Shown here piece by piece: positions 1 to 64,000 of a stretch of 64,000 nucleotides of DNA; within the stretch, counting starts at the first letter, position 1; every line of letters begins with the position of its first letter. The DNA comes from Corynebacterium sp. P4-C1 (GTDB taxonomy: Bacteria; Actinomycetota; Actinomycetes; Mycobacteriales; Mycobacteriaceae). The translations under genes were made by a program, and so were the position numbers. The notes beneath the pieces are model-generated. The model had not been told where the DNA came from, searched no databases, and saw nothing but the letters and a program-made list of their open reading frames with translations. The DNA lies in the NCBI RefSeq assembly GCF_030503595.1, contig NZ_CP129966.1, forward strand, positions 2,046,001 through 2,110,000, written 5' to 3'.

Positions 1-25
1 CGGTGCGCGGGTCGGGCAGCGTCAT
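1..25 (-). CDS. otsB: OtsB, trehalose-phosphate phosphatase (start only, cut by window edge)
   Basis: Only the first eight codons (MTLPDPRT) are visible before the left edge. The ATG shares an ATGA overlap with the stop of the preceding lipoprotein gene, which implies translational coupling. The product name is inferred from the usual corynebacterial order thrE, small gene, otsA, small gene, otsB; nothing in eight codons proves it. OtsB would remove phosphate from the trehalose-6-phosphate made by OtsA next door. Confidence 0.45.
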
Positions 26-459
26 TGGGCGACCAACTTGATGGTGGGGCGGTCGAGGGCGTCGGAACGCAGCTTGAGGGTGATCACGTCGTCGGTGAGA
101 TGCGCGATGTCGAATTCCGCGCCCTCGGTGAGCAGCCCGGTGAGCTGGTCGTGGACGCGGCGGGAACCGCCGATGCAGTCCTCGCGCACGTCCCCGACGC
201 GCACCCCCTTGAGACGCACCTCGCCGTCGCTGATGTCCGCTCCGGCCTGCAGGGGCGCGCAGGCGGTGCGCGCGGTGAGCGACTCTGCACCGAAGACGAC
301 GAGTGCGCGGCCCGCTGCGTCGGCGGGCACAGCACCGGGGGTGTCGGGGTCGGTGTAGACGGCCGTGACTTCCCACGTGCGTCCACCCAGGACGTGGTCG
401 GGGGCGGGGGAGCAGCCGGCGAGCAACAGGCAGGCGGCTACCGGGAGGACGCGTTTCAT
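22..459 (-). CDS. small lipoprotein between otsA and otsB
   Basis: A 145-residue protein with a lipoprotein signal: a basic N-terminus (MKR), a short hydrophobic stretch and the lipobox LLAGC near residues 12-16, so it should be acylated at Cys16 and held on the outer face of the membrane. The rest looks like a small beta-rich domain with two cysteines, in TACAPL and REDCIGG; it resembles META/HslJ-like lipoproteins in length, but I cannot confirm the family. It overlaps otsA (ATGA at 456-459) and the presumed otsB (ATGA at 22-25), so all three are probably co-translated. Function unknown. Confidence 0.8.
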   Translation of the reverse strand: MKRVLPVAACLLLAGCSPAPDHVLGGRTWEVTAVYTDPDTPGAVPADAAGRALVVFGAESLTARTACAPLQAGADISDGEVRLKGVRVGDVREDCIGGSRRVHDQLTGLLTEGAEFDIAHLTDDVITLKLRSDALDRPTIKLVAQ

Positions 460-1766
460 CGCTCCACCTCCCGCAGCGCGCCGAGGAATGAATCGGCCCA
501 GTGCGCGACATCGTGCTCGAGGACCTGCGCATTCATGGCCAGCATGGCATCTCGCGCCTCAGGGCTATTTTGCTTGTCGACGGCCCCCATAATCGCCCCT
601 TTCACCGACTCAATGTCGAACGGGTTGCACAGGTGCGCCCGGTCCAGCTCCACTGCCGCGCCGGCGAACTCGGACAGCACGAGTGCGCCGCTGCCGTCCG
701 GGTGACAGGCGACGTACTCCTTGGCCACGAGATTCATTCCGTCCTTGAACGGGGTGACCAGCATGATGTCGGCGGCGGAGTAGTAGTCCCGCAGCTGGGA
801 CTTGGGCACCGAGTGGTGCTCATAGTGCACGACCGGGTTGCCGAGCTTCCCGTACCGGCCGTTGATGCGCCCGACCGCCTCTTCTACGCCCGCGCGGGTT
901 TTCTTGTAGCTGGCGATGCGCTCACGCGATGGTGTGGCTACCTGGATCATGGCGACGGACTCGAGGCGGCCTTCGTCGAGAAGCTCTTCGACCGCGGTGA
1001 GGCGCTGCAGGATGCCCTTGGTGTAATCGAGCCGGTCCACGCCCAGCATCAAGGTGCGGGGGTTGGCGACGGAGCCGCGGACCTCGGCGATTGCGTTGTC
1101 GCCGGCACGCGCGAAGCCCGACGTGTCGATTGAGATGGGGAACGTGCCTGTACGCGGCGCCGCGGTGGCGAGTTCCCGGAAGTTGGCTTCGTCGCGCGTG
1201 CGCTGGAAACCGATCAGGTCGGCGCCTTCCAGGCCGCGGAGGACCTCGTCGCGCCACGGCAACTGCCGGAACAAGTCCGGAGCAGGGAAGGGGATGTGCA
1301 AGAAGAACCCGATGGTCACGTCCGGGCGGAGCTCGCGCAGTATGCCCGGGACGAGCTGGAGCTGGTAATCCTGCACCCAGACGGTGGCGCCTTCCGCCGC
1401 GACATCGGCCGCCGCGCGCGCGAATTTCTCGTTGACCGAGCGGTACTGCTGCCACCAGGAGCGGTGGTAGATCGGGGTGACGATCAGGTCGTGGTACAGC
1501 GGCCAGAGCGTGGAATTGGAGAAGCCCTCGTAGAAGAGGTGGTAGTCATCGTCGTCAAGCTGCACGGGGCGGAGAGTGACGCCGTCGTTGTCGAACGGCT
1601 CGAAGCTCGCTCCCGGCTCCCCGGGCCAGCCAACCCAGCAGCCCTGATTCGCCTTGAGTACGGGCGACAAAGCCGCCACGAGTCCGCCCGGCGACGCCAC
1701 CCACTTCCCGCCGACATGGTCGACCGGCAAGCGGTTGGCGACGACGACGAACTGGCTATCCCTCAT
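456..1766 (-). CDS. otsA: OtsA, alpha,alpha-trehalose-6-phosphate synthase
   Basis: A glycosyltransferase family 20 enzyme that transfers glucose from UDP-glucose to glucose-6-phosphate, the first step of the OtsAB route to trehalose, which in corynebacteria is used for mycolate carriers and osmoprotection. Visible motifs: the N-terminal VVVANRLPV with a GGL loop (residues 7-29), VWVQDYQL (129-136), FFLHIPFP (154-161), and VDRLDYTKG (243-251), whose R245 and K250 correspond to the nucleotide-sugar phosphate-binding pair of E. coli OtsA. DGMNLVAKE (342-350) is the donor-site signature. At 436 residues it is short for the family; the stretch between LIGFQ (184-188) and FPISID (209-214) looks condensed, and a C-terminal tail is absent. 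It overlaps the lysine-tailed gene upstream by 11 nt and the lipoprotein gene downstream by 3 nt. Confidence 0.95.
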   Translation of the reverse strand: MRDSQFVVVANRLPVDHVGGKWVASPGGLVAALSPVLKANQGCWVGWPGEPGASFEPFDNDGVTLRPVQLDDDDYHLFYEGFSNSTLWPLYHDLIVTPIYHRSWWQQYRSVNEKFARAAADVAAEGATVWVQDYQLQLVPGILRELRPDVTIGFFLHIPFPAPDLFRQLPWRDEVLRGLEGADLIGFQRTRDEANFRELATAAPRTGTFPISIDTSGFARAGDNAIAEVRGSVANPRTLMLGVDRLDYTKGILQRLTAVEELLDEGRLESVAMIQVATPSRERIASYKKTRAGVEEAVGRINGRYGKLGNPVVHYEHHSVPKSQLRDYYSAADIMLVTPFKDGMNLVAKEYVACHPDGSGALVLSEFAGAAVELDRAHLCNPFDIESVKGAIMGAVDKQNSPEARDAMLAMNAQVLEHDVAHWADSFLGALREVER

Positions 1767-2181
1767 CGCTGGACGACTTCTTGGCTGCCTTCTTCGTGGT
1801 CTTCTTAGCGGCTTTTTTCGCCGTCTTCTTCGTGGTCTTTTTAGTGGACTTCTTCTTCGAAGCCTTCTTGGCGGTCTTCTTCGTCGCCTTTTTCTTGGCT
1901 GCCTTCTTCGTGGACTTCTTCTTCGCAGCCTTCTTAGTGGCTTTCTTCGCGGAGGAGCCTTCCTCCTCAGCCTCGGCGATCTCGGCCTCGAAGTCCTCTG
2001 CGAACTGCTTGTACACCAAGCCCAGGGGCTCGATGCCGAGCATGCACATGAGCGTCACACCGTCGACAAGATCTTCCGCGTACGTGGACACGATCCGGCG
2101 CGCGCCGGAGGCCGTCTGCTCCTCGACCGTGTGGACGGCTGCATCCGGGTTGGGGCGGCTGTCGGTGATCTTTGGGGGCAC
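1756..2181 (-). CDS. hypothetical protein with long lysine/alanine-rich C-terminal tail
   Basis: 141 residues in two parts. Residues 1-75 form a mixed, mostly acidic domain (VEEQTASGARRIVSTYAED; EDFEAEIAEAEEE at its end). Residues 76 to the end are an almost pure series of KKATKKAAKKKSTKK-type repeats that closes with SSSDEG. The tail resembles histone-H1-like or HU-tail sequences that bind DNA or other polyanions. Its place between thrE and otsA matches a small hypothetical gene found there in relatives. The stop lies inside otsA, which suggests co-expression. Nucleoid binding is only an inference from tail composition. Confidence 0.8.
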   Translation of the reverse strand: MPPKITDSRPNPDAAVHTVEEQTASGARRIVSTYAEDLVDGVTLMCMLGIEPLGLVYKQFAEDFEAEIAEAEEEGSSAKKATKKAAKKKSTKKAAKKKATKKTAKKASKKKSTKKTTKKTAKKAAKKTTKKAAKKSSSDEG

Positions 2182-2229
2182 GAAAAACCTCCTGAGGGTC
2201 TTGCCTGGCGGTGAACAGTAATGACCCGT

Positions 2230-3876
2230 CTATTCTACGCCATCGCCGCCTGCGCTGGGCAGCGTCCCTGGACTCTGCTTGCCCGGCTGCTTGGGGTGCT
2301 TCCGCGCCAGCGGGTTCTTGAGGTTCGGGTGCTTCTTGTTGGCTGCCTGTTTCTTCGCCGGCTGCTGCTTGGCCATCTCTTTCTTGGCTTGGTTCCGGGC
2401 GACCTGCTCCGCGCGCAGCTTCGCGGCGGCCTGCTCGGCGCGGCGGATCTGCTGGAACGTGATGCGGCCCGCGGCGCGGAAGGCGCGGTAGGGGTTGAAG
2501 GTCTGCGGGCGGCGGATGCGGCGGGCGATCCACTCGCCGAGAACCACGCCGCCGGAGAGGGCCATGCAGGTGCTCACAGCCAGGAAGATGTTGTTCAACC
2601 CGAGCACAGTCTGGTCGTTGAGCAGGGCGTACATGCCGCGGTAGACACCGGAACCCGGCAGGAACGGCGTGACGCCGGCGACCTCCGTGATCAACGGGGC
2701 GATCAGGTAGCGGCGGGCGATCAGACCACCGGCGAGACCGACCATGACCGCGCACACCGCAGTGGCGAAAAGGCGCCCAGAACCGAACGGGATGAGGAAG
2801 GCGTAGTAGGTGAAACCGCCGAAGAAAGCGGTGGCTGCGGTGGCGATGATCGCCGGTACCTCCGCGTACACGGCGAGGGCGAAGCCGGCGGCGGCGAAGA
2901 CCCCGCCCAAACTGCGCACAATCGCGGACTGGTACGTCGGGGTAGGCGGCTGCGTCTCGATCGGTGGCAGACCTGCGCCGAACATGTCCGCCACCTGGAT
3001 GCCGCCAGCCACACCGGCGATGATCGCGCCGGTGAACAAGATGGCCTGGAAGAAGCGGCCGCTGGCGGTGACAGGCGAACCTGTGACCCCGTCCTGCAGC
3101 GACTGGACCAGTGTCAGGCCAGCCAGCAGGACGACGATGCCCGTCGCGATGACTTGGCTGGGCACGATCGTGGTGCCGGCGCGCGTCGCCAGTGTATAGA
3201 AGACCGCCGCCGGCACGGTGGCCACGAAGCCGCCCACGACGCAGTGGTAGAAGTACGGCAGCTGCTTTTTGCCCATCCACGCGTTGATCACTGTGATGAG
3301 GGAAGCGGTGACGGCCCCCAGTGCGGACATAAGCAGGTCGCCGCCGAGCAGGATCGCAATCGCGGCACCCATGAGCGCCCAACCCGCGATGGACACCCAC
3401 TTGGAGTACGGGGGCGGCGCGGCGTCGAGTTCGTCGAGAATCTTCTCCGCGGTCTCCGGCGGGGTGGCGCCCGCACGGATCGAGCGGATCAGGCGGTCGA
3501 CCTCCTGGAGTTTGGAGAAATTCTCCGACATGTCCGTGACCACGCGGAAGACGTTCACCGGCTGTTTGCGCACGGTGCCGATCACGGAATTGATCGTGAT
3601 GGTGTTCATCGTGATGTCCACATGGCAGTAGTGCAGACCGTACGAAGACGTCACGGCGTGAATCTGGGCCTTCGCGTCCGAACTGGTCGTGCCGTTGGAG
3701 ATAAGGATTTCGCCGACGCGCGCGCCGATCGTCATCACGGCCGCGACCTGGGCGGGGTCTGTCAGGTCGACAGGAGCCAGAACCGACGGCGGCGGGGACG
3801 TGCGCGCTTGGTCGATGGTCGCCACCGGGGTATTGGTGCGCATCGTCTCACGCATATTCTTGAACACCGTTGCCAC
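2230..3876 (-). CDS. thrE: ThrE, threonine/serine exporter
   Basis: A 548-residue inner-membrane exporter of L-threonine and L-serine driven by the proton motive force. An N-terminal domain of about 170 residues (APVDLTDPAQVAAVMTIGARVGEILISNG...) is followed by about ten hydrophobic helices, the ThrE plus ThrE_2 layout. The last 65 or so residues form a hydrophilic K/Q/A-rich tail (EQVARNQAKKEMAKQQ...) that makes it longer than the roughly 490-residue C. glutamicum protein. The start at 3876 gives MATVFKNMRE. The next gene downstream, the lysine-tailed protein, begins 48 nt after the stop and may share the transcript. Confidence 0.95.
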   Translation of the reverse strand: MATVFKNMRETMRTNTPVATIDQARTSPPPSVLAPVDLTDPAQVAAVMTIGARVGEILISNGTTSSDAKAQIHAVTSSYGLHYCHVDITMNTITINSVIGTVRKQPVNVFRVVTDMSENFSKLQEVDRLIRSIRAGATPPETAEKILDELDAAPPPYSKWVSIAGWALMGAAIAILLGGDLLMSALGAVTASLITVINAWMGKKQLPYFYHCVVGGFVATVPAAVFYTLATRAGTTIVPSQVIATGIVVLLAGLTLVQSLQDGVTGSPVTASGRFFQAILFTGAIIAGVAGGIQVADMFGAGLPPIETQPPTPTYQSAIVRSLGGVFAAAGFALAVYAEVPAIIATAATAFFGGFTYYAFLIPFGSGRLFATAVCAVMVGLAGGLIARRYLIAPLITEVAGVTPFLPGSGVYRGMYALLNDQTVLGLNNIFLAVSTCMALSGGVVLGEWIARRIRRPQTFNPYRAFRAAGRITFQQIRRAEQAAAKLRAEQVARNQAKKEMAKQQPAKKQAANKKHPNLKNPLARKHPKQPGKQSPGTLPSAGGDGVE

Positions 3877-3964
3877 ACCGTCACACTATCTGTCCCCGCT
3901 GCTCCACGCGAGGAGAGACCCCTTTTGTGGACCGGGCTGTTCTGCTTGTAGAATCTCGCGCAGT

Positions 3965-4037
3965 GCTGGAGTGGCGCAATCGGTAGCGCAACGGTCTTGT
4001 AAACCGTAGGTTGCGAGTTCAAGTCTCGTCTCCAGCT
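3965..4037 (+). tRNA. tRNA-Thr (anticodon TGT)
   Basis: The cloverleaf is complete. Acceptor arms GCTGGAG/CTCCAGC are at 3965-3971 and 4030-4036, and the anticodon stem ACGGT/ACCGT encloses the loop CTTGTAA, giving anticodon TGT, which reads ACA. The T-arm carries GTTCAAGTC. CCA is encoded at 4038-4040. A rho-independent terminator follows directly. Confidence 0.97.
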
Positions 4038-4045
4038 CCACGGAC

Positions 4046-4086
4046 ACCCCAGTTCAACGTGCACGTTGGCTGGGGTTGACGTTTTT
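4046..4086 (+). terminator. terminator after tRNA-Thr
   Basis: The stem ACCCCAG (4046-4052) with CTGGGGT (4070-4076) is extended inward by CAACGT/ACGTTG (4055-4060, 4063-4068). It is followed by TGACGTTTTT, a good intrinsic terminator for the tRNA. Confidence 0.8.
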
Positions 4087-4314
4087 CAGGCGGAACCGTG
4101 GACCGCAGCGGCCGCGTTTTCCGGGCGGCGGTGGAGGGGTCCCGACGAACTCCCCCGCAAGCCAATACAGGGGTACAGTGGACGTACAGGAAACGTTCAG
4201 CCCCCGCTTGTTAAATAGGTCTGTTCCTGCGTGACGTCCGCTCGAAGGCCGACGGGGCCTCGGTTGCCGTAGACGTCACCATGTCCAAGTTGTGCAAGGA
4301 AGAAAGTGACTGTC
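4087..4314 (+). promoter_or_regulatory. phoR upstream region with triple TACAG repeat
   Basis: A non-coding stretch before phoR. Three copies of the pentamer TACAG lie close together (beginning 4166, 4174 and 4185, in ATACAGG, GTACAGT and GTACAGG). The middle one doubles as a plausible -10 (TACAGT, 4174-4179). Whether the repeats bind an OmpR-type regulator such as PhoR itself is speculation. The start-proximal AAGGAAG (4297-4303) is the phoR ribosome-binding site. Confidence 0.4.
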
Positions 4315-5028
4315 ATGGCTGATACGCCCACTCCCCAAAATGTCAGGGTTCTCGTCGTCGACGATGAGCCGAATATTGTCGAGCTGCTCACCGTGTCCCT
4401 GAAATTCCAGGGTTTCGAGGTCGAGTCGGCAGAGTCGGGGCAGGAAGCGCTGAAGATGGCGCGCGAGCTGAAGCCCGAGGCGTACATCCTCGACGTGATG
4501 ATGCCGGGGATGGACGGTTTCGAGCTTCTGGCGAAGCTGCGCAGCGAGGGCCTGGACGCGCCGGTCCTGTTCCTGACGGCGAAGGATGGCGTGGAGGACC
4601 GCATCCACGGCCTGACCATCGGCGCGGACGACTATGTGACGAAGCCGTTCTCCCTCGAAGAAGTCATCACCCGTCTGCGCGTGATCCTGCGCCGCGGCAA
4701 CGTGACCGACGGGGAGTCGGAGGATTCCACGATCCGCTACGCAGATTTGACGCTCAACGACGACACGCACGAGGTCACCAAGGCCGGCCAGATCGTCGAG
4801 CTGTCCCCGACGGAGTTCAACCTTCTCCGCTACCTGATGCTGAACGCCGAGGTGGTGCTGTCGAAGGCGAAGATCTTGGACAACGTGTGGCACTACGATT
4901 TCGGCGGCGACGGCAACGTGGTGGAGTCCTACATCTCGTACTTGCGTCGCAAGGTGGACACCGGTGACACGCCGTTGATCCACACGGTCCGCGGCGTGGG
5001 TTACGTGCTGCGCACACCGCGCCAGTAA
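4315..5028 (+). CDS. phoR: PhoR, phosphate-starvation response regulator (OmpR/PhoB family)
   Basis: A 237-residue DNA-binding response regulator. The receiver domain begins VRVLVVDDEPN with the acidic pair D16-D17, phospho-acceptor D60 (YILDVMMPGMDG) and the conserved VTKPFSLEEV lysine. A C-terminal winged helix (EVTKAGQIVELSPTEFNLLRYL ... LRRKVD) follows. The receiver closely matches mycobacterial PhoP and C. glutamicum PhoR, and the order phoR-phoS, HIT gene, purD also matches. I chose ATG 4315 rather than the in-frame GTG at 4306 because AAGGAAG sits at the right distance. The stop overlaps the phoS start (TAATG). Probable targets include the pst operon later in this window. Confidence 0.93.
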   Translation: MADTPTPQNVRVLVVDDEPNIVELLTVSLKFQGFEVESAESGQEALKMARELKPEAYILDVMMPGMDGFELLAKLRSEGLDAPVLFLTAKDGVEDRIHGLTIGADDYVTKPFSLEEVITRLRVILRRGNVTDGESEDSTIRYADLTLNDDTHEVTKAGQIVELSPTEFNLLRYLMLNAEVVLSKAKILDNVWHYDFGGDGNVVESYISYLRRKVDTGDTPLIHTVRGVGYVLRTPRQ

Positions 5029-6515
5029 TGGCTTCGCCGAGACCAGAGGTCGCCCCGGCGAAGGTTTCCCGCTTGGCCCCGACTCGGGTGCCCAGGTTCC
5101 GGCTGCGCACCCGGCTGCTCGTTATCCTCATGGTCATTTCCGGCTTGGGCTTGATGGGAATGTCCTTCGCTGTGTGGGGGCTGACGCGGGACCAGATGTA
5201 CGAGCAGGTGGATAAGGACCTGCGCAGAGGCTTGACGACGTGGGCTCTCAGCCCCGACATCCGCAGTTCCTCCCCGGACACGTATCTGCCCAGCCAGTAC
5301 ATCCTCATGACGGCGGTGCCGGGGCAACCGCCGCGCATCGACAATATCGGCGGCTGCTACCCGAGGTTGTCGGAGTTGGTGTTCGACCGGCGTCCCCGCA
5401 CTGTCGGCGCTGACTGCCTTTTCGACCAGAAGGAGGACCTGCGTTTCCGCGTGATCGCTGTGCAGGCGCCGGACGGCACGTCGACGGTGGTGGCTAAGTC
5501 GCTCGACCAAGAAAACGAGATGCTGGATGCGTTGGCGGCGGTGTTGGCGTCGATAAGCGTGCTTGTGCTGGGCATGATGGGCGCGGCCGGAACGTTCTTC
5601 GTGCGGCGCGCGCTGCTGCCGCTGAAGGATCTGGAGAATACCGCGCTGGCGATCGCCGACGGCAACATTGACTGCCGTGCGCCCGCGTGGCCACGCGACA
5701 CCGAGTTCGGGCGCTTGTCCTACGCGATGAACACGATGGTCAGCCAGCTGCAGGAGACTCTCGACGAGTCGCGGGCGAAAGAAGAGCAGATGCGGCGTTT
5801 CGTCGGCGACGCGTCGCACGAGCTGCGCACCCCGCTGACGAGCGTGCGCGGCTACACCGAGCTGTATCGTGCGGGCGCGACCGACGATGCGGACATGGTG
5901 CTCAGCAAGATCGACGAGGAGTCCGCCCGCATGAAGCTGCTGGTCGAGGATCTCCTGGCGCTCACCCGCGCGGAGGGAACGCGCTTGAACCTGCGCGAGG
6001 TGGATGTGCTCGAACTGGTGCTGTCGGTGAGCAGCTCCGCGCGCGCCGCTTTCCCCGGGCGTGTGCTGGCCGTCGAGAACGACGCCGAGGACATTCCACT
6101 CGTCTCCGGCGACCCCGACCGTCTCCACCAGGTGCTGCTGAACCTGGTCAGCAACGCGTTCAAGCACGCCGGCGACGATGCCGAGGTGACCATCAAGCTG
6201 CGCGGGTACCTGGACAACGTGTACATCGACGTCATCGATAACGGCTGCGGCATGGCCCCGGAGGACGCGGACCACATTTTCGAGCGTTTCTACCGCGCCG
6301 ACTCTTCCCGCAACCGCTCCAAGAGCGCCGGCGGCTCGGGGCTGGGGCTCGCGATCACGAAGTCCATCGTCGAGCAGCACGGCGGCGCAGTCACCGTGAT
6401 GTCCGCGCCGGGCAAGGGCTCCAAGTTCACGGTGAGCCTGCCCCGGATGCGTGTCGGTGGAGTCGGCGGTGCAGACGGTGCGGGTGGTTCTGCGGGTCAG
6501 CCGGATAAGGCTTAA
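5028..6515 (+). CDS. phoS: PhoS, phosphate-starvation sensor histidine kinase
   Basis: A 495-residue membrane kinase partnered with PhoR. The first transmembrane helix is near residues 29-50, followed by an extracytoplasmic loop with two cysteines (IGGCYP, ADCLF), a second helix near 166-193, then a HAMP linker (LPLKDLENTALAIADG). The H-box FVGDASHELRTPLTS places the phosphorylated histidine at 264; N, G1 and G2 ATP-binding boxes follow (LVSNAFKHA, DNGCGM, GGSGLGLAI). It starts one base inside the phoR stop. An in-frame copy of the repeated 11-mer at 5548-5558 uses an ATA codon. Confidence 0.93.
   Translation: MASPRPEVAPAKVSRLAPTRVPRFRLRTRLLVILMVISGLGLMGMSFAVWGLTRDQMYEQVDKDLRRGLTTWALSPDIRSSSPDTYLPSQYILMTAVPGQPPRIDNIGGCYPRLSELVFDRRPRTVGADCLFDQKEDLRFRVIAVQAPDGTSTVVAKSLDQENEMLDALAAVLASISVLVLGMMGAAGTFFVRRALLPLKDLENTALAIADGNIDCRAPAWPRDTEFGRLSYAMNTMVSQLQETLDESRAKEEQMRRFVGDASHELRTPLTSVRGYTELYRAGATDDADMVLSKIDEESARMKLLVEDLLALTRAEGTRLNLREVDVLELVLSVSSSARAAFPGRVLAVENDAEDIPLVSGDPDRLHQVLLNLVSNAFKHAGDDAEVTIKLRGYLDNVYIDVIDNGCGMAPEDADHIFERFYRADSSRNRSKSAGGSGLGLAITKSIVEQHGGAVTVMSAPGKGSKFTVSLPRMRVGGVGGADGAGGSAGQPDKA
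5548..5558 (-). repeat. 11-mer repeat copy 1
   Basis: CGTCGATAAGC on the + strand, inside phoS. It is read as gcG-TCG-ATA-AGC (Ala-Ser-Ile-Ser), a phase that differs from most other coding copies and requires the isoleucine codon ATA, which looks rare here. Confidence 0.85.
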
Positions 6516-6673
6516 GAGCGGCCTAGGTTGGGCTCGTTTGGGGGGCCATTTTTGGGGCCGGTGGATCTAGATTCCATTCGCCCGAGTCCCGCAGCTTGAA
6601 AGCCCAGGCCAGTTTTAGTTGCTCTAACAAAAAGTGAATCTAGATCCACGGAGCCCCGGCCCGTGTCTGGTGC
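6516..6673. repeat. convergent gap with 14-bp perfect inverted repeat
   Basis: GTGGATCTAGATTC at 6561-6574 is repeated in inverted orientation at 6636-6649 (GAATCTAGATCCAC), 61 bp apart. The right arm extends to a 16-bp near-palindrome, GTGAATCTAGATCCAC. A T-rich run lies outside the left arm (6549-6553) and an A-run lies just inside the right arm (6629-6633). It sits where phoS and the HIT gene converge, so it may act as a terminator, a pair of protein sites, or a small inserted repeat. I saw no clear target-site duplication. Confidence 0.7.
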
Positions 6674-7096
6674 CTAGCGGCGGCCGTCCTCGCCGGTGCC
6701 CAACTCCGCACGCAGTTTCGCGGCGGCGGCGTCCATTTCCGCGGCGTCGGTGTCGTCGGCGCGCATGATGTTCTGCAGGCTGTAGCCCGACATGTCGTTG
6801 GCGGGGAACACGTGGATGTGCGCGTGCGGAACCTCGAAACCGGCGATGAGGTAGCCAGCGCGCTCGGAATCGAACGCCTTGATCACGGCGTTGCCGATCT
6901 CCTGGGCGATCTCGTTGGCGTGCAGCCAGACCGCAGGGTCCAGGTCGGTCCACTTGTCCACCTCGGCGACCGGCACCACGAGCGTGTGGCCGTACGCGAT
7001 CGGCTCGATGGTCAAAAACGCGGCGACGGTCTCGTCGCGGTACACGAAACGGCCGGGGATCTCCCCGTTGATGATCTTGGTGAAGACTGTGCTCAT
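6674..7096 (-). CDS. HIT family nucleotide-binding hydrolase
   Basis: A 140-residue histidine-triad protein beginning [15 protein letters not shown]. The signature [12 protein letters not shown] supplies the HxHxH nucleotidyl-hydrolase motif. Members hydrolyse adenosine 5'-phosphoramidate-type or dinucleotide substrates; the real substrate cannot be read from the sequence. I chose start 7096 over the upstream in-frame ATG at 7135 because it matches the family N-terminus and because TACCCT (complement of 7105-7110) ends 8 nt before it. It is divergent from purD with 31 bp between the starts. Confidence 0.9.
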
Positions 7097-7127
7097 GCCC
7101 GCCAAGGGTAGCGATACTATGGGCCGC
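7097..7127. promoter_or_regulatory. divergent leaderless promoters, HIT gene / purD
   Basis: Only 31 bp separate the two start codons. A leftward -10 (TACCCT, complement of 7105-7110) lies 8 nt from the HIT ATG. A rightward -10 (TACTAT, 7115-7120) lies 7 nt from the purD ATG. Both transcripts would begin at or next to the start codon. Confidence 0.6.
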
Positions 7128-8396
7128 ATGCGCATCCTTGTGATCGGTTCGGGCGGCCGTGAACACGCCCTTCTCCATGCACTGGCAGGAACTGAAACTG
7201 ACCCGCACGAGCTTCACGCCGCGCCGGGCAACGCCGGTATGGCGCGCCTGGCGGAGCTGCACAGCCTCGACGTGACTAATGCCGGCGCGACTGTGGAGCT
7301 GGCGCAGTCCATCGGGGCGGACCTGGTGGTCGTGGGCCCGGAACAGCCCCTCGTCGCGGGAGTGACCGACGCTCTCCGGGAGGCCGGCTTCGCGGTCTTC
7401 GGGCCGTCTAAGGCCGCCGCGGCGCTGGAGGGCTCGAAGGCGTTCGCGAAGGATGTCATGGCCTCCGCCGGTGTGCGCACCGCCGATGCGCGCCAGGTGA
7501 CGGATGTCGCGGATGTCCCGGCCGCGCTCGACGCGTTCGGACCCAATTACGTGGTCAAGGACGATGGCCTGGCCGGCGGCAAGGGCGTCGTGGTCACCCC
7601 GGACCGCGCCGCGGCCCAGGCTCACGCCGAGGCGGTGCTGGCCGCCGGCAACCCGGTGCTGTTCGAGTCTTTCCTCGAAGGCCCCGAGGTCTCCCTGTTC
7701 TGCCTCGTGGACGGCGAGACCGTCGTGCCGCTGCTGCCCGCGCAGGATCACAAGCGCGCCTACGACAACGACGAGGGACCGAACACCGGCGGCATGGGCG
7801 CCTACACGCCGTTGCCGTGGTTGCCGGCGGACGGCGTGCAGCGCATTGTCGACGAAGTGGTTGCGCCCGTCGCCGCCGAGATGGTCCGCCGCGGCACGCC
7901 GTATTCGGGCCTCCTCTACGCCGGTTTGGCGTGGGGTGCCGAAGGCCCGGCCGTCGTCGAGTTCAACGCCCGTTTCGGCGACCCAGAGACGCAGGCCGTG
8001 CTCGCCCTGTTGGAGACCCCTTTCGCGGAGGTCCTCCATGCCACCGCGACCGGCACGCTGCACACCATCGGGCCGCTGGATTGGCGGGACGGGTTCGCGG
8101 TGACCGTCGTGCTCGCCGCCGAGGGGTACCCGGCCAACCCGCGCAAGGGCGACGTGATTACCGCCGCAGGCACGCTTATCGACGACGCCTCCCACGTCCT
8201 CCACGCCGGCACCTCCCGCGACGGCGACGCCTATGTGTCCGCCGGCGGCCGTGTGCTGAACATCCTCGGCACCGGGGCCACGTTGGAAGAGGCGGTGGAA
8301 GAGGCGTACGCCACCATCGGGAAGATCGATCTGGCCGGCTCGTTCTACCGCCGCGACATCGCCCGGCCCGCGATCGAGGGCACGATCACGGTCTAG
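7128..8396 (+). CDS. purD: PurD, phosphoribosylamine-glycine ligase
   Basis: A 422-residue ATP-grasp enzyme of purine step 2, joining glycine to phosphoribosylamine to make GAR. It starts with [15 protein letters not shown], the family N-terminus, and shows [15 protein letters not shown] (ATP-grasp), [20 protein letters not shown] (the PurD signature) and [13 protein letters not shown] (metal/ATP site). The long reading frame extends upstream, but ATG 7128 preceded by TACTAT at 7 nt is the convincing start; ATG 7119 is a weaker alternative. It heads the rightward purD-purB-purC series, in which each gene appears to have its own leaderless promoter. Confidence 0.97.
8174..8184 (+). repeat. 11-mer repeat copy 2
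   Basis: GCTTATCGACG inside purD, read as acG-CTT-ATC-GAC-G (Thr-Leu-Ile-Asp), near the C-terminus in a region without catalytic motifs. Confidence 0.85.
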
Positions 8397-8432
8397 CTGC
8401 CCCGGTGCGGGGCGCGTGCGATAATGGGGCGC

Positions 8433-9866
8433 GTGACTGACTCGAAACCCCGTAATGCGAATGTCCTGTCCAACCGCTACGCGTCGGCCGAAATGGCGAC
8501 GCTGTGGAGCGCGGAGCACAAGATCATCCTGGAACGCCAGCTGTGGATCGCGGTGATGCGCGCGCAGCGCGACCTGGGCATCGACATCCCGGCAGACGCG
8601 ATCGCGGCCTACGAGAAGGTGGTGGATCAGGTCGACCTAGACTCCATCGCCGAGCGCGAGCGGGTCACCCGCCACGACGTGAAGGCGCGCATCGAGGAGT
8701 TCAACGCGCTGGCGGGCCACGAGCACATCCACAAGGGAATGACCAGCCGCGACCTGACGGAGAATGTCGAGCAGCTGCAGATTTACCGTTCGCTCGAGCT
8801 GGTGCGGGGTCGTGCGGTGGCGGTGCTCAACGCGATCGGCAACCGGGCGGGCGAGTACCGCTCCATGGTGATGGCGGGCCGTTCCCACAACGTGGCGGCG
8901 CAGGCGACGACGTTGGGGAAGAGGTTCGCGTCGGCAGCCGATGAAATGCTGGTGGCTCTGGACCGTGTCGAAGACCTGTTGGGCCGCTACCCGCTGCGCG
9001 GCATCAAGGGCCCGATGGGCACCGCGCAGGACATGCTCGACCTGGTCGGCGGGGACGAGGCGAAGCTGAACCAGTTGGAGCAGGCCATCGCGAAGCACTT
9101 GGGCTTCGAGCGCATCTTCGACTCGGTGGGGCAGATCTACCCGCGTTCCCTTGATTTCGACGCGGTCTCCGCGCTGGTGCAGCTGGGTGCGGGCCCATCG
9201 AGCTTGGCCACCACCATCCGCCTCATGGCCGGCAACGAGACCGTAACCGAGGGCTTCAAAGAGGGGCAGGTCGGTTCGTCGGCGATGCCGCACAAGATGA
9301 ACGCCCGCTCCTGCGAGCGCGTCGGCGGCTTCCAGGTGATTCTGCGCGGCTACCTCACCATGGTGGGCGACCTCGCTGGCCAGCAGTGGAACGAGGGCGA
9401 CGTGTTCTGCTCGGTCGTGCGCCGCGTGGCGCTGCCGGACGCGTTCTTCGCTATCGACGGCATGATGGAGACCTTCCTCACCGTCTTGGCGGAATTCGGT
9501 GCCTTCCCGGCGATGATCACGCGCGAACTTGACCGCTACCTGCCGTTTTTGGCTACCACGCGCATCCTGATGGCGTCGGTGCGCGCAGGCGTGGGCCGCG
9601 AAACCGCGCACGAGGTGATCAAGGAGCACGCCGTGGCGATGGCGCTGGACATGCGCGAAAACGGTGCGGAGCAGAACCTAGTCGAGCGCCTCGCGGGCGA
9701 CGACCGTCTGCCGCTCGACCAGCAGCAGCTGGAGGAAGCGCTTAAGGACCGCCACGCGTTCATCGGCGCGGCGGAATCGCAGGTGGACAATGTTCTCGCC
9801 CGCATCCAGACCTGGGCGAACAAGTACCCGGAGGCCGCTGGATACACTCCGGGAGAGATCCTGTAG
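8433..9866 (+). CDS. purB: PurB, adenylosuccinate lyase
   Basis: A 477-residue fumarase/aspartase-superfamily enzyme. It acts twice in purine synthesis, cleaving fumarate from SAICAR and from adenylosuccinate. Visible signatures are [32 protein letters not shown] (conserved His region) and [17 protein letters not shown], the flexible signature loop that carries the catalytic serine. The GTG at 8433 was chosen because GATAAT (8420-8425) ends 7 nt before it, a leaderless arrangement; an in-frame ATG at 8424 would overlap that -10. Confidence 0.96.
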
Positions 9867-9888
9867 CCGGGGGCGTAACATCGCACGC

Positions 9889-10764
9889 ATGCGTCCAGAG
9901 CTTTCTGACTACAATCATCTCTCCGCCGGCAAGGTCCGCGAGATCTACGAGGTCGACGACGACACCTTGCTGATGGTCGCCACCGACCGTATTTCCGCGT
10001 TCGACTACGCACTTGAGCCGGAAATCCCGGACAAGGGCAAGATCCTCACCTACACCAGCGAGTTCTTCTTCGATCTGCTCGACGGGGTGCCCAACCACCT
10101 CGCGGGCCCGCTCGACGACGAGCGCATCCCGGAAGAAGTCCTCGGCAGCGCTTTCGTGGTGAAGAAGCTGGAGATGATCCCCTTCGAGTGCGTCGCCCGC
10201 GGCTACCTGACTGGGTCGGGCAAGAAGGAATACGACGCAAGCGGCGCTGTCTGCGGCGTCGCCCTGCCGGAGGGCCTGAAGGAAGCCTCGAAGCTGCCGG
10301 AGCCAATCTTCACTCCTGCCACGAAGGCGGAGCAGGGGGAGCACGACGAGAATGTGCGCTTCGAGTACGTCGTCAAGCATGTCGGTGAGGAGCTGGCTGA
10401 GAAGCTGCGCGCGACGACGCTGGACATCTACTCGCGTGCCGCGGAGTACGCGGAGACGCGCGGGATCATTCTGGCGGACACGAAGCTCGAGTTCGGACTC
10501 GATGCCGACGGCACGCTCGTGCTCGCCGACGAAGTCCTCACCCCCGATTCCTCCCGCTACTGGCCCGCGGACTCGTACGAGGAGGGCGAGAGCCAGCCGA
10601 GCTTCGACAAGCAGTACGTGCGCAACTGGCTGACGGGCCCGAAGTCGGGTTGGGACCCGAACGAGGGAACCCCGCCGCCGGAGCTGCCGGGCTCTGTCGT
10701 GGAGGCCACCCGCGACCGCTACATCGAGGCGTACGAGCGCCTGTCGGGCCGCAAGTTCGCTTAA
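9889..10764 (+). CDS. purC: PurC, SAICAR synthase
   Basis: A 291-residue phosphoribosylaminoimidazole-succinocarboxamide synthase that condenses CAIR with aspartate using ATP. The N-terminus [22 protein letters not shown], the substrate loop [11 protein letters not shown] and [13 protein letters not shown] are diagnostic. [10 protein letters not shown] and [13 protein letters not shown] form the second signature. TAACAT (9876-9881) ends 7 nt before the ATG, so this gene also looks leaderless despite lying 22 nt after purB. Confidence 0.96.
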
Positions 10765-10790
10765 AGGACGGGGCGCTACGATCGGTGGGC

Positions 10791-12920
10791 ATGAGTGAAA
10801 CGCCCACAGCACCTGTAGCAGCGAAGCACCCGGTGACCCGCACCTTCCACGGTCGCGAGTTCACCGACGATTACGAGTGGTTGCGTGACAAGGAGTCGCC
10901 GGAAACGCTCGCTTATTTGGAGGCGGAGAACGCCTACACGAAGAAGCAGACGGCGCATCTCGATGGCTTGACGGAGACGATCTACAACGAGATCAAGTCC
11001 CGCGTGAAGGAGACGGACATGTCCGTCCCGCAGCGCCAGGGCGGCTGGTGGTACTACGGCCGCACGGAGGAGGGCAAGAATTACGGCATCAGCTGCCGCG
11101 TGCCTGTCGCGGACGGCAGTGACCCGTGGGCGCCACCGACACTTCCGGATGACGGTTCGGGGCTTCCGGGGGAGCAGGTCCTGCTCGATTTCAACGCTCT
11201 CGCCGGCGGCCACGAGTTCTTTTCGGTTGGCGCCTCGAGTGTCAGCATATCGGGCCGCTACCTGGCGTTCTCGACGGACACCACGGGCGACGAGCGCTTC
11301 GACCTCAAGGTCAAGGATCTCGAGACGGGGCAGCTGCTTGAAGATGCCATCCCCGGCGTTTTCTACGGCGCCACCTGGGCCGGTGAGGACCACCTGTTCT
11401 ACGTCCGTGTCGATGAGGCATGGCGCCCCTACCAGGTGTGGCGCCACACCCTGGGTTCCCCGGCCAGCGACGATGTGCTCGTCTACGAGGAGCCGGACGA
11501 GAAATTCGGCATCGGCGTGGGGGCGGACCGCTCCGAGAGCTACCTGATGATCGTCTCGGGGTCCTCTTTGACCACGGAGTGCCGGGTGCTGCCGGTGGAC
11601 ACCCCTGAGGGGGACTTCGAGGTGCTCTGGCCGCGTGAGGCGGGAGTGGAGTACACCGTTGATTACGCCGTGGTCGACGGCCAGGCGAATTGGGTGGTCA
11701 CGCACAACGCGCACGGCCCCAACTCGTCGGTGGCAGTGTGCCCGGTGCCGGCGGAGGGCCAGGATTTGCCGCCGCTGCGTGAGCTGGCCGAGCTCCTGCC
11801 GCACGACGAGGAGGTGCGCATCGAGGGCACCGACTCCTACCGCGACTTCCTCTTCGTCGCCTACCGCCGGGGCGGGATCGGGCGTCTCGCGGTGGCGGAC
11901 CTCGCCGGCGGCATCGGTGAGTTCCGGGAACTCGAATTCGACGAGGAGCTCTACACCGCAGGTCTGGTCGGCAACCCGGAATGGGACGCGCCGGTGGTGC
12001 GCATCAGCTACACCTCATTCACCCAGCCCGCCCAGGTGCTCGACTACCGGGTCGCCACCGGCGAGCTCACCCTGCTGAAGGAGCAGGAGGTCCGCGGCGG
12101 ATACAACCCGGCCGACTACGTCGCCGAGCGCATGTGGGCCACGGCCGAGGACGGCACGAAGGTGCCGATGTCGGTGGTGCGGAGGGCGGATGCGGACGTC
12201 GATAAGCCTGCTCCCTGCTTGCTGTACGGTTACGGGTCCTATGAGGCCTCGACGGATCCCGGGTTCTCCGTCGCGCGGCTGAGCCTGCTCGACCGTGGCA
12301 TGGTGTGGGTGTGCGCGCACGTGCGCGGCGGCGGGGAGATGGGCCGCCTGTGGTACGACAACGGCAAGATGCTGAAGAAGAAGAACTCGTTCAGAGACTT
12401 CGTGGCCTGCGCCGACGCGCTTATCGACGAAGGCCTCACCACCCCGTCCCTCCTCGTCGCCGAAGGCGGCTCCGCCGGCGGTCTGCTCACGGGCGCTGTC
12501 GCGAACCTCGCGCCGGAGAAATTCGCCGGCATTCAGGCCATCGTGCCGTTCGTCGATCCGCTGACCTCGATTTTGAAGCCGGAGCTGCCGCTGACCGTCG
12601 GCGAGTGGGAGGAATGGGGCGACCCGTACCACGACCCGGAGGTCTACGACTACATGGCGGCCTACGCGCCGTACGAGAACGTGGAAGCGAAGGATTACCC
12701 TGATATTCTCGCGGTGACCAGCCTCAACGACACCCGTGTGCTCTACGTCGAGCCCGCGAAGTGGATCGCGAAACTGCGGGCCACGGCCACCGGTGGGCAG
12801 TTCCTGCTCAAAACTGAGATGGCTGCTGGTCACGGCGGTGTCTCCGGGCGTTACGCCAAGTGGAAACAGACCGCGTTCGAGTACGCGTGGACCCTGACCA
12901 CAGCAGGTGCCGTGAAATAA
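10791..12920 (+). CDS. ptrB: S9 family oligopeptidase (PtrB-like)
   Basis: A 709-residue serine peptidase of the prolyl-oligopeptidase family, cytoplasmic (no signal peptide), that cuts short peptides. An N-terminal beta-propeller part is followed by an alpha/beta-hydrolase domain with the nucleophile elbow EGGSAGG at Ser561. DTRVLYVEPAKW contains the region of the catalytic Asp, and AGHGGVSGRY near the end supplies the catalytic His. ATG 10791 is preceded at 8 nt by TACGAT (10777-10782). The gene follows purC as in C. glutamicum, where the neighbour is annotated as protease II. Two 11-mer repeats lie inside it. Specificity (basic residues versus proline) was not determined. Confidence 0.9.
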   Translation: MSETPTAPVAAKHPVTRTFHGREFTDDYEWLRDKESPETLAYLEAENAYTKKQTAHLDGLTETIYNEIKSRVKETDMSVPQRQGGWWYYGRTEEGKNYGISCRVPVADGSDPWAPPTLPDDGSGLPGEQVLLDFNALAGGHEFFSVGASSVSISGRYLAFSTDTTGDERFDLKVKDLETGQLLEDAIPGVFYGATWAGEDHLFYVRVDEAWRPYQVWRHTLGSPASDDVLVYEEPDEKFGIGVGADRSESYLMIVSGSSLTTECRVLPVDTPEGDFEVLWPREAGVEYTVDYAVVDGQANWVVTHNAHGPNSSVAVCPVPAEGQDLPPLRELAELLPHDEEVRIEGTDSYRDFLFVAYRRGGIGRLAVADLAGGIGEFRELEFDEELYTAGLVGNPEWDAPVVRISYTSFTQPAQVLDYRVATGELTLLKEQEVRGGYNPADYVAERMWATAEDGTKVPMSVVRRADADVDKPAPCLLYGYGSYEASTDPGFSVARLSLLDRGMVWVCAHVRGGGEMGRLWYDNGKMLKKKNSFRDFVACADALIDEGLTTPSLLVAEGGSAGGLLTGAVANLAPEKFAGIQAIVPFVDPLTSILKPELPLTVGEWEEWGDPYHDPEVYDYMAAYAPYENVEAKDYPDILAVTSLNDTRVLYVEPAKWIAKLRATATGGQFLLKTEMAAGHGGVSGRYAKWKQTAFEYAWTLTTAGAVK
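12197..12207 (-). repeat. 11-mer repeat copy 3
   Basis: CGTCGATAAGC on + inside ptrB, read gaC-GTC-GAT-AAG-C (Asp-Val-Asp-Lys). It is only 212 bp from the next copy, which lies in the opposite orientation. Confidence 0.85.
12419..12429 (+). repeat. 11-mer repeat copy 4
   Basis: GCTTATCGACG inside ptrB, read gcG-CTT-ATC-GAC-G (Ala-Leu-Ile-Asp), about 40 bp before the nucleophile-elbow coding region. Confidence 0.85.
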
Positions 12921-13006
12921 ATCACAGTAGGCCATCCCGATGGTGGGAATCTCCTTGAAGGGGAGTAATAACGTTCTTAATACTTCCACTTTTGAGAGGA
13001 GGCACG

Positions 13007-14455
13007 ATGTCATCCGTGCACCCCGGCTCCCCGGCCGCAGGCGCTTCACCCGGCCCCCAAATTGCTGAGCCTAAGAAGCGCAAAGACAACACCCACTGGC
13101 TCTACATTGGCGTCATCATCGCCGTGATCGGAGGCATCGCCCTCGGTCTCATTGCCCCTGACTTCGCAGTGAAGCTCAAGCCGATCGGCGACACATTCGT
13201 CTCGCTGATCAGTATGATTGTCGGCCCGATCATCTTCTGCACCATCGTCCTCGGCATCGGTTCTGTCCGCTCCGCCGCGACAGTGGGCAAGACCGGTGGC
13301 CTGGCCCTGATGTACTTCGTCGTCATGTCCACCATCGCTTTGGCTGTCGGCCTGGGCGTGGGCAACCTGATCAAGCCGGGCGAAGGCCTCGGCCTCCACG
13401 CGGATCCGTCCGCTGGCGCGAAATACGCCGAAAAAGCGAGCGAATCCGGCGGCCTGACCGAGTTCGTCCAGAGTATTGTCCCGGACACCTTCTTCAGCGC
13501 GTTCGTCTCCGGATCCATCCTCCAGGTCCTGTTCATCGGCCTGCTCGTGGGCTTCGCGGTGCAGTCGCTGGGCAAGCAGGGCGAGCCGATCCTCGGCTTC
13601 GTCGCCCACCTGCAGAAGCTGATCTTCAAGATCCTCGGCTGGATCCTGTGGCTCGCGCCGATCGGTGCCTTCGGTGCCATGGCCGCCGTCGTGGGCAAGA
13701 CCGGCTTCCAGGCGGTCGTGCAGATGTTCGTGCTCATGCTCGCCTTCTACATCACCTGCTTCATCTTCGTCTTCGGCGTGCTGGGCACGGTGCTGTGGGT
13801 GGTCACCCGCGTTTCACCGTTCGCACTGTTCAAGTACCTCGGGCGTGAGTTCCTGCTCATCCTGGCGACTTCGTCGTCCGAGTCGGCCCTGCCGAACCTC
13901 ATGCGCAAGATGGACCACCTCGGTGTGGACAAGTCCACCGTGGGCATCGTCGTGCCCACCGGCTACTCCTTCAACCTCGACGGCACGGCTATCTACTTGA
14001 CCATGGCGTCCATCTTCATCGCCGATGCCATGAACATGCCGATGAACATGACCGAGCAGATCTCCCTGCTGGTCTTCATGATCATCGCCTCCAAGGGTGC
14101 GGCGGGCGTCACCGGAGCCGGTCTGGCCACCCTGGCCGCCGGCCTGCAGGCCTTCCGGCCCGACCTGCTTTCCGGTGTGGGCATCATCGTCGGCATCGAC
14201 CGCTTCATGTCCGAGGCCCGCGCCCTGACCAACTTCGCCGGCAACTCCATTGCCACCCTCGTCGTGGGCACCTGGACGAAGACCGTCGACCATGACCGTG
14301 TCAAGAAGGTGCTCTCCGGCGAGATCCCCTACGTCGCAGTTGACGACGACAGCCACGTCGACCTGTCGAACCCGACCGTGGAGAACCCGGCTACCGCGCA
14401 CCTGCAGCCCACCCCGCAGGTGGACCTGACGCAGTACAACAAGCCGCCCCAGTAA
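13007..14455 (+). CDS. dctA: DctA-like dicarboxylate:cation symporter
   Basis: A 482-residue secondary transporter of the DAACS family, which takes up C4-dicarboxylates or acidic amino acids with protons or sodium. It has the expected hydrophobic helices, a serine-rich re-entrant loop (ILATSSSESALPNLMRKM) and VVPTGYSFNLDGTAIYLTMA, the family signature. The tail after about residue 440 is hydrophilic. ATG 13007 was chosen over 12992 because GAGAGGAGG ends 4 nt before it. Unlike its neighbours it has a leader and a strong ribosome-binding site. In C. glutamicum the matching gene near ptrB is dctA; substrate preference is inferred from that. Confidence 0.88.
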   Translation: MSSVHPGSPAAGASPGPQIAEPKKRKDNTHWLYIGVIIAVIGGIALGLIAPDFAVKLKPIGDTFVSLISMIVGPIIFCTIVLGIGSVRSAATVGKTGGLALMYFVVMSTIALAVGLGVGNLIKPGEGLGLHADPSAGAKYAEKASESGGLTEFVQSIVPDTFFSAFVSGSILQVLFIGLLVGFAVQSLGKQGEPILGFVAHLQKLIFKILGWILWLAPIGAFGAMAAVVGKTGFQAVVQMFVLMLAFYITCFIFVFGVLGTVLWVVTRVSPFALFKYLGREFLLILATSSSESALPNLMRKMDHLGVDKSTVGIVVPTGYSFNLDGTAIYLTMASIFIADAMNMPMNMTEQISLLVFMIIASKGAAGVTGAGLATLAAGLQAFRPDLLSGVGIIVGIDRFMSEARALTNFAGNSIATLVVGTWTKTVDHDRVKKVLSGEIPYVAVDDDSHVDLSNPTVENPATAHLQPTPQVDLTQYNKPPQ

Positions 14456-14485
14456 CCGCGGCCTCTGCGCCCGACGCTGCCTGAC

Positions 14486-14512
14486 GCCCCCGCTCGCTCG
14501 CCGAGCGGGGGC
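14486..14512 (+). terminator. hairpin after dctA
   Basis: A perfect 11-bp stem, GCCCCCGCTCG/CGAGCGGGGGC (14486-14496 with 14502-14512), has a 5-nt loop and no strong T-run. It lies between dctA and the next gene. Confidence 0.6.
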
Positions 14513-14538
14513 GGTGCTGTGGACGTAGAATGAAGCCC

Positions 14539-15213
14539 ATGTCCCGCCACCTGCTCGTCTCCGTTTCCTCGATCTTCGACGAAACCAGGAAAGACGTGCA
14601 GAAGCTTGTCGGCGACCTCGAGCGGGAGGGGATCCCGGTGTCGTTGCTGGTGGCGCCGCACATCGATAAGAAGTGGCACCTGGCCAAGGACGACAAAACC
14701 AGGGGTTGGCTCAAGGAACAGATGGATGCCGGGCGCGGCCTCATTCTCAACGGTTTCGACCAGCCAGTCCAGGGCCGCCGCGCCGAATTCGCCAACCTCG
14801 AAGTCCACGAGGCCAAACTGCGCCTTAAGGGGGCGACGCGGCAGATGGAGAAGCTCGGCTTCGAGCTGGACACCTTCGCCCCGCCGCGCTGGCGCATGTC
14901 GGATGGCACTCTCGAGGCTCTGCAGAAATTCGATTTCCGCCTCGCCGCGTCCACCCAGGGCATCCACTTCCTCCGCACCGGGGACGTGGTCTACTCCCGC
15001 AACCTGTCGGTCGGCGAGGGCTTCGGCGCCGCCGGCTGGTGGCGCCGCAACATCATCGATGCCGCGGTACGCAGCGCCAAACGCGGCAACACAGTGCGCC
15101 TCTCCGTTTCGGGCAGGAACCTGTCGAAGAAGAAGGTCCGCGACGACTTCGTCGCCGCCGCAGTCGCGGCCGCGGGGGAGGGCCTAGAGCCGGTGAATTA
15201 CCGGGACCTGTAG
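14539..15213 (+). CDS. DUF2334-type polysaccharide-deacetylase-like protein
   Basis: A 224-residue protein starting MSRHLLVSVSSIFDET. It resembles DUF2334 proteins, a branch of the carbohydrate-esterase 4 (NodB-like) fold: a beta-strand followed by an acidic residue, VSLLVAPH, ILNGFDQPV and a central APPRWRMSD segment are consistent with that fold. No signal peptide is evident. The start is fixed by TAGAAT (14526-14531) 7 nt upstream; the in-frame ATG at 14530 overlaps this -10. Its substrate is unknown. It ends immediately before the convergent znu operon. Confidence 0.75.
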   Translation: MSRHLLVSVSSIFDETRKDVQKLVGDLEREGIPVSLLVAPHIDKKWHLAKDDKTRGWLKEQMDAGRGLILNGFDQPVQGRRAEFANLEVHEAKLRLKGATRQMEKLGFELDTFAPPRWRMSDGTLEALQKFDFRLAASTQGIHFLRTGDVVYSRNLSVGEGFGAAGWWRRNIIDAAVRSAKRGNTVRLSVSGRNLSKKKVRDDFVAAAVAAAGEGLEPVNYRDL

Positions 15214-16062
15214 CTAGCGCTTTCCCCCGATGCGGCGCCTCTGCAACCCGCCGATCAGCCGGCACAGCAGGTAAATGCCGAAAGAGATGAAGGCCACGAA
15301 CACGCTCACCGGCAGGCCCGGTGCCAGGGAGAGCACCATCCCGCCGACGGCGGAGACCTCGGCGATCACGACCGACCAGACGATGGCGCGCACCGGACTG
15401 CCGGTGATTTGGGTGGCGGCGGCGCCGGGGGTGATGAGCAGGGACATCACGAGCAGCGCACCCACGATCTGCACGGACTGGGCAGAGGCGATGCCCACCA
15501 GGATGGCGAACAGCACCGACATGGCCCGCACATTGACCCCGGCCGCCGCGGCCATGACGGGGTCGGCGGAGGCGAACAGCAGGGGACGCCACAGGACCGC
15601 CACCGCCGCCACAACGAGCACTGTGGTGCCGACGAGCAGCCACAGATTCTGCCCCGAGATGCCGACGATCTGGCCTGTCAACAGCGCCAGCGCCTGGTTG
15701 GAGTTGCCGGGGTAGAGGTGGATGAACAGCACGGATAGGCCCATGCCGAAGCTCATCACGACGCCGACTGCGGAGTCCTGCTGACCACGGAAGCCGAGCG
15801 CCGCCAGCACCACCGCGGCGACGACCGCTCCAGCCACAGCGCCGAACCCGACATTCGCCCCGAAGAGCAGCGCCGCCGAAGCACCCATCAGGGCCAGCTC
15901 CGAGGTTGCGTGGACGGAGAACGACATTTGCCGGACCACGATCAGCGGGGCCATCACACCCGAGAGCAAGCCGAGCAGTGCGCAGGCGATGAGGGTGACC
16001 TGAACGAAGTCGAGGCCGAGCAGGTACTGCGTCGTGTCCAGGGTCGTGTCCAGGGCGTTCAC
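15214..16062 (-). CDS. znuB: zinc/manganese ABC transporter permease (ZnuB family)
   Basis: A 282-residue integral membrane protein with about eight hydrophobic helices, family ABC-3. Typical features are the early LLSGVMAPLIVVRQMSFSVHATSELALMGA segment and the QIVGALLVMSLLITPGAAA segment. It overlaps the ATPase gene by 4 nt, and the three genes form a complete metal importer. Zinc is favoured over manganese because the partner lipoprotein is histidine-rich and the operon carries Zur-like boxes. The stop codon abuts that of the preceding convergent gene (15213/15214). Confidence 0.92.
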   Translation of the reverse strand: MNALDTTLDTTQYLLGLDFVQVTLIACALLGLLSGVMAPLIVVRQMSFSVHATSELALMGASAALLFGANVGFGAVAGAVVAAVVLAALGFRGQQDSAVGVVMSFGMGLSVLFIHLYPGNSNQALALLTGQIVGISGQNLWLLVGTTVLVVAAVAVLWRPLLFASADPVMAAAAGVNVRAMSVLFAILVGIASAQSVQIVGALLVMSLLITPGAAATQITGSPVRAIVWSVVIAEVSAVGGMVLSLAPGLPVSVFVAFISFGIYLLCRLIGGLQRRRIGGKR

Positions 16063-16778
16063 AGGACCACCATCCTTCCGTTGGCCTCGACGACATCCAC
16101 GTGCGTTCCGTAGAGCTCGCTCAGCACGTCGGAGCGCATGACCTCATCGACAGTGCCCACGACGTGGCCTTCCGGACCGAGGTAGAGCACCCTGTCGACG
16201 ACCGCCAGGAACGGGTTGATCGAGTGCGTCACGCACAGCACCGCGGCACCGAGGGAATCGAGCCGGGACACGGTCTCCCTTTCGCGAGCGAGGTCGAGGG
16301 AGAGGAGGGGTTCGTCGGCAAGCATGAGCTCCGGCTCGCTGGCCAGTGCCTGGGCTTGGCGGATGAGCTGCTGCTGGCCGCCCGACAAAAGGCCCACGCG
16401 CTGATCCGCGAAATGGGAGGCACCCACGCGTTCCAGGAGTTCGTCGACCTTGCCTGCCGGCGGCCGCCGGTGAGTAATGCCGTGCGCGCACGCCAGCGAG
16501 ACGAGGTCGCGGCCGCGGACGGGCAGGTCGGCGGGGAACATGTGCTGCTGCGGGATGAACCCCACGCGTCCGGCCGTCCGCACGGTGCCGGCGGTGAGCT
16601 TGCGCGTGCCCAGGATTGTGCGCAGCAGCGTCGATTTGCCCACGCCGTTGGGGCCGAGAACAGCGATAAATTCACCGCGCCGCACCTCGAGATCGAGGCC
16701 GGACCATAGCGGGTCCACGGCGGCACCGGTGAATTCGAGCACCACGGGGTTCGCGGCAGGGGAGGCGGAAGAAGTCAC
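16059..16778 (-). CDS. znuC: zinc ABC transporter ATPase (ZnuC family)
   Basis: 239 residues with all ABC motifs: Walker A GPNGVGKST, Q-loop VGFIPQQH, signature LLSGGQQQL, Walker B LMLADEP and the switch histidine in VLCVTHS. It powers uptake through the ZnuB channel. The 65-nt gap to the lipoprotein gene contains its own Zur-like box, suggesting a second, internal promoter. The stop overlaps the permease start. Confidence 0.92.
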   Translation of the reverse strand: MTSSASPAANPVVLEFTGAAVDPLWSGLDLEVRRGEFIAVLGPNGVGKSTLLRTILGTRKLTAGTVRTAGRVGFIPQQHMFPADLPVRGRDLVSLACAHGITHRRPPAGKVDELLERVGASHFADQRVGLLSGGQQQLIRQAQALASEPELMLADEPLLSLDLARERETVSRLDSLGAAVLCVTHSINPFLAVVDRVLYLGPEGHVVGTVDEVMRSDVLSELYGTHVDVVEANGRMVVL

Positions 16779-16843
16779 TGTCTGATCAAACCACTGCTGA
16801 AAATCGATTTCAATCGTGGGGGCCTGCGCAAGGGCAGGCGTCG
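16779..16843 (-). promoter_or_regulatory. Zur-like box in the znuA-znuC gap
   Basis: TGAAAATCGATTTCA at 16798-16812 has 5-bp inverted arms (TGAAA/TTTCA) and matches the actinobacterial Zur operator pattern TGAAAAnnnTTTTCA at most positions. It lies 20 nt upstream of the znuC start. Confidence 0.55.
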
Positions 16844-17914
16844 TTAAGCGGCGTGCTCGTCGTGGTCGTGCCCGCTGTGGTCGCCCTCGCCCTCCTCGTC
16901 GTGCGGAAGCGCGTTGACCGTGTTGGCGAGCTCATCGACAACTTGATCGAAGTAGTCGAGGAAATTCGTGCCCTCCGGCGGGGTCTCGCGGATCTCGACG
17001 ATCGGCACGTTGTTCTCCCGCGCTGCGTTAGCCAGCTGCTCCGTGGCGCTGTTGGTGCTCTGCGGGTTCACGATGAGCACCTCGACGTGCCCGGCCTTGA
17101 TCTCGTCGAGGAACGCGGCGACGTCCCGCACGGACGGCTCGGCCTCGTTGATGGTGGCCTTCATGTAGCCCTCCGGGGTGATGTCGTGGATCTCGGTGTC
17201 CCACACCAACGGGGCGGCGATCGGCTCGGTCATCGCGATGTGCGTGTGCGGCAGCGCGGCGAGCTTCTCCTCGACCGTGTCCATGCGCTTGTCGACGTCC
17301 TCCGTCGACCCGCCGGCCTTCTCCTTCACCTCAGCCGCGACTTTCTTGACCCGGTCCGGCGAGAACCACGCGTGCTCGAGCTCGCTCGGGTCTCCCGGGA
17401 TGGCATGGTCGTGGCCGTCATGGCCGTGATCGTGGCCCTCGTGGCTCTGCTCCTCGGCGTGGTCGTGGGTGTCGCTGCCCTCGGACTCGCCGTGGTCGTG
17501 CTCGTGCTTGTGGGCCTCGGCCTCTTCCTTGCTTACGAGGGGGATGGCGTGGACGATGCGGTCCTGCTCGGCGACGGTGTAGAGACTCGCGTCGTAGGGC
17601 CCGCCGTTGGCGACGAGGGTGCCGGCTTCGCGGACGCGGGCGAGGTCCTTGGCGGAGGGCTCGAAGTGGTGCGGGTCGATGTCGGCGCTGTTGATCACGG
17701 CTTCGACTTCGTTGCCGGTGACGGCGGAGGCGACGTCTGCCCACACCGGGGTGGTGGCGAGGATGCCGGAGGAATCCGCTGCCGCGCTGTTGGTGCTGTC
17801 GGCGCCGGACGCGGAGGTGTCCGCGCTGTCGGAGGAGCAGGCGGTGAGGCCTGCGCCGGCGAGGAGTGCGGCGGCTACGGCGGGGAGGGATCGGTGAAGA
17901 TTGCGTTTCTGCAT
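16844..17914 (-). CDS. znuA: zinc-binding lipoprotein of ABC importer (ZnuA/AdcA family)
   Basis: A 356-residue cluster-A1 substrate-binding protein. The signal peptide ends in the lipobox GLTACS, so it is anchored outside the membrane. Residues near 130-175 form a His/Asp/Glu-rich loop with repeated HDHG-type elements, and the C-terminus ends in more histidines, typical of zinc binders in this family. IDPHHFEPSAKD, HTHIAMTEP and EVLIVNPQS carry the expected metal-site regions. It is the first gene of the znuA-znuC-znuB operon, inserted between purC-side and purS-side purine genes. Confidence 0.92.
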   Translation of the reverse strand: MQKRNLHRSLPAVAAALLAGAGLTACSSDSADTSASGADSTNSAAADSSGILATTPVWADVASAVTGNEVEAVINSADIDPHHFEPSAKDLARVREAGTLVANGGPYDASLYTVAEQDRIVHAIPLVSKEEAEAHKHEHDHGESEGSDTHDHAEEQSHEGHDHGHDGHDHAIPGDPSELEHAWFSPDRVKKVAAEVKEKAGGSTEDVDKRMDTVEEKLAALPHTHIAMTEPIAAPLVWDTEIHDITPEGYMKATINEAEPSVRDVAAFLDEIKAGHVEVLIVNPQSTNSATEQLANAARENNVPIVEIRETPPEGTNFLDYFDQVVDELANTVNALPHDEEGEGDHSGHDHDEHAA

Positions 17915-18043
17915 GGGGAATATCTAACCAGTAATGAAAACTGTTTTCAACTCGTTTTCGTGTGGTCGTCGGGGAGGGGTGGTGGCCGGGTCGTCCGATA
18001 TACTGACGGCGTCTTCAGACCTCCCAGACTGTGAAGGAATCTC
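17915..18043. promoter_or_regulatory. znuA / purS divergent region with perfect Zur-like palindrome
   Basis: TGAAAACTGTTTTCA at 17935-17949 is a perfect 7-1-7 palindrome matching the Zur operator form, 20 bp upstream of znuA. On the purS side, TATACT (17999-18004) is a good -10 and GAAGGAAT (18033-18040) a ribosome-binding site. The Zur site is about 50 bp from the purS -10, so purS is probably not controlled by it. Confidence 0.7.
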
Positions 18044-18286
18044 ATGGCACGAGTCGTTGTCAATGTCATGCCCAAGGCCGAAATTCTGGATCCGCAAGGA
18101 CAGGCCGTGCACCGTGCGCTGGGGCGCATCGGGGTGAACGGGGTGACGGATGTTCGCCAAGGTAAGCGCTTCGAGCTCGAGGTGGCTGACTCTGTCACGG
18201 ACGAGGAGCTGCAGCGCGTCGCTGAGACGCTGCTCGCCAACACCGTGATCGAGGACTTCTCCATCGTGCGGGAGGACGCCCAGTGA
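18044..18286 (+). CDS. purS: PurS, FGAM synthase small subunit
   Basis: An 80-residue subunit ([22 protein letters not shown]) of the three-part formylglycinamidine ribonucleotide synthase found in Gram-positives. PurS dimers bridge PurQ and PurL and help ammonia transfer. The stop overlaps the purQ GTG (GTGA at 18283-18286), a coupled arrangement. It has a normal ribosome-binding site rather than a leaderless start. Confidence 0.96.
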
Positions 18287-18963
18287 GCGCGACCATCGGC
18301 GTAATCACCTTCCCAGGCACGCTTGACGATGTTGATGCGTTGCGCGCCGTCCGCCTCGCCGGGGCGGAGCCGAAGGCGCTCTGGCATGCCGACGAAGATT
18401 TGACCGGCGTCGACGCCGTCATCGTCCCCGGTGGCTTCTCCTACGGTGACTACCTGCGCTCCGGCGCGATCGCCGCGATGGCCCCGATGATGAAGGCTGT
18501 CGTCGAGGCCGCAGGAAAAGGCATGCCGGTACTGGGCATCTGCAACGGGTTCCAGATCCTCACCGAGTCCGGCTTGCTGCCGGGAGCCCTGACCCGCAAC
18601 AAGGGCCTGCACTTCCACTGCACCGACACCTACCTCGAGGTGGCCAACGCCGAGACAGCGTGGACCAGCGAGTTCGAGGCGGGCCAGAAGATTCTCATCC
18701 CGGCGAAGCACGGCGAGGGGCGCTTTCAGGCGGCCCCGGAGACTATCGAGGCGCTGGAGGCGGAGGGCCGGGTGGTCTTCCGCTACACCGACAACTTCAA
18801 CGGCTCGATTAACGGAATCGCTGGTGTGACCAGTGAGAACCGCCGTGTTGTCGGGCTCATGCCGCACCCGGAGCATGCCATCGACCTGCTGACCGGGCCG
18901 TCCACCGACGGGCTGGGTCTGATCCAGTCCGCCATCGCCGAAATCTCGAAGATCGGAGCCTGA
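18283..18963 (+). CDS. purQ: PurQ, FGAM synthase glutaminase subunit
   Basis: A 226-residue class I glutamine amidotransferase that releases ammonia for Pur[12 protein letters not shown] holds the nucleophilic cysteine and [10 protein letters not shown] the histidine and glutamate of the triad; [16 protein letters not shown] is the PurQ oxyanion-side signature. It starts with GTG overlapping the purS stop and ends 5 nt before purL. Confidence 0.97.
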
Positions 18964-18968
18964 TCCGC

Positions 18969-21308
18969 GTGAACGCTCAAGAAGGAAAGAACCCGCTCGT
19001 GCGCAACGACACTGTTGAGGCCGCGAAGGCGACGCCGGAGCAGGAGCAGCCGTACGCCGCGCTCGGCCTGAAGGACGACGAGTACGCCCGCATCCGGGAG
19101 ATCCTCGGCCGCCGCCCCACGGACGCCGAGCTGACCGTCTACTCGGTCATGTGGTCCGAGCACTGCTCCTACAAGTCGTCGAAGGTTCACCTGCGCTACT
19201 TCGGCGAGACCATGACTGAGGAGATGGGCGCGAAGCTGCTCGCCGGTATCGGCGAGAACGCCGGCGTGGTGGATATCGGGGACGGCAACGCAGTGACCTT
19301 CCGCGTCGAGTCCCACAACCACCCGTCCTATGTCGAGCCCTACCAGGGCGCGGCCACGGGTGTCGGCGGCATCGTCCGCGACATCATGGCCATGGGCGCG
19401 CGCCCGATCGCCGTGATGGATCAGCTGCGTTTCGGCCCGGCAGACGCGGACGACACCAAGCGTGTCCTGCCCGGTGTCGTCGCCGGCATCGGCGGCTACG
19501 GCAATTCCCTTGGTCTGCCGACTATCGGCGGCGAGACCTCCTTCGACGCTACCTATGCCGGCAACCCGCTGGTCAACGCGCTGTGTGTGGGCACCCTGAA
19601 GGTCGAAGACCTGAAGCTGGCCTTCGCGTCCGGTCAGGGCAACAAGGTGATGCTCTTCGGCTCCCGCACGGGCCTCGACGGCATCGGCGGTGTGTCGGTG
19701 CTGGCCTCCGAGAGCTTCGAGGAAGGCGCGGAGCGCAAGCTGCCAGCTGTGCAGGTCGGCGACCCGTTCGCGGAGAAGGTCCTCATCGAGTGCTGCCTGG
19801 AGCTCTACGGCGCGAACGTCGTCGTCGGCATCCAGGACCTCGGCGGCGCGGGTCTCGCCTGCGCGACTTCCGAGCTCGCCGCGGCCGGTGACGGCGGCAT
19901 GCGCGTCAACCTCGACGCAGTCCCGCTGCGCGCGGAGAATATGTCCGCCGCGGAGATCCTCGCCTCCGAGTCCCAGGAGCGCATGTGCGCCGTCGTGGCG
20001 CCGGAAAATGTGGAGAAATTCAAAGCCATCTGCGCCAAGTGGGACGTCAACTGCGCGGAGATCGGCGAAGTCACCGGCGAAGCCGACCGCCTGGTCATCG
20101 AGCACAACGGCGAGATCGTCCTCGACGCACCGCCGTCGACGATTGCGGACGAAGCACCGGTCGACCAGCGCCCCTGGGCCCGCCCGGAGTGGCAGGACGG
20201 GGTACAGGAGCAGGTGGACGTCGATAAGCCCGCAGATGTCGCTGATGCGTGGTTGAAGCTCGTCGCGGCCCCTGCGCTGTGTTCGCGCGACTGGATCACC
20301 GAGCAGTACGACCGCTACGTGCGCGGCAACACCGTCCAGGCGCGCCACGCGGATTCGGGCGTGCTGCGTATCGACGAAACCTCCGGCCGCGGCGTCGCCG
20401 TCTCCGCTGACGCGTCCGGCCGTTACGCCTACCTGGACCCGAACATGGGTGCCCGGCTCGCCTTGGCGGAGTCCTACCGCAACGTTGCAGTCACCGGGGC
20501 CCGCCCCGTCGCAGTGACCAACTGCCTCAACTTCGGTTCCCCGGAGAACCCCGACGTGATGTGGCAGTTCCGCGAAGCCGTGCACGGCCTGGCTGACGGT
20601 GCTGTCGAGCTGGGAATCCCGGTTTCCGGCGGCAACGTGTCCTTCTACAACCAGACGGGCGAGACCCCGATCCTGCCGACCCCGGTGGTGGGCGTGCTCG
20701 GCGTCATCGGCGATGTCGCGGACTCAGTCAGCCACCGCGTGGTGAACAACCAGGACTCCGACATTCTCGTCCTGCTCGGCGAAACCAAGGACGAATTCGG
20801 CGGCTCCGTGTGGCAGGAAGTCTCCGGCGCCGGCCTGGCTGGCCTGCCGCCGCAGGTCGACCTAGCGAACGAGGCGAAGCTGGCCGACTACTTCTGCGGC
20901 CCGGCGGACTCCTCCGGTGCCTCGGCCGGCCTCACCGCAGCCCACGACCTGTCCGAGGGCGGTCTGGGCCAGGCAGTGTTCGAGATGCTCAAGGACACCG
21001 ACAAGGGTGCGGAACTCGACCTGTCCGCAGTGCACGAGGACGCGTTCACGGCGCTGTTCTCCGAGTCGGCTTCCCGAGTGCTCGTGGCGTGCAGCCCGGA
21101 CCGCGTCGACCGCGCCGTCGCCGAAGCGGTGGAGCTGGGCATCCCGGCCGCCGTCATCGGGTCGACGAACCTGAGCGGCGAGGTCACCTTCGCTGAGGGC
21201 ACGCCCGCCGCCGGCCATTCTGTCGGCATGGAGGCTCTGCGCACCGCGTGGGCCGGCACCCTGCCGGGTCTGTTCGCCCACGCTGACGCGCCGAACGCCG
21301 CAGTCTAA
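18969..21308 (+). CDS. purL: PurL, FGAM synthase large subunit
   Basis: The 779-residue small-type PurL that converts FGAR to FGAM with ATP and ammonia from PurQ. Visible landmarks are [14 protein letters not shown] (family start, catalytic His), [21 protein letters not shown] (ATP/metal site), [29 protein letters not shown] and, in the second half, [13 protein letters not shown] and [11 protein letters not shown]. The start is GTG 18969, 5 nt after purQ. The gene ends before a strong bidirectional terminator. Confidence 0.97.
20219..20229 (-). repeat. 11-mer repeat copy 5
   Basis: CGTCGATAAGC on + inside purL, read gaC-GTC-GAT-AAG-C (Asp-Val-Asp-Lys), in the linker between the two PurL halves, where sequence constraint is low. 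Confidence 0.85.
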
Positions 21309-21339
21309 GCAGCCGCGCAGGGCAGGGGGCAGAGCGCGC

Positions 21340-21387
21340 AAAAGCCCCCGCGATCCGGAAAACAAACCAGATCCAGCGGGGGCTTTT
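21340..21387. terminator. bidirectional terminator between purL and thioesterase gene
   Basis: A 12-bp stem, AAAAGCCCCCGC (21340-21351) with GCGGGGGCTTTT (21376-21387), gives an A-run and a T-run on either side, so it can stop transcripts from both convergent genes. Confidence 0.85.
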
Positions 21388-21411
21388 CGCGCTGTGCTGT
21401 GCCTCGAGCGG

Positions 21412-22419
21412 CTAGTCGGTGCGCTGGGTCGACGGGTTCGGCGAGACCAGCGGCATCGGGCGGTACTCTTCGCGCAGCTCCTTGAGCACCTCGGCGTGCT
21501 GCCATAGTGCCTTGTCCTCGTCGGTTTTGGGGACGAACTGGCGCGCCTTCAGCGGGTCACCGTCAACGTCGGTGGCGACGTAGGTGAAGGTGGCGTGGAT
21601 CGCGGTCTGGAGGTTCTCGCGGCCGCCGCGGGGGTCACCGGATCGGACGTGGGTGTCCACGCTCATGGAGCGCTCTCCGGTGCGGGTCAGGCGTGCGTCG
21701 ACCTCGATGAGGTCGCCGATGGAGATCGGACGGTAGAAGCGGATGCCGCCGGCGTAGACAGCCACGGTCTGCTCGCCGGACCACTCCATGGTGCAGGAGG
21801 TGCCGGCAGAATCGATCCATTCCATGGCGGTGCCGCCGTGGACCTTGCCGCCCCAGTTGATGTCGGTGGGCTTGGCCATGAAGCGGTGGATGACGCGCGG
21901 GGCGTGGGATTCGCCATCGTAGGTCTGCAGGGCCATCTGCTCTTCGATGTTCTTGCGCAGGTCCAGGCGGGACTTGGCGGCTTGCTCGACGCGCTTTTCC
22001 TCGTCGGTCTGCGGCACGTATTTGGGCACTTCCATGCCCTTGCCTGTCTCGGGGTCCTTGGCCACGAAGATGACCAGGCAGTCGCATGCGCGGGTGAACA
22101 CGCCTTCGCGCGGGTCGGCGGAGAGCACTTCGTTGACGATGTGCATGGAGCTCCGCCCGGTCATGGCGAGGCGGGAACGCACCTCGACGATGTGGCCCGA
22201 GGGGATGGGGCGGGTGAAGTGGATGTGGCCCACGTAAGCGGTGACGCAGTAGGTCGAGGACCACTGGACGGCGCAGGCGTACGCGGCTTTGTCGATCCAC
22301 TCGAGTACTCGGCCGCCCGAGACGCCTTGCGCACCTGCGTGAATGACGTCGGTGGGGGCCGCCATGAAGCGGAGGGTGATGGATGAGGGCTTGTTCGCAG
22401 TTTCCACTGTCTCGGTCAT
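21412..22419 (-). CDS. acyl-CoA thioesterase, tandem hotdog domains
   Basis: 335 residues with two copies of the BFIT/BACH-type hotdog fold. The first begins with ITLRFMAAPTDVIHAGAQGVSGGRVLEWID and the second with VIHRFMAKPTDINWGGKVHGGTAMEWID; each carries the central helix, and the second has the N-W-G-G-x-V-H-G-G acyl-binding motif. It hydrolyses acyl-CoA to free acid and CoA, probably in lipid turnover. The reading frame runs further upstream, but ATG 22419 matches the family start and has TAAACT (complement of 22427-22432) 7 nt before it. Confidence 0.88.
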   Translation of the reverse strand: MTETVETANKPSSITLRFMAAPTDVIHAGAQGVSGGRVLEWIDKAAYACAVQWSSTYCVTAYVGHIHFTRPIPSGHIVEVRSRLAMTGRSSMHIVNEVLSADPREGVFTRACDCLVIFVAKDPETGKGMEVPKYVPQTDEEKRVEQAAKSRLDLRKNIEEQMALQTYDGESHAPRVIHRFMAKPTDINWGGKVHGGTAMEWIDSAGTSCTMEWSGEQTVAVYAGGIRFYRPISIGDLIEVDARLTRTGERSMSVDTHVRSGDPRGGRENLQTAIHATFTYVATDVDGDPLKARQFVPKTDEDKALWQHAEVLKELREEYRPMPLVSPNPSTQRTD

Positions 22420-22449
22420 TCCTGTGAGTTTAATACGTAGACTGCGATC
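22420..22449. promoter_or_regulatory. divergent leaderless promoters, thioesterase / SCP-like gene
   Basis: A 30-bp gap. The leftward TAAACT (complement of 22427-22432) has a 7-nt spacer; the rightward TAGACT (22438-22443) has a 6-nt spacer to ATG 22450. Confidence 0.6.
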
Positions 22450-22833
22450 ATGACTCCTAAGAACGACCCTCAGGCCACCCGCGCGGCGGTGGAGGCGATC
22501 AGGGGGTGGATCGAGGACCCGGAAGGCGCGCCTGTTCCGGCGCGCGGACTGATCGCAGACGCTTGCCGACGTACTGTGCGCGCCCTTGCCGCCGAGCTCC
22601 CCGGCCACACTGTGGAGCTGCGGGTGCCCCCATTCGTGGCTGTCCAGTGTGTGGAGGGGCCCCGCCACACGCGCGGTACCCCGCCGAACGTGGTGGAGAT
22701 GCGGCCGGAAGTGTGGCTGCAGTTGGCCACGGGCAGCCTGGATTACGGCGATGCCGTGGCCGACGGCCGGGTGGAGGCGTCGGGTTCGCGTGCGGGGGAG
22801 GTCGCGGCCGGCTTGCCTGTGATTGCCCTCTAG
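22450..22833 (+). CDS. sterol-carrier-protein-like small protein
   Basis: A 127-residue cytoplasmic protein resembling the actinobacterial SCP-fold proteins encoded beside purF. Notable segments are HTVELRVPPFVAVQCVEGPRHTRG, PNVVEMRPEVWLQLATG and the C-terminal DGRVEASGSRAGEV, a strand-helix pattern typical of SCP2-like lipid-binding folds. No enzyme motif is visible. It lies 27 nt before the chosen purF start. Confidence 0.75.
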   Translation: MTPKNDPQATRAAVEAIRGWIEDPEGAPVPARGLIADACRRTVRALAAELPGHTVELRVPPFVAVQCVEGPRHTRGTPPNVVEMRPEVWLQLATGSLDYGDAVADGRVEASGSRAGEVAAGLPVIAL

Positions 22834-22860
22834 GTGGGTGAATCCACTAGGGTTGTGCAC

Positions 22861-24384
22861 GTGCAAAGCCTAAATGTCGATGCTGTCGATGCTCACGCAC
22901 CGCGTCCCGTCCGGGACATGGAGGCCGAGGAGACCGAGCCGCGCGAGGAGTGCGGTGTCTTCGGTGTATGGGCGCCGGGTGAGGATGTCTCCAAGCTGAC
23001 GTATTTCGGCCTTTTCGCCCTGCAGCACCGCGGACAGGAGGGGGCCGGTATCGCGGTGGGGGATGACGGTCGGATCGTGGTGTTCAAGGACAGCGGGCTG
23101 GTCTCGCAGGTCTTCGACGAAGCGATCTTGGACGCCTTGCAGGGTGATGTGGCGATCGGCCACACGCGGTATTCCACGGCGGGCGCCCAGAACTGGGAGA
23201 ATGTCCAGCCGATGTTCCGCACCTCCCCGAACGGGACGGATGTGTCGTTGGCGCACAACGGCAACCTGGTGAACTACAAGACGCTGCAGGACGAGGCGAT
23301 CCGCCGCAAGCTGGTGCCGAAGGAGGGCGTTGAGGGGCAGGGCTCGTCGTCGGATACAGCGGTGGTCTCCGCCCTGCTCGCCGACGGCGTCCGCGACGAC
23401 CGTTCCCTCCTCGACTCCGCCCGCGACTTGCTGCCCACCTTGAAAGGTGCTTTCTGCCTCGTCTTCACCGACGGCGAGACGCTGTATGCGGCACGTGACC
23501 CGCACGGCGTGCGTCCGCTGTCGCTCGGCCGGCTCGAGCAGGGCTGGGTCGTGGCCAGTGAAACAGCCGCTCTTGACATCACGGGCGCTTCCTTCGTGCG
23601 CGATATCGAGCCGGGTGAGCTGGTCGCCATCGATTCTTCCGGCATTCATGCCGAGCGTTTCGCCGACGCCACCCCGAAGACGTGCGTCTTCGAGTACGTC
23701 TACATCGCGCGCCCCGATTCCGTGGTGGAGGGCACCACGGTCAACGCCGCCCGCCTGGAGATCGGCCGGAGGTTGTCGCATGTGTCGCCGGTGGACGGCG
23801 ACATCGTCATGCCCGTGCCCGAATCCGGCACCCCTGCGGCGATCGGCTACGCCGAGGAGTCCGGCATCCCGTTCGCGCAGGGGCTGATGAAGAACGCATA
23901 CGTCGGCCGCACCTTCATCCAGCCGTCCGACACCTTGCGCCAGCTGGGTCTGCGTTTGAAGCTCAACCCGGTGCGCGAGATCATCGAGGGCAAGTCGCTC
24001 GTCGTCGTCGACGACTCCATCGTGCGCGGTAACACGCAGCGCAAACTGATCCGCATGCTGCGTGAGGCGGGCGCCGCCGAGGTGCATGTGCGCATCGCCT
24101 CGCCGCCGGTGAAGTGGCCGTGCTTCTACGGCATCGACTTCGCAAGCCCGGGCGAGCTCATCGCCAACAACGCCGGTGGCGACGACGCGGCCGTGGCGGA
24201 GAATATCTGCCGTGTCATCGGCGCGGATTCACTCGCGTTCGTGAGTATCGAGGACATGATTGCATCGACAGGCAAGCCCGAAAAGAATTTGTGCGCCGCC
24301 TGCTTCGACGGTCACTACCCGCTCGGCCTGCCCGAGCACAACGCCAACGCTGACGCCGTGCGGCGCATTCAGGAAGGGATGTAA
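22861..24384 (+). CDS. purF: PurF, amidophosphoribosyltransferase
   Basis: A 507-residue enzyme of the committed purine step, making phosphoribosylamine from PRPP and glutamine. The N-terminal Ntn glutaminase has its nucleophile at Cys31 (EECGVFGVWAP), so a propeptide of about 30 residues must be removed. The phosphoribosyltransferase half has VVVDDSIVRGNTQRK, the PRPP loop. Cysteines in PPVKWPCFYG and NLCAACFDGHYP fit the Fe-S-containing B. subtilis type. GTG 22861 was preferred because TAGGGT (22848-22853) ends 7 nt earlier; GTG 22834 and ATG 22918 remain possible. Confidence 0.95.
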   Translation: MQSLNVDAVDAHAPRPVRDMEAEETEPREECGVFGVWAPGEDVSKLTYFGLFALQHRGQEGAGIAVGDDGRIVVFKDSGLVSQVFDEAILDALQGDVAIGHTRYSTAGAQNWENVQPMFRTSPNGTDVSLAHNGNLVNYKTLQDEAIRRKLVPKEGVEGQGSSSDTAVVSALLADGVRDDRSLLDSARDLLPTLKGAFCLVFTDGETLYAARDPHGVRPLSLGRLEQGWVVASETAALDITGASFVRDIEPGELVAIDSSGIHAERFADATPKTCVFEYVYIARPDSVVEGTTVNAARLEIGRRLSHVSPVDGDIVMPVPESGTPAAIGYAEESGIPFAQGLMKNAYVGRTFIQPSDTLRQLGLRLKLNPVREIIEGKSLVVVDDSIVRGNTQRKLIRMLREAGAAEVHVRIASPPVKWPCFYGIDFASPGELIANNAGGDDAAVAENICRVIGADSLAFVSIEDMIASTGKPEKNLCAACFDGHYPLGLPEHNANADAVRRIQEGM

Positions 24385-24389
24385 GCACC

Positions 24390-25496
24390 ATGACCACCCC
24401 CGAGAACCAGCAGCCGGGAAACCCGGGCACCCAGAGTGCCGACGCTTCCGTCTCCTACGCCGCGGCCGGCGTGGACATTGAGGCGGGCGACAAGGCTGTC
24501 GAGCTCTTCGCGCCCCACGCCAAGCGCGCGACCCGCCCGGAGGTGCGCGGCAGCCTCGGCGGTTTCGCGGGCCTGTTCGCCCTGGGCAAGTACAAGGAGC
24601 CGCTGCTGGCCGCCGGCTCGGACGGCGTGGGCACCAAACTCGCAGTCGCCCAGGCGATGGACAAGCACGACACCATCGGCATCGACTTGGTGGCCATGTG
24701 CGTCGACGACCTCGTGGTGTGCGGCGCGGAGCCGCTCTTCCTGCAGGACTACATCGCGATCGGGAAGGTCGTGCCGGAGAAGGTCGCGACGATCGTCTCG
24801 GGCATTGCTGAAGGATGCGTCCAGGCCGGCTGCGCCCTGCTCGGCGGCGAGACTGCGGAGCACCCGGGTGTGATGGGGGAGGACGAGTACGACGTGTCCG
24901 CCACCGCCGTCGGTGTCGTCGAGGCGGACGAGCTGCTCGGCCCGGACCGTGTGCGCGACGGCGACGTGATCATCGGCATGGCGTCGTCCGGCCTGCACTC
25001 CAACGGTTACTCCCTGGCCCGCCACGTGCTCCTGGAGAAGGCGGGCCTGCCGCTCGACGGCCACATCGAGGAACTCGGCCGCACGCTCGGCGAGGAGCTT
25101 CTCGAGCCCACCCGCATCTACTCCCTCGACTGCCTCGCCCTAGCCCACGAGTGCGAGGTGCGCACGTTCTGCCACGTCACCGGCGGAGGCTTGGCGGGCA
25201 ACATGGAGCGCGTCATTCCGGAGGGCAAGGCCGCCGAGATGCACCGTGCGTCGTGGGAGCCCCCGCAGATCTTCCGCACCATCCGCACCGTGGGCCGCGT
25301 GCCCGAGGAGGAGATGGAGAAGACCTTCAACATGGGTGTCGGCATGGTCGCGGTCGTCGCTCCCGAGGACCGGGACCGTGCGCTGGCGATGCTCACCGCG
25401 CGCCACGTGGACTGCTGGGAGCTCGGTGTAGTGCGCAACGCGACGGAGGAGGACGGCGGACGCCGTGCGGCGCTCGTCGGCACGCACGTGCACTAA
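24390..25496 (+). CDS. purM: PurM, AIR synthase
   Basis: A 368-residue phosphoribosylformylglycinamidine cyclo-ligase that closes the imidazole ring of AIR. It shows SDGVGTKLAVAQAMDKHDTIGIDLVAMCVDDLVVCGAEPLFLQDYI, the substrate/ATP site, then GCALLGGETAEHPG, ASSGLHSNGYSLAR and FNMGVGMVAVV. It lies 5 nt after purF and is surely co-transcribed. The first 30 residues (TTPENQQPGNPGTQSADASV) are a variable hydrophilic lead. Confidence 0.97.
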   Translation: MTTPENQQPGNPGTQSADASVSYAAAGVDIEAGDKAVELFAPHAKRATRPEVRGSLGGFAGLFALGKYKEPLLAAGSDGVGTKLAVAQAMDKHDTIGIDLVAMCVDDLVVCGAEPLFLQDYIAIGKVVPEKVATIVSGIAEGCVQAGCALLGGETAEHPGVMGEDEYDVSATAVGVVEADELLGPDRVRDGDVIIGMASSGLHSNGYSLARHVLLEKAGLPLDGHIEELGRTLGEELLEPTRIYSLDCLALAHECEVRTFCHVTGGGLAGNMERVIPEGKAAEMHRASWEPPQIFRTIRTVGRVPEEEMEKTFNMGVGMVAVVAPEDRDRALAMLTARHVDCWELGVVRNATEEDGGRRAALVGTHVH

Positions 25497-25554
25497 CCCA
25501 TCCCGCGCGTTCGCGCAGGTGATCGGGGTAAGCGACATAATTTGACTCGCACGC

Positions 25555-25645
25555 TATTATGGCATGCAGGACAAATTTTCAGACGTTTTCAAAAGGGCCG
25601 CCGACTTTTCGGGCCGCCCTTTAGACACCTCAAGGGGGTCACGCC
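25555..25645 (+). promoter_or_regulatory. DUF3073 gene promoter and leader hairpin
   Basis: TATTAT (25555-25560) is a plausible -10, giving a leader of about 80 nt. Within it AAAGGGC (25592-25598) pairs with GCCCTTT (25616-25622), with an inner CCGA/TCGG. This may be the terminator of purF-purM or a leader attenuator; the lack of a T-run after it leaves both open. Confidence 0.45.
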
Positions 25646-25864
25646 ATGGGTCGCGGACGCGCCAAAGCAAAGCAGACCAAGGTCGCACGCCAGTTGAAGT
25701 ACAACACGCCCGACATGGATCTTGATTCGCTCCAGCGGGAGCTCGCGGGCAAGGCCCCTTCGAACCAGTGGGACGACTCCGACGACGATGACTACGACGT
25801 CGACCCCCAGTACGCCGAGTACGCCGACTGGGACGCAGACGAAGATGAGGCCGACCAGCGCTAA
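25646..25864 (+). CDS. DUF3073 small acidic-tailed protein
   Basis: 72 residues: a basic N-terminal third (MGRGRAKAKQTKVARQLKY) followed by a very acidic tail (DDSDDDDYDVDPQYAEYADWDADEDEADQR). This bipolar layout and the opening GRGRAKAKQTK are typical of the actinobacterial DUF3073 family, which often lies beside purM. Its function is not known. The basic head could bind nucleic acid, but no evidence here shows that. Confidence 0.85.
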   Translation: MGRGRAKAKQTKVARQLKYNTPDMDLDSLQRELAGKAPSNQWDDSDDDDYDVDPQYAEYADWDADEDEADQR

Positions 25865-25892
25865 TTAGCTGCGTGTAGCGGCCTCCCCGCAG

Positions 25893-27032
25893 CTAGCGGG
25901 CGCGGCCGCGCAGCTTATCGACGGCGCGCCTGCCTGCCCTTTCCCCTTCATCCGCGGGCAAGGAATCGATGTCTACGGCCGCGGTGACGGTCATCGTGCC
26001 GTTTTCTTCGTCGCCTGCTTCGATCTCCAGTGTGATTGGCGCGGCAGTTGGCTCCGGGGCATTCAGCGCGGAGCGCTTCACCAGTGCCAGGGCGACGGGG
26101 CCGTAGTCGCAGTCGTGCGCCACGGTGCCGAGCCTGCCAACGGTGCGTCCGCCGACAGTCACGGGTGCGCCCGCTTTCGGCTCGGCAGGTGCGGAACCGT
26201 CCAGGTGCACGAGCACCAGCAGGCGCGGTGAGCGGCCGAGATTCTCCACGCGTGCGACAGTCTCCTGACCGCGGTAGCAGCCCTTGTTCAAGTGGACGGC
26301 GCCCGCGTGCCCGCCGCGCGCGATGAGCGTGGGGGCCTCGTGGGGGATGGACTTGGCGTCCAAATCTGCGCGGAGTTCAGGTTCGAGAGCTTTCACGCGC
26401 TCGGCGGAAAAGGCCATGAGACCCGCTCTCTCGAGGCCCGCGTCCGGGGCGGTGAGCGCGCGGTAGGCATCGGCGAGCCGCTCGCGGGGAACAGCGATAT
26501 CGATCCGCCGCGGACCCGCCCAATCCACTTCACGGGAGTAGGCGGCGCCGATCGACGAAGGCACAGCGAAAGACGACGGGGCGCCCAGCAGAGTGATGAT
26601 GCCCAAGTCGACCTCCTCGACGGTCACGTCGGACCAGAAGATCATCTTCGTCAGGTAGTCGAGCAGGGATTCACCGGAATAGGACGGGGTATCCAGGTAG
26701 AACGCGTCCTCTGTGCGGGTGATGTCGGCGTGGTGGAGAATGCGGCCCTGCATGTCCAGATCGCACACCGCGGCGCTGAAACCGTCGGGGGCGTCATCGA
26801 GCTTCTGCGAAAGCAGATTGTTCAGGAATTCGGGCGCGTCGGGCCCCGCCACACGGATCACCCGCCTGTGGCTGCGGTCGACGGCTACTCCACCGCGTTC
26901 GACGGAGCGCTGCTCGCGCAGGGGGTCGCCGTAGTGGGAGGGGACTCCGGCGGCGTCGATAAGCGTGCTCGTCGCGTCGGGCAGCTCGGCCGCTCCAGTG
27001 AAACTCAATAGGGGCGAACGGTAGTTATTCAC
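25893..27032 (-). CDS. ygfZ: YgfZ/GcvT-like folate-binding protein
   Basis: A 379-residue protein of the YgfZ branch of the aminomethyltransferase-like fold, which uses folate to support Fe-S cluster enzymes. The signature KGCYRGQETVAR is clear, and the N-terminal DRSHRRVIRVAGPDAPEFLNNLLSQ is the folate-barrel start. GTG 27032 gives VNNYRSPLLS and has TAGAAT (complement of 27040-27045) exactly 7 nt upstream. Two copies of the repeated 11-mer lie in the gene, one near each end. Confidence 0.88.
   Translation of the reverse strand: MNNYRSPLLSFTGAAELPDATSTLIDAAGVPSHYGDPLREQRSVERGGVAVDRSHRRVIRVAGPDAPEFLNNLLSQKLDDAPDGFSAAVCDLDMQGRILHHADITRTEDAFYLDTPSYSGESLLDYLTKMIFWSDVTVEEVDLGIITLLGAPSSFAVPSSIGAAYSREVDWAGPRRIDIAVPRERLADAYRALTAPDAGLERAGLMAFSAERVKALEPELRADLDAKSIPHEAPTLIARGGHAGAVHLNKGCYRGQETVARVENLGRSPRLLVLVHLDGSAPAEPKAGAPVTVGGRTVGRLGTVAHDCDYGPVALALVKRSALNAPEPTAAPITLEIEAGDEENGTMTVTAAVDIDSLPADEGERAGRRAVDKLRGRAR
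25913..25923 (+). repeat. 11-mer repeat copy 6
   Basis: GCTTATCGACG on +, in the last codons of ygfZ; on the coding strand it reads gcC-GTC-GAT-AAG-C (Ala-Val-Asp-Lys). Confidence 0.85.
26954..26964 (-). repeat. 11-mer repeat copy 7
   Basis: CGTCGATAAGC on +, near the ygfZ start; on the coding strand it reads acG-CTT-ATC-GAC-G (Thr-Leu-Ile-Asp). It is inverted relative to copy 6 in the same gene. Confidence 0.85.
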
Positions 27033-27065
27033 GGTCCCGATTCTACGCGGGCATAATGGGACCCT
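27033..27065. promoter_or_regulatory. divergent leaderless promoters, ygfZ / pabC
   Basis: A 33-bp gap. The leftward TAGAAT (complement of 27040-27045) has a 7-nt spacer to GTG 27032; the rightward CATAAT (27052-27057) has an 8-nt spacer to ATG 27066. Confidence 0.6.
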
Positions 27066-27977
27066 ATGGGCCCCAATCACGCTGTCATTTATCTCGTCGA
27101 GCCGTTCGGCGGCTCAATGCGGCGGCAGAACGCCAAGTTGCCGCACGTGTACTGGGACGACGCGGCGGTCACGCGCGGAGACGGCTGCTTCGAGACAATC
27201 CTGGTCGCCGGCGGCGAACCGACCAATCTGGAGGCGCACCTGAAGCGCTTCACCAATTCCGCGCGGCTGCTCGACCTCCCGGCACCGCCGGCTGAGGCGT
27301 GGCGCGCGGCCACGTATCAGGCAGTCGCCGACTTCGTGCGCGAATCCGGTCTCGAGCCCGGAGACGTGGAGGCCAAATGCCAGTGGACCTACACCCGCGG
27401 CCGCGAATCCACCGGTGTGCCCAGCGCGTGGGTGACGGTGCGCCCGATTCCGCGTGAGCAGATTGAACTCCGTGAGCGTGGCGCCAAGATCATGACTGCG
27501 CCCCGCGGCTACACTCTCGCCGCCACCGAGGAGACACCGTGGCTCACCGTCGGCGCGAAAACGCTCAACTACGCCGCCGCAATGTCGGCTGTGCGCTGGG
27601 CGAAAAGCCGCGGTTTCGACGACGTCGTCTACATCGACCCCGCGACCGGGCGTGTGCTGGAAGGCGCGACGTCGTCGGTCATCGCGGTGCGCGGCGACAA
27701 ACTGCGCACCCCCACCACCGGGGGCGATGTGCTTCCCGGTACCACCCAGGCGGCGATCTTCAAACGCGCCGAGAAAGAGGGGTGGCGCTGCAAGGAAAAA
27801 GACATCGACGTCGACTACCTGCTCAGCTCAGACCAAGTCTGGCTGGTCAGTTCCGTGCGCGGCGGGGTGCGCGTCACCGCGATCGACGGCACCAAACTTC
27901 CCGCGCCCAGCAAGAAAGACGAGGCGAAGGTGCGCGCACTCATCGACGCCGCTCTCCGCCCCGCTCCTCGGCCCTAG
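27066..27977 (+). CDS. pabC: aminodeoxychorismate lyase-type PLP enzyme
   Basis: A 303-residue fold-type IV PLP enzyme. The pyridoxal lysine is K165 (GAKTLNYAAAMSAVRWA), and DDVVYIDPATGRVLEGATSSV is the class-IV aminotransferase signature with its glutamate. In folate synthesis such enzymes release pyruvate from aminodeoxychorismate to give p-aminobenzoate. D-amino-acid or branched-chain aminotransferases share the fold, so the substrate is a best guess. Its stop overlaps the convergent nitrobindin-like gene by 4 nt (CTAG, 27974-27977). Confidence 0.82.
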   Translation: MGPNHAVIYLVEPFGGSMRRQNAKLPHVYWDDAAVTRGDGCFETILVAGGEPTNLEAHLKRFTNSARLLDLPAPPAEAWRAATYQAVADFVRESGLEPGDVEAKCQWTYTRGRESTGVPSAWVTVRPIPREQIELRERGAKIMTAPRGYTLAATEETPWLTVGAKTLNYAAAMSAVRWAKSRGFDDVVYIDPATGRVLEGATSSVIAVRGDKLRTPTTGGDVLPGTTQAAIFKRAEKEGWRCKEKDIDVDYLLSSDQVWLVSSVRGGVRVTAIDGTKLPAPSKKDEAKVRALIDAALRPAPRP

Positions 27978-28648
27978 CCCGCGATCCGCTGAAGCTCCGC
28001 CGACATATAGGGGATGAACACCAGCTCATCCTCGGCGGTACCGCCGGCGACGCGCTCGTCGACCCAGCCCAAATTGTTGTTCGGCATTAGGCCGTACATG
28101 CGCTTGCCGGGGCCGTGCTTGGCCGGTCCCTGCTCCGTCGCGATGGTCGACGCGGAGGTCAGCTGCCATGCGCGCTCGTTGACAGGGGAGCCGTAAAGGA
28201 TCTCCACGAGGCCGCGGGAGTTCGTCAGCGTCACCTCGATCTCGTCCTTCAGGGAGATCCGCCAGAAACCGGTTTCGCGCTGGTCGGCTCCGGTGGCGTT
28301 GCCGTCGGAATCGAGGCGCCAGATGCGCGAATCGAAACGCAGGTAGTTCTCGCCGTCGTGCGAGATAACCAGCTGCTGGCCAAAGCTGTACTCCTTCGGC
28401 TCATCCTCGGGGTTATCCGGCAGTTCCACTGCCTGGCCCGTGCCCTGCCACACGCCGACCAGCGGCAGAAGGCCGAGCAACCCGTCGTGCAGGTTCGGCC
28501 CCTGGCGCAGGTTAGCTGTGTCGTCGGGCAGGGGAATCTCATCCAGGCCCAATGCCGGAATATTGCGGTGCGCGGTGCCCTTTGACTGCTCCGCGGCAAG
28601 GTTCACGGCATCGTTGGCGTTCAGCTTCGAGTTCTCGTTGTCGCTCAT
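27974..28648 (-). CDS. nitrobindin-like heme-binding domain protein (DUF1794/FABP family)
   Basis: 224 residues. The core starts at LPLVGVWQGTG, the GxWxGxG motif of bacterial nitrobindins, small beta-barrels that bind heme b and react with nitric oxide or peroxynitrite. Strands with FGQQLVISHDGENYLRFDSRIWRL and ETGFWRI follow. The first 45 residues are an extra hydrophilic extension. ATG 28648 was chosen over 28657 because TACGCT (complement of 28657-28662) ends 8 nt before it. Heme binding is known for the family but not shown here. Confidence 0.85.
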   Translation of the reverse strand: MSDNENSKLNANDAVNLAAEQSKGTAHRNIPALGLDEIPLPDDTANLRQGPNLHDGLLGLLPLVGVWQGTGQAVELPDNPEDEPKEYSFGQQLVISHDGENYLRFDSRIWRLDSDGNATGADQRETGFWRISLKDEIEVTLTNSRGLVEILYGSPVNERAWQLTSASTIATEQGPAKHGPGKRMYGLMPNNNLGWVDERVAGGTAEDELVFIPYMSAELQRIAG

Positions 28649-28663
28649 GGAAGCCAAGCGTAG

Positions 28664-29413
28664 TCACCCGCCGGCGGACGGGGCGATGGGGGAGAGCAGC
28701 TCCGGAGTGAGCGTCACCGCGTACTGCTGTGCGGAGAAACGGATCGACCCGCCCGCCACCTCGACCAAGTCGGCCTGGGCGCCGATGGGGAGCTCGCGGG
28801 TGTCCAATTCGAGCGTGTAGGCGTCGGTGACGGCGGCGGCGAGGTTCGGCGGGACGTCGATAAGCTGTTTCGGCTCCATGTGGAACTGCGTGCCGTCGAT
28901 ACGGAGGGTGACCACCGCGGACGTCTTTTCGTCGGTGCCCGGGACTGTGCCGGTGAGCTGTGCTTCGCTCGCAGTGCCGCCGGCAGGCGAAATGTCGTAC
29001 GGGTTGGCGATATCCAAGTCGGTCATGCCGAGCAGCTGCCCGAAAGCGACGCCGTCGAGCGAGAGAGTGTGCTCGATGCGCTTGGCCTTGGCTCCCGCGA
29101 AATCCGCGGCGAATGCGCGGGCGGGGTCGATGGTGACGTCGTAGATATCGGTGCGCGAATTCGCGGTGCCCACCCCCTCAACATCGACGTCGAGGGCCTG
29201 GAAACTCACGCGCGGCACCTTGCCCGTGACTGCGACCTGGGCGAACGGGAAGCCGCCCACATACGTGTCGGGATCCCCTGGGAGGCCGTCGGCATCGCGG
29301 GCGTGGGCGGCCAGTTCGCGCTCCACGTGCGCCGCGTACCCCGCGTCTACCCCGAATGCGAGCGCCACCGCACCCGCGACGACACCCGCGGTGACCAAAC
29401 CCTTCGCCTTCAT
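28664..29413 (-). CDS. LmeA-like phospholipid-binding protein (DUF2993)
   Basis: 249 residues with a Sec-type signal or anchor (MKAKGLVTAGVVAGAVALAF) and a mature part rich in alternating hydrophobic strands (YVGGFPFAQVAVTGKVPRVSFQALDVDVEG ... LTPELLSPIAPS). This matches DUF2993/LmeA, cell-envelope proteins that bind phospholipids and in mycobacteria affect lipomannan elongation. ATG 29413 is set by TACGGT (complement of 29420-29425) 6 nt upstream; the reading frame extends further but without family sequence. Confidence 0.8.
   Translation of the reverse strand: MKAKGLVTAGVVAGAVALAFGVDAGYAAHVERELAAHARDADGLPGDPDTYVGGFPFAQVAVTGKVPRVSFQALDVDVEGVGTANSRTDIYDVTIDPARAFAADFAGAKAKRIEHTLSLDGVAFGQLLGMTDLDIANPYDISPAGGTASEAQLTGTVPGTDEKTSAVVTLRIDGTQFHMEPKQLIDVPPNLAAAVTDAYTLELDTRELPIGAQADLVEVAGGSIRFSAQQYAVTLTPELLSPIAPSAGG
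28855..28865 (-). repeat. 11-mer repeat copy 8
   Basis: CGTCGATAAGC on +, inside the LmeA-like gene; on the coding strand it reads caG-CTT-ATC-GAC-G (Gln-Leu-Ile-Asp). Confidence 0.85.
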
Positions 29414-29435
29414 GCCTTTACCGTAGCCTGGGGGC
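29414..29435. promoter_or_regulatory. 22-bp divergent leaderless promoters, lmeA-like / mshD
   Basis: The whole gap is 22 bp. TACGGT (leftward, complement of 29420-29425) and TAGCCT (rightward, 29424-29429) overlap by two bases in the core ACCGTAGCCT. Spacers to both start codons are 6 nt. The -35 region of each promoter must lie inside the opposite coding sequence. Confidence 0.65.
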
Positions 29436-30413
29436 ATGACACAGCGTTCTTCTGCCGTGCAGCGCATCGACCTCTCCAACGACTCTGAGCTGGTCAACGC
29501 TGCCAACGAGCTCCTCAGCCGTGTGCGCGCCGCTGACGGCGTCGAGGCTTTTTCCGAAGGCTTCACCAAAGAGCTCGGCCGCACCTCCGGGCACACCTAC
29601 TGGGCATCGCTTGACGACGGCGCCCTCACCTCCCTCGCCGCCTGCGCCCCCGACGGTTCCGCCGAGCTGGCCGTCGACCCCTCCGCCCGCCGCAACGGGC
29701 ACGGCGCGGCCCTCGCTGGGGCTGTTCTCGCCGAGCGCCCCGACGCCGGACTGTGGGCCCACGGCGACCTCCCCGCCGCCCGGGCCCTCGCGTCGAAGCT
29801 GTCGTTGCGTCCAACCCGCGAGCTGCTCGTCATGTCACTCGACGGCGATGCACTTGAAGCCGCTGGCGGCTCCGGCGGGACAGGCTCCGCCCTTCCCGGC
29901 GGTTTCGAGGAACTGAGCTACCCCGAATCCGTGAACCGGTGGGGGCGCGATGCGGTCGAACACACCTGGCTGGATGTCAACAACGATGCCTTTTCCTGGC
30001 ACCCAGAGCAAGGCGGCTGGGACCTCGCCGGGCTACACGACGCCATGGACACGCCCTGGTTCGATCCTGAAGGCGTGAGGATGCTGTGGGATACGCACAG
30101 CGCTGGGTCTGGGGCTGAGTCTGCGACTGGGGCTAGAGAGGCTGAGCTTGCCGGCTTCCATTGGACGAAACGCCACTCGGCCAAGCTGGGGGAGGTCTAC
30201 GTCGTGGGTCTGTCCTCGCAATACCGCGGCCGCGGATTGGGGGATCCGCTCATGCGCGCCGGTCTGGAGCACCTCGCCGCCGGCGGCTCGCGCCGGGTCA
30301 TCCTCTACGTCGAGGCAGATAATGGTCCGGCGGTGCGCCGTTATGGGGAGCTCGGCTTCACTGTTGCCGAACGGCACGTCGTATACAAGGCGTCCGAGGC
30401 ACATGAGGCCTGA
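29436..30413 (+). CDS. mshD: MshD, mycothiol synthase
   Basis: A 325-residue enzyme that acetylates Cys-GlcN-Ins with acetyl-CoA, the last step of mycothiol, the major actinobacterial thiol. It consists of two GNAT domains; the C-terminal active one has GEVYVVGLSSQYRGRGLGDPLMRAGLEHLAAGG (acetyl-CoA loop) and VILYVEADNGPAVRRYGELGF. The segment DVNNDAFSWHPEQGGWD between them is specific to MshD. It is divergent from the lipid-binding protein gene. Confidence 0.95.
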   Translation: MTQRSSAVQRIDLSNDSELVNAANELLSRVRAADGVEAFSEGFTKELGRTSGHTYWASLDDGALTSLAACAPDGSAELAVDPSARRNGHGAALAGAVLAERPDAGLWAHGDLPAARALASKLSLRPTRELLVMSLDGDALEAAGGSGGTGSALPGGFEELSYPESVNRWGRDAVEHTWLDVNNDAFSWHPEQGGWDLAGLHDAMDTPWFDPEGVRMLWDTHSAGSGAESATGAREAELAGFHWTKRHSAKLGEVYVVGLSSQYRGRGLGDPLMRAGLEHLAAGGSRRVILYVEADNGPAVRRYGELGFTVAERHVVYKASEAHEA

Positions 30414-30651
30414 AATTGTGGGCCTGGGTCTCATTGAAAGCTCAGTTGTGGCACAGGACGCATCAGTAATTCACAGGAGTTCCTAAAGTTAACTCATTGT
30501 TCACCATTTAGGGGTCGCAGGGTTAACGCGGGGCCCGTAGCTTGCCAGTTGTGAGCACTCAGGCACGGACACTCTTGCGCCATCCGGCGCTCCTGGTGGG
30601 CCTGAGACCGATGCTCAGAAGAATCTGAATTCGCACCGGAAAGGTATCCCC
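30414..30651 (+). promoter_or_regulatory. pstS promoter region with 11-bp-spaced GTTnAC repeat
   Basis: GTTAAC (30488-30493) and GTTCAC (30499-30504) are direct repeats 11 bp apart, the spacing typical of OmpR/PhoB-family regulators; another GTTAAC starts at 30522. PhoR, encoded earlier in the window, is the natural candidate. GGAAAGG (30638-30644) is the pstS ribosome-binding site. Confidence 0.5.
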
Positions 30652-31791
30652 GTGATCCGTAACATCAAGCGCACTGCAGCTGTCGCAGGCATTGCTGCAC
30701 TGACCTCCGTCACCCTCGTTGCATGCGGTGACTCCAACGACAACGCTAACGACCAGGGCAACGACACCAACGCTTCCGAGTCCCAGGACGGCGGCAAGAT
30801 CGAGGGTCTGTCCGGCCAGACCGGCCAGCTCGTTGCCGAGGGTGCTACCTCCCAGCAGAACGCAATGGACTACTTCGGAGTCCGCTACGCAGAGGCTGTC
30901 TCCGGTGCGAACCTTGCGTACAATCCGACCGGTTCCGGCAACGGTATCAAGAACTTCATCGGCAACCAGGTTGTCTTCGCTGGCTCCGATTCCCCGTTGA
31001 AGGAGGACAAGGGCGAGGTCGAGGACGCCAAGAAGCGCTGCGGCGGCAACGACGCATGGCACCTGCCGATGGTCATCGGCCCGGTCGCTATCGCCTACAA
31101 CCTCGAGGGCGTCGACGAGCTCAACCTCACCATCGACAACGTTGTCGAGATCTTCAACGGCACCATCAAGAACTGGAACGACCCGAAGATTGCCGAGAAC
31201 AACAAGGACGCGAAGCTCCCGGACCAGAACATCTCCGTGATCTACCGCTCCGGCGAGTCTGGCACCACGGAAAACTTCCAGAAGTTCCTGGCTGCCGCTT
31301 CCGACGGCAAGTGGACCGGCGAGGGCAAGAGCTTCCCGGGGGGCGTCGGTACTGGCGAGGACGGCTCTAACGGTGTTGCACAGGCGGTAGAGGGCATTAA
31401 TGGCGCCATTACCTACGTCGAGGCTGGATTCGCACGCGATCACGACCTCGGTGTCGCCAACATTGACTTCGGCGGCGGCGCTGTCGAGCTGACCGACGAG
31501 ACCGTCAACAAGGCGCTGGACAACGTCCAGTTCAAGTCCGAGGGCAACGACATGGTCGTCGACTCCGATGCTCTGTTCGCTTCCAACGACGAGGGTGCTT
31601 ACCCGCTGGTCCTGACCACCTACGAGATCGTCTGCTCCAAAGGCTACGACGAGGAGACCAAGAACATGGTCAAGGACTTCCTCACCGTCGTCCTCGAATC
31701 CCAGGACGAGGACCTCGCTGACGCCGGCTTCATCCCGGTCAAGGGCGAGTTCGCTGACAAGCTGAAGGCTTCCGTCGGCGCTATCTCCTAA
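30652..31791 (+). CDS. pstS: PstS, phosphate-binding lipoprotein
   Basis: 379 residues; signal peptide with the lipobox LVACG near residue 25, so membrane-anchored. The mature protein binds inorganic phosphate for the PstCAB importer: SGANLAYNPTGSGNGIKNFI, VVFAGSDSPL and ISVIYRSGESGTTENFQKFL are the phosphate-contacting loops. The start is GTG 30652. Codon usage looks strongly optimised, as expected for an abundant protein. Confidence 0.95.
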   Translation: MIRNIKRTAAVAGIAALTSVTLVACGDSNDNANDQGNDTNASESQDGGKIEGLSGQTGQLVAEGATSQQNAMDYFGVRYAEAVSGANLAYNPTGSGNGIKNFIGNQVVFAGSDSPLKEDKGEVEDAKKRCGGNDAWHLPMVIGPVAIAYNLEGVDELNLTIDNVVEIFNGTIKNWNDPKIAENNKDAKLPDQNISVIYRSGESGTTENFQKFLAAASDGKWTGEGKSFPGGVGTGEDGSNGVAQAVEGINGAITYVEAGFARDHDLGVANIDFGGGAVELTDETVNKALDNVQFKSEGNDMVVDSDALFASNDEGAYPLVLTTYEIVCSKGYDEETKNMVKDFLTVVLESQDEDLADAGFIPVKGEFADKLKASVGAIS

Positions 31792-31809
31792 GACCTAAGC
31801 GTCACGCGT

Positions 31810-31872
31810 ACCCAGTCTCACAGTCTGGGTCGACAACATGCCCCCGCTACCTCTGTGAGCTGGGGGCATGTT
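31810..31872 (+). terminator. two hairpins between pstS and pstC
   Basis: Hairpin 1 is ACCCAG/CTGGGT (31810-31815 with 31825-31830). Hairpin 2 is an 11-bp stem, AACATGCCCCC/GGGGGCATGTT (31835-31845 with 31862-31872). Neither has a long T-run. They could reduce transcription into pstC or protect the 3' end of pstS mRNA, keeping the binding protein in excess. Confidence 0.6.
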
Positions 31873-31991
31873 CACGTGGTGGGCGCGGTCAGGGAACCTC
31901 CAACGGTGTCGGCCGTATGCCCCGACAAAAGGCGGGGGAGCGTCCACGCTCCTTCGCGCACTGACTTTCACTATTCAAAGGAATCGTCACT

Positions 31992-33068
31992 ATGGCTGAC
32001 AACGAACTGCCGGATAATGGTCGCGACGACCGTCGTGCCGGCTCCGTGACCAGCGCCGACCCCATCGGTGGCTCGTCGCAGGCGACGCCTGTAGAAGCGG
32101 ATCGGGATGACTCTGCCGCTCTGCGCACCGCAGGCGGTGGTGCTGGTGTGAAGCGCCCGGGCGACCGTGTCTTCGAGGCCCTGTCCACCGTCTCCGCTGC
32201 CCTGATCACCGTGATCATCATCGCGATTGGTCTGTTCCTTTTGCTCCAGGCCTTCGATCCGCTGCGCCTGAACCAGGAGAACTTCTTCACCTACGGCGGC
32301 GATTGGCAGACCGCGAACCTGGAGGAGATGAAGTTCGGCATTCCGAACCTCTTCTTCACTACGATCACCGTCTCGATCATCGCTTTGATCCTCGCCATGC
32401 CGATCGCTCTCGGCATCGCGATCTTCCTGTCCAACTACGCGCCGAAGCAGCTGGTGCGCCCGCTGGCGACATTCGTCGACATGCTGGCCGCTGTCCCGTC
32501 GATCGTCTACGGTCTGTGGGGCGCGCAGGTGCTCGGCCCGAAGCTGTCCGGCTTCTACGAGTGGCTGCACTCCTGGGCAGGCGACTTCGTGCTGTTCAAG
32601 CAGTACCAAAACTCTCCGGCGTTTGACACTGGTCGAAACATGCTCACCGGTGGCATCGTCCTGGCGATCATGATTCTGCCTATCATCGCGGCGACTGCCC
32701 GCGAGATCTTCGTGCAGACCCCTCCGGGGCAGATCGAGTCCGCGCTGGCCCTCGGCGCGACGCGCTGGGAAGTCATCCGCATGACTGTTCTTCCGTTCGG
32801 TATGTCCGGCTACATTGCCGGCTCCATGCTCGGCCTCGGTCGCGCGCTGGGCGAGACCATGGCGCTCTACATGGTCATCCCGACCGGTCCGGAATTCCGC
32901 GGTTCGCTTTTCGACGGCGGCTCGACTTTCGCAACCGCCATCGCGAGTGCCTCTGCAGAGTTCAACAACCCGACCTCCGCTGGTGCGTACATCTCCGCGG
33001 GTCTGGTGCTGTTCCTGCTGACCTTCATCGTCAACTCGGTCGCCCGTGCGATCGTCAACAAGAAGTAG
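31992..33068 (+). CDS. pstC: PstC, phosphate ABC transporter permease
   Basis: 358 residues: a hydrophilic N-terminal stretch of about 60 residues, then six hydrophobic helices. The EAA-type cytoplasmic loop ESALALGATRWEVIRMTVLPFGMSG contacts the ATPase. It pairs with PstA. It lies 200 nt after pstS, beyond the hairpins, and ends where pstA begins. Confidence 0.95.
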   Translation: MADNELPDNGRDDRRAGSVTSADPIGGSSQATPVEADRDDSAALRTAGGGAGVKRPGDRVFEALSTVSAALITVIIIAIGLFLLLQAFDPLRLNQENFFTYGGDWQTANLEEMKFGIPNLFFTTITVSIIALILAMPIALGIAIFLSNYAPKQLVRPLATFVDMLAAVPSIVYGLWGAQVLGPKLSGFYEWLHSWAGDFVLFKQYQNSPAFDTGRNMLTGGIVLAIMILPIIAATAREIFVQTPPGQIESALALGATRWEVIRMTVLPFGMSGYIAGSMLGLGRALGETMALYMVIPTGPEFRGSLFDGGSTFATAIASASAEFNNPTSAGAYISAGLVLFLLTFIVNSVARAIVNKK

Positions 33069-33077
33069 GTGTATGAC

Positions 33078-34097
33078 ATGAGCACTGCATACCCCGGTAA
33101 GAATTCTGGCGAGTCCAAGAAGATCACCAATGTGACAGAGACCGCCCCGGCTGACACCGCGGCTGGCACCACCGCAGCCACCGCGACCGCTGCCCGTGAC
33201 AAGGCGACCCCGACGGAGGGTAGCCCGTTTACCCACATCTCGTCTTCCCGCAAGACCATGAACTCCTTCATGGGCGGCCTGATGTGGGCGGCGATGATCC
33301 TCGCCCTCATCCCGCTGCTCTGGCTGCTGTTCACCTTGGTGTCCCGCGGCTACGAGGCCATCTTGAACCCGGACTGGTGGACCCAAGACATGGTCGGCGT
33401 CCGCACCCGCCGCGAGGGCGGCGGCGCGCTGCACGCCATCGCGGGTACCCTCATGCAGACGCTGGTCGCCTCGCTGTTCTCCATCCCGATCGGCATCTTC
33501 ACTGCGATCTACCTGGTGGAGTACTCCAACGGCAGCAAGCTGGGCAAGCTGACCACCTTCATGGTGGACATCCTGTCCGGTGTCCCGTCGATCGTTTCCG
33601 CTCTGTTCATCTACGCCCTGTGGATCACCATCCTGGGCCAGCAGCGTTCCGGCTTCGCCGTGTCGCTCTCGCTGATCCTGCTGATGGTCCCTGTGGTGGT
33701 GCGCAACACTGAGGAGATGCTCCGCGTCGTCCCGATGGATCTGCGCGAGGCGTCCTACGCGCTCGGCGTCCCGAAGTGGAAGACCATCGCGCGCATCGTG
33801 CTGCCGACGGCTCTGTCCGGCATCGTCACCGGCATCATGCTGGCCATCGCCCGTGTCATGGGTGAGTCCGCTCCGGTGCTGATCCTCGTCGGCTCCACGC
33901 CGCAGCTGAACTGGACCCACCTGTTCGGCCAGCCGCAGTCTTCGCTGCCGCTGTTCATGCTCGACATGTGGAAGTCCGGTTCCGCGGAGCCGGTCATGGA
34001 CCGTCTGTGGGGTGCCGCCCTCACGCTGGTCATCCTCGTCGTTGTCCTGAACTTGCTCGCACGCACGATCGCCGCGAAGTTCTCGGTCAAGAAGTAA
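33078..34097 (+). CDS. pstA: PstA, phosphate ABC transporter permease
   Basis: 339 residues with a T/A-rich hydrophilic lead of about 55 residues and six helices. The EAA loop is REASYALGVPKWKTIARIVLPTALSG. I chose ATG 33078 because TAGGTG (33066-33071) serves as its ribosome-binding site; the in-frame GTG 33069 overlaps that site. It forms the channel with PstC. Confidence 0.94.
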   Translation: MSTAYPGKNSGESKKITNVTETAPADTAAGTTAATATAARDKATPTEGSPFTHISSSRKTMNSFMGGLMWAAMILALIPLLWLLFTLVSRGYEAILNPDWWTQDMVGVRTRREGGGALHAIAGTLMQTLVASLFSIPIGIFTAIYLVEYSNGSKLGKLTTFMVDILSGVPSIVSALFIYALWITILGQQRSGFAVSLSLILLMVPVVVRNTEEMLRVVPMDLREASYALGVPKWKTIARIVLPTALSGIVTGIMLAIARVMGESAPVLILVGSTPQLNWTHLFGQPQSSLPLFMLDMWKSGSAEPVMDRLWGAALTLVILVVVLNLLARTIAAKFSVKK

Positions 34098-34134
34098 GTC
34101 GCCCCGCCCTTTCATTCCCATCTAGGAGAAATCA

Positions 34135-34911
34135 ATGTCTATCAAGCTCCAGCTGAACGACCTCGACATTTACTACGGCGACTTCCACGCCGTGCAGAGC
34201 GTCAACATGGATATCCCGGCCCAGGCCGTGACCGCGTTCATCGGCCCGTCCGGTTGCGGTAAGTCCACGGTGCTGCGCACCCTGAACCGCATGCACGAGG
34301 TCATCCCGAACGCGTACGTCGACGGCGAAGTGCTTCTCGACGGCCACGACATCTACGCCAAGAACGTCGACCCGGTGGCTGTCCGCAACACCATCGGCAT
34401 GGTGTTCCAGAAGGCGAACCCGTTCCCGACCATGTCCATCGAGGACAACGTCGTCGCGGGCCTGAAGCTGTCCGGCGAGAAGAACAAGAAGAAGCTCAAG
34501 GAGGTCGCTGAGCGCTCCCTGCGCGGCGCGAACCTGTGGGACGAGGTCAAGGACCGCCTGGACAAGCCGGGCGGAGGCCTCTCCGGTGGTCAGCAGCAGC
34601 GTCTGTGCATCGCCCGCGCGATCGCAGTCCAGCCGGAAGTCCTGCTCATGGATGAGCCGTGCTCCGCACTTGACCCGATCTCGACCCTCGCTGTGGAGGA
34701 CCTGATCCACGAGCTGAAGGACGAGTACACCATCGTCATCGTGACGCACAACATGCAGCAGGCTGCGCGTGTGTCCGACAAGACCGCGTTCTTCTCCCTC
34801 GAGGCGACCGGTAAGCCGGGCCACCTCGTCGAGTTCAACGACACCAACACGATCTTCGAGAATCCTCAGCGCAAGGAGACTGAGGATTACATCGCCGGCC
34901 GCTTCGGCTAA
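34135..34911 (+). CDS. pstB: PstB, phosphate ABC transporter ATPase
   Basis: 258 residues with Walker [10 protein letters not shown], the Q-loop region [10 protein letters not shown], signature [14 protein letters not shown], Walker [13 protein letters not shown] and the switch His in [11 protein letters not shown]. It is the usual PstB length. Last gene of the operon; a hairpin follows and phoU converges from the other side. Confidence 0.96.
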
Positions 34912-34936
34912 ACCGCCGCACTAGCGACGCATTTCG

Positions 34937-34967
34937 AGCCTCCGCCGAGAATTTCTTGGCGGGGGCT
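34937..34967. terminator. hairpin between convergent pstB and phoU
   Basis: AGCCTCCGCCGAGA (34937-34950) pairs along its whole length, with two G-T wobbles, with TCTTGGCGGGGGCT (34954-34967). The loop is 3 nt. Confidence 0.65.
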
Positions 34968-34996
34968 TCGCTATTGCTTGTCGACGCTCTCCCGCG

Positions 34997-35740
34997 CTAC
35001 TTCTTGGCCTGCCGATGCCCGAAGTACTGCTCGAGTTCGAGGAAGCGCTCGTCTAACTCGAGCTCCTTGCCGTCGGCGTCTTTCTTGCGCTCGTAGCGTT
35101 CAGGGGTCAGGCCGGTGACGAGGTAGACGATGCGGGCGGCGACGTTCACGCAGTGGTCGGCGTAGCGTTCGTAGTAGCGCCCCAGTAGGGCGAGGTCGAC
35201 GGCGGTGCGGCTGGTTCCTTCCCAGTCGCGGGCGGTGACGCTGTTGAGCAGGTGCTGGTTCAAGGCGTCGAGCTCGTCGTCGAATTGACTCATGGCCAAT
35301 GCGCCCTCGACGTCGGGGCTGATCAACTGGTCGTGGATGAGGTCGCCCATGGTGTCCACAAGGCGGGCGAGTTCGACGACGGTGGGGCGCATGGTGTCGT
35401 CGTAGACGAACTCGGGGTGGCGCAGCCGCGCGGTGCTGGCGATGTGACGCCCCAGGGTGCCCATGCGGTTGAAGTCCTCCACGATGTAGATCGAAGTGAA
35501 GACCTGGCGGAGGTCGGAGGCGACGGGGCTTTCAAGAGCCAGGAGGGCCATGCTGCGCTCTTCGCAGCGGACACGGATTTCTTTGATCGTGTCGGCTTCG
35601 GTGAGGGCGGTTTCGGCGTCTTCGAGGGTGCCGTCGATAAGCGATTTGGACGCGTAACGCATGACGCTGCGCACCGTGTCGCTCATGCTTTGCAGGTCCT
35701 GCGAGAAAGCGTTGAGATGCTCTCGGTAGATGGTGCGCAT
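34997..35740 (-). CDS. phoU: PhoU, phosphate signalling protein
   Basis: 247 residues of two three-helix PhoU repeats; the metal-binding-type stretches are MGTLGRHIASTARLRHPEF and RYYERYADHCVNVAARIVY (the E-R-x-x-D-H motif). In other bacteria PhoU links PstB activity to the phosphate sensor kinase. Here it is convergent with pstSCAB, not part of that operon, and lies 11 nt after dus, so it probably shares the dus transcript. Confidence 0.95.
   Translation of the reverse strand: MRTIYREHLNAFSQDLQSMSDTVRSVMRYASKSLIDGTLEDAETALTEADTIKEIRVRCEERSMALLALESPVASDLRQVFTSIYIVEDFNRMGTLGRHIASTARLRHPEFVYDDTMRPTVVELARLVDTMGDLIHDQLISPDVEGALAMSQFDDELDALNQHLLNSVTARDWEGTSRTAVDLALLGRYYERYADHCVNVAARIVYLVTGLTPERYERKKDADGKELELDERFLELEQYFGHRQAKK
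35632..35642 (-). repeat. 11-mer repeat copy 9
   Basis: CGTCGATAAGC on +, in phoU; on the coding strand it reads tcG-CTT-ATC-GAC-G (Ser-Leu-Ile-Asp) near residue 35. Confidence 0.85.
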
Positions 35741-35751
35741 GGTGGTCCTCG

Positions 35752-36921
35752 CTATCCGCCGCTGGAGTCGATTTCGGCTCCGACCGGCACAGTATCGTCT
35801 TCCGGGTCGTCCAACCAGCCGTCGGGGAGTGCCACCTTGGCTGCGGAACCCTGGCGCCCGCGAGCGGAATCCGCCGCTTCAGCGCGCTGGGTGGAGTCGG
35901 CGATGGTGGAAAGTTGGTCGTTCAACTCGGCGAGCGTGGACACGCGCGCTAGCTGACCGCGGAATTCACCGCCGACTGGAAATCCTTTGAGGTACCAGCC
36001 TACGTGTTTGCGCATGTCCCGGCATCCCCTGTCCTCGCCTTCGTGCTGCGCCAGGAGTTCGGCGTGGCGGGCGATGATGCGGGCGACCTCGCCGAGAGTG
36101 GGTTCCTCCGGCACTTCTTCGCCGCGGAGCTGTGCCCCGAGCTGGGCGAACAGCCACGGGCGCCCGAGGCAGCCACGGCCGACGACGACGCCGGCGCAGC
36201 CCGTTTGGTCCATCATGGCCTGTGCGTCGGCGGGCGCGAATATATCTCCGTTTCCGAGGACAGGGACTCCGGTGCCGTCCATGTGCTCGACGAGCCGTGC
36301 GATCTCGCCCCAGTCCGCGTCACCGGAGTAGCGCTGCGCGGCGGTGCGCCCGTGAAGGGTGATGGCGGCGGCTCCGGCATCCGCGGCGATGCGCCCGGCG
36401 TCGAGATGCGTGTGGTGCTCGTCGTCGATGCCGATGCGGAATTTCACGGTCACCGGGATGCCGGTCCCTTCCGTGGCGCGCACGGCCGCGTCGACGATCT
36501 GGCCGTACAGCTTGCGCTTGTAGGGGAGTGCGGAGCCGCCGCCGCGGCGCGTCACTTTCGGCACGGGGCAGCCGAAGTTCATGTCTAAGTGGTCTGCCAT
36601 GTCGTGGTCGACGATGGTGCGCACCGCCCGGTACGTGTACTCGGGATCGACGGTGTAGAGCTGCATCGACCGCGGCGATTCCTGCGGCGCGAACGTGGTC
36701 ATGTGGAGGGTTTTCTCGTTGCCCTCGACGAGCGCGCGGGCCGTGATCATCTCACAGACGTACAGCCCAGACGAGGTGCCCGTCAGTTCTTCCTCGATCT
36801 CGCGGCACAGGACGCGGAACGGCATGTTTGTCACGCCGGCCATCGGCGCGAGGATGACCGGCGAGGCAAGGTTCATGCCGCCTATGCGCAGCTGCGGAAG
36901 AGTAGAAGTCACGTGGCCCAT
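35752..36921 (-). CDS. dus: tRNA-dihydrouridine synthase (DusB-like)
   Basis: A 389-residue FMN enzyme that reduces uridines in the tRNA D-loop. It shows VILAPMAGVTNMPFR (FMN/uridine site), MNFGCPVPKVTRRGGGSAL with the catalytic cysteine, ITLHGRTAAQRYSGDADW and VLGNGDIFAPADA. ATG 36921 has GGGAAGGAAC just upstream; the frame upstream has no family sequence. The C-terminal 50 residues are a low-complexity hydrophilic tail. Confidence 0.92.
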   Translation of the reverse strand: MGHVTSTLPQLRIGGMNLASPVILAPMAGVTNMPFRVLCREIEEELTGTSSGLYVCEMITARALVEGNEKTLHMTTFAPQESPRSMQLYTVDPEYTYRAVRTIVDHDMADHLDMNFGCPVPKVTRRGGGSALPYKRKLYGQIVDAAVRATEGTGIPVTVKFRIGIDDEHHTHLDAGRIAADAGAAAITLHGRTAAQRYSGDADWGEIARLVEHMDGTGVPVLGNGDIFAPADAQAMMDQTGCAGVVVGRGCLGRPWLFAQLGAQLRGEEVPEEPTLGEVARIIARHAELLAQHEGEDRGCRDMRKHVGWYLKGFPVGGEFRGQLARVSTLAELNDQLSTIADSTQRAEAADSARGRQGSAAKVALPDGWLDDPEDDTVPVGAEIDSSGG

Positions 36922-36965
36922 TGTTCCTTCCCACGTCGCGGTCGCACAAACTGACGTGCGCATTC

Positions 36966-36976
36966 GCTTATCGACG
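36966..36976 (+). repeat. 11-mer repeat copy 10 (intergenic)
   Basis: GCTTATCGACG in the 102-bp gap between dus and tRNA-Lys. It is preceded by GCATTC, like the intergenic copy at 47471. Confidence 0.85.
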
Positions 36977-37023
36977 CCCCGATTTCTCCCTACCTCCCCT
37001 TCCCCGCTACCATGTATGCGCAC

Positions 37024-37096
37024 GGGCCTTTAGCTCAGTTGGTAGAGCTACGGACTTTTAATCCGCAGGTCGTGGGTTCGATCCCCACAGGGCCCA
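37024..37096 (+). tRNA. tRNA-Lys (anticodon TTT)
   Basis: Acceptor GGGCCTT/AGGGCCC (37024-37030, 37089-37095, one G-T pair); anticodon loop CTTTTAA gives TTT; T-loop TTCGATC. The outer anticodon-stem pair is A-C. CCA is not encoded (CTG follows). Confidence 0.95.
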
Positions 37097-37178
37097 CTGC
37101 ATCCGGTCCCCGCGGTCGATTTCGATTGCGGGGACTTTTCCGCACCCTGGCCCGCCCTCCGGGCGTAGGGTAGACGGC

Positions 37179-38918
37179 ATGTCCGACGTGAATGAGCCCG
37201 CTGACAACCGTGGCGGCAAGCCCTGGCTGAAGTACTACCCGGAATGGACGGACCATACGCTGGAGTACCCGGAGAAAACGCTCGTCGAGCTTTACGACGA
37301 CAATCTTTCCGCCAACTTCTCCAAAACCGCCACGAATTTCTTCGGGCGCACCATGACCTACGGCGAGCTCGACGTGGAAGTCCGCCGCGCCGCCGACGGT
37401 CTGAAGCGCCTAGGTATCCAGCAGGGCGACCGCGTTGCCATCATGCTGCCGAACTGCCCACAGCACGTGGTGGCGTTTTTCGCGGTGCAGAAGCTCGGTG
37501 CGATCGTCGTGGAGCATAACCCGCTCTACACCGCGCATGAGCTGCGCCCGCAGTTCGCCGACCACGGCGCGCGCATCGCCATCGTGTGGGACAAGGTGGC
37601 GGAGACTGCCACGAAAATCAAGGACGACGACAGCACGGAGCTGGCGATTGTCGTCAGCGTCGACATGACGAAGGCGATGCCGCTGCTGCAGAGGGCGGCG
37701 CTGAAGGTGCCCGTCGGCAAGCTGAAAAAGGCGAGGGAGGAGCTCACCGCACCTGCGGAGGGGACGCTGCCTTGGGAGAAGATCCTGAGCACCCGGAAGG
37801 TGATTCCGCCGCGCGTGCGCACCCCGGACAATATCGAGCTGGACGACCCCGCCCTGGTCCTGTACACCTCCGGCACTACCGGCGCGCCGAAGGGGGCGGC
37901 GCTGACGCACCGCAACCTGATGGCCAATCCGGTGCAGGGCCGCGCGTGGGTGAAAGAACTGCAGGAACCCGGGCAGCGCATGCTCGGCACCTTGCCGTTC
38001 TTCCACGCCTACGGCCTGACGTTCTCTCTGACGCTGACCTTCTTTATCGGCAGCGAGCTCGTCCTTTTGCCCGCCCCATCAATGGATCTGATTATGCGCG
38101 CGGTGAAGAAGACCCCGCCGACTTTCGTTCCCGGCGTGCCCACCGTCTTCGAGCGCATCATCCAGACCGCGCGCGAGAAGAATGTCGACCTCTCTCAGGT
38201 CCAGATCGGGTTCTCCGGTGCTTCGTCGCTGCCGGGCAGCGTCATCGAGGAGTGGGAGGAGGTCACCGGCGGCCGCCTCGTGGAGGGCTACGGCTTGACC
38301 GAGACGTCCCCGATCGTGATCGGCAACCCGGAAAGCGCCGACCGCCGCCCCGGCTACATCGGGATCCCGTTCCCCGACACAGATGTGCGCATTGCCAACC
38401 CGGACGACCTCGACGAAGAGATGCCGTACGGCGAGCCCGGCGAAATCCTCGTCAAGGGGCCACAGGTCTTCGGCGGCTACCTCAATAACCCCGAAGCGAC
38501 CGAGAAGGTCTTCCACGACGGCTGGTTCCGCACCGGTGACATGGGCGTGATGGAAGAAGACGGCTTCATCAAGCTCGTCTCGCGCATCAAGGAGCTCATC
38601 ATCACCGGCGGCTTCAACGTGTACCCAGCGGAGGTGGAGGAGACCCTGCGGGGCCACCGAGATGTCGTCGACGTCGCGGTCGTGGGGCGGCCACGCAGTG
38701 ACGGCTCAGAGGACGTCGTCGCATGCGTCGTCTTGGACCGCGGCGCGGAGATGAACCCGGAGAGCCTCAAAGAATTCGCCCGCGAGAATCTCACCCGCTA
38801 CAAGGTGCCGCGCAGCTTCTACCACTTCGAGGACCTGCCGAAAGACCAGATGGGCAAGGTTCGTCGCCGCGAGGTGCGCGACGAACTCATCGCGCGTCTC
38901 GAGCGCGACAGCGAGTAG
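37179..38918 (+). CDS. fadD: long-chain fatty-acid-CoA ligase
   Basis: A 579-residue adenylate-forming enzyme that activates fatty acids with ATP and CoA. The P-loop YTSGTTGAPKGAALTH, PFFHAYGLT, GYGLTETSP and the hinge region WFRTGDMG...RIKELIITGGFNVYP are all present, and PRSFYHFEDLPKDQMGKVRRREV supplies the C-terminal lysine. TAGGGT (37166-37171) ends 7 nt before ATG 37179, so it looks leaderless. Its stop abuts that of the convergent next gene with no gap. Confidence 0.93.
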   Translation: MSDVNEPADNRGGKPWLKYYPEWTDHTLEYPEKTLVELYDDNLSANFSKTATNFFGRTMTYGELDVEVRRAADGLKRLGIQQGDRVAIMLPNCPQHVVAFFAVQKLGAIVVEHNPLYTAHELRPQFADHGARIAIVWDKVAETATKIKDDDSTELAIVVSVDMTKAMPLLQRAALKVPVGKLKKAREELTAPAEGTLPWEKILSTRKVIPPRVRTPDNIELDDPALVLYTSGTTGAPKGAALTHRNLMANPVQGRAWVKELQEPGQRMLGTLPFFHAYGLTFSLTLTFFIGSELVLLPAPSMDLIMRAVKKTPPTFVPGVPTVFERIIQTAREKNVDLSQVQIGFSGASSLPGSVIEEWEEVTGGRLVEGYGLTETSPIVIGNPESADRRPGYIGIPFPDTDVRIANPDDLDEEMPYGEPGEILVKGPQVFGGYLNNPEATEKVFHDGWFRTGDMGVMEEDGFIKLVSRIKELIITGGFNVYPAEVEETLRGHRDVVDVAVVGRPRSDGSEDVVACVVLDRGAEMNPESLKEFARENLTRYKVPRSFYHFEDLPKDQMGKVRRREVRDELIARLERDSE

Positions 38919-39500
38919 TTAGTCCCACAGGCCGAGGTTCATCAGGATCGCGCCGTCGTCGCGGACGAGCGCGAGATCGCCGTCCTCGGCCGCCGGCAGA
39001 GCGGAAATAATGCGCTGCAACCGCAGCTGGTAGCGCTTTTCTTCGCCGTCGACGGTGAGGGTGCCCACAGAGTTGAGCTTGTCGTGCTCCTCGACCACCA
39101 CGTCGTCGACGTGCACCTGCCCGCCGCCGGTGCCGTGCACGCCGAAAATCGGCTCACCTGTGGAGAAATCCGCGCCATTTTCGCCGCGCAGAATCAGCTG
39201 GACGAACTCCCGGACGGCCACAGGGTCCGCGGTCAACTGCGCGACGGAACGGGGGCCGAGGATGGAGTGGGAAAGGGGGCATAAAGCGTCGTCAAGCGCG
39301 TCTTTTTCCTCGCGGTAGCTGACGCCGCACTGCGTGAGGTTGCCCTCTTCGTCGCGGCCGACGAGCACCTCGATACCGACCTTGTCGTCGCGGTCGACGG
39401 CGCGGTAGGAGCCTTCAAGTTGCGCGATCGACGAGAAACGCGCGGCGATATCGTCTTTGGTGGGGTCCAGTTCAGCATCGTAAATTTTCGCGGTAACCAT
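38919..39500 (-). CDS. maltokinase N-terminal-cap-like protein
   Basis: A 193-residue protein starting MVTAKIYDAELDPTKDD. The sequence (AQLEGSYRAVDRDDKVGIEVLVG ... QCGVSYRE ... SHSILGPRSVAQLTADP) resembles the cap-like domain found at the N-terminus of mycobacterial maltokinases and as free-standing actinobacterial proteins. It has no kinase domain, so it is not itself a kinase. ATG 39500 has TACAGT (complement of 39508-39513) 7 nt upstream. Role unknown. Confidence 0.7.
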   Translation of the reverse strand: MVTAKIYDAELDPTKDDIAARFSSIAQLEGSYRAVDRDDKVGIEVLVGRDEEGNLTQCGVSYREEKDALDDALCPLSHSILGPRSVAQLTADPVAVREFVQLILRGENGADFSTGEPIFGVHGTGGGQVHVDDVVVEEHDKLNSVGTLTVDGEEKRYQLRLQRIISALPAAEDGDLALVRDDGAILMNLGLWD

Positions 39501-39523
39501 GTGTCCCACTGTAGGCTGCGCAC
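39501..39523. promoter_or_regulatory. 23-bp divergent leaderless promoters, cap-like / ZIP gene
   Basis: TACAGT (leftward, complement of 39508-39513) and TAGGCT (rightward, 39512-39517) overlap by two bases in ACTGTAGGCT. This is the same geometry and nearly the same core as the 29414-29435 pair. Spacers are 7 and 6 nt. Confidence 0.65.
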
Positions 39524-40291
39524 ATGACGGCGTTCGCAATTTGCTTGTTCGCAGGCTTATCGACGGCCCTTGGCGGCCTCTTCGTCGCCCTCCAACGGGC
39601 CCCAAGCGAACGTTTCCTGGCGGCGTCCCTCGGCTTCTCTGCGGGCGTGATGCTCTACATCTCGCTCGTCGAGCTGCTCCCTGAAGGTGTCAGCGGGCTC
39701 GAGGAAGCCGGTGTCGCGTCAGCCGGTGTGTGGGGACCAGCCGCGTTTTTCGGCGGCGTGCTGCTCATTGCGGTGATCGACCGTTTCGTGCCTGATGAGA
39801 TCAACCCCCACGAGGAGCCCAGCCCCGCCGCCGCTAGTGCGCGCATGCGCAAAGTCGGCGTCATGACGGCGCTGGCGATCGCAATCCACAATTTCCCCGA
39901 AGGATTCGCCACCTTCTTCGTCGCGCTGCAGGACCCGGTGCTCGCCGCACCGATCGCCGTCGCGATCGCGATCCACAACATCCCCGAAGGCGTCGCCGTC
40001 GCGGTGCCCCTGCGCGAAGCCACCGGCAAGAAGTGGCGCGCCGCCGGGTGGGCCGCGCTGTCCGGCCTTGCCGAACCCCTCGGCGCGATCATCGGGTACC
40101 TCTTCTTGCAGCCCTTCCTCGGGCCTGCCGCGATCGGCGTCACCTTCGCCGCGATCGCAGGAATCATGGTTTTCGTCAGCCTGGACAATCTCCTACCCAC
40201 CGCGATTGCGACGGGCCGCCACCACAGCGCGATCTACGGCGTCGTTGCCGGAATGGCCGTTATGGCCGTAAGCCTTATATTGCTCGCCTAA
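39524..40291 (+). CDS. zupT: ZIP family zinc transporter (ZupT-like)
   Basis: A 255-residue transporter with eight hydrophobic helices. Helices 4 and 5 carry the metal motifs AIHNFPEG and AIHNIPEG, the GufA/ZupT signature. It mediates divalent metal uptake, chiefly zinc, and is a second zinc system in the window besides znuABC, but no Zur-like box is seen before it. The gene contains the 11-mer in a phase that uses a TTA codon. Confidence 0.92.
   Translation: MTAFAICLFAGLSTALGGLFVALQRAPSERFLAASLGFSAGVMLYISLVELLPEGVSGLEEAGVASAGVWGPAAFFGGVLLIAVIDRFVPDEINPHEEPSPAAASARMRKVGVMTALAIAIHNFPEGFATFFVALQDPVLAAPIAVAIAIHNIPEGVAVAVPLREATGKKWRAAGWAALSGLAEPLGAIIGYLFLQPFLGPAAIGVTFAAIAGIMVFVSLDNLLPTAIATGRHHSAIYGVVAGMAVMAVSLILLA
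39555..39565 (+). repeat. 11-mer repeat copy 11
   Basis: GCTTATCGACG in the ZIP gene, read gGC-TTA-TCG-ACG (Gly-Leu-Ser-Thr), a phase unlike the other coding copies, using the leucine codon TTA inside the first membrane helix. Confidence 0.85.
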
Positions 40292-40331
40292 GCTGCTTTC
40301 CGCCCTGTAAGGGCCCATCTATGCTTTCGGT

Positions 40332-40748
40332 ATGGGACTTATTCGACTGATTCTCAACATCATCTGGTTTCTCACCGCCGGCGTCTGGCTGTTTCTGGGC
40401 TACGTCTTGGCGGGCATCATCGCCTGCCTGCTCATCGTGACCATCCCGTTCGGCCTGGCGTCGTTCCGCATCGCAGGCTTTGTCCTCTGGCCGTTCGGCC
40501 GTGAAGTCGTCGACACCGGAAACAGCGGGGGACTGGGTCTGATCGGCAACGTCATCTGGTTCATTGTTGCTGGCCTCTGGCTCGCTATCGGGCACGTCGT
40601 CACCGCGGCAGCGCAGGCCGTGACCATTATCGGTCTGCCGCTGGCCTGGGCCAACCTCAAGCTGATTCCGGTCACGTGCTTCCCGTTCGGTAAGACCGTG
40701 GTCAGCTCGCGCGACGACCGCGCCCGGATGATTCCCGTCGCCCGCTAA
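40332..40748 (+). CDS. YccF domain membrane protein
   Basis: 138 residues with two internally similar halves (LILNIIWFLTAGVWLFLGYVLAGI and LIGNVIWFIVAGLWLAIGHVVTAA), each followed by a short segment ending in PFG (FVLWPFGREVV, TCFPFGKTVV). This is the duplicated YccF inner-membrane domain, whose function is not established. TATGCT (40320-40325) ends 6 nt before the ATG. Confidence 0.88.
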   Translation: MGLIRLILNIIWFLTAGVWLFLGYVLAGIIACLLIVTIPFGLASFRIAGFVLWPFGREVVDTGNSGGLGLIGNVIWFIVAGLWLAIGHVVTAAAQAVTIIGLPLAWANLKLIPVTCFPFGKTVVSSRDDRARMIPVAR

Positions 40749-40799
40749 GCACCCCGCGGGGGTCCTAGGGGCTCAGTTTCGGCCGGGTAACCAGCTCAT

Positions 40800-40829
40800 T
40801 TGGAGGTAAGTCGGACGCAGGCTTACGAT
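40800..40829 (+). promoter_or_regulatory. promoter of the tRNA-Glu/tRNA-Asp unit
   Basis: TTGGAG (40800-40805) and TACGAT (40824-40829) are spaced 18 bp apart, about 24 bp before the first tRNA base. No other candidate was seen in this 104-bp gap, which also has a small CCCCGCGGGG hairpin just after yccF. Confidence 0.5.
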
Positions 40830-40852
40830 AGTCGAGCTGTCTAACAGCGTGT

Positions 40853-40925
40853 GCCCCCATCGTCTAGAGGCCTAGGACTCCGCCCTTTCACGGCGGCAAC
40901 ACGGGTTCGAATCCCGTTGGGGGTA
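40853..40925 (+). tRNA. tRNA-Glu (anticodon TTC)
   Basis: Acceptor GCCCCCA/TGGGGGT (40853-40859, 40918-40924, first pair G-T); anticodon stem CCGCC/GGCGG with loop CTTTCAC gives TTC. CCA is encoded at 40926-40928. It lies 4 nt before tRNA-Asp. Confidence 0.96.
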
Positions 40926-40929
40926 CCAC

Positions 40930-41003
40930 GGCCCTGTGGCGCAGTTGGTTAGCGCGCCGCCCTGTCACGGCGGAGGTCGCGGGTTCAAGTCCCGTCAGGG
41001 TCG
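40930..41003 (+). tRNA. tRNA-Asp copy 1 (anticodon GTC)
   Basis: Acceptor GGCCCTG/CAGGGTC (40930-40936, 40996-41002); loop CTGTCAC gives GTC; CCA encoded at 41004-41006. Identical through its full length to a second gene at 42722-42795, so the segment between is bounded by 75-bp direct repeats. Confidence 0.97.
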
Positions 41004-41008
41004 CCATG

Positions 41009-41036
41009 TGCCCCGAGGTTTTCCTCGGGGCATTTT
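41009..41036 (+). terminator. terminator after tRNA-Asp copy 1
   Basis: TGCCCCGAGG (41009-41018) pairs with CCTCGGGGCA (41023-41032) around a TTTT loop and is followed by TTTT. An 11-mer repeat begins at the next base. Confidence 0.85.
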
Positions 41037-41047
41037 GCTTATCGACG
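41037..41047 (+). repeat. 11-mer repeat copy 12 (intergenic)
   Basis: GCTTATCGACG directly after the T-run of the tRNA terminator, preceded by CATTTT. Confidence 0.85.
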
Positions 41048-41370
41048 ATCACACTCCCCCTAATCGCCCCCCACCGCTGCAGCCGACGTGGGCGCCAACG
41101 AGAATAACCTCCGGAATATCTCGGTCGAGAGCCCGCAACGGCGCCTCACCGTATTCGCCGGGTTATCCGAGTTCGGCAGGTCTTTGCAGGTGTTCGAACA
41201 CCGTCGTTGATCGGCTGGTTGTTGCCAAAAAATTTTCGGGGTTATGGAACCGCAGTTCGCGCCGTCTTTTTGCGTGTTAGCTCTGTGCTGAATTGTGGAT
41301 AACTCGAGTTATCCACAGGGTTTTTCGCCGTCTATGTCGTTTGTTCTTGACTGCGTTTAGCGTGTGTGTC
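41048..41370 (+). promoter_or_regulatory. HNH gene upstream region with DnaA-box palindrome
   Basis: A 323-bp non-coding stretch. At 41294-41317 lies a perfect 24-bp palindrome made of TGTGGATAA and TTATCCACA, two inverted exact DnaA-box-like 9-mers flanking CTCGAG. Nearer the gene, TAGCGT (41358-41363) ends 7 nt before ATG 41371 and is a leaderless-type -10. The remainder is lower in G+C than the flanks and shows no other recognisable element. Confidence 0.7.
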
Positions 41371-42441
41371 ATGAGCGATTTTGACGCGCTTCTTGGTTCT
41401 CTTGGCAGTCCGATGGAGATCCTGGCTGGTTTCGACCGTCAGGCTGCTTGTGCTGCCGGCGTCAAGCCTGCCACGTATGTGGAGTGGGAGAAGGCTCACG
41501 AGGTGTATTTCGGTGCGACGCGGTTTAAGCGGCAGCAGGCGCAGGCGGTGCGTATTGCGCGTCAGACGGGCAAGTCGTTGGATCAGATTCTGTTCATCGA
41601 GCAGCAGGTTAAAGCCGCCGGGTCTGACGGCGAAAAATGGAAACTCCGCCTTTCCCTGATGTCCGTGCGGGGTAATTATGAGACGTTGAAGCGCCGCGCC
41701 GAAGAGATTGTTCCTGAGCCTGATAAGCCCGCTCCGGAGTCGTCGGTGCGTTTCGGCCGATCGCGCAAAGGCAAGCGGACGTTTAGCGCCACCGGTGACG
41801 ACCGCGATATCGCCGCCCTTGAGCACGCCCTGCGGAAAAACCTGGATGCGGATCGTCCTGAGGGGCCGCAGATGTATGAGGCGTTCCACGACCTGCTCCA
41901 CAATGAGGGGGCTGTCGCTGCCGCGGTGCCGCGTCCGTTGGTGCAGATCCCGCTTCCGGACTATGTGAAGATCCTCGCCGGTCAAGGCGATGAGACCATC
42001 CTGGGCCTATCGGATGGCACGACGATGATGGGTGCGGAGTATTTGATGCACCACCACTCGAAGGATCTGGAGGTGGCGTTGTTCCACCCGCAGGCCGGTG
42101 CGGTGAACTTGTACAGCACCAAACGCTTCGCCAACACCAAGCAGCGGGATCTGGCGCGTGCGACGTTGACGACGTGCCCGGTGCCGGATTGCCGGCACGC
42201 TGCCGATAATTGCGAGGTCCACCACATCACCCCGTGGGCCCGCGGTGGGCCGACGAATATGAATAACTTGTCGGTGTTGTGCAGGTATCACAACCGCACC
42301 AACGACGATGACCCTAACCGGAACCACAGGGGTCGAATACGGATGCGCGGCGGGACCCCAGTGTGGGTCTCACCGCGCGGAACACCGGTACCGAACACCA
42401 CACACCAGTTTGGTGCAATGCACCTCCTGTTCGGGACATAG
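41371..42441 (+). CDS. HNH endonuclease-signature protein
   Basis: 356 residues. The C-terminal HNH/zinc motif is CPVPDCRHAADNCEVHH followed by ITPWARGGPTNMNNLSVLCRYHN, with paired cysteines and the H-N-H residues. The N-terminal helical part (about 1-130) resembles the DUF222-associated regions of actinobacterial HNH genes that occur in several genomic copies; no phage terminase or restriction partner is next to it. ATG 41371 was chosen over 41293. The gene lies between the two tRNA-Asp copies, which suggests it was acquired. Activity and target are unknown. Confidence 0.85.
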   Translation: MSDFDALLGSLGSPMEILAGFDRQAACAAGVKPATYVEWEKAHEVYFGATRFKRQQAQAVRIARQTGKSLDQILFIEQQVKAAGSDGEKWKLRLSLMSVRGNYETLKRRAEEIVPEPDKPAPESSVRFGRSRKGKRTFSATGDDRDIAALEHALRKNLDADRPEGPQMYEAFHDLLHNEGAVAAAVPRPLVQIPLPDYVKILAGQGDETILGLSDGTTMMGAEYLMHHHSKDLEVALFHPQAGAVNLYSTKRFANTKQRDLARATLTTCPVPDCRHAADNCEVHHITPWARGGPTNMNNLSVLCRYHNRTNDDDPNRNHRGRIRMRGGTPVWVSPRGTPVPNTTHQFGAMHLLFGT

Positions 42442-42721
42442 CCGAAGGGCACACACCGGGGCGAAGCATGCTCAACGGCCACTTCCGGGCGCCAACACCA
42501 CACCGACATTGCGATCACGCACGCCCACCGGCCACTTCCGCGCTCCTGAAAACTAGCGCATGAGATCGCGGCCGTACTCGAGAGGTTCAAGACTCTTTTC
42601 GGGGTGCTTGAAATAGGCTATGTAATGCAGGTTTGTAATGCTTCGCGAGCCCTGTGTAGAGTATCAATTCGTGCAAGACGCGGAAATTGAAGAGCCGCGG
42701 AAGTGCGAAATAAGAGAATAA
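42442..42721. repeat. HNH downstream gap with short direct repeat
   Basis: CGGCCACTTCCG occurs at 42476-42487 and again at 42529-42540. Further on, GTAATGC occurs twice 15 bp apart (starting 42621 and 42636). TAGAGT (42656-42661) may be the -10 for tRNA-Asp copy 2. No coding gene is supported. Confidence 0.5.
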
Positions 42722-42795
42722 GGCCCTGTGGCGCAGTTGGTTAGCGCGCCGCCCTGTCACGGCGGAGGTCGCGGGTTCAAGTCCCGTCAGGGTCG
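42722..42795 (+). tRNA. tRNA-Asp copy 2 (anticodon GTC)
   Basis: Same sequence as copy 1 over all 74 bases plus the following C. CCA is not encoded here (CTG follows), unlike copy 1. It lies 42 bp before tRNA-Phe. Confidence 0.96.
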
Positions 42796-42837
42796 CTGAA
42801 CTGTTGTTGCGTGTTCGTTCACGCGGCGTACGGTTCC

Positions 42838-42910
42838 GGCCAGATAGCTCAGTTGGTAGAGCACACGCCTGAAAAGTGTGGGGTCGCCAGTTCGATCCTG
42901 GCTCTGGCCA
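42838..42910 (+). tRNA. tRNA-Phe (anticodon GAA)
   Basis: Acceptor GGCCAGA/TCTGGCC (42838-42844, 42903-42909); anticodon stem CACGC/GTGTG with loop CTGAAAA gives GAA; CCA encoded at 42911-42913. Confidence 0.97.
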
Positions 42911-42918
42911 CCACTACG

Positions 42919-42950
42919 AAGTCCTCCCGCAATCGCAGGAGGACTTTTTT
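42919..42950 (+). terminator. terminator after tRNA-Phe
   Basis: AAGTCCTCC (42919-42927) pairs with GGAGGACTT (42938-42946) and runs into TTTTTT. Confidence 0.9.
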
Positions 42951-43013
42951 CCTATGATGGGAGGCTCCGAATTTCATGCCGGGTGAGTTCCCGGAACTAC
43001 GAAGGAGTTGGAT

Positions 43014-43304
43014 ATGGCTGAGCAGAATTTTGACGTCGAGCACCGTGAAGCGGATAAGCAGTATGTCATCAACGTCGACGGTGAGCGGGCCGGCTTCGCG
43101 GATTACCGCGACGCCGACGAAACCACGCGCGATTTCAACCACACGGTCATCGACCCGAAATTTCGGGGCCAGGGCCTGTCCGGGAAGCTCGTGAAAGCAG
43201 CTCTCGACGACACCCGCACCGCTGGCAAGAAGATCATCCCGACATGCTCCGCTGTGGAGCACTTCGTGGAGAAGAACGCTGACTACAAGGATCTGGTCGC
43301 GTAA
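43014..43304 (+). CDS. short GNAT-type N-acetyltransferase (YidJ-like)
   Basis: 96 residues, much shorter than standard GNAT enzymes. It keeps the acetyl-CoA loop as DPKFRGQGLSGKLVKAALDDTR and a C-terminal CSAVEHFVEKNADYKDLV that matches the compact YjdJ/YidJ acetyltransferase group. The target is unknown. GAAGGAG at 43001-43007 sets the ATG at 43014; the TTG at 43008 overlaps the end of that site. Confidence 0.88.
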   Translation: MAEQNFDVEHREADKQYVINVDGERAGFADYRDADETTRDFNHTVIDPKFRGQGLSGKLVKAALDDTRTAGKKIIPTCSAVEHFVEKNADYKDLVA

Positions 43305-43312
43305 GCGCCGAA

Positions 43313-43903
43313 CTAAATGACGTAGTTGTTGTCCTCGGCAACGTAGGAGTCGGGGTCAACGAGGTGCTTTCGCTCGTCCTTTGCGCGGGGACGGCACTTG
43401 GCCGGGATGCCGATAGCGATGCAATTCGCGGGGACATCCTTCGTCACGACGGCGTTGGCACCGACAGCGGATCCCTCGCCGATGGTGATGGGGCCCAGCA
43501 CTTTTGCGCCGGCACCGATAGTGACGTTGTCCTCGATGGTGGGGTGGCGCTTCGTCTGGGTGAGCACCTGGCCACCCAAGGTGACACCGTGGTAGAGCAT
43601 GACACCGTCGCCGATCTCGGCGGTTTCGCCGATGACGATGCCCATGCCGTGGTCGATGAAAAAATGGCGGCCAATGGTGGCACCGGGGTGGATTTCCACA
43701 CCGGTGAGGAAACGGGTGACCTGCGCGAGTATGCGCGCAGGTCCCTTGATGTCGCGGATCCACAGGGCGTGGCTTACGCGGTGCATCCAGATGGCGTGCA
43801 GGCCGGAGTACACGAGAGCATTCTCGACGTCGCCCCGAGCCGCGGGGTCGTGCTCGCGGGCGTTCGCTAGATCCTCACGGATGGTCCTGATCACCTTCAG
43901 CAT
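43313..43903 (-). CDS. cysE: CysE, serine O-acetyltransferase
   Basis: A 196-residue left-handed beta-helix acyltransferase that makes O-acetylserine from serine and acetyl-CoA, the substrate of CysK next door. The catalytic region is [29 protein letters not shown]; hexapeptide repeats continue to [24 protein letters not shown]. It is of the short type lacking much of the N-terminal helical domain. TAGACT (complement of 43911-43916) ends 7 nt before ATG 43903, so it can be transcribed apart from cysK. Confidence 0.95.
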
Positions 43904-43932
43904 GGAGCGTAGTCTAACAGCGCGAACAGCAA

Positions 43933-43972
43933 CGCCCCCTCGGCCTGAAGGTTTTGATTCAGGGAGGGGGCG
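43933..43972 (-). terminator. hairpin between cysK and cysE
   Basis: CGCCCCCT (43933-43940) pairs with AGGGGGCG (43965-43972), with an inner CCTGAA/TTCAGG (43944-43949, 43958-43963). It should end or weaken cysK transcripts before cysE. Confidence 0.75.
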
Positions 43973-43973
43973 G

Positions 43974-43984
43974 CGTCGATAAGC
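43974..43984 (-). repeat. 11-mer repeat copy 13 (intergenic)
   Basis: CGTCGATAAGC on +, between the cysK stop and the hairpin. Read on the minus strand it is preceded by CATTTTCC, similar to copy 12. Confidence 0.85.
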
Positions 43985-43993
43985 GGAAAATGC

Positions 43994-44938
43994 TTAGTCG
44001 CGGATGTCCTCGTAGAGGATGGTGGAGATGTAGCGCTCGCCGAAGTCGCAGATCACGGTGGCGATCGTCTTGCCCGCGTTCTCCGGGCGGGAAGCGACCT
44101 CGAGGGCAGCCTTGACGTTGGCGCCGGAGGAGATGCCGCCGAGGACAGCGTCCTTGCGGGCGAGCTCGCGGGAGGTGGCCACAGCGTCCTCGTTGGAGAC
44201 GGTGATGACCTCGTCGATGATCTCGCGGTTCAGGGTGCCCGGAACGAAGTTGGCGCCCAGGCCCTGGATCTTGTGCGGGCCAGCCTGGCCCTCAGACAGC
44301 AGCGGGGAAGCGGCCGGCTCGACAGCGATGAGCTTGATGTCCGGGTTCTGCTCCTTCAGGTACTTGCCTGCGCCGGAGATGGTGCCACCGGTGCCGACAC
44401 CTGCGATGAGGATGTCGATCTTGCCGTCGGTGTCGTTCCACAGCTCGGGGCCGGTGGTCTCGTAATGGACCTTCGGGTTGGCCTCGTTCTCGAACTGGCG
44501 GGCGAGGATGGCGTTGTCGGTCTGCTCGACGATCTCGTCGGCCTTTTCCACTGCGCCCTTCATGCCGGCTGCGCCCGGGGTGAGCTCGATCTGTGCGCCG
44601 TATGCGCGGAGGATGACGCGGCGCTCCACCGACATGGTCTCGGGCATGGTCAGGATGACCTTGTAGCCTCGGGCTGCGCCGACGAGCGCAAGGGCGATGC
44701 CGGTGTTGCCGGAGGTGGCCTCAACGATGGTGCCGCCGGGCTTGAGCTCGCCGGAGGCCTCGGCTGCGTCGATAATTGCGCGGCCGATGCGGTCCTTGAC
44801 GGAGTTGGCCGGGTTGTAGAACTCGAGCTTGCCCAACACGCGCGCGTTGGCTGCGTCGGTGCCTTCGGTGATGCCCTTCAGTTCGACGAGCGGGGTGCCG
44901 CCGATGGTGTCGAGGATGTTGCTGTAAACGTTGCTCAT
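43994..44938 (-). CDS. cysK: CysK, O-acetylserine sulfhydrylase
   Basis: A 314-residue PLP enzyme that makes cysteine from O-acetylserine and sulfide. The PLP lysine is K48 (NPANSVKDRIG); EATSGNTGIALALVGAARGY and AGVGTGGTISGAGKYLKE bind substrate and phosphate. AAAGGAGTG upstream of ATG 44938 is a strong ribosome-binding site, so unlike many neighbours it has a true leader. Probably under McbR control through the box upstream. Confidence 0.96.
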   Translation of the reverse strand: MSNVYSNILDTIGGTPLVELKGITEGTDAANARVLGKLEFYNPANSVKDRIGRAIIDAAEASGELKPGGTIVEATSGNTGIALALVGAARGYKVILTMPETMSVERRVILRAYGAQIELTPGAAGMKGAVEKADEIVEQTDNAILARQFENEANPKVHYETTGPELWNDTDGKIDILIAGVGTGGTISGAGKYLKEQNPDIKLIAVEPAASPLLSEGQAGPHKIQGLGANFVPGTLNREIIDEVITVSNEDAVATSRELARKDAVLGGISSGANVKAALEVASRPENAGKTIATVICDFGERYISTILYEDIRD

Positions 44939-45314
44939 TTTCACTCCTTTTCGTTGTGCCCCGTTGAGGCCGGACGTGGCCACGGGGCTGTTCGCAGCGG
45001 AAAGTGGTCGTTTTCCGCGGACATGTCACATGGTACACGAGATCCACTAAAAAACTAGACCGATCAGTCCAATTCAGATGAACCGCATGGTTTGGCGTGG
45101 TGACGTGCGGATGCTCGTGATCCTGTGAGTCGGGGGTAGCTGGCGCCGGGCGCAAGATGTTGATTCGGACTCATACGTGTGGGCATCTGTGGCCCGGCCA
45201 ATGATTTTGCTACCCCCGTAGTCGGGTTAGTATGGTCCTACCTGTACCGCAGACGCCGATTTACGCCCACCGGTGGGGACACTCTAATGGGGGGCTTTCC
45301 GTGAAGGAGTTGGA
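44939..45314. promoter_or_regulatory. cysK / ramA divergent region with McbR-type box
   Basis: TAGAC-N6-GTCCA at 45056-45071 matches the C. glutamicum McbR operator TAGAC-N6-GTCTA at 9 of 10 fixed positions, about 120 bp before cysK. On the ramA side, GGTGGGGACACTC and ATGGGGGGC (about 45271-45295) contain runs of G like those reported for RamA binding, so autoregulation is possible. No gene is seen in these 376 bases. Confidence 0.55.
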
Positions 45315-46154
45315 ATGGATTCGCAACGGGTCAAGGACGATGACGACGCTATCCGCGCTTCGCTCACGTCGCTGAAGACCGCGACGGGAATCCCTGTGGC
45401 GATGTACGGCACTTTGCTGGCCGACAACCGCCTCCAGATCACCCAGTGGATCGGCCTGCGCACGCCGGCGCTGCAGAACCTTGTGATTGAGCCGAACCAC
45501 GGTGTCGGAGGGCGTGTGGTGGGCACGCGCCGCGCTGTCGGCGTGTCCGATTACACGCGGGCGAACGTGATCTCTCACGAGCATGATGCCGTGATTCAGG
45601 ACGAGGGGCTGCACTCGGTGGTGGCGGTCCCAGTGATTGTGCAGCGGGAGATCCGCGGTGTGCTGTACGTCGGTGTGCATTCGCCGGTGCGTTTGGGCGA
45701 CAAAGTGATCGAGGAGGTTACGATGACGTCGCGCACTCTGGAGCAGGACCTGGCCGTGAATTCCGCGTTGCGGCGCGTCGAAGGCGGTAAGGGCACCGCG
45801 AAGGCCGGCCGTGTGATGAACGGCGCGGAGTGGGAGCAGATCCGCGCGACCCACTCGAAGCTCCGCATGCTGGCGAACCGGGTCGAGGAAGAGGAGCTGC
45901 GCAAGGAGCTGGAGCAGCTGTGCGATCAGATGGTGACGCCGGTGCGCGTGAAGCAGTCGACGAAACTGTCGGCGCGCGAGATCGATGTGCTGTCGTGTGT
46001 CGCGCTCGGCCACACGAACGTCGAGGCGGCCGAGGAAATGGGGATCGGCGCCGAGACGGTGAAGTCGTACTTGCGCAGCGTGATGCGCAAGCTGGGGGCG
46101 CACACGCGCTATGAAGCGGTGAACGCGGCCCGCCGCATCGGCGCCCTGCCGTAA
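45315..46154 (+). CDS. ramA: RamA, LuxR-type regulator of acetate metabolism
   Basis: 279 residues. The N-terminal part (about 10-160) is GAF-like ([24 protein letters not shown] ... [21 protein letters not shown] ... [18 protein letters not shown]). The C-terminal LuxR helix-turn-helix is [52 protein letters not shown]. Length, architecture and position beside cysK-cysE match C. glutamicum RamA, an activator of acetate and many carbon-metabolism genes. Confidence 0.88.
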
Positions 46155-46185
46155 TCGCGGGACATTTTTCATTACCCTGGGGGGC

Positions 46186-47442
46186 GTGAAAGAGCGTTTT
46201 CTGGTTCAAGGTGGAGCACGTTTGCAGGGTTCGGTCCGGGTGGCGGGCGCGAAGAACAGTGTGCTCAAGCTGATGGCGGCGGCGCTGCTCGCGGAGGGCA
46301 CGACGACGCTGAACAACTGCCCGGAGATCCTCGATGTCCCGTTGATGCAGAAGGTCCTGGAGGGCCTGGGGTGCGAAGTGGAGATCGACGGCACTGTTGT
46401 GCGGATTCATACGCCGGCCAATGTGTCGCCGCGCGCGGATTTCGACGCGGTGCGGCAGTTCCGCGCGTCGGTGGCGGTCCTGGGACCGTTGACGGCGCGT
46501 TGCGGTGAGGCGGTTGTCGCGTTGCCTGGCGGCGACGCAATTGGATCGCGGCCGCTGGATATGCACCAATCGGGGCTGGAGAAGTTGGGGGCGAGCACCC
46601 ATATCGAGCACGGTGCGGTCGTGGCCCGCGCGGCTCAGCTGAGCGGCGCGAAGATCAGCCTGGACTTCCCGTCGGTCGGCGCGACGGAGAATATTCTCAC
46701 CGCTGCGGTGCTTGCCGACGGCCGCACGATTCTCGACAACGCCGCCCGCGAGCCGGAGATCGTGGACTTGTGCAACATGCTCAACTCCATGGGGGCGCAG
46801 ATTCAGGGGGCGGGAACGTCGACGGTGACGATTGATGGCGTCGATAAGCTCAAGCCCACGGAACACACAGTGGTCGGCGATCGAATTGTTGCGGGTACGT
46901 GGGCGTATGCCGCGGCGATGACGGGCGGCGACGTGACGGTGGGCGGCATCGCGCCGCGCCACCTGCATCTCGCACTGGCGAAGCTGAAGAACGCCGGCGC
47001 GACGGTTGAGACCTATGAGCAGGGCTTCCGGGTGCGCATGGACGGCCGCCGCCCACAAGCGGTGGACTACCAGACCTTGCCGTTCCCCGGCTTCCCGACG
47101 GACTTGCAGCCGATGGCGATCGGGCTCGCCGCGATTGCGGAGGGCACGTCGGTGATCACGGAGAACGTCTTCGAATCGCGGTTCAGGTTCGTCGACGAGA
47201 TGCTCCGCCTGGGGGCGGACGCGACGGTGGACGGGCACCATGTTGTGCTGCGCGGCGTGGAAAAGCTCTCGTCGACGGATGTCTGGTCGTCCGACATTCG
47301 TGCGGGTGCCGGCCTCGTGTTGGCGGGGCTCGTCGCCGACGGTGAGACAGTCGTGCACGACGTGGAGCACATCGACCGAGGTTATCCCCACTTTGTGGAG
47401 CACTTGAACGCGCTCGGGGCGAATGTGGAGCGCGTGTCTTAA
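46186..47442 (+). CDS. murA: MurA, UDP-N-acetylglucosamine enolpyruvyl transferase
   Basis: 418 residues; the first committed step of peptidoglycan synthesis, transferring enolpyruvate from PEP to UDP-GlcNAc. The N-terminus [28 protein letters not shown] is diagnostic. At the loop that holds the catalytic cysteine in most bacteria, the sequence is [13 protein letters not shown], with Asp117 instead of Cys. The same substitution in Mycobacterium and Chlamydia gives fosfomycin resistance. GTG 46186 has TACCCT (46173-46178) 7 nt upstream. Confidence 0.96.
46839..46849 (-). repeat. 11-mer repeat copy 14
   Basis: CGTCGATAAGC on + inside murA, read ggC-GTC-GAT-AAG-C (Gly-Val-Asp-Lys). Confidence 0.85.
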
Positions 47443-47470
47443 CGCAGGTCAGACGCGTGTACGGGCATTC

Positions 47471-47481
47471 GCTTATCGACG
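47471..47481 (+). repeat. 11-mer repeat copy 15 (intergenic)
   Basis: GCTTATCGACG 28 bp after murA, preceded by GCATTC. It is the last copy before the rRNA operon, which contains none. Confidence 0.85.
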
Positions 47482-48087
47482 AAGCCCTTAAAAGCCCCCA
47501 AAATACCCTCTGCGCTGGTGATTTGTGTTGTTGGTTGGGTGTGTGTAGCTTTATGTGAGTCAGCGTGACCGACAACGCCCCGCCGGACAGTGGTTCTGGT
47601 GAGATGGCGGTAGGAAAACGAGCGCTGGTGGATTCTTTCATTTGCTTTGCATGGCAGGCGGTTTTGTTTGTTGTGTGGGTGTGTGTAGGGTCGGTTAAGC
47701 CGCTTTGAGCAGGCCCTGTTGTGGGGTGTGTTTGGGTGTGCGTGTGTTGTGTGAGAACTCGATAGTGTGCCAATGTTTTTTGTTTGGTTGGTTTGTGTGA
47801 CTGTTTCATGCCTTTTTGTGGTGTGTGCTGGTCGGATGATGCTTGAACCATTGATGGGGTGTTGTTCGTCTGGTTGGTTGCATGACTGATTGGATTTTTG
47901 TTGTTGTCTTTTCTCCTCGTCGGAGGGGCAGCAACGTGTGATGAACCTATTTTTGGGTTTGTTTTTGTAATTTTTGGATTGCCAGGCCACATGTTTTGTG
48001 TGGTGTGGTTTGTTTTGGTTGGGTTTTGGGCTTTTCACGGCTCAGTAATCTTTTACTGATTGATGCTCGCCTTTGTGGTGGGTGTTT
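47482..48087 (+). promoter_or_regulatory. rrn promoter and leader region
   Basis: A 606-base GT-rich stretch without genes. Two similar promoter units are visible: TTGTGT (47523-47528) with TAGCTT (47546-47551), spacer 17, and TTGTTT (47664-47669) with TAGGGT (47686-47691), spacer 16. Both carry GGGTGTGTGTAG at the -10. Farther down, GTGAGAACTCGATAGTG (47751-47767) matches the mycobacterial-type antitermination box GAGAACTCAATAGTG and recurs in the 16S-23S spacer. The last 80 bases before 16S should pair with the start of the spacer for processing. Confidence 0.6.
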
Positions 48088-53089
<5,002 letters not shown>

Positions 53090-53270
53090 TAGTTGAACCC
53101 ACCACGACAAATAATCGTCGGGAACACAACAACAAACAACAACAACAAATGCCGCGTCCACTATGCAGTATCTGACGCACCACACACCACCTGCGTGTGT
53201 GTGGCCAACAACAGATAACTCAATACCCGCAACACCACCATGTTGCGACCATGACAAACCCCTACAGGTG

Positions 53271-53390
53271 TGTCGGTGGTTGATAGCGGTGGGGAAACGC
53301 CCGGTCCCATTCCGAACCCGGAAGCTAAGCCCACCCGCGCTGATGGTACTGCACCCGGGAGGGTGTGGGAGAGTAAGTTACCGCCGACCA
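53271..53390 (+). rRNA. rrf: 5S ribosomal RNA
   Basis: The terminal stem GTCGGTGG (53272-53279) pairs with CCGCCGAC (53381-53388, one G-T), and the conserved CCCATTCCGAACCCGGAAG lies at 53306-53324. About 120 nt. It lies 181 nt after 23S; that spacer is AC-rich without other features. Confidence 0.95.
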
Positions 53391-53403
53391 AAAACTACAC
53401 AAC

Positions 53404-53452
53404 AAACCCCCGAGGACCAGTTCAACAAACGAACCAACCCCCCGGGGGTTTT
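53404..53452 (+). terminator. rrn operon terminator
   Basis: AAACCCCCG (53404-53412) can pair with CGGGGGTTT (53443-53451), and a smaller local AACCCCC/GGGGGTT hairpin sits at the same T-run. Followed by TTTTC. Confidence 0.75.
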
Positions 53453-53521
53453 CGCATGCCAAAAATACGTTTCGTAGAATGGGCGAAGTTGGTTAGAGGC
53501 CGGAGATAGGGAGCGGGTTTC

Positions 53522-54286
53522 GTGGGTAGGCATTCGGTTGAGGGGAGCGTCGATAAGCGGAATGCTCCCGCGGCTCGCGCAGTGACTTTGGTGAAAACCT
53601 ACGGCTCCGGCGACACAAAGGTCACGGCTCTGGATGGTGTGAGCGTGGAATTTGCGCGCAAGGAGTTCACCGCGATTATGGGGCCGAGCGGTTCGGGCAA
53701 ATCGACGTTGATGCACACGATGGCTGGCTTGGACTCCTTCGATTCCGGCTCGGTGGAGATCGGTGAGACGGATCTGGCGGCCCTGAACGAGAAGCAGTTG
53801 ACGGCGCTGCGCCGCGATCGGCTCGGCTTCATTTTCCAGTCTTTCAACCTCGTGCCCACGCTCACGGCGGAGGAGAACATCACCTTGCCGACGGATATCG
53901 CAGGTGGCCGGGTCGACCGCGAGTGGTTCGAGGAGATCACGCAGCGCCTCGGATTGTCGCACCGTCTCGGGCACCGTCCCAGCGAGCTCTCCGGTGGCCA
54001 GCAGCAGCGTGTGGCGTGCGCGCGTGCCTTGGTGTCGCGCCCGGAGATCATTTTTGGCGACGAGCCGACGGGCAACCTTGATTCTAATTCCTCGCGCGAA
54101 GTGCTGGACATTCTGCGCACGGCTGTGGATCGCGACGGGCAGACCGTCGTGATTGTCACGCACGATGCTCGCGCGGCGTCCTACGCCGACCGTGTTGTCT
54201 TCCTCGCGGACGGCAATATCGTCAATGAGCTGCGGAACCCTACGATGGAGGAGATCCTCGCAACGATGAACGGCATCGAGGGCTGA
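53522..54286 (+). CDS. ABC exporter ATPase (LolD/MacB type)
   Basis: 254 residues with Walker A GPSGSGKST, Q-loop FIFQSFNL, signature [14 protein letters not shown], Walker B IIFGDEPTGNLDS and switch His IVTHD. The DEPTGNLDS form is typical of the type VII (MacB/LolD/FtsE) ATPases that work with FtsX-like permeases rather than importers. TAGAAT (53475-53480) is a good -10 giving a leader of about 35 nt. The partner permease begins one base inside the stop. Substrate unknown. Confidence 0.9.
   Translation: MGRHSVEGSVDKRNAPAARAVTLVKTYGSGDTKVTALDGVSVEFARKEFTAIMGPSGSGKSTLMHTMAGLDSFDSGSVEIGETDLAALNEKQLTALRRDRLGFIFQSFNLVPTLTAEENITLPTDIAGGRVDREWFEEITQRLGLSHRLGHRPSELSGGQQQRVACARALVSRPEIIFGDEPTGNLDSNSSREVLDILRTAVDRDGQTVVIVTHDARAASYADRVVFLADGNIVNELRNPTMEEILATMNGIEG
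53548..53558 (-). repeat. 11-mer repeat copy 16
   Basis: CGTCGATAAGC on + near the start of the ABC ATPase gene, read agC-GTC-GAT-AAG-C (Ser-Val-Asp-Lys) within the first 13 codons, ahead of the folded domain. Confidence 0.85.
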
Positions 54287-56844
54287 TGGCGGGCGCAATG
54301 ACCAAGGTGTCTGTGCGCAATCTTCGCGCGCACAGGCTTCGCCTCGCTCTCACGGTGCTGGCTGTGGTGCTCGGCACCGCGTTCATTTCGGGCTCGTTGA
54401 TGTTCACGAACATGCTCGAGCGAACTTTCGATTCAGCGGTAGCAAGCGAGTACGACGCCGTCGATGTGGCGGTCAAGCCCGCTGAGGGCAAACAGGTGCT
54501 GCCGGTCGAGGTACGTAACGAGTTCGCGGCTGATCCGCAGGTGGACCGCGTCAATATCGACGGTTCCGAGTTGGTGGTCGTGGCGGATGCCGGCGCTAAC
54601 GCGATCCAGACGGGCGGCGGCGAGTCCCGCGTGGGGCTCTACTACCCCGACGACCAGATTGTGGGCCAGCCGTTCCAGATCACGGACGGCGCGGCCCCGT
54701 CGAAAGTGGGGGAGGCGCTGCTGAACGCCGCGGGGGCGGAGCACTACGGCATCGCTGTCGGCGACGAAGTGATCGTCGCGGACGCGGAGGGCCGCAACAC
54801 GATGAGGGTCACTGGCCTGTACACGGATGAGCTCGACCAGGGCATGTCGCTCATGCTCAAAGTGCCGGAAAGCGCGTTTGTGGAGTACTACACCGACGGC
54901 AAGTACGTGCCTGGTCTCACGCTCACTGCAGCGGACCCAACGACGGGGCAGCAGCTCGCCGAGCACGTGTCCGCGCAGCACAGCGACCTCACCGTCAAGG
55001 AAGGCTCCGTGCTTGCCGACGAGCTGTCCAAGCAAGTCCGCGATGCTCTCAGCTTCATCGGGTATTTCCTCACCGCCTTCGGTCTTGTCGGCCTGTTGGT
55101 GGGAACGTTCCTGATCGCGAATACGTTCTCCATGATCGTTGCGCAGCGCACGAAGGAGTTCGCGCTGCTGCGTGCGCTGGGGGCGTCGAAGGGCCAGATC
55201 ACTCGTTCGGTCGTGGCGGAAGCGTTGATTGTCGGGGTGCTGGGGTCGGCGTTGGGCGTTGTCGCTGGCGCTGGTCTCGTCGCCGTTATCCGGGCGGTGA
55301 TGGATTCCCGCGGGATGGGCTTGCCGGGTGCCGGTTGGGGTCTGTCCGCGGGGGCTGTTGTAGTGCCGGTTGTTGTCGGCGCCGTTGTGACGGTTCTGTC
55401 CGCATGGGCGCCGGCGAGGCGTGCCGGCCGGGTCCAACCGGTGGAAGCGATGCGCTCGGGCGAGTCGGCCGCGCCGCAACCGCTCGTGGCGCGCACCGTC
55501 GTGGGGGTGATGCTGCTCGCGGCCGGCGGCGGTCTGCTTGCGTGGGGCGTGATGTGGGAGGACGGCTCGACGGGCCGTCGAGCCGCGCTGGTCGGCGCGG
55601 CCGCGGTGCTCGTGATCGTGGGGCTGTTCCTCGCTGGTCCGGCGCTCTCGCTGCCGGTCGTCCCGGTGCTCGGGCGCATTGCGGGGGCTCCGTTCGGGGC
55701 GGTCGGTTCTCTGGCCGCGACGAACTCGAAGCGCAATCCGCGACGCGCCTCAGCGACGGCATTCGCGTTGATGCTCGGTGTCGCGCTGGTCACGGCGATC
55801 GGCATGCTCGGAGCGACGATGGAACGCTCAGTCGACGACGTGTTGGAAAACGAGGTCGACGCGGAGATGGTCCTCTACGGCCCGCAGTTGGGCGCGTTCC
55901 CGATCCCGAACGACTTGCCGGACAGGATTCCAGGCGTCGAGGGCGTGGGTGAAACTGTCACCTACACGCAGTCGCGGGTGACGGTGAACGGGGAGTTCGG
56001 CAACCAGTTCGGCCCGGTCGGTGCTACAGATGTCGTCGAGGGGGACCCCGGCAAGCTGGTCAAGCTCAGCATGACGGAAGGCACGTCTTCGCTTATCGAC
56101 GGCGGCGTTCTCCTCCCCGCCTCCCTCGCCGCCGAGAAGAATGTCTCCGTCGGCGACTCCGTGACCCTCGCGATGCCGGGGTGGGCAGGCGCCCCGGAGA
56201 CCCAGGCGACGGTGAAGGGATTATTCGAGGACTCGAATATTTTCTCGTCGTGGGTCGTGTCGCGGAAGTCGCTGGAGCAGATCAAGTCGCCGGAGAGCTT
56301 CAAGGTGCTCATGGTCGGCGTGAACGGTGACGGGACAGTCACGGAGGACGAGCTGCGCTCCCGCCTCGAGGATGCGGTGCACGACGACATTGTGGTGCAG
56401 GTCCGCTCCCCGGAGGATCTCGGCGGGGAAGCCCAGCAGATGATCAACCAGATGCTCTACATCCTCTACGCGTTGCTGTCCTTGGCGGTGGTGATCGCGG
56501 TGCTGGGCATCATCAACACGCTGACGTTGTCGGTGATTGAGCGCCGCCAGGAGATCGGCATGCTGCGCGCGGTGGGCACCCAGCGCGGCCAGGTGCGCAC
56601 CATGATCATTCTGGAGTCGGTGCAGATCGCGGTCTTCGGCGCGCTTTTGGGTGTCGGGGCTGGCCTGCTGCTGGGCTGGTCCTTCCTGACTGTCTTGGCA
56701 GACAAGGGGCTGGAGAGTATGGCCTACCCGTGGTCGATGATCGCCGGCATGCTCGCCGCCTCCGTCGTCGTCGGTATTGTAGCGGCGCTCCTGCCTGCCC
56801 GGCGCGCGGCGAAGACTCCGCCGCTGGACGCCATCGCGGAATAG
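54286..56844 (+). CDS. FtsX-like ABC permease
   Basis: 852 residues with the large two-FtsX-domain layout: a first helix near 15-37, an extracytoplasmic MacB-like domain (VAVKPAEGKQVLPVEVRNEF...), three helices around 260-365, a further helical pair around 405-460, a second periplasmic-type domain, and three C-terminal helices ending in ALLPARRAAKTPPLDAIAE, the usual cytoplasmic tail motif. Family members export lipids, peptides or act as mechanotransmitters; no substrate can be read here. ATG 54286 overlaps the ATPase stop (TGATG). Confidence 0.9.
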   Translation: MAGAMTKVSVRNLRAHRLRLALTVLAVVLGTAFISGSLMFTNMLERTFDSAVASEYDAVDVAVKPAEGKQVLPVEVRNEFAADPQVDRVNIDGSELVVVADAGANAIQTGGGESRVGLYYPDDQIVGQPFQITDGAAPSKVGEALLNAAGAEHYGIAVGDEVIVADAEGRNTMRVTGLYTDELDQGMSLMLKVPESAFVEYYTDGKYVPGLTLTAADPTTGQQLAEHVSAQHSDLTVKEGSVLADELSKQVRDALSFIGYFLTAFGLVGLLVGTFLIANTFSMIVAQRTKEFALLRALGASKGQITRSVVAEALIVGVLGSALGVVAGAGLVAVIRAVMDSRGMGLPGAGWGLSAGAVVVPVVVGAVVTVLSAWAPARRAGRVQPVEAMRSGESAAPQPLVARTVVGVMLLAAGGGLLAWGVMWEDGSTGRRAALVGAAAVLVIVGLFLAGPALSLPVVPVLGRIAGAPFGAVGSLAATNSKRNPRRASATAFALMLGVALVTAIGMLGATMERSVDDVLENEVDAEMVLYGPQLGAFPIPNDLPDRIPGVEGVGETVTYTQSRVTVNGEFGNQFGPVGATDVVEGDPGKLVKLSMTEGTSSLIDGGVLLPASLAAEKNVSVGDSVTLAMPGWAGAPETQATVKGLFEDSNIFSSWVVSRKSLEQIKSPESFKVLMVGVNGDGTVTEDELRSRLEDAVHDDIVVQVRSPEDLGGEAQQMINQMLYILYALLSLAVVIAVLGIINTLTLSVIERRQEIGMLRAVGTQRGQVRTMIILESVQIAVFGALLGVGAGLLLGWSFLTVLADKGLESMAYPWSMIAGMLAASVVVGIVAALLPARRAAKTPPLDAIAE
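56091..56101 (+). repeat. 11-mer repeat copy 17
   Basis: GCTTATCGACG in the permease gene, read tcG-CTT-ATC-GAC-G (Ser-Leu-Ile-Asp) in an extracytoplasmic segment. Confidence 0.85.
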
Positions 56845-56897
56845 GACCTGGACCAGCCGGATCAGCCGGACCAGCGCGATCCGCCGGATCAGCCGAA

Positions 56898-57350
56898 TCA
56901 GAACGCCGGAATCACCCGCAGGCCGTACTTGAGACCGAACCAGGCGGCGGCGATGCCGACGGCGCAGGTGATCAGTACGTAGCGCGTGAGCGGCCACCAC
57001 TGCTTCTTGCTGATCATCCCGCCCATTTCCTTGGCCATCGTGGACAGGGTGGACACGGCCCCACCGAAGCCGGCGCCGAGGAACGCCGGCCACATCACCG
57101 GCATGGCGGCAGAGAAACCCAGGACAGCGGAGCCGACGACATTCGCGGCGAATGTGCCCACTGTTCCGGGCAGGGCCTCGCTGAGCGCCCAGCGGGTGAG
57201 GCCGCCGAGGAAGGCACCGAAGCCGACGAGCACGAACAGCATGAAAATAGTGAGCGCCCCGTCGCCGGTGCTCAACGCCTCCAGCAGGTGGGATCCGACG
57301 ACACCGTCCGGGCCTTGGAATTGGGGAGTGCGGGGAGTCGGGTGGGTCAT
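56898..57350 (-). CDS. crcB: CrcB/Fluc fluoride channel subunit
   Basis: 150 residues with four hydrophobic helices. GAFLGGLTRWALS, GTFAANVVGSAVLGF and GFGGAVSTLSTMAKE are the Fluc family motifs, including the channel-lining asparagine and serine/threonine track. Fluc proteins export fluoride as dimers, and two adjacent genes, as here, usually make a heterodimer. ATG 57350 shares an ATGA overlap with the upstream partner. The first 28 residues are a non-conserved hydrophilic lead. Confidence 0.88.
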   Translation of the reverse strand: MTHPTPRTPQFQGPDGVVGSHLLEALSTGDGALTIFMLFVLVGFGAFLGGLTRWALSEALPGTVGTFAANVVGSAVLGFSAAMPVMWPAFLGAGFGGAVSTLSTMAKEMGGMISKKQWWPLTRYVLITCAVGIAAAWFGLKYGLRVIPAF

Positions 57351-57703
57351 GGGGCTACCTCGGGTGAGCGGCGGCGTCGAAAAGCGTCCCCGAGCTCCCA
57401 CGCCGCGACCGCGACGAGCATGGTGCCGGCCATGTAGATGAGCGCCACGTAGGCGCTGGACTGCATCGCCAGGAACGACACGGCGGAGAAAGTGGTGAAG
57501 CCGCCGATCATGCCGCGGCCCCAGAACGGGCCCGGGTCGAAGCGGCCCATGAGGAAGCAGCCGATGAAGTTGATCACGAAGACGACGATGATCTCCGACG
57601 GCGGTTCCGGTGCCATCAGCGGCGTGAACGCGAAACGGGCGAGCGCGCCGAATGAAGCGCCGAACCCGATCGCGAGACCGTCCTTGAGTGCTGAACCAAC
57701 CAC
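57347..57703 (-). CDS. crcB: CrcB/Fluc fluoride channel subunit, partner
   Basis: 118 residues from GTG 57703. Motifs: GFGASFGALARFAFT, VFVINFIGCFLMGRF and MIGGFTTFSAVSFLAM, all Fluc-type. The start is uncertain: the frame is open far upstream, GTG 57721 is possible, and I favoured 57703 because TACCGT lies 6 nt before it in the pattern seen across the window and because the length fits the family. I saw no recognisable fluoride riboswitch before it. Confidence 0.8.
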   Translation of the reverse strand: MVGSALKDGLAIGFGASFGALARFAFTPLMAPEPPSEIIVVFVINFIGCFLMGRFDPGPFWGRGMIGGFTTFSAVSFLAMQSSAYVALIYMAGTMLVAVAAWELGDAFRRRRSPEVAP

Positions 57704-57857
57704 ATGGTCACGGTAGCTCACCCTCCGCGCACCCCGCGAATGCGGTTGCCGTGGCGGGAGCCCGGAAGACGGGGGAAGATGGGAAGCGGAGACACCCCGA
57801 CCGACTGACTGCGACGGACCGCAGAGGATTAACCACAGAGGATTAAGGAGTACCCCC
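57704..57857 (+). promoter_or_regulatory. crcB / pgm divergent gap with tandem repeat
   Basis: CAGAGGATTAA occurs at 57822-57832 and again at 57836-57846, a 14-bp period ending at the pgm ribosome-binding site TAAGGAG (57844-57850). Function unknown; the second copy provides the ribosome-binding site itself. Confidence 0.5.
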
Positions 57858-59516
57858 ATGGCGCACACGAGGGCTGGCCAACCAGCACTTCCCCAGGACT
57901 TGATCGATATCGCGGAGGTGGTCACCGCCTACTACACGCGCGATATCGACGCCGCCGATCCGGACCAGCAGGTGTCCTTCGGCACGTCGGGGCACCGCGG
58001 GTCCAGCCTGGACAACGCGTTCAACCAGCAGCATATCTGGGCGACGACGCAGGCGATTGTGGACTACCGCCGCGAGATTTCGATCGGCGGGCCGGTCTAC
58101 ATCGGCCGCGACACGCACGCGCTTTCGGAGCCGGCGATGGTCTCCGCTCTCGAGGTCCTCATCGCCAACGATATCGCAGTGCTTGTCGACGCCGCCGGGC
58201 GCTACACGCCGACCCCCGCCGTCTCCCACGCCATCCTGGCGCACAACGCGAAGTTGTCCGGTGGCGTGACCGGCACGGACCCGAAGCGCGCCGACGGCAT
58301 TGTGATCACACCGTCGCACAATCCGCCGCGCGACGGCGGCTTCAAATACAACCCACCGTCGGGCGGTCCGGCCGACACCGACGCGACGGACTGGATTGCC
58401 AAACGCGCGAACGCCTACCTGGCTGGCGGCCTCGAAGGCATCAACCGCACCCCGGTCAGCGGCGTGCTTGACGACCGGGCTGGCAAGCACCCGTTCATGG
58501 ACAACTACATCGCGGATCTGCCGAATGTTCTGGATCTCGACGCGGTCCGCTCTGCCGGCCTGCGCATCGGTGCCGACCCGATGGGCGGGGCTAGCGTCGA
58601 CTACTGGGGTGCGATCGCCGACGCCCACAAGCTCGACCTGACGGTGGTGAACCCTGAGGTGGACGCGACGTGGCGGTTCATGACGCTGGACACCGACGGC
58701 AAGATCCGCATGGACTGCTCCTCGCCGAATTCCATGGCGAGCCTGGTGGCAGGCCGCGACAAGTACGACATCGCCACCGGCAACGACGCGGACGCGGACC
58801 GCCACGGCATCGTCACCCCGGACGCCGGTCTGATGAACCCGAACCACTACCTCGCTGTGGCCATCGAGTACCTGTTCAGCCACCGCGACGGCTGGGGCAG
58901 CGGCACTGAAGTGGGCAAGACCCTGGTGTCTTCGTCGATGATCGACCGCGTCGTGGCCTCCCTCGGCCGGACGCTGGTGGAAGTGCCAGTCGGCTTCAAG
59001 TGGTTTGTGCCCGGTTTGATCGACGGCTCCATCGGCTTCGGCGGCGAAGAGTCCGCCGGCGCCTCCTTCCTGCGCAAAGACGGTACCGTGTGGTCGACCG
59101 ACAAGGACGGCCTGATCATGGATCTGCTCGCCGCGGAAATCACCGCCGTGACAGGGAAGACGCCCTCGCAGCGCTACGCCGAGCTGGAGCAGGAATTCGG
59201 CGCTCCCGTCTACGCCCGTACCGACGCTGAGGCGAACCGTGAGCAGAAGGCCATCTTGAAGAAGCTTTCCCCGGACCAGGTCACCGCGACCACGCTGGCC
59301 GGCGACGAGATCACAGCCAAGCTCACCGAGGCCCCCGGCAACGGCGCCGCCATCGGTGGGCTAAAGGTCACCACCGATAATGCCTGGTTCGCTGCCCGCC
59401 CATCCGGCACGGAGGACAAGTACAAGATCTACGCCGAATCCTTCAAGGGCAGGGAGCACCTCGAGCAGGTGCAGAAGGAAGCCCAGGACGTCGTTAGCGG
59501 AGTGCTCGGCAACTAG
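57858..59516 (+). CDS. pgm: Pgm, alpha-D-phosphoglucomutase
   Basis: A 552-residue enzyme interconverting glucose-1-phosphate and glucose-6-phosphate, feeding glycogen, UDP-glucose and thus trehalose synthesis. The active serine is S153 in [26 protein letters not shown] is the metal loop and [12 protein letters not shown] the sugar loop; the phosphate site [15 protein letters not shown] is near the end. Length is normal for the E. coli Pgm subgroup. Confidence 0.96.
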
Positions 59517-59591
59517 CCTCCGGGCGGGGTGACCGAGACCTCACAGCTTTTGTCTTACTCACGGCCAACCGGGTGGGCTACAGTCATTGAG

Positions 59592-60116
59592 GTGACAACA
59601 AAGCATGACACCAAGGTTGACGAGGCAGCGCTGACGGAGGAAGAAGCTCTGGACGGGGCGGGGGAGACGTCGACAAGCGGGCGCGTACTCGACGTGTTCT
59701 CCGCGCTGGCGCGCTTCGGGCTGGCGGCCGTGTGGATTTTCGCGGGCGCGACGAAGCTCGGCAACCACATGACCGTGACGCAGAGCATCGAAGCCTACGA
59801 GATCTTCACTCCGTACTGGTCGAGCCTGCTCGCCAGCATCATCGGTCCCGCTGAGCTCGCCGGCGGGCTCATCCTGCTGCTGGGCATCAAGATCCGTCCT
59901 GCGGGCTGGGTGTCGTTCGGCGTGCTCGTGCTGTTCGTCATCGGGCTTTCGTCCTCGTACAGCCGCGGCCTGCAGATCGACTGCGGCTGTTTCGGACCCG
60001 ATCCGGACAGTGCCGGCGGCGACCTGCTGTGGGCGATCGCCCGCGATGTAGGCCTGATCGCCGTGACGTTGTTCATGATCTACCGTCCGTTTAAGAAATT
60101 CGCGCTGTACCCGTAG
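59592..60116 (+). CDS. MauE/DoxX family membrane protein
   Basis: 174 residues with four hydrophobic helices (ARFGLAAVWIFAGATKLG ... FVIGLSSSYSRGLQIDCGCFG). The CGCFGPDP cysteine pair is typical of MauE-like proteins that accompany disulfide oxidoreductases. GTG 59592 was chosen because TACAGT (59579-59584) ends 7 nt upstream; the frame continues back to 59529. The DsbA-like gene follows 48 nt later, and the two probably cooperate in redox folding outside the membrane. Confidence 0.85.
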   Translation: MTTKHDTKVDEAALTEEEALDGAGETSTSGRVLDVFSALARFGLAAVWIFAGATKLGNHMTVTQSIEAYEIFTPYWSSLLASIIGPAELAGGLILLLGIKIRPAGWVSFGVLVLFVIGLSSSYSRGLQIDCGCFGPDPDSAGGDLLWAIARDVGLIAVTLFMIYRPFKKFALYP

Positions 60117-60164
60117 ACTTTCCGGGTGAAACAGCTCGCCCCCGAGAACATAAGGTGATTCACT

Positions 60165-60932
60165 GTGAGTTCCTCTTCCAAGCCCACGACCACGAAGGGC
60201 TCGACGAAGGTCGCTAACCCCAATTCCTCCGGCGGCAAGGGCTTCTGGTGGGCCCTCGGCGCACTGATTCTCATCGGCGCCCTGGTGATCGGTTTGATCG
60301 TCTACAACGGTCGCGGTGCGCGCGCCGACCGCCTCGCGGAGAATATGGAGAATGTCGACGGAGTCACCATGGAGTTCTCCGATAACACCATCACCCTCGC
60401 GGGCGAGAACGCCGACGGGGCCAAGGAAGCGAGCCTTTACGAGGACTTCGCCTGCCACTACTGCGCGGACCTGGCCACGAAGTCGGACGCCGAGATGCTC
60501 GAGAAGATCAAGTCCGGTGAGCTGAAGGTGCACATCCACCCGATGGTCTTCCTCGACGGGACTGGCCAGAAGTACAACAAGGGCTACTCCACGCAGGCCT
60601 TGGCGGCGACCCTCGCGCTGGCCGACAAGGGCGATGTCGCGGCGTACTGGAACATGCGCAAGGTCCTCCTCGAAGAGCAGCAGAGCCTGTATTCGAGCTC
60701 CGACAACAACTCCCTGGCTGACACGGCGAAGGACTTCGGTGCCTCCAAGGACGCCGTCCAGGCGATCCGTGACGGCGAGTACGAGGACAAGGCGAAGGAG
60801 CTCGGCGAAGCTAATGAGAAGGACCTCGTCGACAAGACCGGTGAGCTTTCCTCCCCGCACGTGCTTGTCGACGGCAAGGATGTCGAATCCAACCCCCTCG
60901 AAAAGTGGATCGACGACCTTCTCGCTAGCTAA
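60165..60932 (+). CDS. DsbA-like membrane-anchored thioredoxin-fold protein
   Basis: 255 residues: a short basic cytoplasmic lead, one membrane helix (about 27-47), and an extracytoplasmic thioredoxin domain with the active-site pair C97-H-Y-C100 (LYEDFACHYCADL) and the cis-proline region SSPHVLVDG. It resembles actinobacterial DsbA/MdbA-type oxidases. CxxC dipeptide HY is slightly unusual (E. coli DsbA has PH). Confidence 0.88.
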   Translation: MSSSSKPTTTKGSTKVANPNSSGGKGFWWALGALILIGALVIGLIVYNGRGARADRLAENMENVDGVTMEFSDNTITLAGENADGAKEASLYEDFACHYCADLATKSDAEMLEKIKSGELKVHIHPMVFLDGTGQKYNKGYSTQALAATLALADKGDVAAYWNMRKVLLEEQQSLYSSSDNNSLADTAKDFGASKDAVQAIRDGEYEDKAKELGEANEKDLVDKTGELSSPHVLVDGKDVESNPLEKWIDDLLAS

Positions 60933-61040
60933 AACCCTGGCAGCGGGCGATTTTGGTCTCGCCTGCCCGCCGGTGTATATTTAGCAAAGTCGCTCGGCGG
61001 ACCGCACAGCCCGAAAGAGTCAGCGTCCGCCGGAAGCTAC

Positions 61041-61113
61041 GGGGCTATGGCGCAGTTGGTAGCGCACCACACTGGCAGTGTGGGGGTCACGGGTTCGAAT
61101 CCCGTTAGCTCCA
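61041..61113 (+). tRNA. tRNA-Ala (anticodon GGC)
   Basis: Acceptor GGGGCTA/TAGCTCC (61041-61047, 61106-61112, one G-T); anticodon stem CCACA/TGTGG with loop CTGGCAG gives GGC; CCA encoded at 61114-61116. Confidence 0.95.
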
Positions 61114-61122
61114 CCAAGATGG

Positions 61123-61147
61123 AAACCCAGCCGGAAGGCTGGGTTTT
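61123..61147 (+). terminator. terminator after tRNA-Ala
   Basis: AAACCCAGCC (61123-61132) and GGCTGGGTTT (61137-61146) form a 10-bp stem with a GGAA tetraloop, then TTTT. Confidence 0.9.
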
Positions 61148-61218
61148 CGCATTCCTGTCATCCGGTTCTGCTGTCTTCGCCGCGACGGGAACCGGCTCGG
61201 CCCAGTACCGTGGGGGCC

Positions 61219-61698
61219 ATGGACGAACTGCAGTTCCACGAAATTGATTCTCCGCTCGGGCGAATCGGGTTGGTGGTGTCTTCGGCGGGGGTGGCGAAGG
61301 TGCTGTTCGAGTCCGACGGCATCGATGCTGAGCGTGAGCGCATCGGGGCAGAGGCCGTAGTCCCGCTGGCGGCGCACCAGCTGGCCGAGTACTTCGCGGG
61401 GCAGCGGCGTGAGTTCACGGTGCCGCTCGACTACCGCTTCGCCACCGGTTTCCGCTCTGACGTGCTCCGCGAATTGGCCCGCGTCCCGTACGGGCACACC
61501 ACCACGTACAAAGAGCTGGCGGCGAAGGTAGGGAACCCGAAGGCTGTGCGCGCGGTCGGGGGAGCGTGCGCGAATAATCCGCTGCCGCTGCTCGTGCCGT
61601 GCCACCGGGTGCTGCGTGCGGATGGGGGCTTAGGCGGCTACCGGGGCGGCTCCGAGACGAAACGGTTCCTGCTCGAATTGGAGGGTGCCGATGTCTAA
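61219..61698 (+). CDS. ogt: methylated-DNA-protein cysteine methyltransferase
   Basis: A 159-residue suicide repair protein that removes alkyl groups from O6-guanine to its own cysteine. The acceptor is C128 in LLVPCHRVLRADGGLGGY; RVPYGHTTTYKELAAKVGNPKAVRAVG is the DNA-binding helix-turn-helix with its arginine finger. TACCGT (61206-61211) ends 7 nt before ATG 61219. The last 8 nt overlap the fructosamine kinase gene. Confidence 0.95.
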   Translation: MDELQFHEIDSPLGRIGLVVSSAGVAKVLFESDGIDAERERIGAEAVVPLAAHQLAEYFAGQRREFTVPLDYRFATGFRSDVLRELARVPYGHTTTYKELAAKVGNPKAVRAVGGACANNPLPLLVPCHRVLRADGGLGGYRGGSETKRFLLELEGADV

Positions 61699-62458
61699 TG
61701 CAGACGTGTTCGTGAAGCACGGAAGCGCTCCGGGGGCCGCGGCGGCCGAAGCAGCCTATCTGCGCTGGCTGCGGGAAGGCTCCCGCGCGGTTGTGGAGGT
61801 CCTCGACCTCGACGAGGAGGCGAACACGGTCACGATCGAGCGCGTCGCCAGCGCCCGGCCCACCGCCGCTGCCGCAGCGGAAGCAGGCCGCGAGCTCGCC
61901 GCGATTCACGCGATGGGCGCGGACGCGTTCGGGGCGCCGGCGGACGGCTGGGAGGGCCCGAATTTCATCGGCCGTGCCGAGCAGGAATGCACGCCGACGG
62001 CGCGGTGGGCGGAGTTCTACACCGCGCAGCGGGTCATGCCGTTCGCGGAGAAGGCCCACCGCAGCGGGAATCTCGGTGCGGAAGGGTTGGACACGGTCAA
62101 GCGGGCGTGCGAAGCGCTCGTCGCCGAGGACGAAGACGCGCCTCTCGCGCGCATTCACGGCGACCTCTGGGCCGGCAACCTGCTGTTCTCCACCACCGGC
62201 CCGCGGTTCATCGACCCGGCGGCGCACGGCGGCCACCCGCTCACCGACATCGCGATGCTCGAGCTCTTCGGCGCACCGCACCTAAGCGCGCTTATCGACG
62301 GCTACCTCGCCACCGGAGCCACCCTCGGCAGGGGCTGGGACACCCGCATTCCCATCCACCAGCTCCACCCGCTCGCAGTCCATGCCTACACGCACGACCC
62401 GAGTTACGGATCCGCCCTGGTCCGCGCTGCGGAGGAGACGTTGCGCACCATCGGTTAG
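61691..62458 (+). CDS. fructosamine kinase family protein
   Basis: 255 residues of the aminoglycoside-phosphotransferase-like fold. LARIHGDLWAGNLLFS is the catalytic loop, and RFIDPAAHGGHPLTDIAML is the metal/ATP segment, where the usual D-P-A-x-Y-G-H becomes DPAAHGGH. Fructosamine kinases phosphorylate sugar adducts on amines so that they fall off (deglycation). ATG 61691 lies inside the ogt stop region. Physiological substrate unknown. Confidence 0.85.
   Translation: MSNADVFVKHGSAPGAAAAEAAYLRWLREGSRAVVEVLDLDEEANTVTIERVASARPTAAAAAEAGRELAAIHAMGADAFGAPADGWEGPNFIGRAEQECTPTARWAEFYTAQRVMPFAEKAHRSGNLGAEGLDTVKRACEALVAEDEDAPLARIHGDLWAGNLLFSTTGPRFIDPAAHGGHPLTDIAMLELFGAPHLSALIDGYLATGATLGRGWDTRIPIHQLHPLAVHAYTHDPSYGSALVRAAEETLRTIG
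62290..62300 (+). repeat. 11-mer repeat copy 18
   Basis: GCTTATCGACG in the fructosamine kinase gene, read gcG-CTT-ATC-GAC-G (Ala-Leu-Ile-Asp). Copy 19 lies 297 bp away in inverted orientation. Confidence 0.85.
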
Positions 62459-62494
62459 GCCACGCGGCTTTGGCTGGCGGGGGTGCGGAGGCCC

Positions 62495-63379
62495 CTAGAG
62501 CCACCACGTTTCGGCCGGGCCGGGCGGCAGATGGCGCTTGTGCTGGCCGACGGCCCAGAGATGCTCGAGGCGGGCGGCGGCGGTGGCGTCGATAAGCGCG
62601 CCCTCGAGGTAGTCGTCGATCTGGGCGTAGGTGACGCCTAGCGCCTCTTCGTCGGGAAGCGCGGGCCGGTCTTCTTCGAGGTCGGCGGTGGGGACCTTCT
62701 CGTAGAGGCGCTTATCCGCCTCGAGGTGGGCGAGGAGCTGCGCGCCCTGGCGTTTGTTCAATCCCGCGAGGGGGATGAGATCGGCCGCGCCGTCGCCGAA
62801 CTTAGTGAAGAACCCGGTGAGGTTCTCCGCCGCGTGGTCAGTGCCGATAACGAGGAGTCCAAGCTCGCCCGCGATCGCGTACTGGGCGGTCATACGCATG
62901 CGGGCTTTGACGTTGCCCTTGTTGAAGTCGCCGAGCTTGCCGCGGTCGAGGCTGTCGGCCACCTGGCTGGCGAGCGCGGTCGTCGCCGGCTCGATATTCA
63001 CCGTGACGCGTTTGTCGGGCTGGATGAAGTCGAGGGCGAGCTGCGCGTCATCCTCATCCGCCTGCACACCGTGGGGGAGACGCACTGCGACGAACGTGGC
63101 CTCCCGGCCCTGCTCGCGGGTCTTCTCCACAGCCATCTGCGCCAATTTGCCCGCTAGTGTCGAGTCCTGGCCGCCCGAGATGCCGAGGACGAAGCCCTTC
63201 GCGCCGGTCTTTTCCAGGTAGTCGACGAGGAAGTCCACGCGCCGGGCGATCTCGCCGGCGGGCGCGATGAACGGTTTCACGTCGAGCGCCGCGATGATTT
63301 CCTGCTGCGTTGCGCCGATAGCGTCATGGGAGGGGTGTTCGGGCAAGTTGTCGGAAGTGGTGCCGGACTCGTGAGACAT
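62495..63379 (-). CDS. nadE: NadE, ammonia-dependent NAD synthetase
   Basis: A 294-residue enzyme that amidates nicotinate adenine dinucleotide with ammonia and ATP. The ATP-pyrophosphatase P-loop is [67 protein letters not shown] and [20 protein letters not shown] are the family blocks. No glutaminase domain is fused. TACGAT (complement of 63387-63392) ends 7 nt before ATG 63379. Confidence 0.95.
62587..62597 (-). repeat. 11-mer repeat copy 19
   Basis: CGTCGATAAGC on +, near the nadE 3' end; on the coding strand it reads gcG-CTT-ATC-GAC-G (Ala-Leu-Ile-Asp). Confidence 0.85.
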
Positions 63380-63392
63380 GTCCGCTATCGTA

Positions 63393-63584
63393 GCGCGGAA
63401 GCATTCCCCGGCTCCGGCCGTTTTGGTGCTTCGGGGCCGGTCAGGTAGCATTGACTCCCGTTGCACGGCAGCGCCATCCTGTGGCGCGCCGACCAAAGAA
63501 ACGATTGAACGCCGCCACCTGCACGGATCACCGTGTTTCCGCGGCGGGCACTCGGGAAAACAAACGAGTAGAAAGGAGCGCCCG
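63393..63584 (+). promoter_or_regulatory. rpmJ promoter and long leader
   Basis: TAGCAT (63446-63451) is a plausible -10, giving a leader of about 125 nt for a 40-codon gene. Within it GGCGC/GCGCC-type and CGCCGC/GCGGCG pairings are possible. GAAAGGAG (63571-63578) is the ribosome-binding site. Confidence 0.4.
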
Positions 63585-63707
63585 ATGAAGGTCCGTAAGT
63601 CCCTTCGGTCGCTGAAGAACAAGCCGGGCGCTCAGGTTGTCCGTCGTCGCGGCAAAGTGTACGTGATCAACAAGAAGGATCCGCGCTTCAAGGCTCGTCA
63701 GGGCTAG
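63585..63707 (+). CDS. rpmJ: ribosomal protein L36, cysteine-free form
   Basis: A 40-residue, very basic protein ([20 protein letters not shown]...) of the large ribosomal subunit. It lacks the zinc-binding cysteines of standard L36, so it is the C-minus type, which many bacteria use when zinc is scarce. It is not in a ribosomal-protein operon. No Zur-like box was seen upstream. Confidence 0.95.
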
Positions 63708-63720
63708 TCGCTGATTTCTT

Positions 63721-63772
63721 AACGCCCCCGCCGCAATGAGCTCCGTGCTCACGGCAGGGGGCGTTTTCTTTT
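63721..63772 (+). terminator. terminator after rpmJ
   Basis: AACGCCCCC (63721-63729) pairs with GGGGGCGTT (63757-63765), with inner GCCG/CGGC, followed by a T-rich tail. Confidence 0.9.
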
Positions 63773-63889
63773 TCCGAGTCATTGTTGTGATTTGTGACAC
63801 GATCTGTGCGCAGTGTTAACCGTAGGTTCATGCGGGGAAATTATTTTCTCGTGTACTTGCTGTTTGTTGTCTCCGACTTTTTCAGGATC

Positions 63890-64000
63890 ATGAGTACGAC
63901 GCGCACGTTTCCTTTGAGTTTTGTTTCGGTGTTGTTTGTTGCTGCGCTGCTTGGTGTGTGGGGGTTTGTTGCTCCTGGAGATGCCGTGGCGCAGGGCGGT
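63890..64000 (+). CDS. secreted protein, N-terminal fragment
   Basis: An open frame of 37 codons runs off the right edge: a basic start (MSTTRT), a hydrophobic core (LSFVSVLFVAALLGVWGFVA) and a probable signal-peptidase site near DAVAQGG. Codons are T-rich (TTT, GTT, TTG), unlike the neighbours, as often seen in surface-protein genes of corynebacteria. The 120 bases before it are also T-rich; only a weak CAGGA lies upstream. The product cannot be named. Confidence 0.6.
   Translation, partial: MSTTRTFPLSFVSVLFVAALLGVWGFVAPGDAVAQGG

What the first reader, a model, noticed from the sequence alone, without database searches (positions are those of the whole stretch)
5548..62597. Over-represented 11-mer GCTTATCGACG, 19 exact copies on both strands
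Seen directly: GCTTATCGACG on + at 8174, 12419, 25913, 36966, 39555, 41037, 47471, 56091, 62290; its complement CGTCGATAAGC on + at 5548, 12197, 20219, 26954, 28855, 35632, 43974, 46839, 53548, 62587. At roughly 62% G+C I would expect about 0.03 copies of a given 11-mer in 64 kb on both strands. Density is about one per 3.4 kb; orientation is balanced 9:10, so it is not a polar KOPS or Chi-type signal over this range. Four of 19 copies are intergenic. Known analogues in other groups are DNA-uptake sequences, HIP1-like repeats and nucleoid or replication-protein sites. I know of no assigned reader for this motif in Corynebacterium. If the density holds, a genome would carry several hundred copies.
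Basis: partly seen in the sequence, partly recalled or inferred. Interest (0 to 1): 0.85.

Follow-up and report, generated by a model that had tools for sequence, protein, structure and literature searches.

The report
Uptake-like DNA tags across Corynebacterium
A short DNA tag with a C-rich tail is scattered through the chromosomes of many Corynebacterium species in lineage-specific spellings, and it looks like the self-recognition tags that two families of Gram-negative bacteria use when taking up DNA, although uptake has not been tested here.

Summary
A synonymous-codon shuffle predicts 3 copies in sampled coding DNA against 67 observed.

The element is an oriented composite of about 44 bp: GCTTNNCGACG plus a ~33-nt C-rich, G-poor tail on the same strand. 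The tail accompanies sense, antisense and intergenic copies, so it is read as DNA.

Of 151 Corynebacterium genomes, 110 carry the general form at 5 or more times the reversed control. Lineages use different spellings (GCTTATCGACG, GCTTGYCGATG, GMTTGACGACG). GCTTATCGACG is not enriched in 113 same-family genomes outside the genus. No site was found in about 76 kb of prophage DNA in three carriers. The sample shows no replication polarity.

Best explanation (confidence 0.65): a DNA uptake signal, convergent with the USS of Pasteurellaceae and the DUS of Neisseriaceae, read during natural transformation through the Tad pilus/ComEA/ComEC machinery. That machinery is encoded across the genus, including genomes without the motif. 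Uptake is untested, the receptor is unknown, and no pilin change that tracks the dialect was found.

The parts
5548..5558 (-). exact core GCTTATCGACG; C-rich tail 5515-5547
   Evidence: tail C/G 16/5
8174..8184 (+). exact core; tail 8185-8217
   Evidence: tail C/G 20/5
12197..12207 (-). exact core; tail 12164-12196
   Evidence: tail C/G 18/6
12419..12429 (+). exact core; tail 12430-12462
   Evidence: tail C/G 18/6
20219..20229 (-). exact core; tail 20186-20218
   Evidence: tail C/G 18/4
25913..25923 (+). exact core; tail 25924-25956
   Evidence: tail C/G 17/7
26954..26964 (-). exact core; tail 26921-26953
   Evidence: tail C/G 19/7
28855..28865 (-). exact core; tail 28822-28854
   Evidence: tail C/G 18/8
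35632..35642 (-). exact core; tail 35599-35631
   Evidence: tail C/G 16/7
36966..36976 (+). exact core; tail 36977-37009
   Evidence: tail C/G 19/2
39555..39565 (+). exact core; tail 39566-39598
   Evidence: tail C/G 15/9
41037..41047 (+). exact core, intergenic, directly after a terminator-like hairpin and T run (seen by eye); tail 41048-41080
   Evidence: tail C/G 19/3
43974..43984 (-). exact core, intergenic; tail 43941-43973
   Evidence: tail C/G 16/5
46839..46849 (-). exact core; tail 46806-46838
   Evidence: tail C/G 17/5
47471..47481 (+). exact core, intergenic; tail 47482-47514
   Evidence: tail C/G 13/4
53548..53558 (-). exact core; tail 53515-53547
   Evidence: tail C/G 17/3
56091..56101 (+). 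exact core; tail 56102-56134
   Evidence: tail C/G 19/8
62290..62300 (+). exact core; tail 62301-62333
   Evidence: tail C/G 15/10
62587..62597 (-). exact core; tail 62554-62586
   Evidence: tail C/G 17/9
572..582 (+). variant core GCTTGTCGACG
   Evidence: tail C/G 15/4
974..984 (-). variant core GCTTCTCGACG; may be a chance match
   Evidence: tail C/G 12/10
1550..1560 (-). variant core GCTTGACGACG
   Evidence: tail C/G 12/5
5230..5240 (+). variant core GCTTGACGACG
   Evidence: tail C/G 15/7
10368..10378 (-). variant core GCTTGACGACG
   Evidence: tail C/G 14/6
16313..16323 (-). variant core GCTTGCCGACG
   Evidence: tail C/G 17/4
16839..16849 (-). variant core GCTTAACGACG
   Evidence: tail C/G 14/7
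17287..17297 (+). variant core GCTTGTCGACG
   Evidence: tail C/G 18/5
22561..22571 (+). variant core GCTTGCCGACG
   Evidence: tail C/G 15/10
29609..29619 (+). variant core GCTTGACGACG
   Evidence: tail C/G 21/7
32906..32916 (+). variant core GCTTTTCGACG; may be a chance match
   Evidence: tail C/G 12/10
34332..34342 (+). variant core GCTTCTCGACG
   Evidence: tail C/G 13/8
34976..34986 (+). variant core GCTTGTCGACG
   Evidence: tail C/G 15/7
37289..37299 (+). variant core GCTTTACGACG
   Evidence: tail C/G 14/2
37712..37722 (-). variant core GCTTGCCGACG
   Evidence: tail C/G 15/10
39287..39297 (-). variant core GCTTGACGACG
   Evidence: tail C/G 17/3
46710..46720 (+). variant core GCTTGCCGACG
   Evidence: tail C/G 15/9
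47090..47100 (+). variant core GCTTCCCGACG, no C-rich tail; may be a chance match
   Evidence: tail C/G 11/13
55011..55021 (+). variant core GCTTGCCGACG
   Evidence: tail C/G 11/8
57375..57385 (-). variant core GCTTTTCGACG
   Evidence: tail C/G 17/7
58181..58191 (+). variant core GCTTGTCGACG
   Evidence: tail C/G 18/9
59668..59678 (-). variant core GCTTGTCGACG
   Evidence: tail C/G 18/5
60863..60873 (+). variant core GCTTGTCGACG
   Evidence: tail C/G 10/7
62650..62660 (-). variant core GCTTCCCGACG; may be a chance match
   Evidence: tail C/G 11/10

Best explanation
The motif is the core of a DNA uptake signal sequence used in natural transformation. SHOWN: an oriented ~44-bp element (GCTTNNCGACG in this species, then ~33 nt C-rich and G-poor on the same strand) is spread over the chromosome in both orientations, inside and between genes; other lineages of the genus use other spellings; the prophage stretches examined lack it; the genus encodes the Actinobacterial Tad pilus locus, ComEA and ComEC. 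INFERRED: a surface or pilus component binds the core in environmental DNA; the strand-asymmetric tail helps the next step (bending, melting or strand choice before ComEC passes one strand); and because tagged fragments are taken up and recombined preferentially, tagged alleles accumulate by molecular drive, changing synonymous codons and some amino acids.
For: Abundance on both strands beyond composition and codon models. Tail: mean C minus G over 33 nt is 9.29 for 41 sense copies (same-gene null 0.76, sd 0.66), 10.88 for 25 antisense copies (null -0.20, sd 0.79) and 8.2 for 11 intergenic copies; at 4-fold sites in the tail C:G is 287:17 (sense) and 111:14 (antisense, motif strand), against 4414:3467 and 2342:3293 elsewhere in the same genes. 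The tail ends near +44 and recurs clearly in six other sampled genomes of dialects A and B, and more weakly in two. Dialects by lineage: 8 of 151 genomes have 294-508 GCTTGYCGATG copies, and 7 of those 8 have 13 or fewer GCTTATCGACG; in a TadA tree of 35 rows these 8 fall in one clade of 9. GCTTATCGACG is not enriched in 113 same-family genomes outside the genus (maximum 7). No site in about 76 kb of prophage DNA. The motif has raised Leu-Ile-Asp to 73 (34.6 expected) and Val-Asp-Lys to 44 (21.9). Tad, ComEA and ComEC are encoded. Known USS are a 9-nt core plus downstream AT-rich tracts extending to 32 nt, with dialects following phylogeny (PMC12616744 section 3).
Against: No uptake experiment, and the listings of my paper searches showed no report of natural transformation in Corynebacterium. 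Presence of Tad, ComEA and ComEC does not separate carriers from non-carriers: ComEC is over the cut-off in 151 of 151, TadA in 142, ComEA in 143. No fixed A/B difference was found in the Tad pilins or ComEA. Inverted pairs, described as common for known DUS/USS, are not in excess: 17 close pairs against about 16 expected. The tail is weaker in G149 and weak in G048. Absence from prophages also fits other chromosomal signals, and the prophage-bearing stretches are lower in G+C (0.52-0.58).
Confidence: 0.65

Rival explanations
1. The site is read inside the cell by a chromosome maintenance factor (recombination hotspot, repair nuclease regulator or nucleoid organiser), which could explain the oriented single-strand bias of the tail.
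For: Genome-wide spread, strand asymmetry and absence from the prophage DNA examined fit such a signal.
Against: No co-orientation with replication in the sample (37:44), unlike Chi or KOPS as recalled. Dialect shifts inside one genus and counts below 3.5 times the control in 36 of 151 genomes would be odd for an essential chromosomal signal.
Confidence: 0.2
2. The motif is a self-marker that protects resident or incoming DNA from a nuclease or defence system rather than a surface uptake signal.
For: Present in chromosome, absent from the prophage DNA examined; oriented signal.
Against: No such system was looked for or identified. The core-plus-tract form resembles known USS more closely.
Confidence: 0.08
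3. An RNA-level element, such as a Rho loading site or part of a terminator, since C-rich G-poor RNA resembles rut sites (recalled).
For: C-rich tail; an intergenic copy at 41037 follows a terminator-like hairpin; one inverted pair folds to -31.9 kcal/mol.
Against: Of 228 sites in the own samples 132 are sense, 67 antisense, 27 intergenic and 2 at gene edges, with 11% of the sample non-coding; the tail follows the motif strand even in antisense copies.
Confidence: 0.04
4. Codon usage, peptide composition or a dispersed mobile repeat produces the count.
For: Most coding copies lie in one frame, reading Leu-Ile-Asp or Val-Asp-Lys.
Against: Synonymous shuffle mean 3.11 against 67; reversed control 2 against 493; no shared longer sequence around copies except the compositional tail and a preference for C at -1.
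Confidence: 0.01

Closest known systems
Uptake signal sequences (USS) of Pasteurellaceae (Hin and Apl types)
   Same: Hundreds to thousands of copies; short core with downstream flanking tracts (USS up to 32 nt; here core plus ~33 nt); lineage dialects.
   Different: Unrelated core; C-rich, G-poor tail instead of AT-rich tracts; Gram-positive host with a Tad pilus; uptake and receptor not shown.
DNA uptake sequences (DUS) of Neisseriaceae, read by the minor pilin ComP
   Same: Dialects that follow phylogeny with an invariant part; enriched genome-wide; A and B spellings largely exclusive between lineages here.
   Different: DUS are continuous motifs to about 13 nt; no ComP counterpart identified here; inverted pairs are not in excess here.
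Chi and KOPS (polar chromosome signals; properties recalled)
   Same: Short over-represented oriented words.
   Different: No replication polarity seen here.
HIP1 of cyanobacteria (properties recalled)
   Same: Highly over-represented short word spread over the chromosome.
   Different: HIP1 is a palindrome; this core is not and the element is oriented.

Membership tests
DNA uptake signal sequences (USS/DUS) | Strong genome-wide over-representation of a short motif on both strands | tested here: met
   245 + 248 copies, control 1 + 1; general form at 5 or more times the control in 110 of 151 genomes
DNA uptake signal sequences (USS/DUS) | Within-family dialects with a conserved part, following phylogeny | tested here: met
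   Three spellings sharing G-TT--CGA-G; 8 B genomes lie in one clade of a TadA tree with one non-carrier (G014), while A is not one clade there (G029 apart); one gene tree, not a core-genome tree; A and GMTTGACGACG grade into each other
DNA uptake signal sequences (USS/DUS) | Flanking tract extending the core (USS type) | tested here: met
   C-rich, G-poor tail from +11 to about +44; weaker in G149, weak in G048
DNA uptake signal sequences (USS/DUS) | Absent or rare in recently acquired mobile DNA | tested here: met
   0 sites in about 76 kb of prophage DNA in five loci of three genomes; in two of these loci all 16 sites lie outside the phage genes; borders set by me after seeing the sites
DNA uptake signal sequences (USS/DUS) | Frequent inverted pairs acting as terminators | tested here: inconclusive
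   17 close pairs against about 16 expected among 776 sites; 8 are in the hairpin-forming order reverse-then-forward; one folds well
DNA uptake signal sequences (USS/DUS) | Natural competence machinery encoded | tested here: met
   TadA 142, ComEC 151, ComEA 143 of 151 over cut-off; also in non-carriers; DprA not searched
DNA uptake signal sequences (USS/DUS) | Preferential uptake of motif-bearing DNA | not testable with these tools
   needs live competent cells
DNA uptake signal sequences (USS/DUS) | Specific receptor protein | tested here: inconclusive
   Fixed A/B differences: 0 in eight Tad-locus proteins and ComEA, 1 in ComEC, 7 in the HolA control (6-7 A and 7-8 B genomes)
Chi / KOPS | Co-orientation with replication (recalled) | tested here: not met
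   37 against 44 in the 424-kb sample
HIP1 | Palindromic word (recalled) | tested here: not met
   Core is not its own reverse complement; the two sides of the element differ in composition

The most novel reading that the evidence does not exclude
A third, independently evolved system of self-specific DNA uptake, the first in a Gram-positive and Actinobacterial lineage. It runs through a Tad-type pilus, has several dialects within one genus, and uses a ~44-bp oriented signal whose C-rich, G-poor tail makes recognition strand-specific.
Probability: 0.6. Interest if true: 0.95.

Novelty: new variant of a known kind. Interest (0 to 1): 0.9.

Why it matters
[quoted passage not shown] A comparable signal in Corynebacterium would be a third independent origin, would imply that much of this genus is or was naturally transformable, would explain barriers to gene exchange between its species, and gives a new phylogenetic contrast for finding how uptake receptors and dialects co-evolve. 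It also suggests a genetic tool: adding the tag to DNA may make hard-to-transform commensal species accessible.

Tried and rejected
Codon or dipeptide artefact: rejected by the synonymous-codon shuffle. Replication-polar signal: not seen in the sample. Mobile repeat: no longer shared sequence around copies. Presence of TadA, ComEC or ComEA as the difference between carriers and non-carriers: rejected, nearly universal; note that TIGR03819 also rings below its cut-off in most of the control genomes (13 of 14 ring, 1 over the cut-off). ComEC open-frame length first looked like a marker of non-carriers; gene calls at 24 comE loci (output partly cut) show a ComEC of ordinary short length also in non-carriers G014 (568 aa) and G062 (493 aa), so I dropped it. 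Dialect-tracking residues: none useful; HolA, a housekeeping control, has the most fixed A/B differences (7), so such differences reflect phylogeny. Inverted-pair excess: not found. Hidden dialects: sampled by enriched words and C-tail in only 8 low-count genomes (G014, G132, G133, G084, G066, G147, G128, G148) with no clear one; weak TCGACG or CGACGCC enrichment in G132, G133, G066 and G148 is left open; the other low-count genomes (such as G041, G062, G120, G129) were not sampled for this, so other spellings there are possible. Corynebacterium plasmids as a mobile-DNA control: dropped after the hit list because host dialects were unknown; no plasmid was fetched.


Full report
WHAT WAS CLAIMED AND WHAT IS THERE. 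All 19 copies of GCTTATCGACG are present at the stated places. The genome holds 493 copies, 245 forward and 248 reverse, against 2 for the reversed pattern. In a 424-kb sample (window plus 18 stretches of 20 kb) the motif is the top-scoring 11-mer, 81 copies against 1.34 expected from a fourth-order Markov model. A within-gene synonymous-codon shuffle gives a mean of 3.11 and a maximum of 8 against 67 in coding sequence. The word uses the rare leucine codon CTT (7.4% of Leu codons), yet 37 of 73 Leu-Ile-Asp are coded CTT-ATC-GAC.

THE ELEMENT IS LARGER THAN THE WORD. Aligning 81 copies shows a C-rich, G-poor stretch from +11 to about +44, 3' of the core on the same strand. It appears whether the motif lies on the sense strand (41 copies), the antisense strand (26; 25 used in the test) or between genes (11) by my own gene calls. 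Against random positions in the same genes and frame, the excess of C over G is 9.29 versus 0.76 (sd 0.66) for sense and 10.88 versus -0.20 (sd 0.79) for antisense. Fourfold-degenerate sites in the tail are C:G 287:17 (sense) and 111:14 (antisense, read on the motif strand), while the rest of the same genes has 4414:3467 and 2342:3293. The selection or drive therefore acts on DNA. The fifth and sixth bases vary: GCTTNNCGACG variants also carry the tail, for example GCTTGACGACG (12 copies, mean 10.3), GCTTGCCGACG (16, 8.2) and GCTTTTCGACG (21, 7.5), while GCTTGTCGACG (32, 5.7) and GCTTCTCGACG (22, 3.7) are weaker. In other genomes the tail dips near +17 to +22 and rises again near +23, which may be a helical-turn pattern; this is inference. 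Intergenic exact copies also prefer G at -9/-8 and pyrimidines just before the core (30 copies).

DIALECTS. In 151 Corynebacterium genomes GCTTATCGACG ranges from 0 to 686 copies. Word discovery in low-copy genomes found GCTTGCCGATG and GCTTGTCGATG in G006, GCTTGTCGATG and GCTTGACGATG in G111, and GMTTGACGACG in G048. Whole-genome counts of GCTTGYCGATG are 294-508 in 8 genomes and 66 or fewer in the other 143; of those 8, 7 have 13 or fewer GCTTATCGACG and one (G143) has 45. GMTTGACGACG reaches 481 in G113, which has 2 GCTTATCGACG; several genomes carry both, such as G016 (266 and 299) and G069 (324 and 106), so these two spellings grade into one another. The general form GMTTNNCGAYG is at 5 or more times its reversed control in 110 of 151 genomes and below 2 in 27, with 14 between. 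The 114 genomes at 3.9 times or more are balanced between strands. Outside the genus, 113 genomes of the same family have at most 7 copies of GCTTATCGACG; other spellings were not searched there. In a TadA tree of 35 rows the 8 B-dialect genomes fall in one clade of 9 that also holds a non-carrier, G014; six non-carriers and C. variabile (motif not counted) form another deep clade; the dialect-A genome G029 lies apart from the other A genomes. Support is partial and it is one gene.

TAIL IN OTHER GENOMES. Among 776 sites in nine genomes, the tail is clear in own, G122, G029, G144, G053, G006 and G111, weaker in G149, and weak in G048. Site density is 0.24 to 0.79 per kb.

MOBILE DNA. Terminase hits (PF03354) occur in 9 of 151 genomes, 8 over the cut-off. 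I fetched 20 kb at five of these places in three carriers, one of them a hit just under the cut-off. Three loci (L244, L246, L247) have portal and tape-measure genes and hold no site of either the exact or the GCTTNNCGACG form. L243 has a recombinase, terminase, portal and head gene (1464-10756) and L245 a terminase and head gene (up to 6503); their 16 GCTTNNCGACG sites all lie outside these. With wider borders that I drew first, an even spread gives probability 2.7e-5; with the borders at the last recognised phage gene it is about 3e-4 (hand arithmetic). In all five loci together exact copies were 4 against 8.8 expected, and the 4 lie outside the phage genes. Weaknesses: borders were set after seeing the sites, and these stretches have lower G+C (0.52-0.58).

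MACHINERY. The own genome has a Tad locus with TadA (TIGR03819), the Ssd homologue (TIGR03815), a TadE-like protein (TIGR03816), a second TadE-like protein whose NF041390 match is below the cut-off, a Flp-like and TadB/C-like proteins without an NCBIfam family over cut-off (named by position and likeness), the neighbouring helicase (TIGR03817), and a comEA-comEC-holA operon. TadA is over the cut-off in 142 of 151 genomes, ComEC in 151 and ComEA in 143. The machinery is therefore compatible with transformation but does not explain who carries the motif.

MECHANISM. In USS-bearing Pasteurellaceae a short core is followed by tracts reaching 32 nt that are thought to help melting and kinking, and dialects follow phylogeny (PMC12616744, section 3 read; PMC3630211 and PMC7811141, passages seen). 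The Corynebacterium element has this plan with unrelated letters. The best reading is convergent evolution of a self-uptake signal. Shown: anatomy, spread, dialects, absence from the prophage DNA examined, presence of machinery. Inferred: binding by a surface component, a role for the tail in opening or strand choice, and accumulation by biased uptake and recombination. Not shown: competence itself. An intracellular chromosome or repair function remains the main rival. One passage of PMC1939737 recalls that roles in termination and in replication, repair or compaction were also proposed for the known uptake sequences.

LITERATURE. Eight searches of the held open-access library (two returned nothing) showed in their listings no paper describing this motif or an uptake sequence in Corynebacterium; listings were capped at 10 to 20 rows. 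One search found the 11-mer string only in two unrelated papers, seen as listings. Most subscription papers and all bioRxiv preprints are not covered. Natural transformation in the Actinobacterium Micrococcus luteus is reported (PMC6667448, PMC8467076; starts of abstracts seen).

Noticed in passing
L090 348-2544; L092 8334-9999; L093 8359-10000; L101 2-1387; L094 1292-2158: Near comEA-comEC-holA in several B-dialect genomes, and in the related non-carrier G014, sit genes absent from that place in the seven dialect-A loci seen. In L090 they are a D12-class adenine DNA methylase (PF02086) and a protein with DUF6996, DUF6997 and DUF7226; the others were judged by eye.
   Followed up: partly
L094 (G138) and L086 (G114): comEA/comEC look truncated in G138 and comEC is short and split in G114, although both genomes carry hundreds of sites; this could be recent loss of competence or assembly error.
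   Followed up: no
L071-L074 (G133): A palindrome GATGCACGTGCATC (about 17 copies in 80 kb) and CCGAAGCCGGGC (11 copies) form a different repeat family in G133, a low-count genome.
   Followed up: no
L047, L049-L057 (G147, G128): GGACGCC/GGCGTCC is about 2.5-3 times over-represented in two non-carrier genomes.
   Followed up: no
L209 2288-2323: An inverted pair of the motif between genes in G122 folds into a strong hairpin (-31.9 kcal/mol, z -5.9), like the terminator pairs of known uptake sequences.
   Followed up: partly
L012 9029-10213: Transposase-like gene in a site-free 20-kb stretch of the own genome; 99.6% identical DNA lies on a C. jeikeium plasmid, annotated there as an IS256-like IS3503 family transposase.
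   Followed up: partly
L046, L047, L057, L062, L121, L122: One deep clade of non-carriers has a strongly diverged Tad locus: a distinct or unrecognised TadE-like pilin and TadB- and TadC-like regions in one reading frame.
   Followed up: partly
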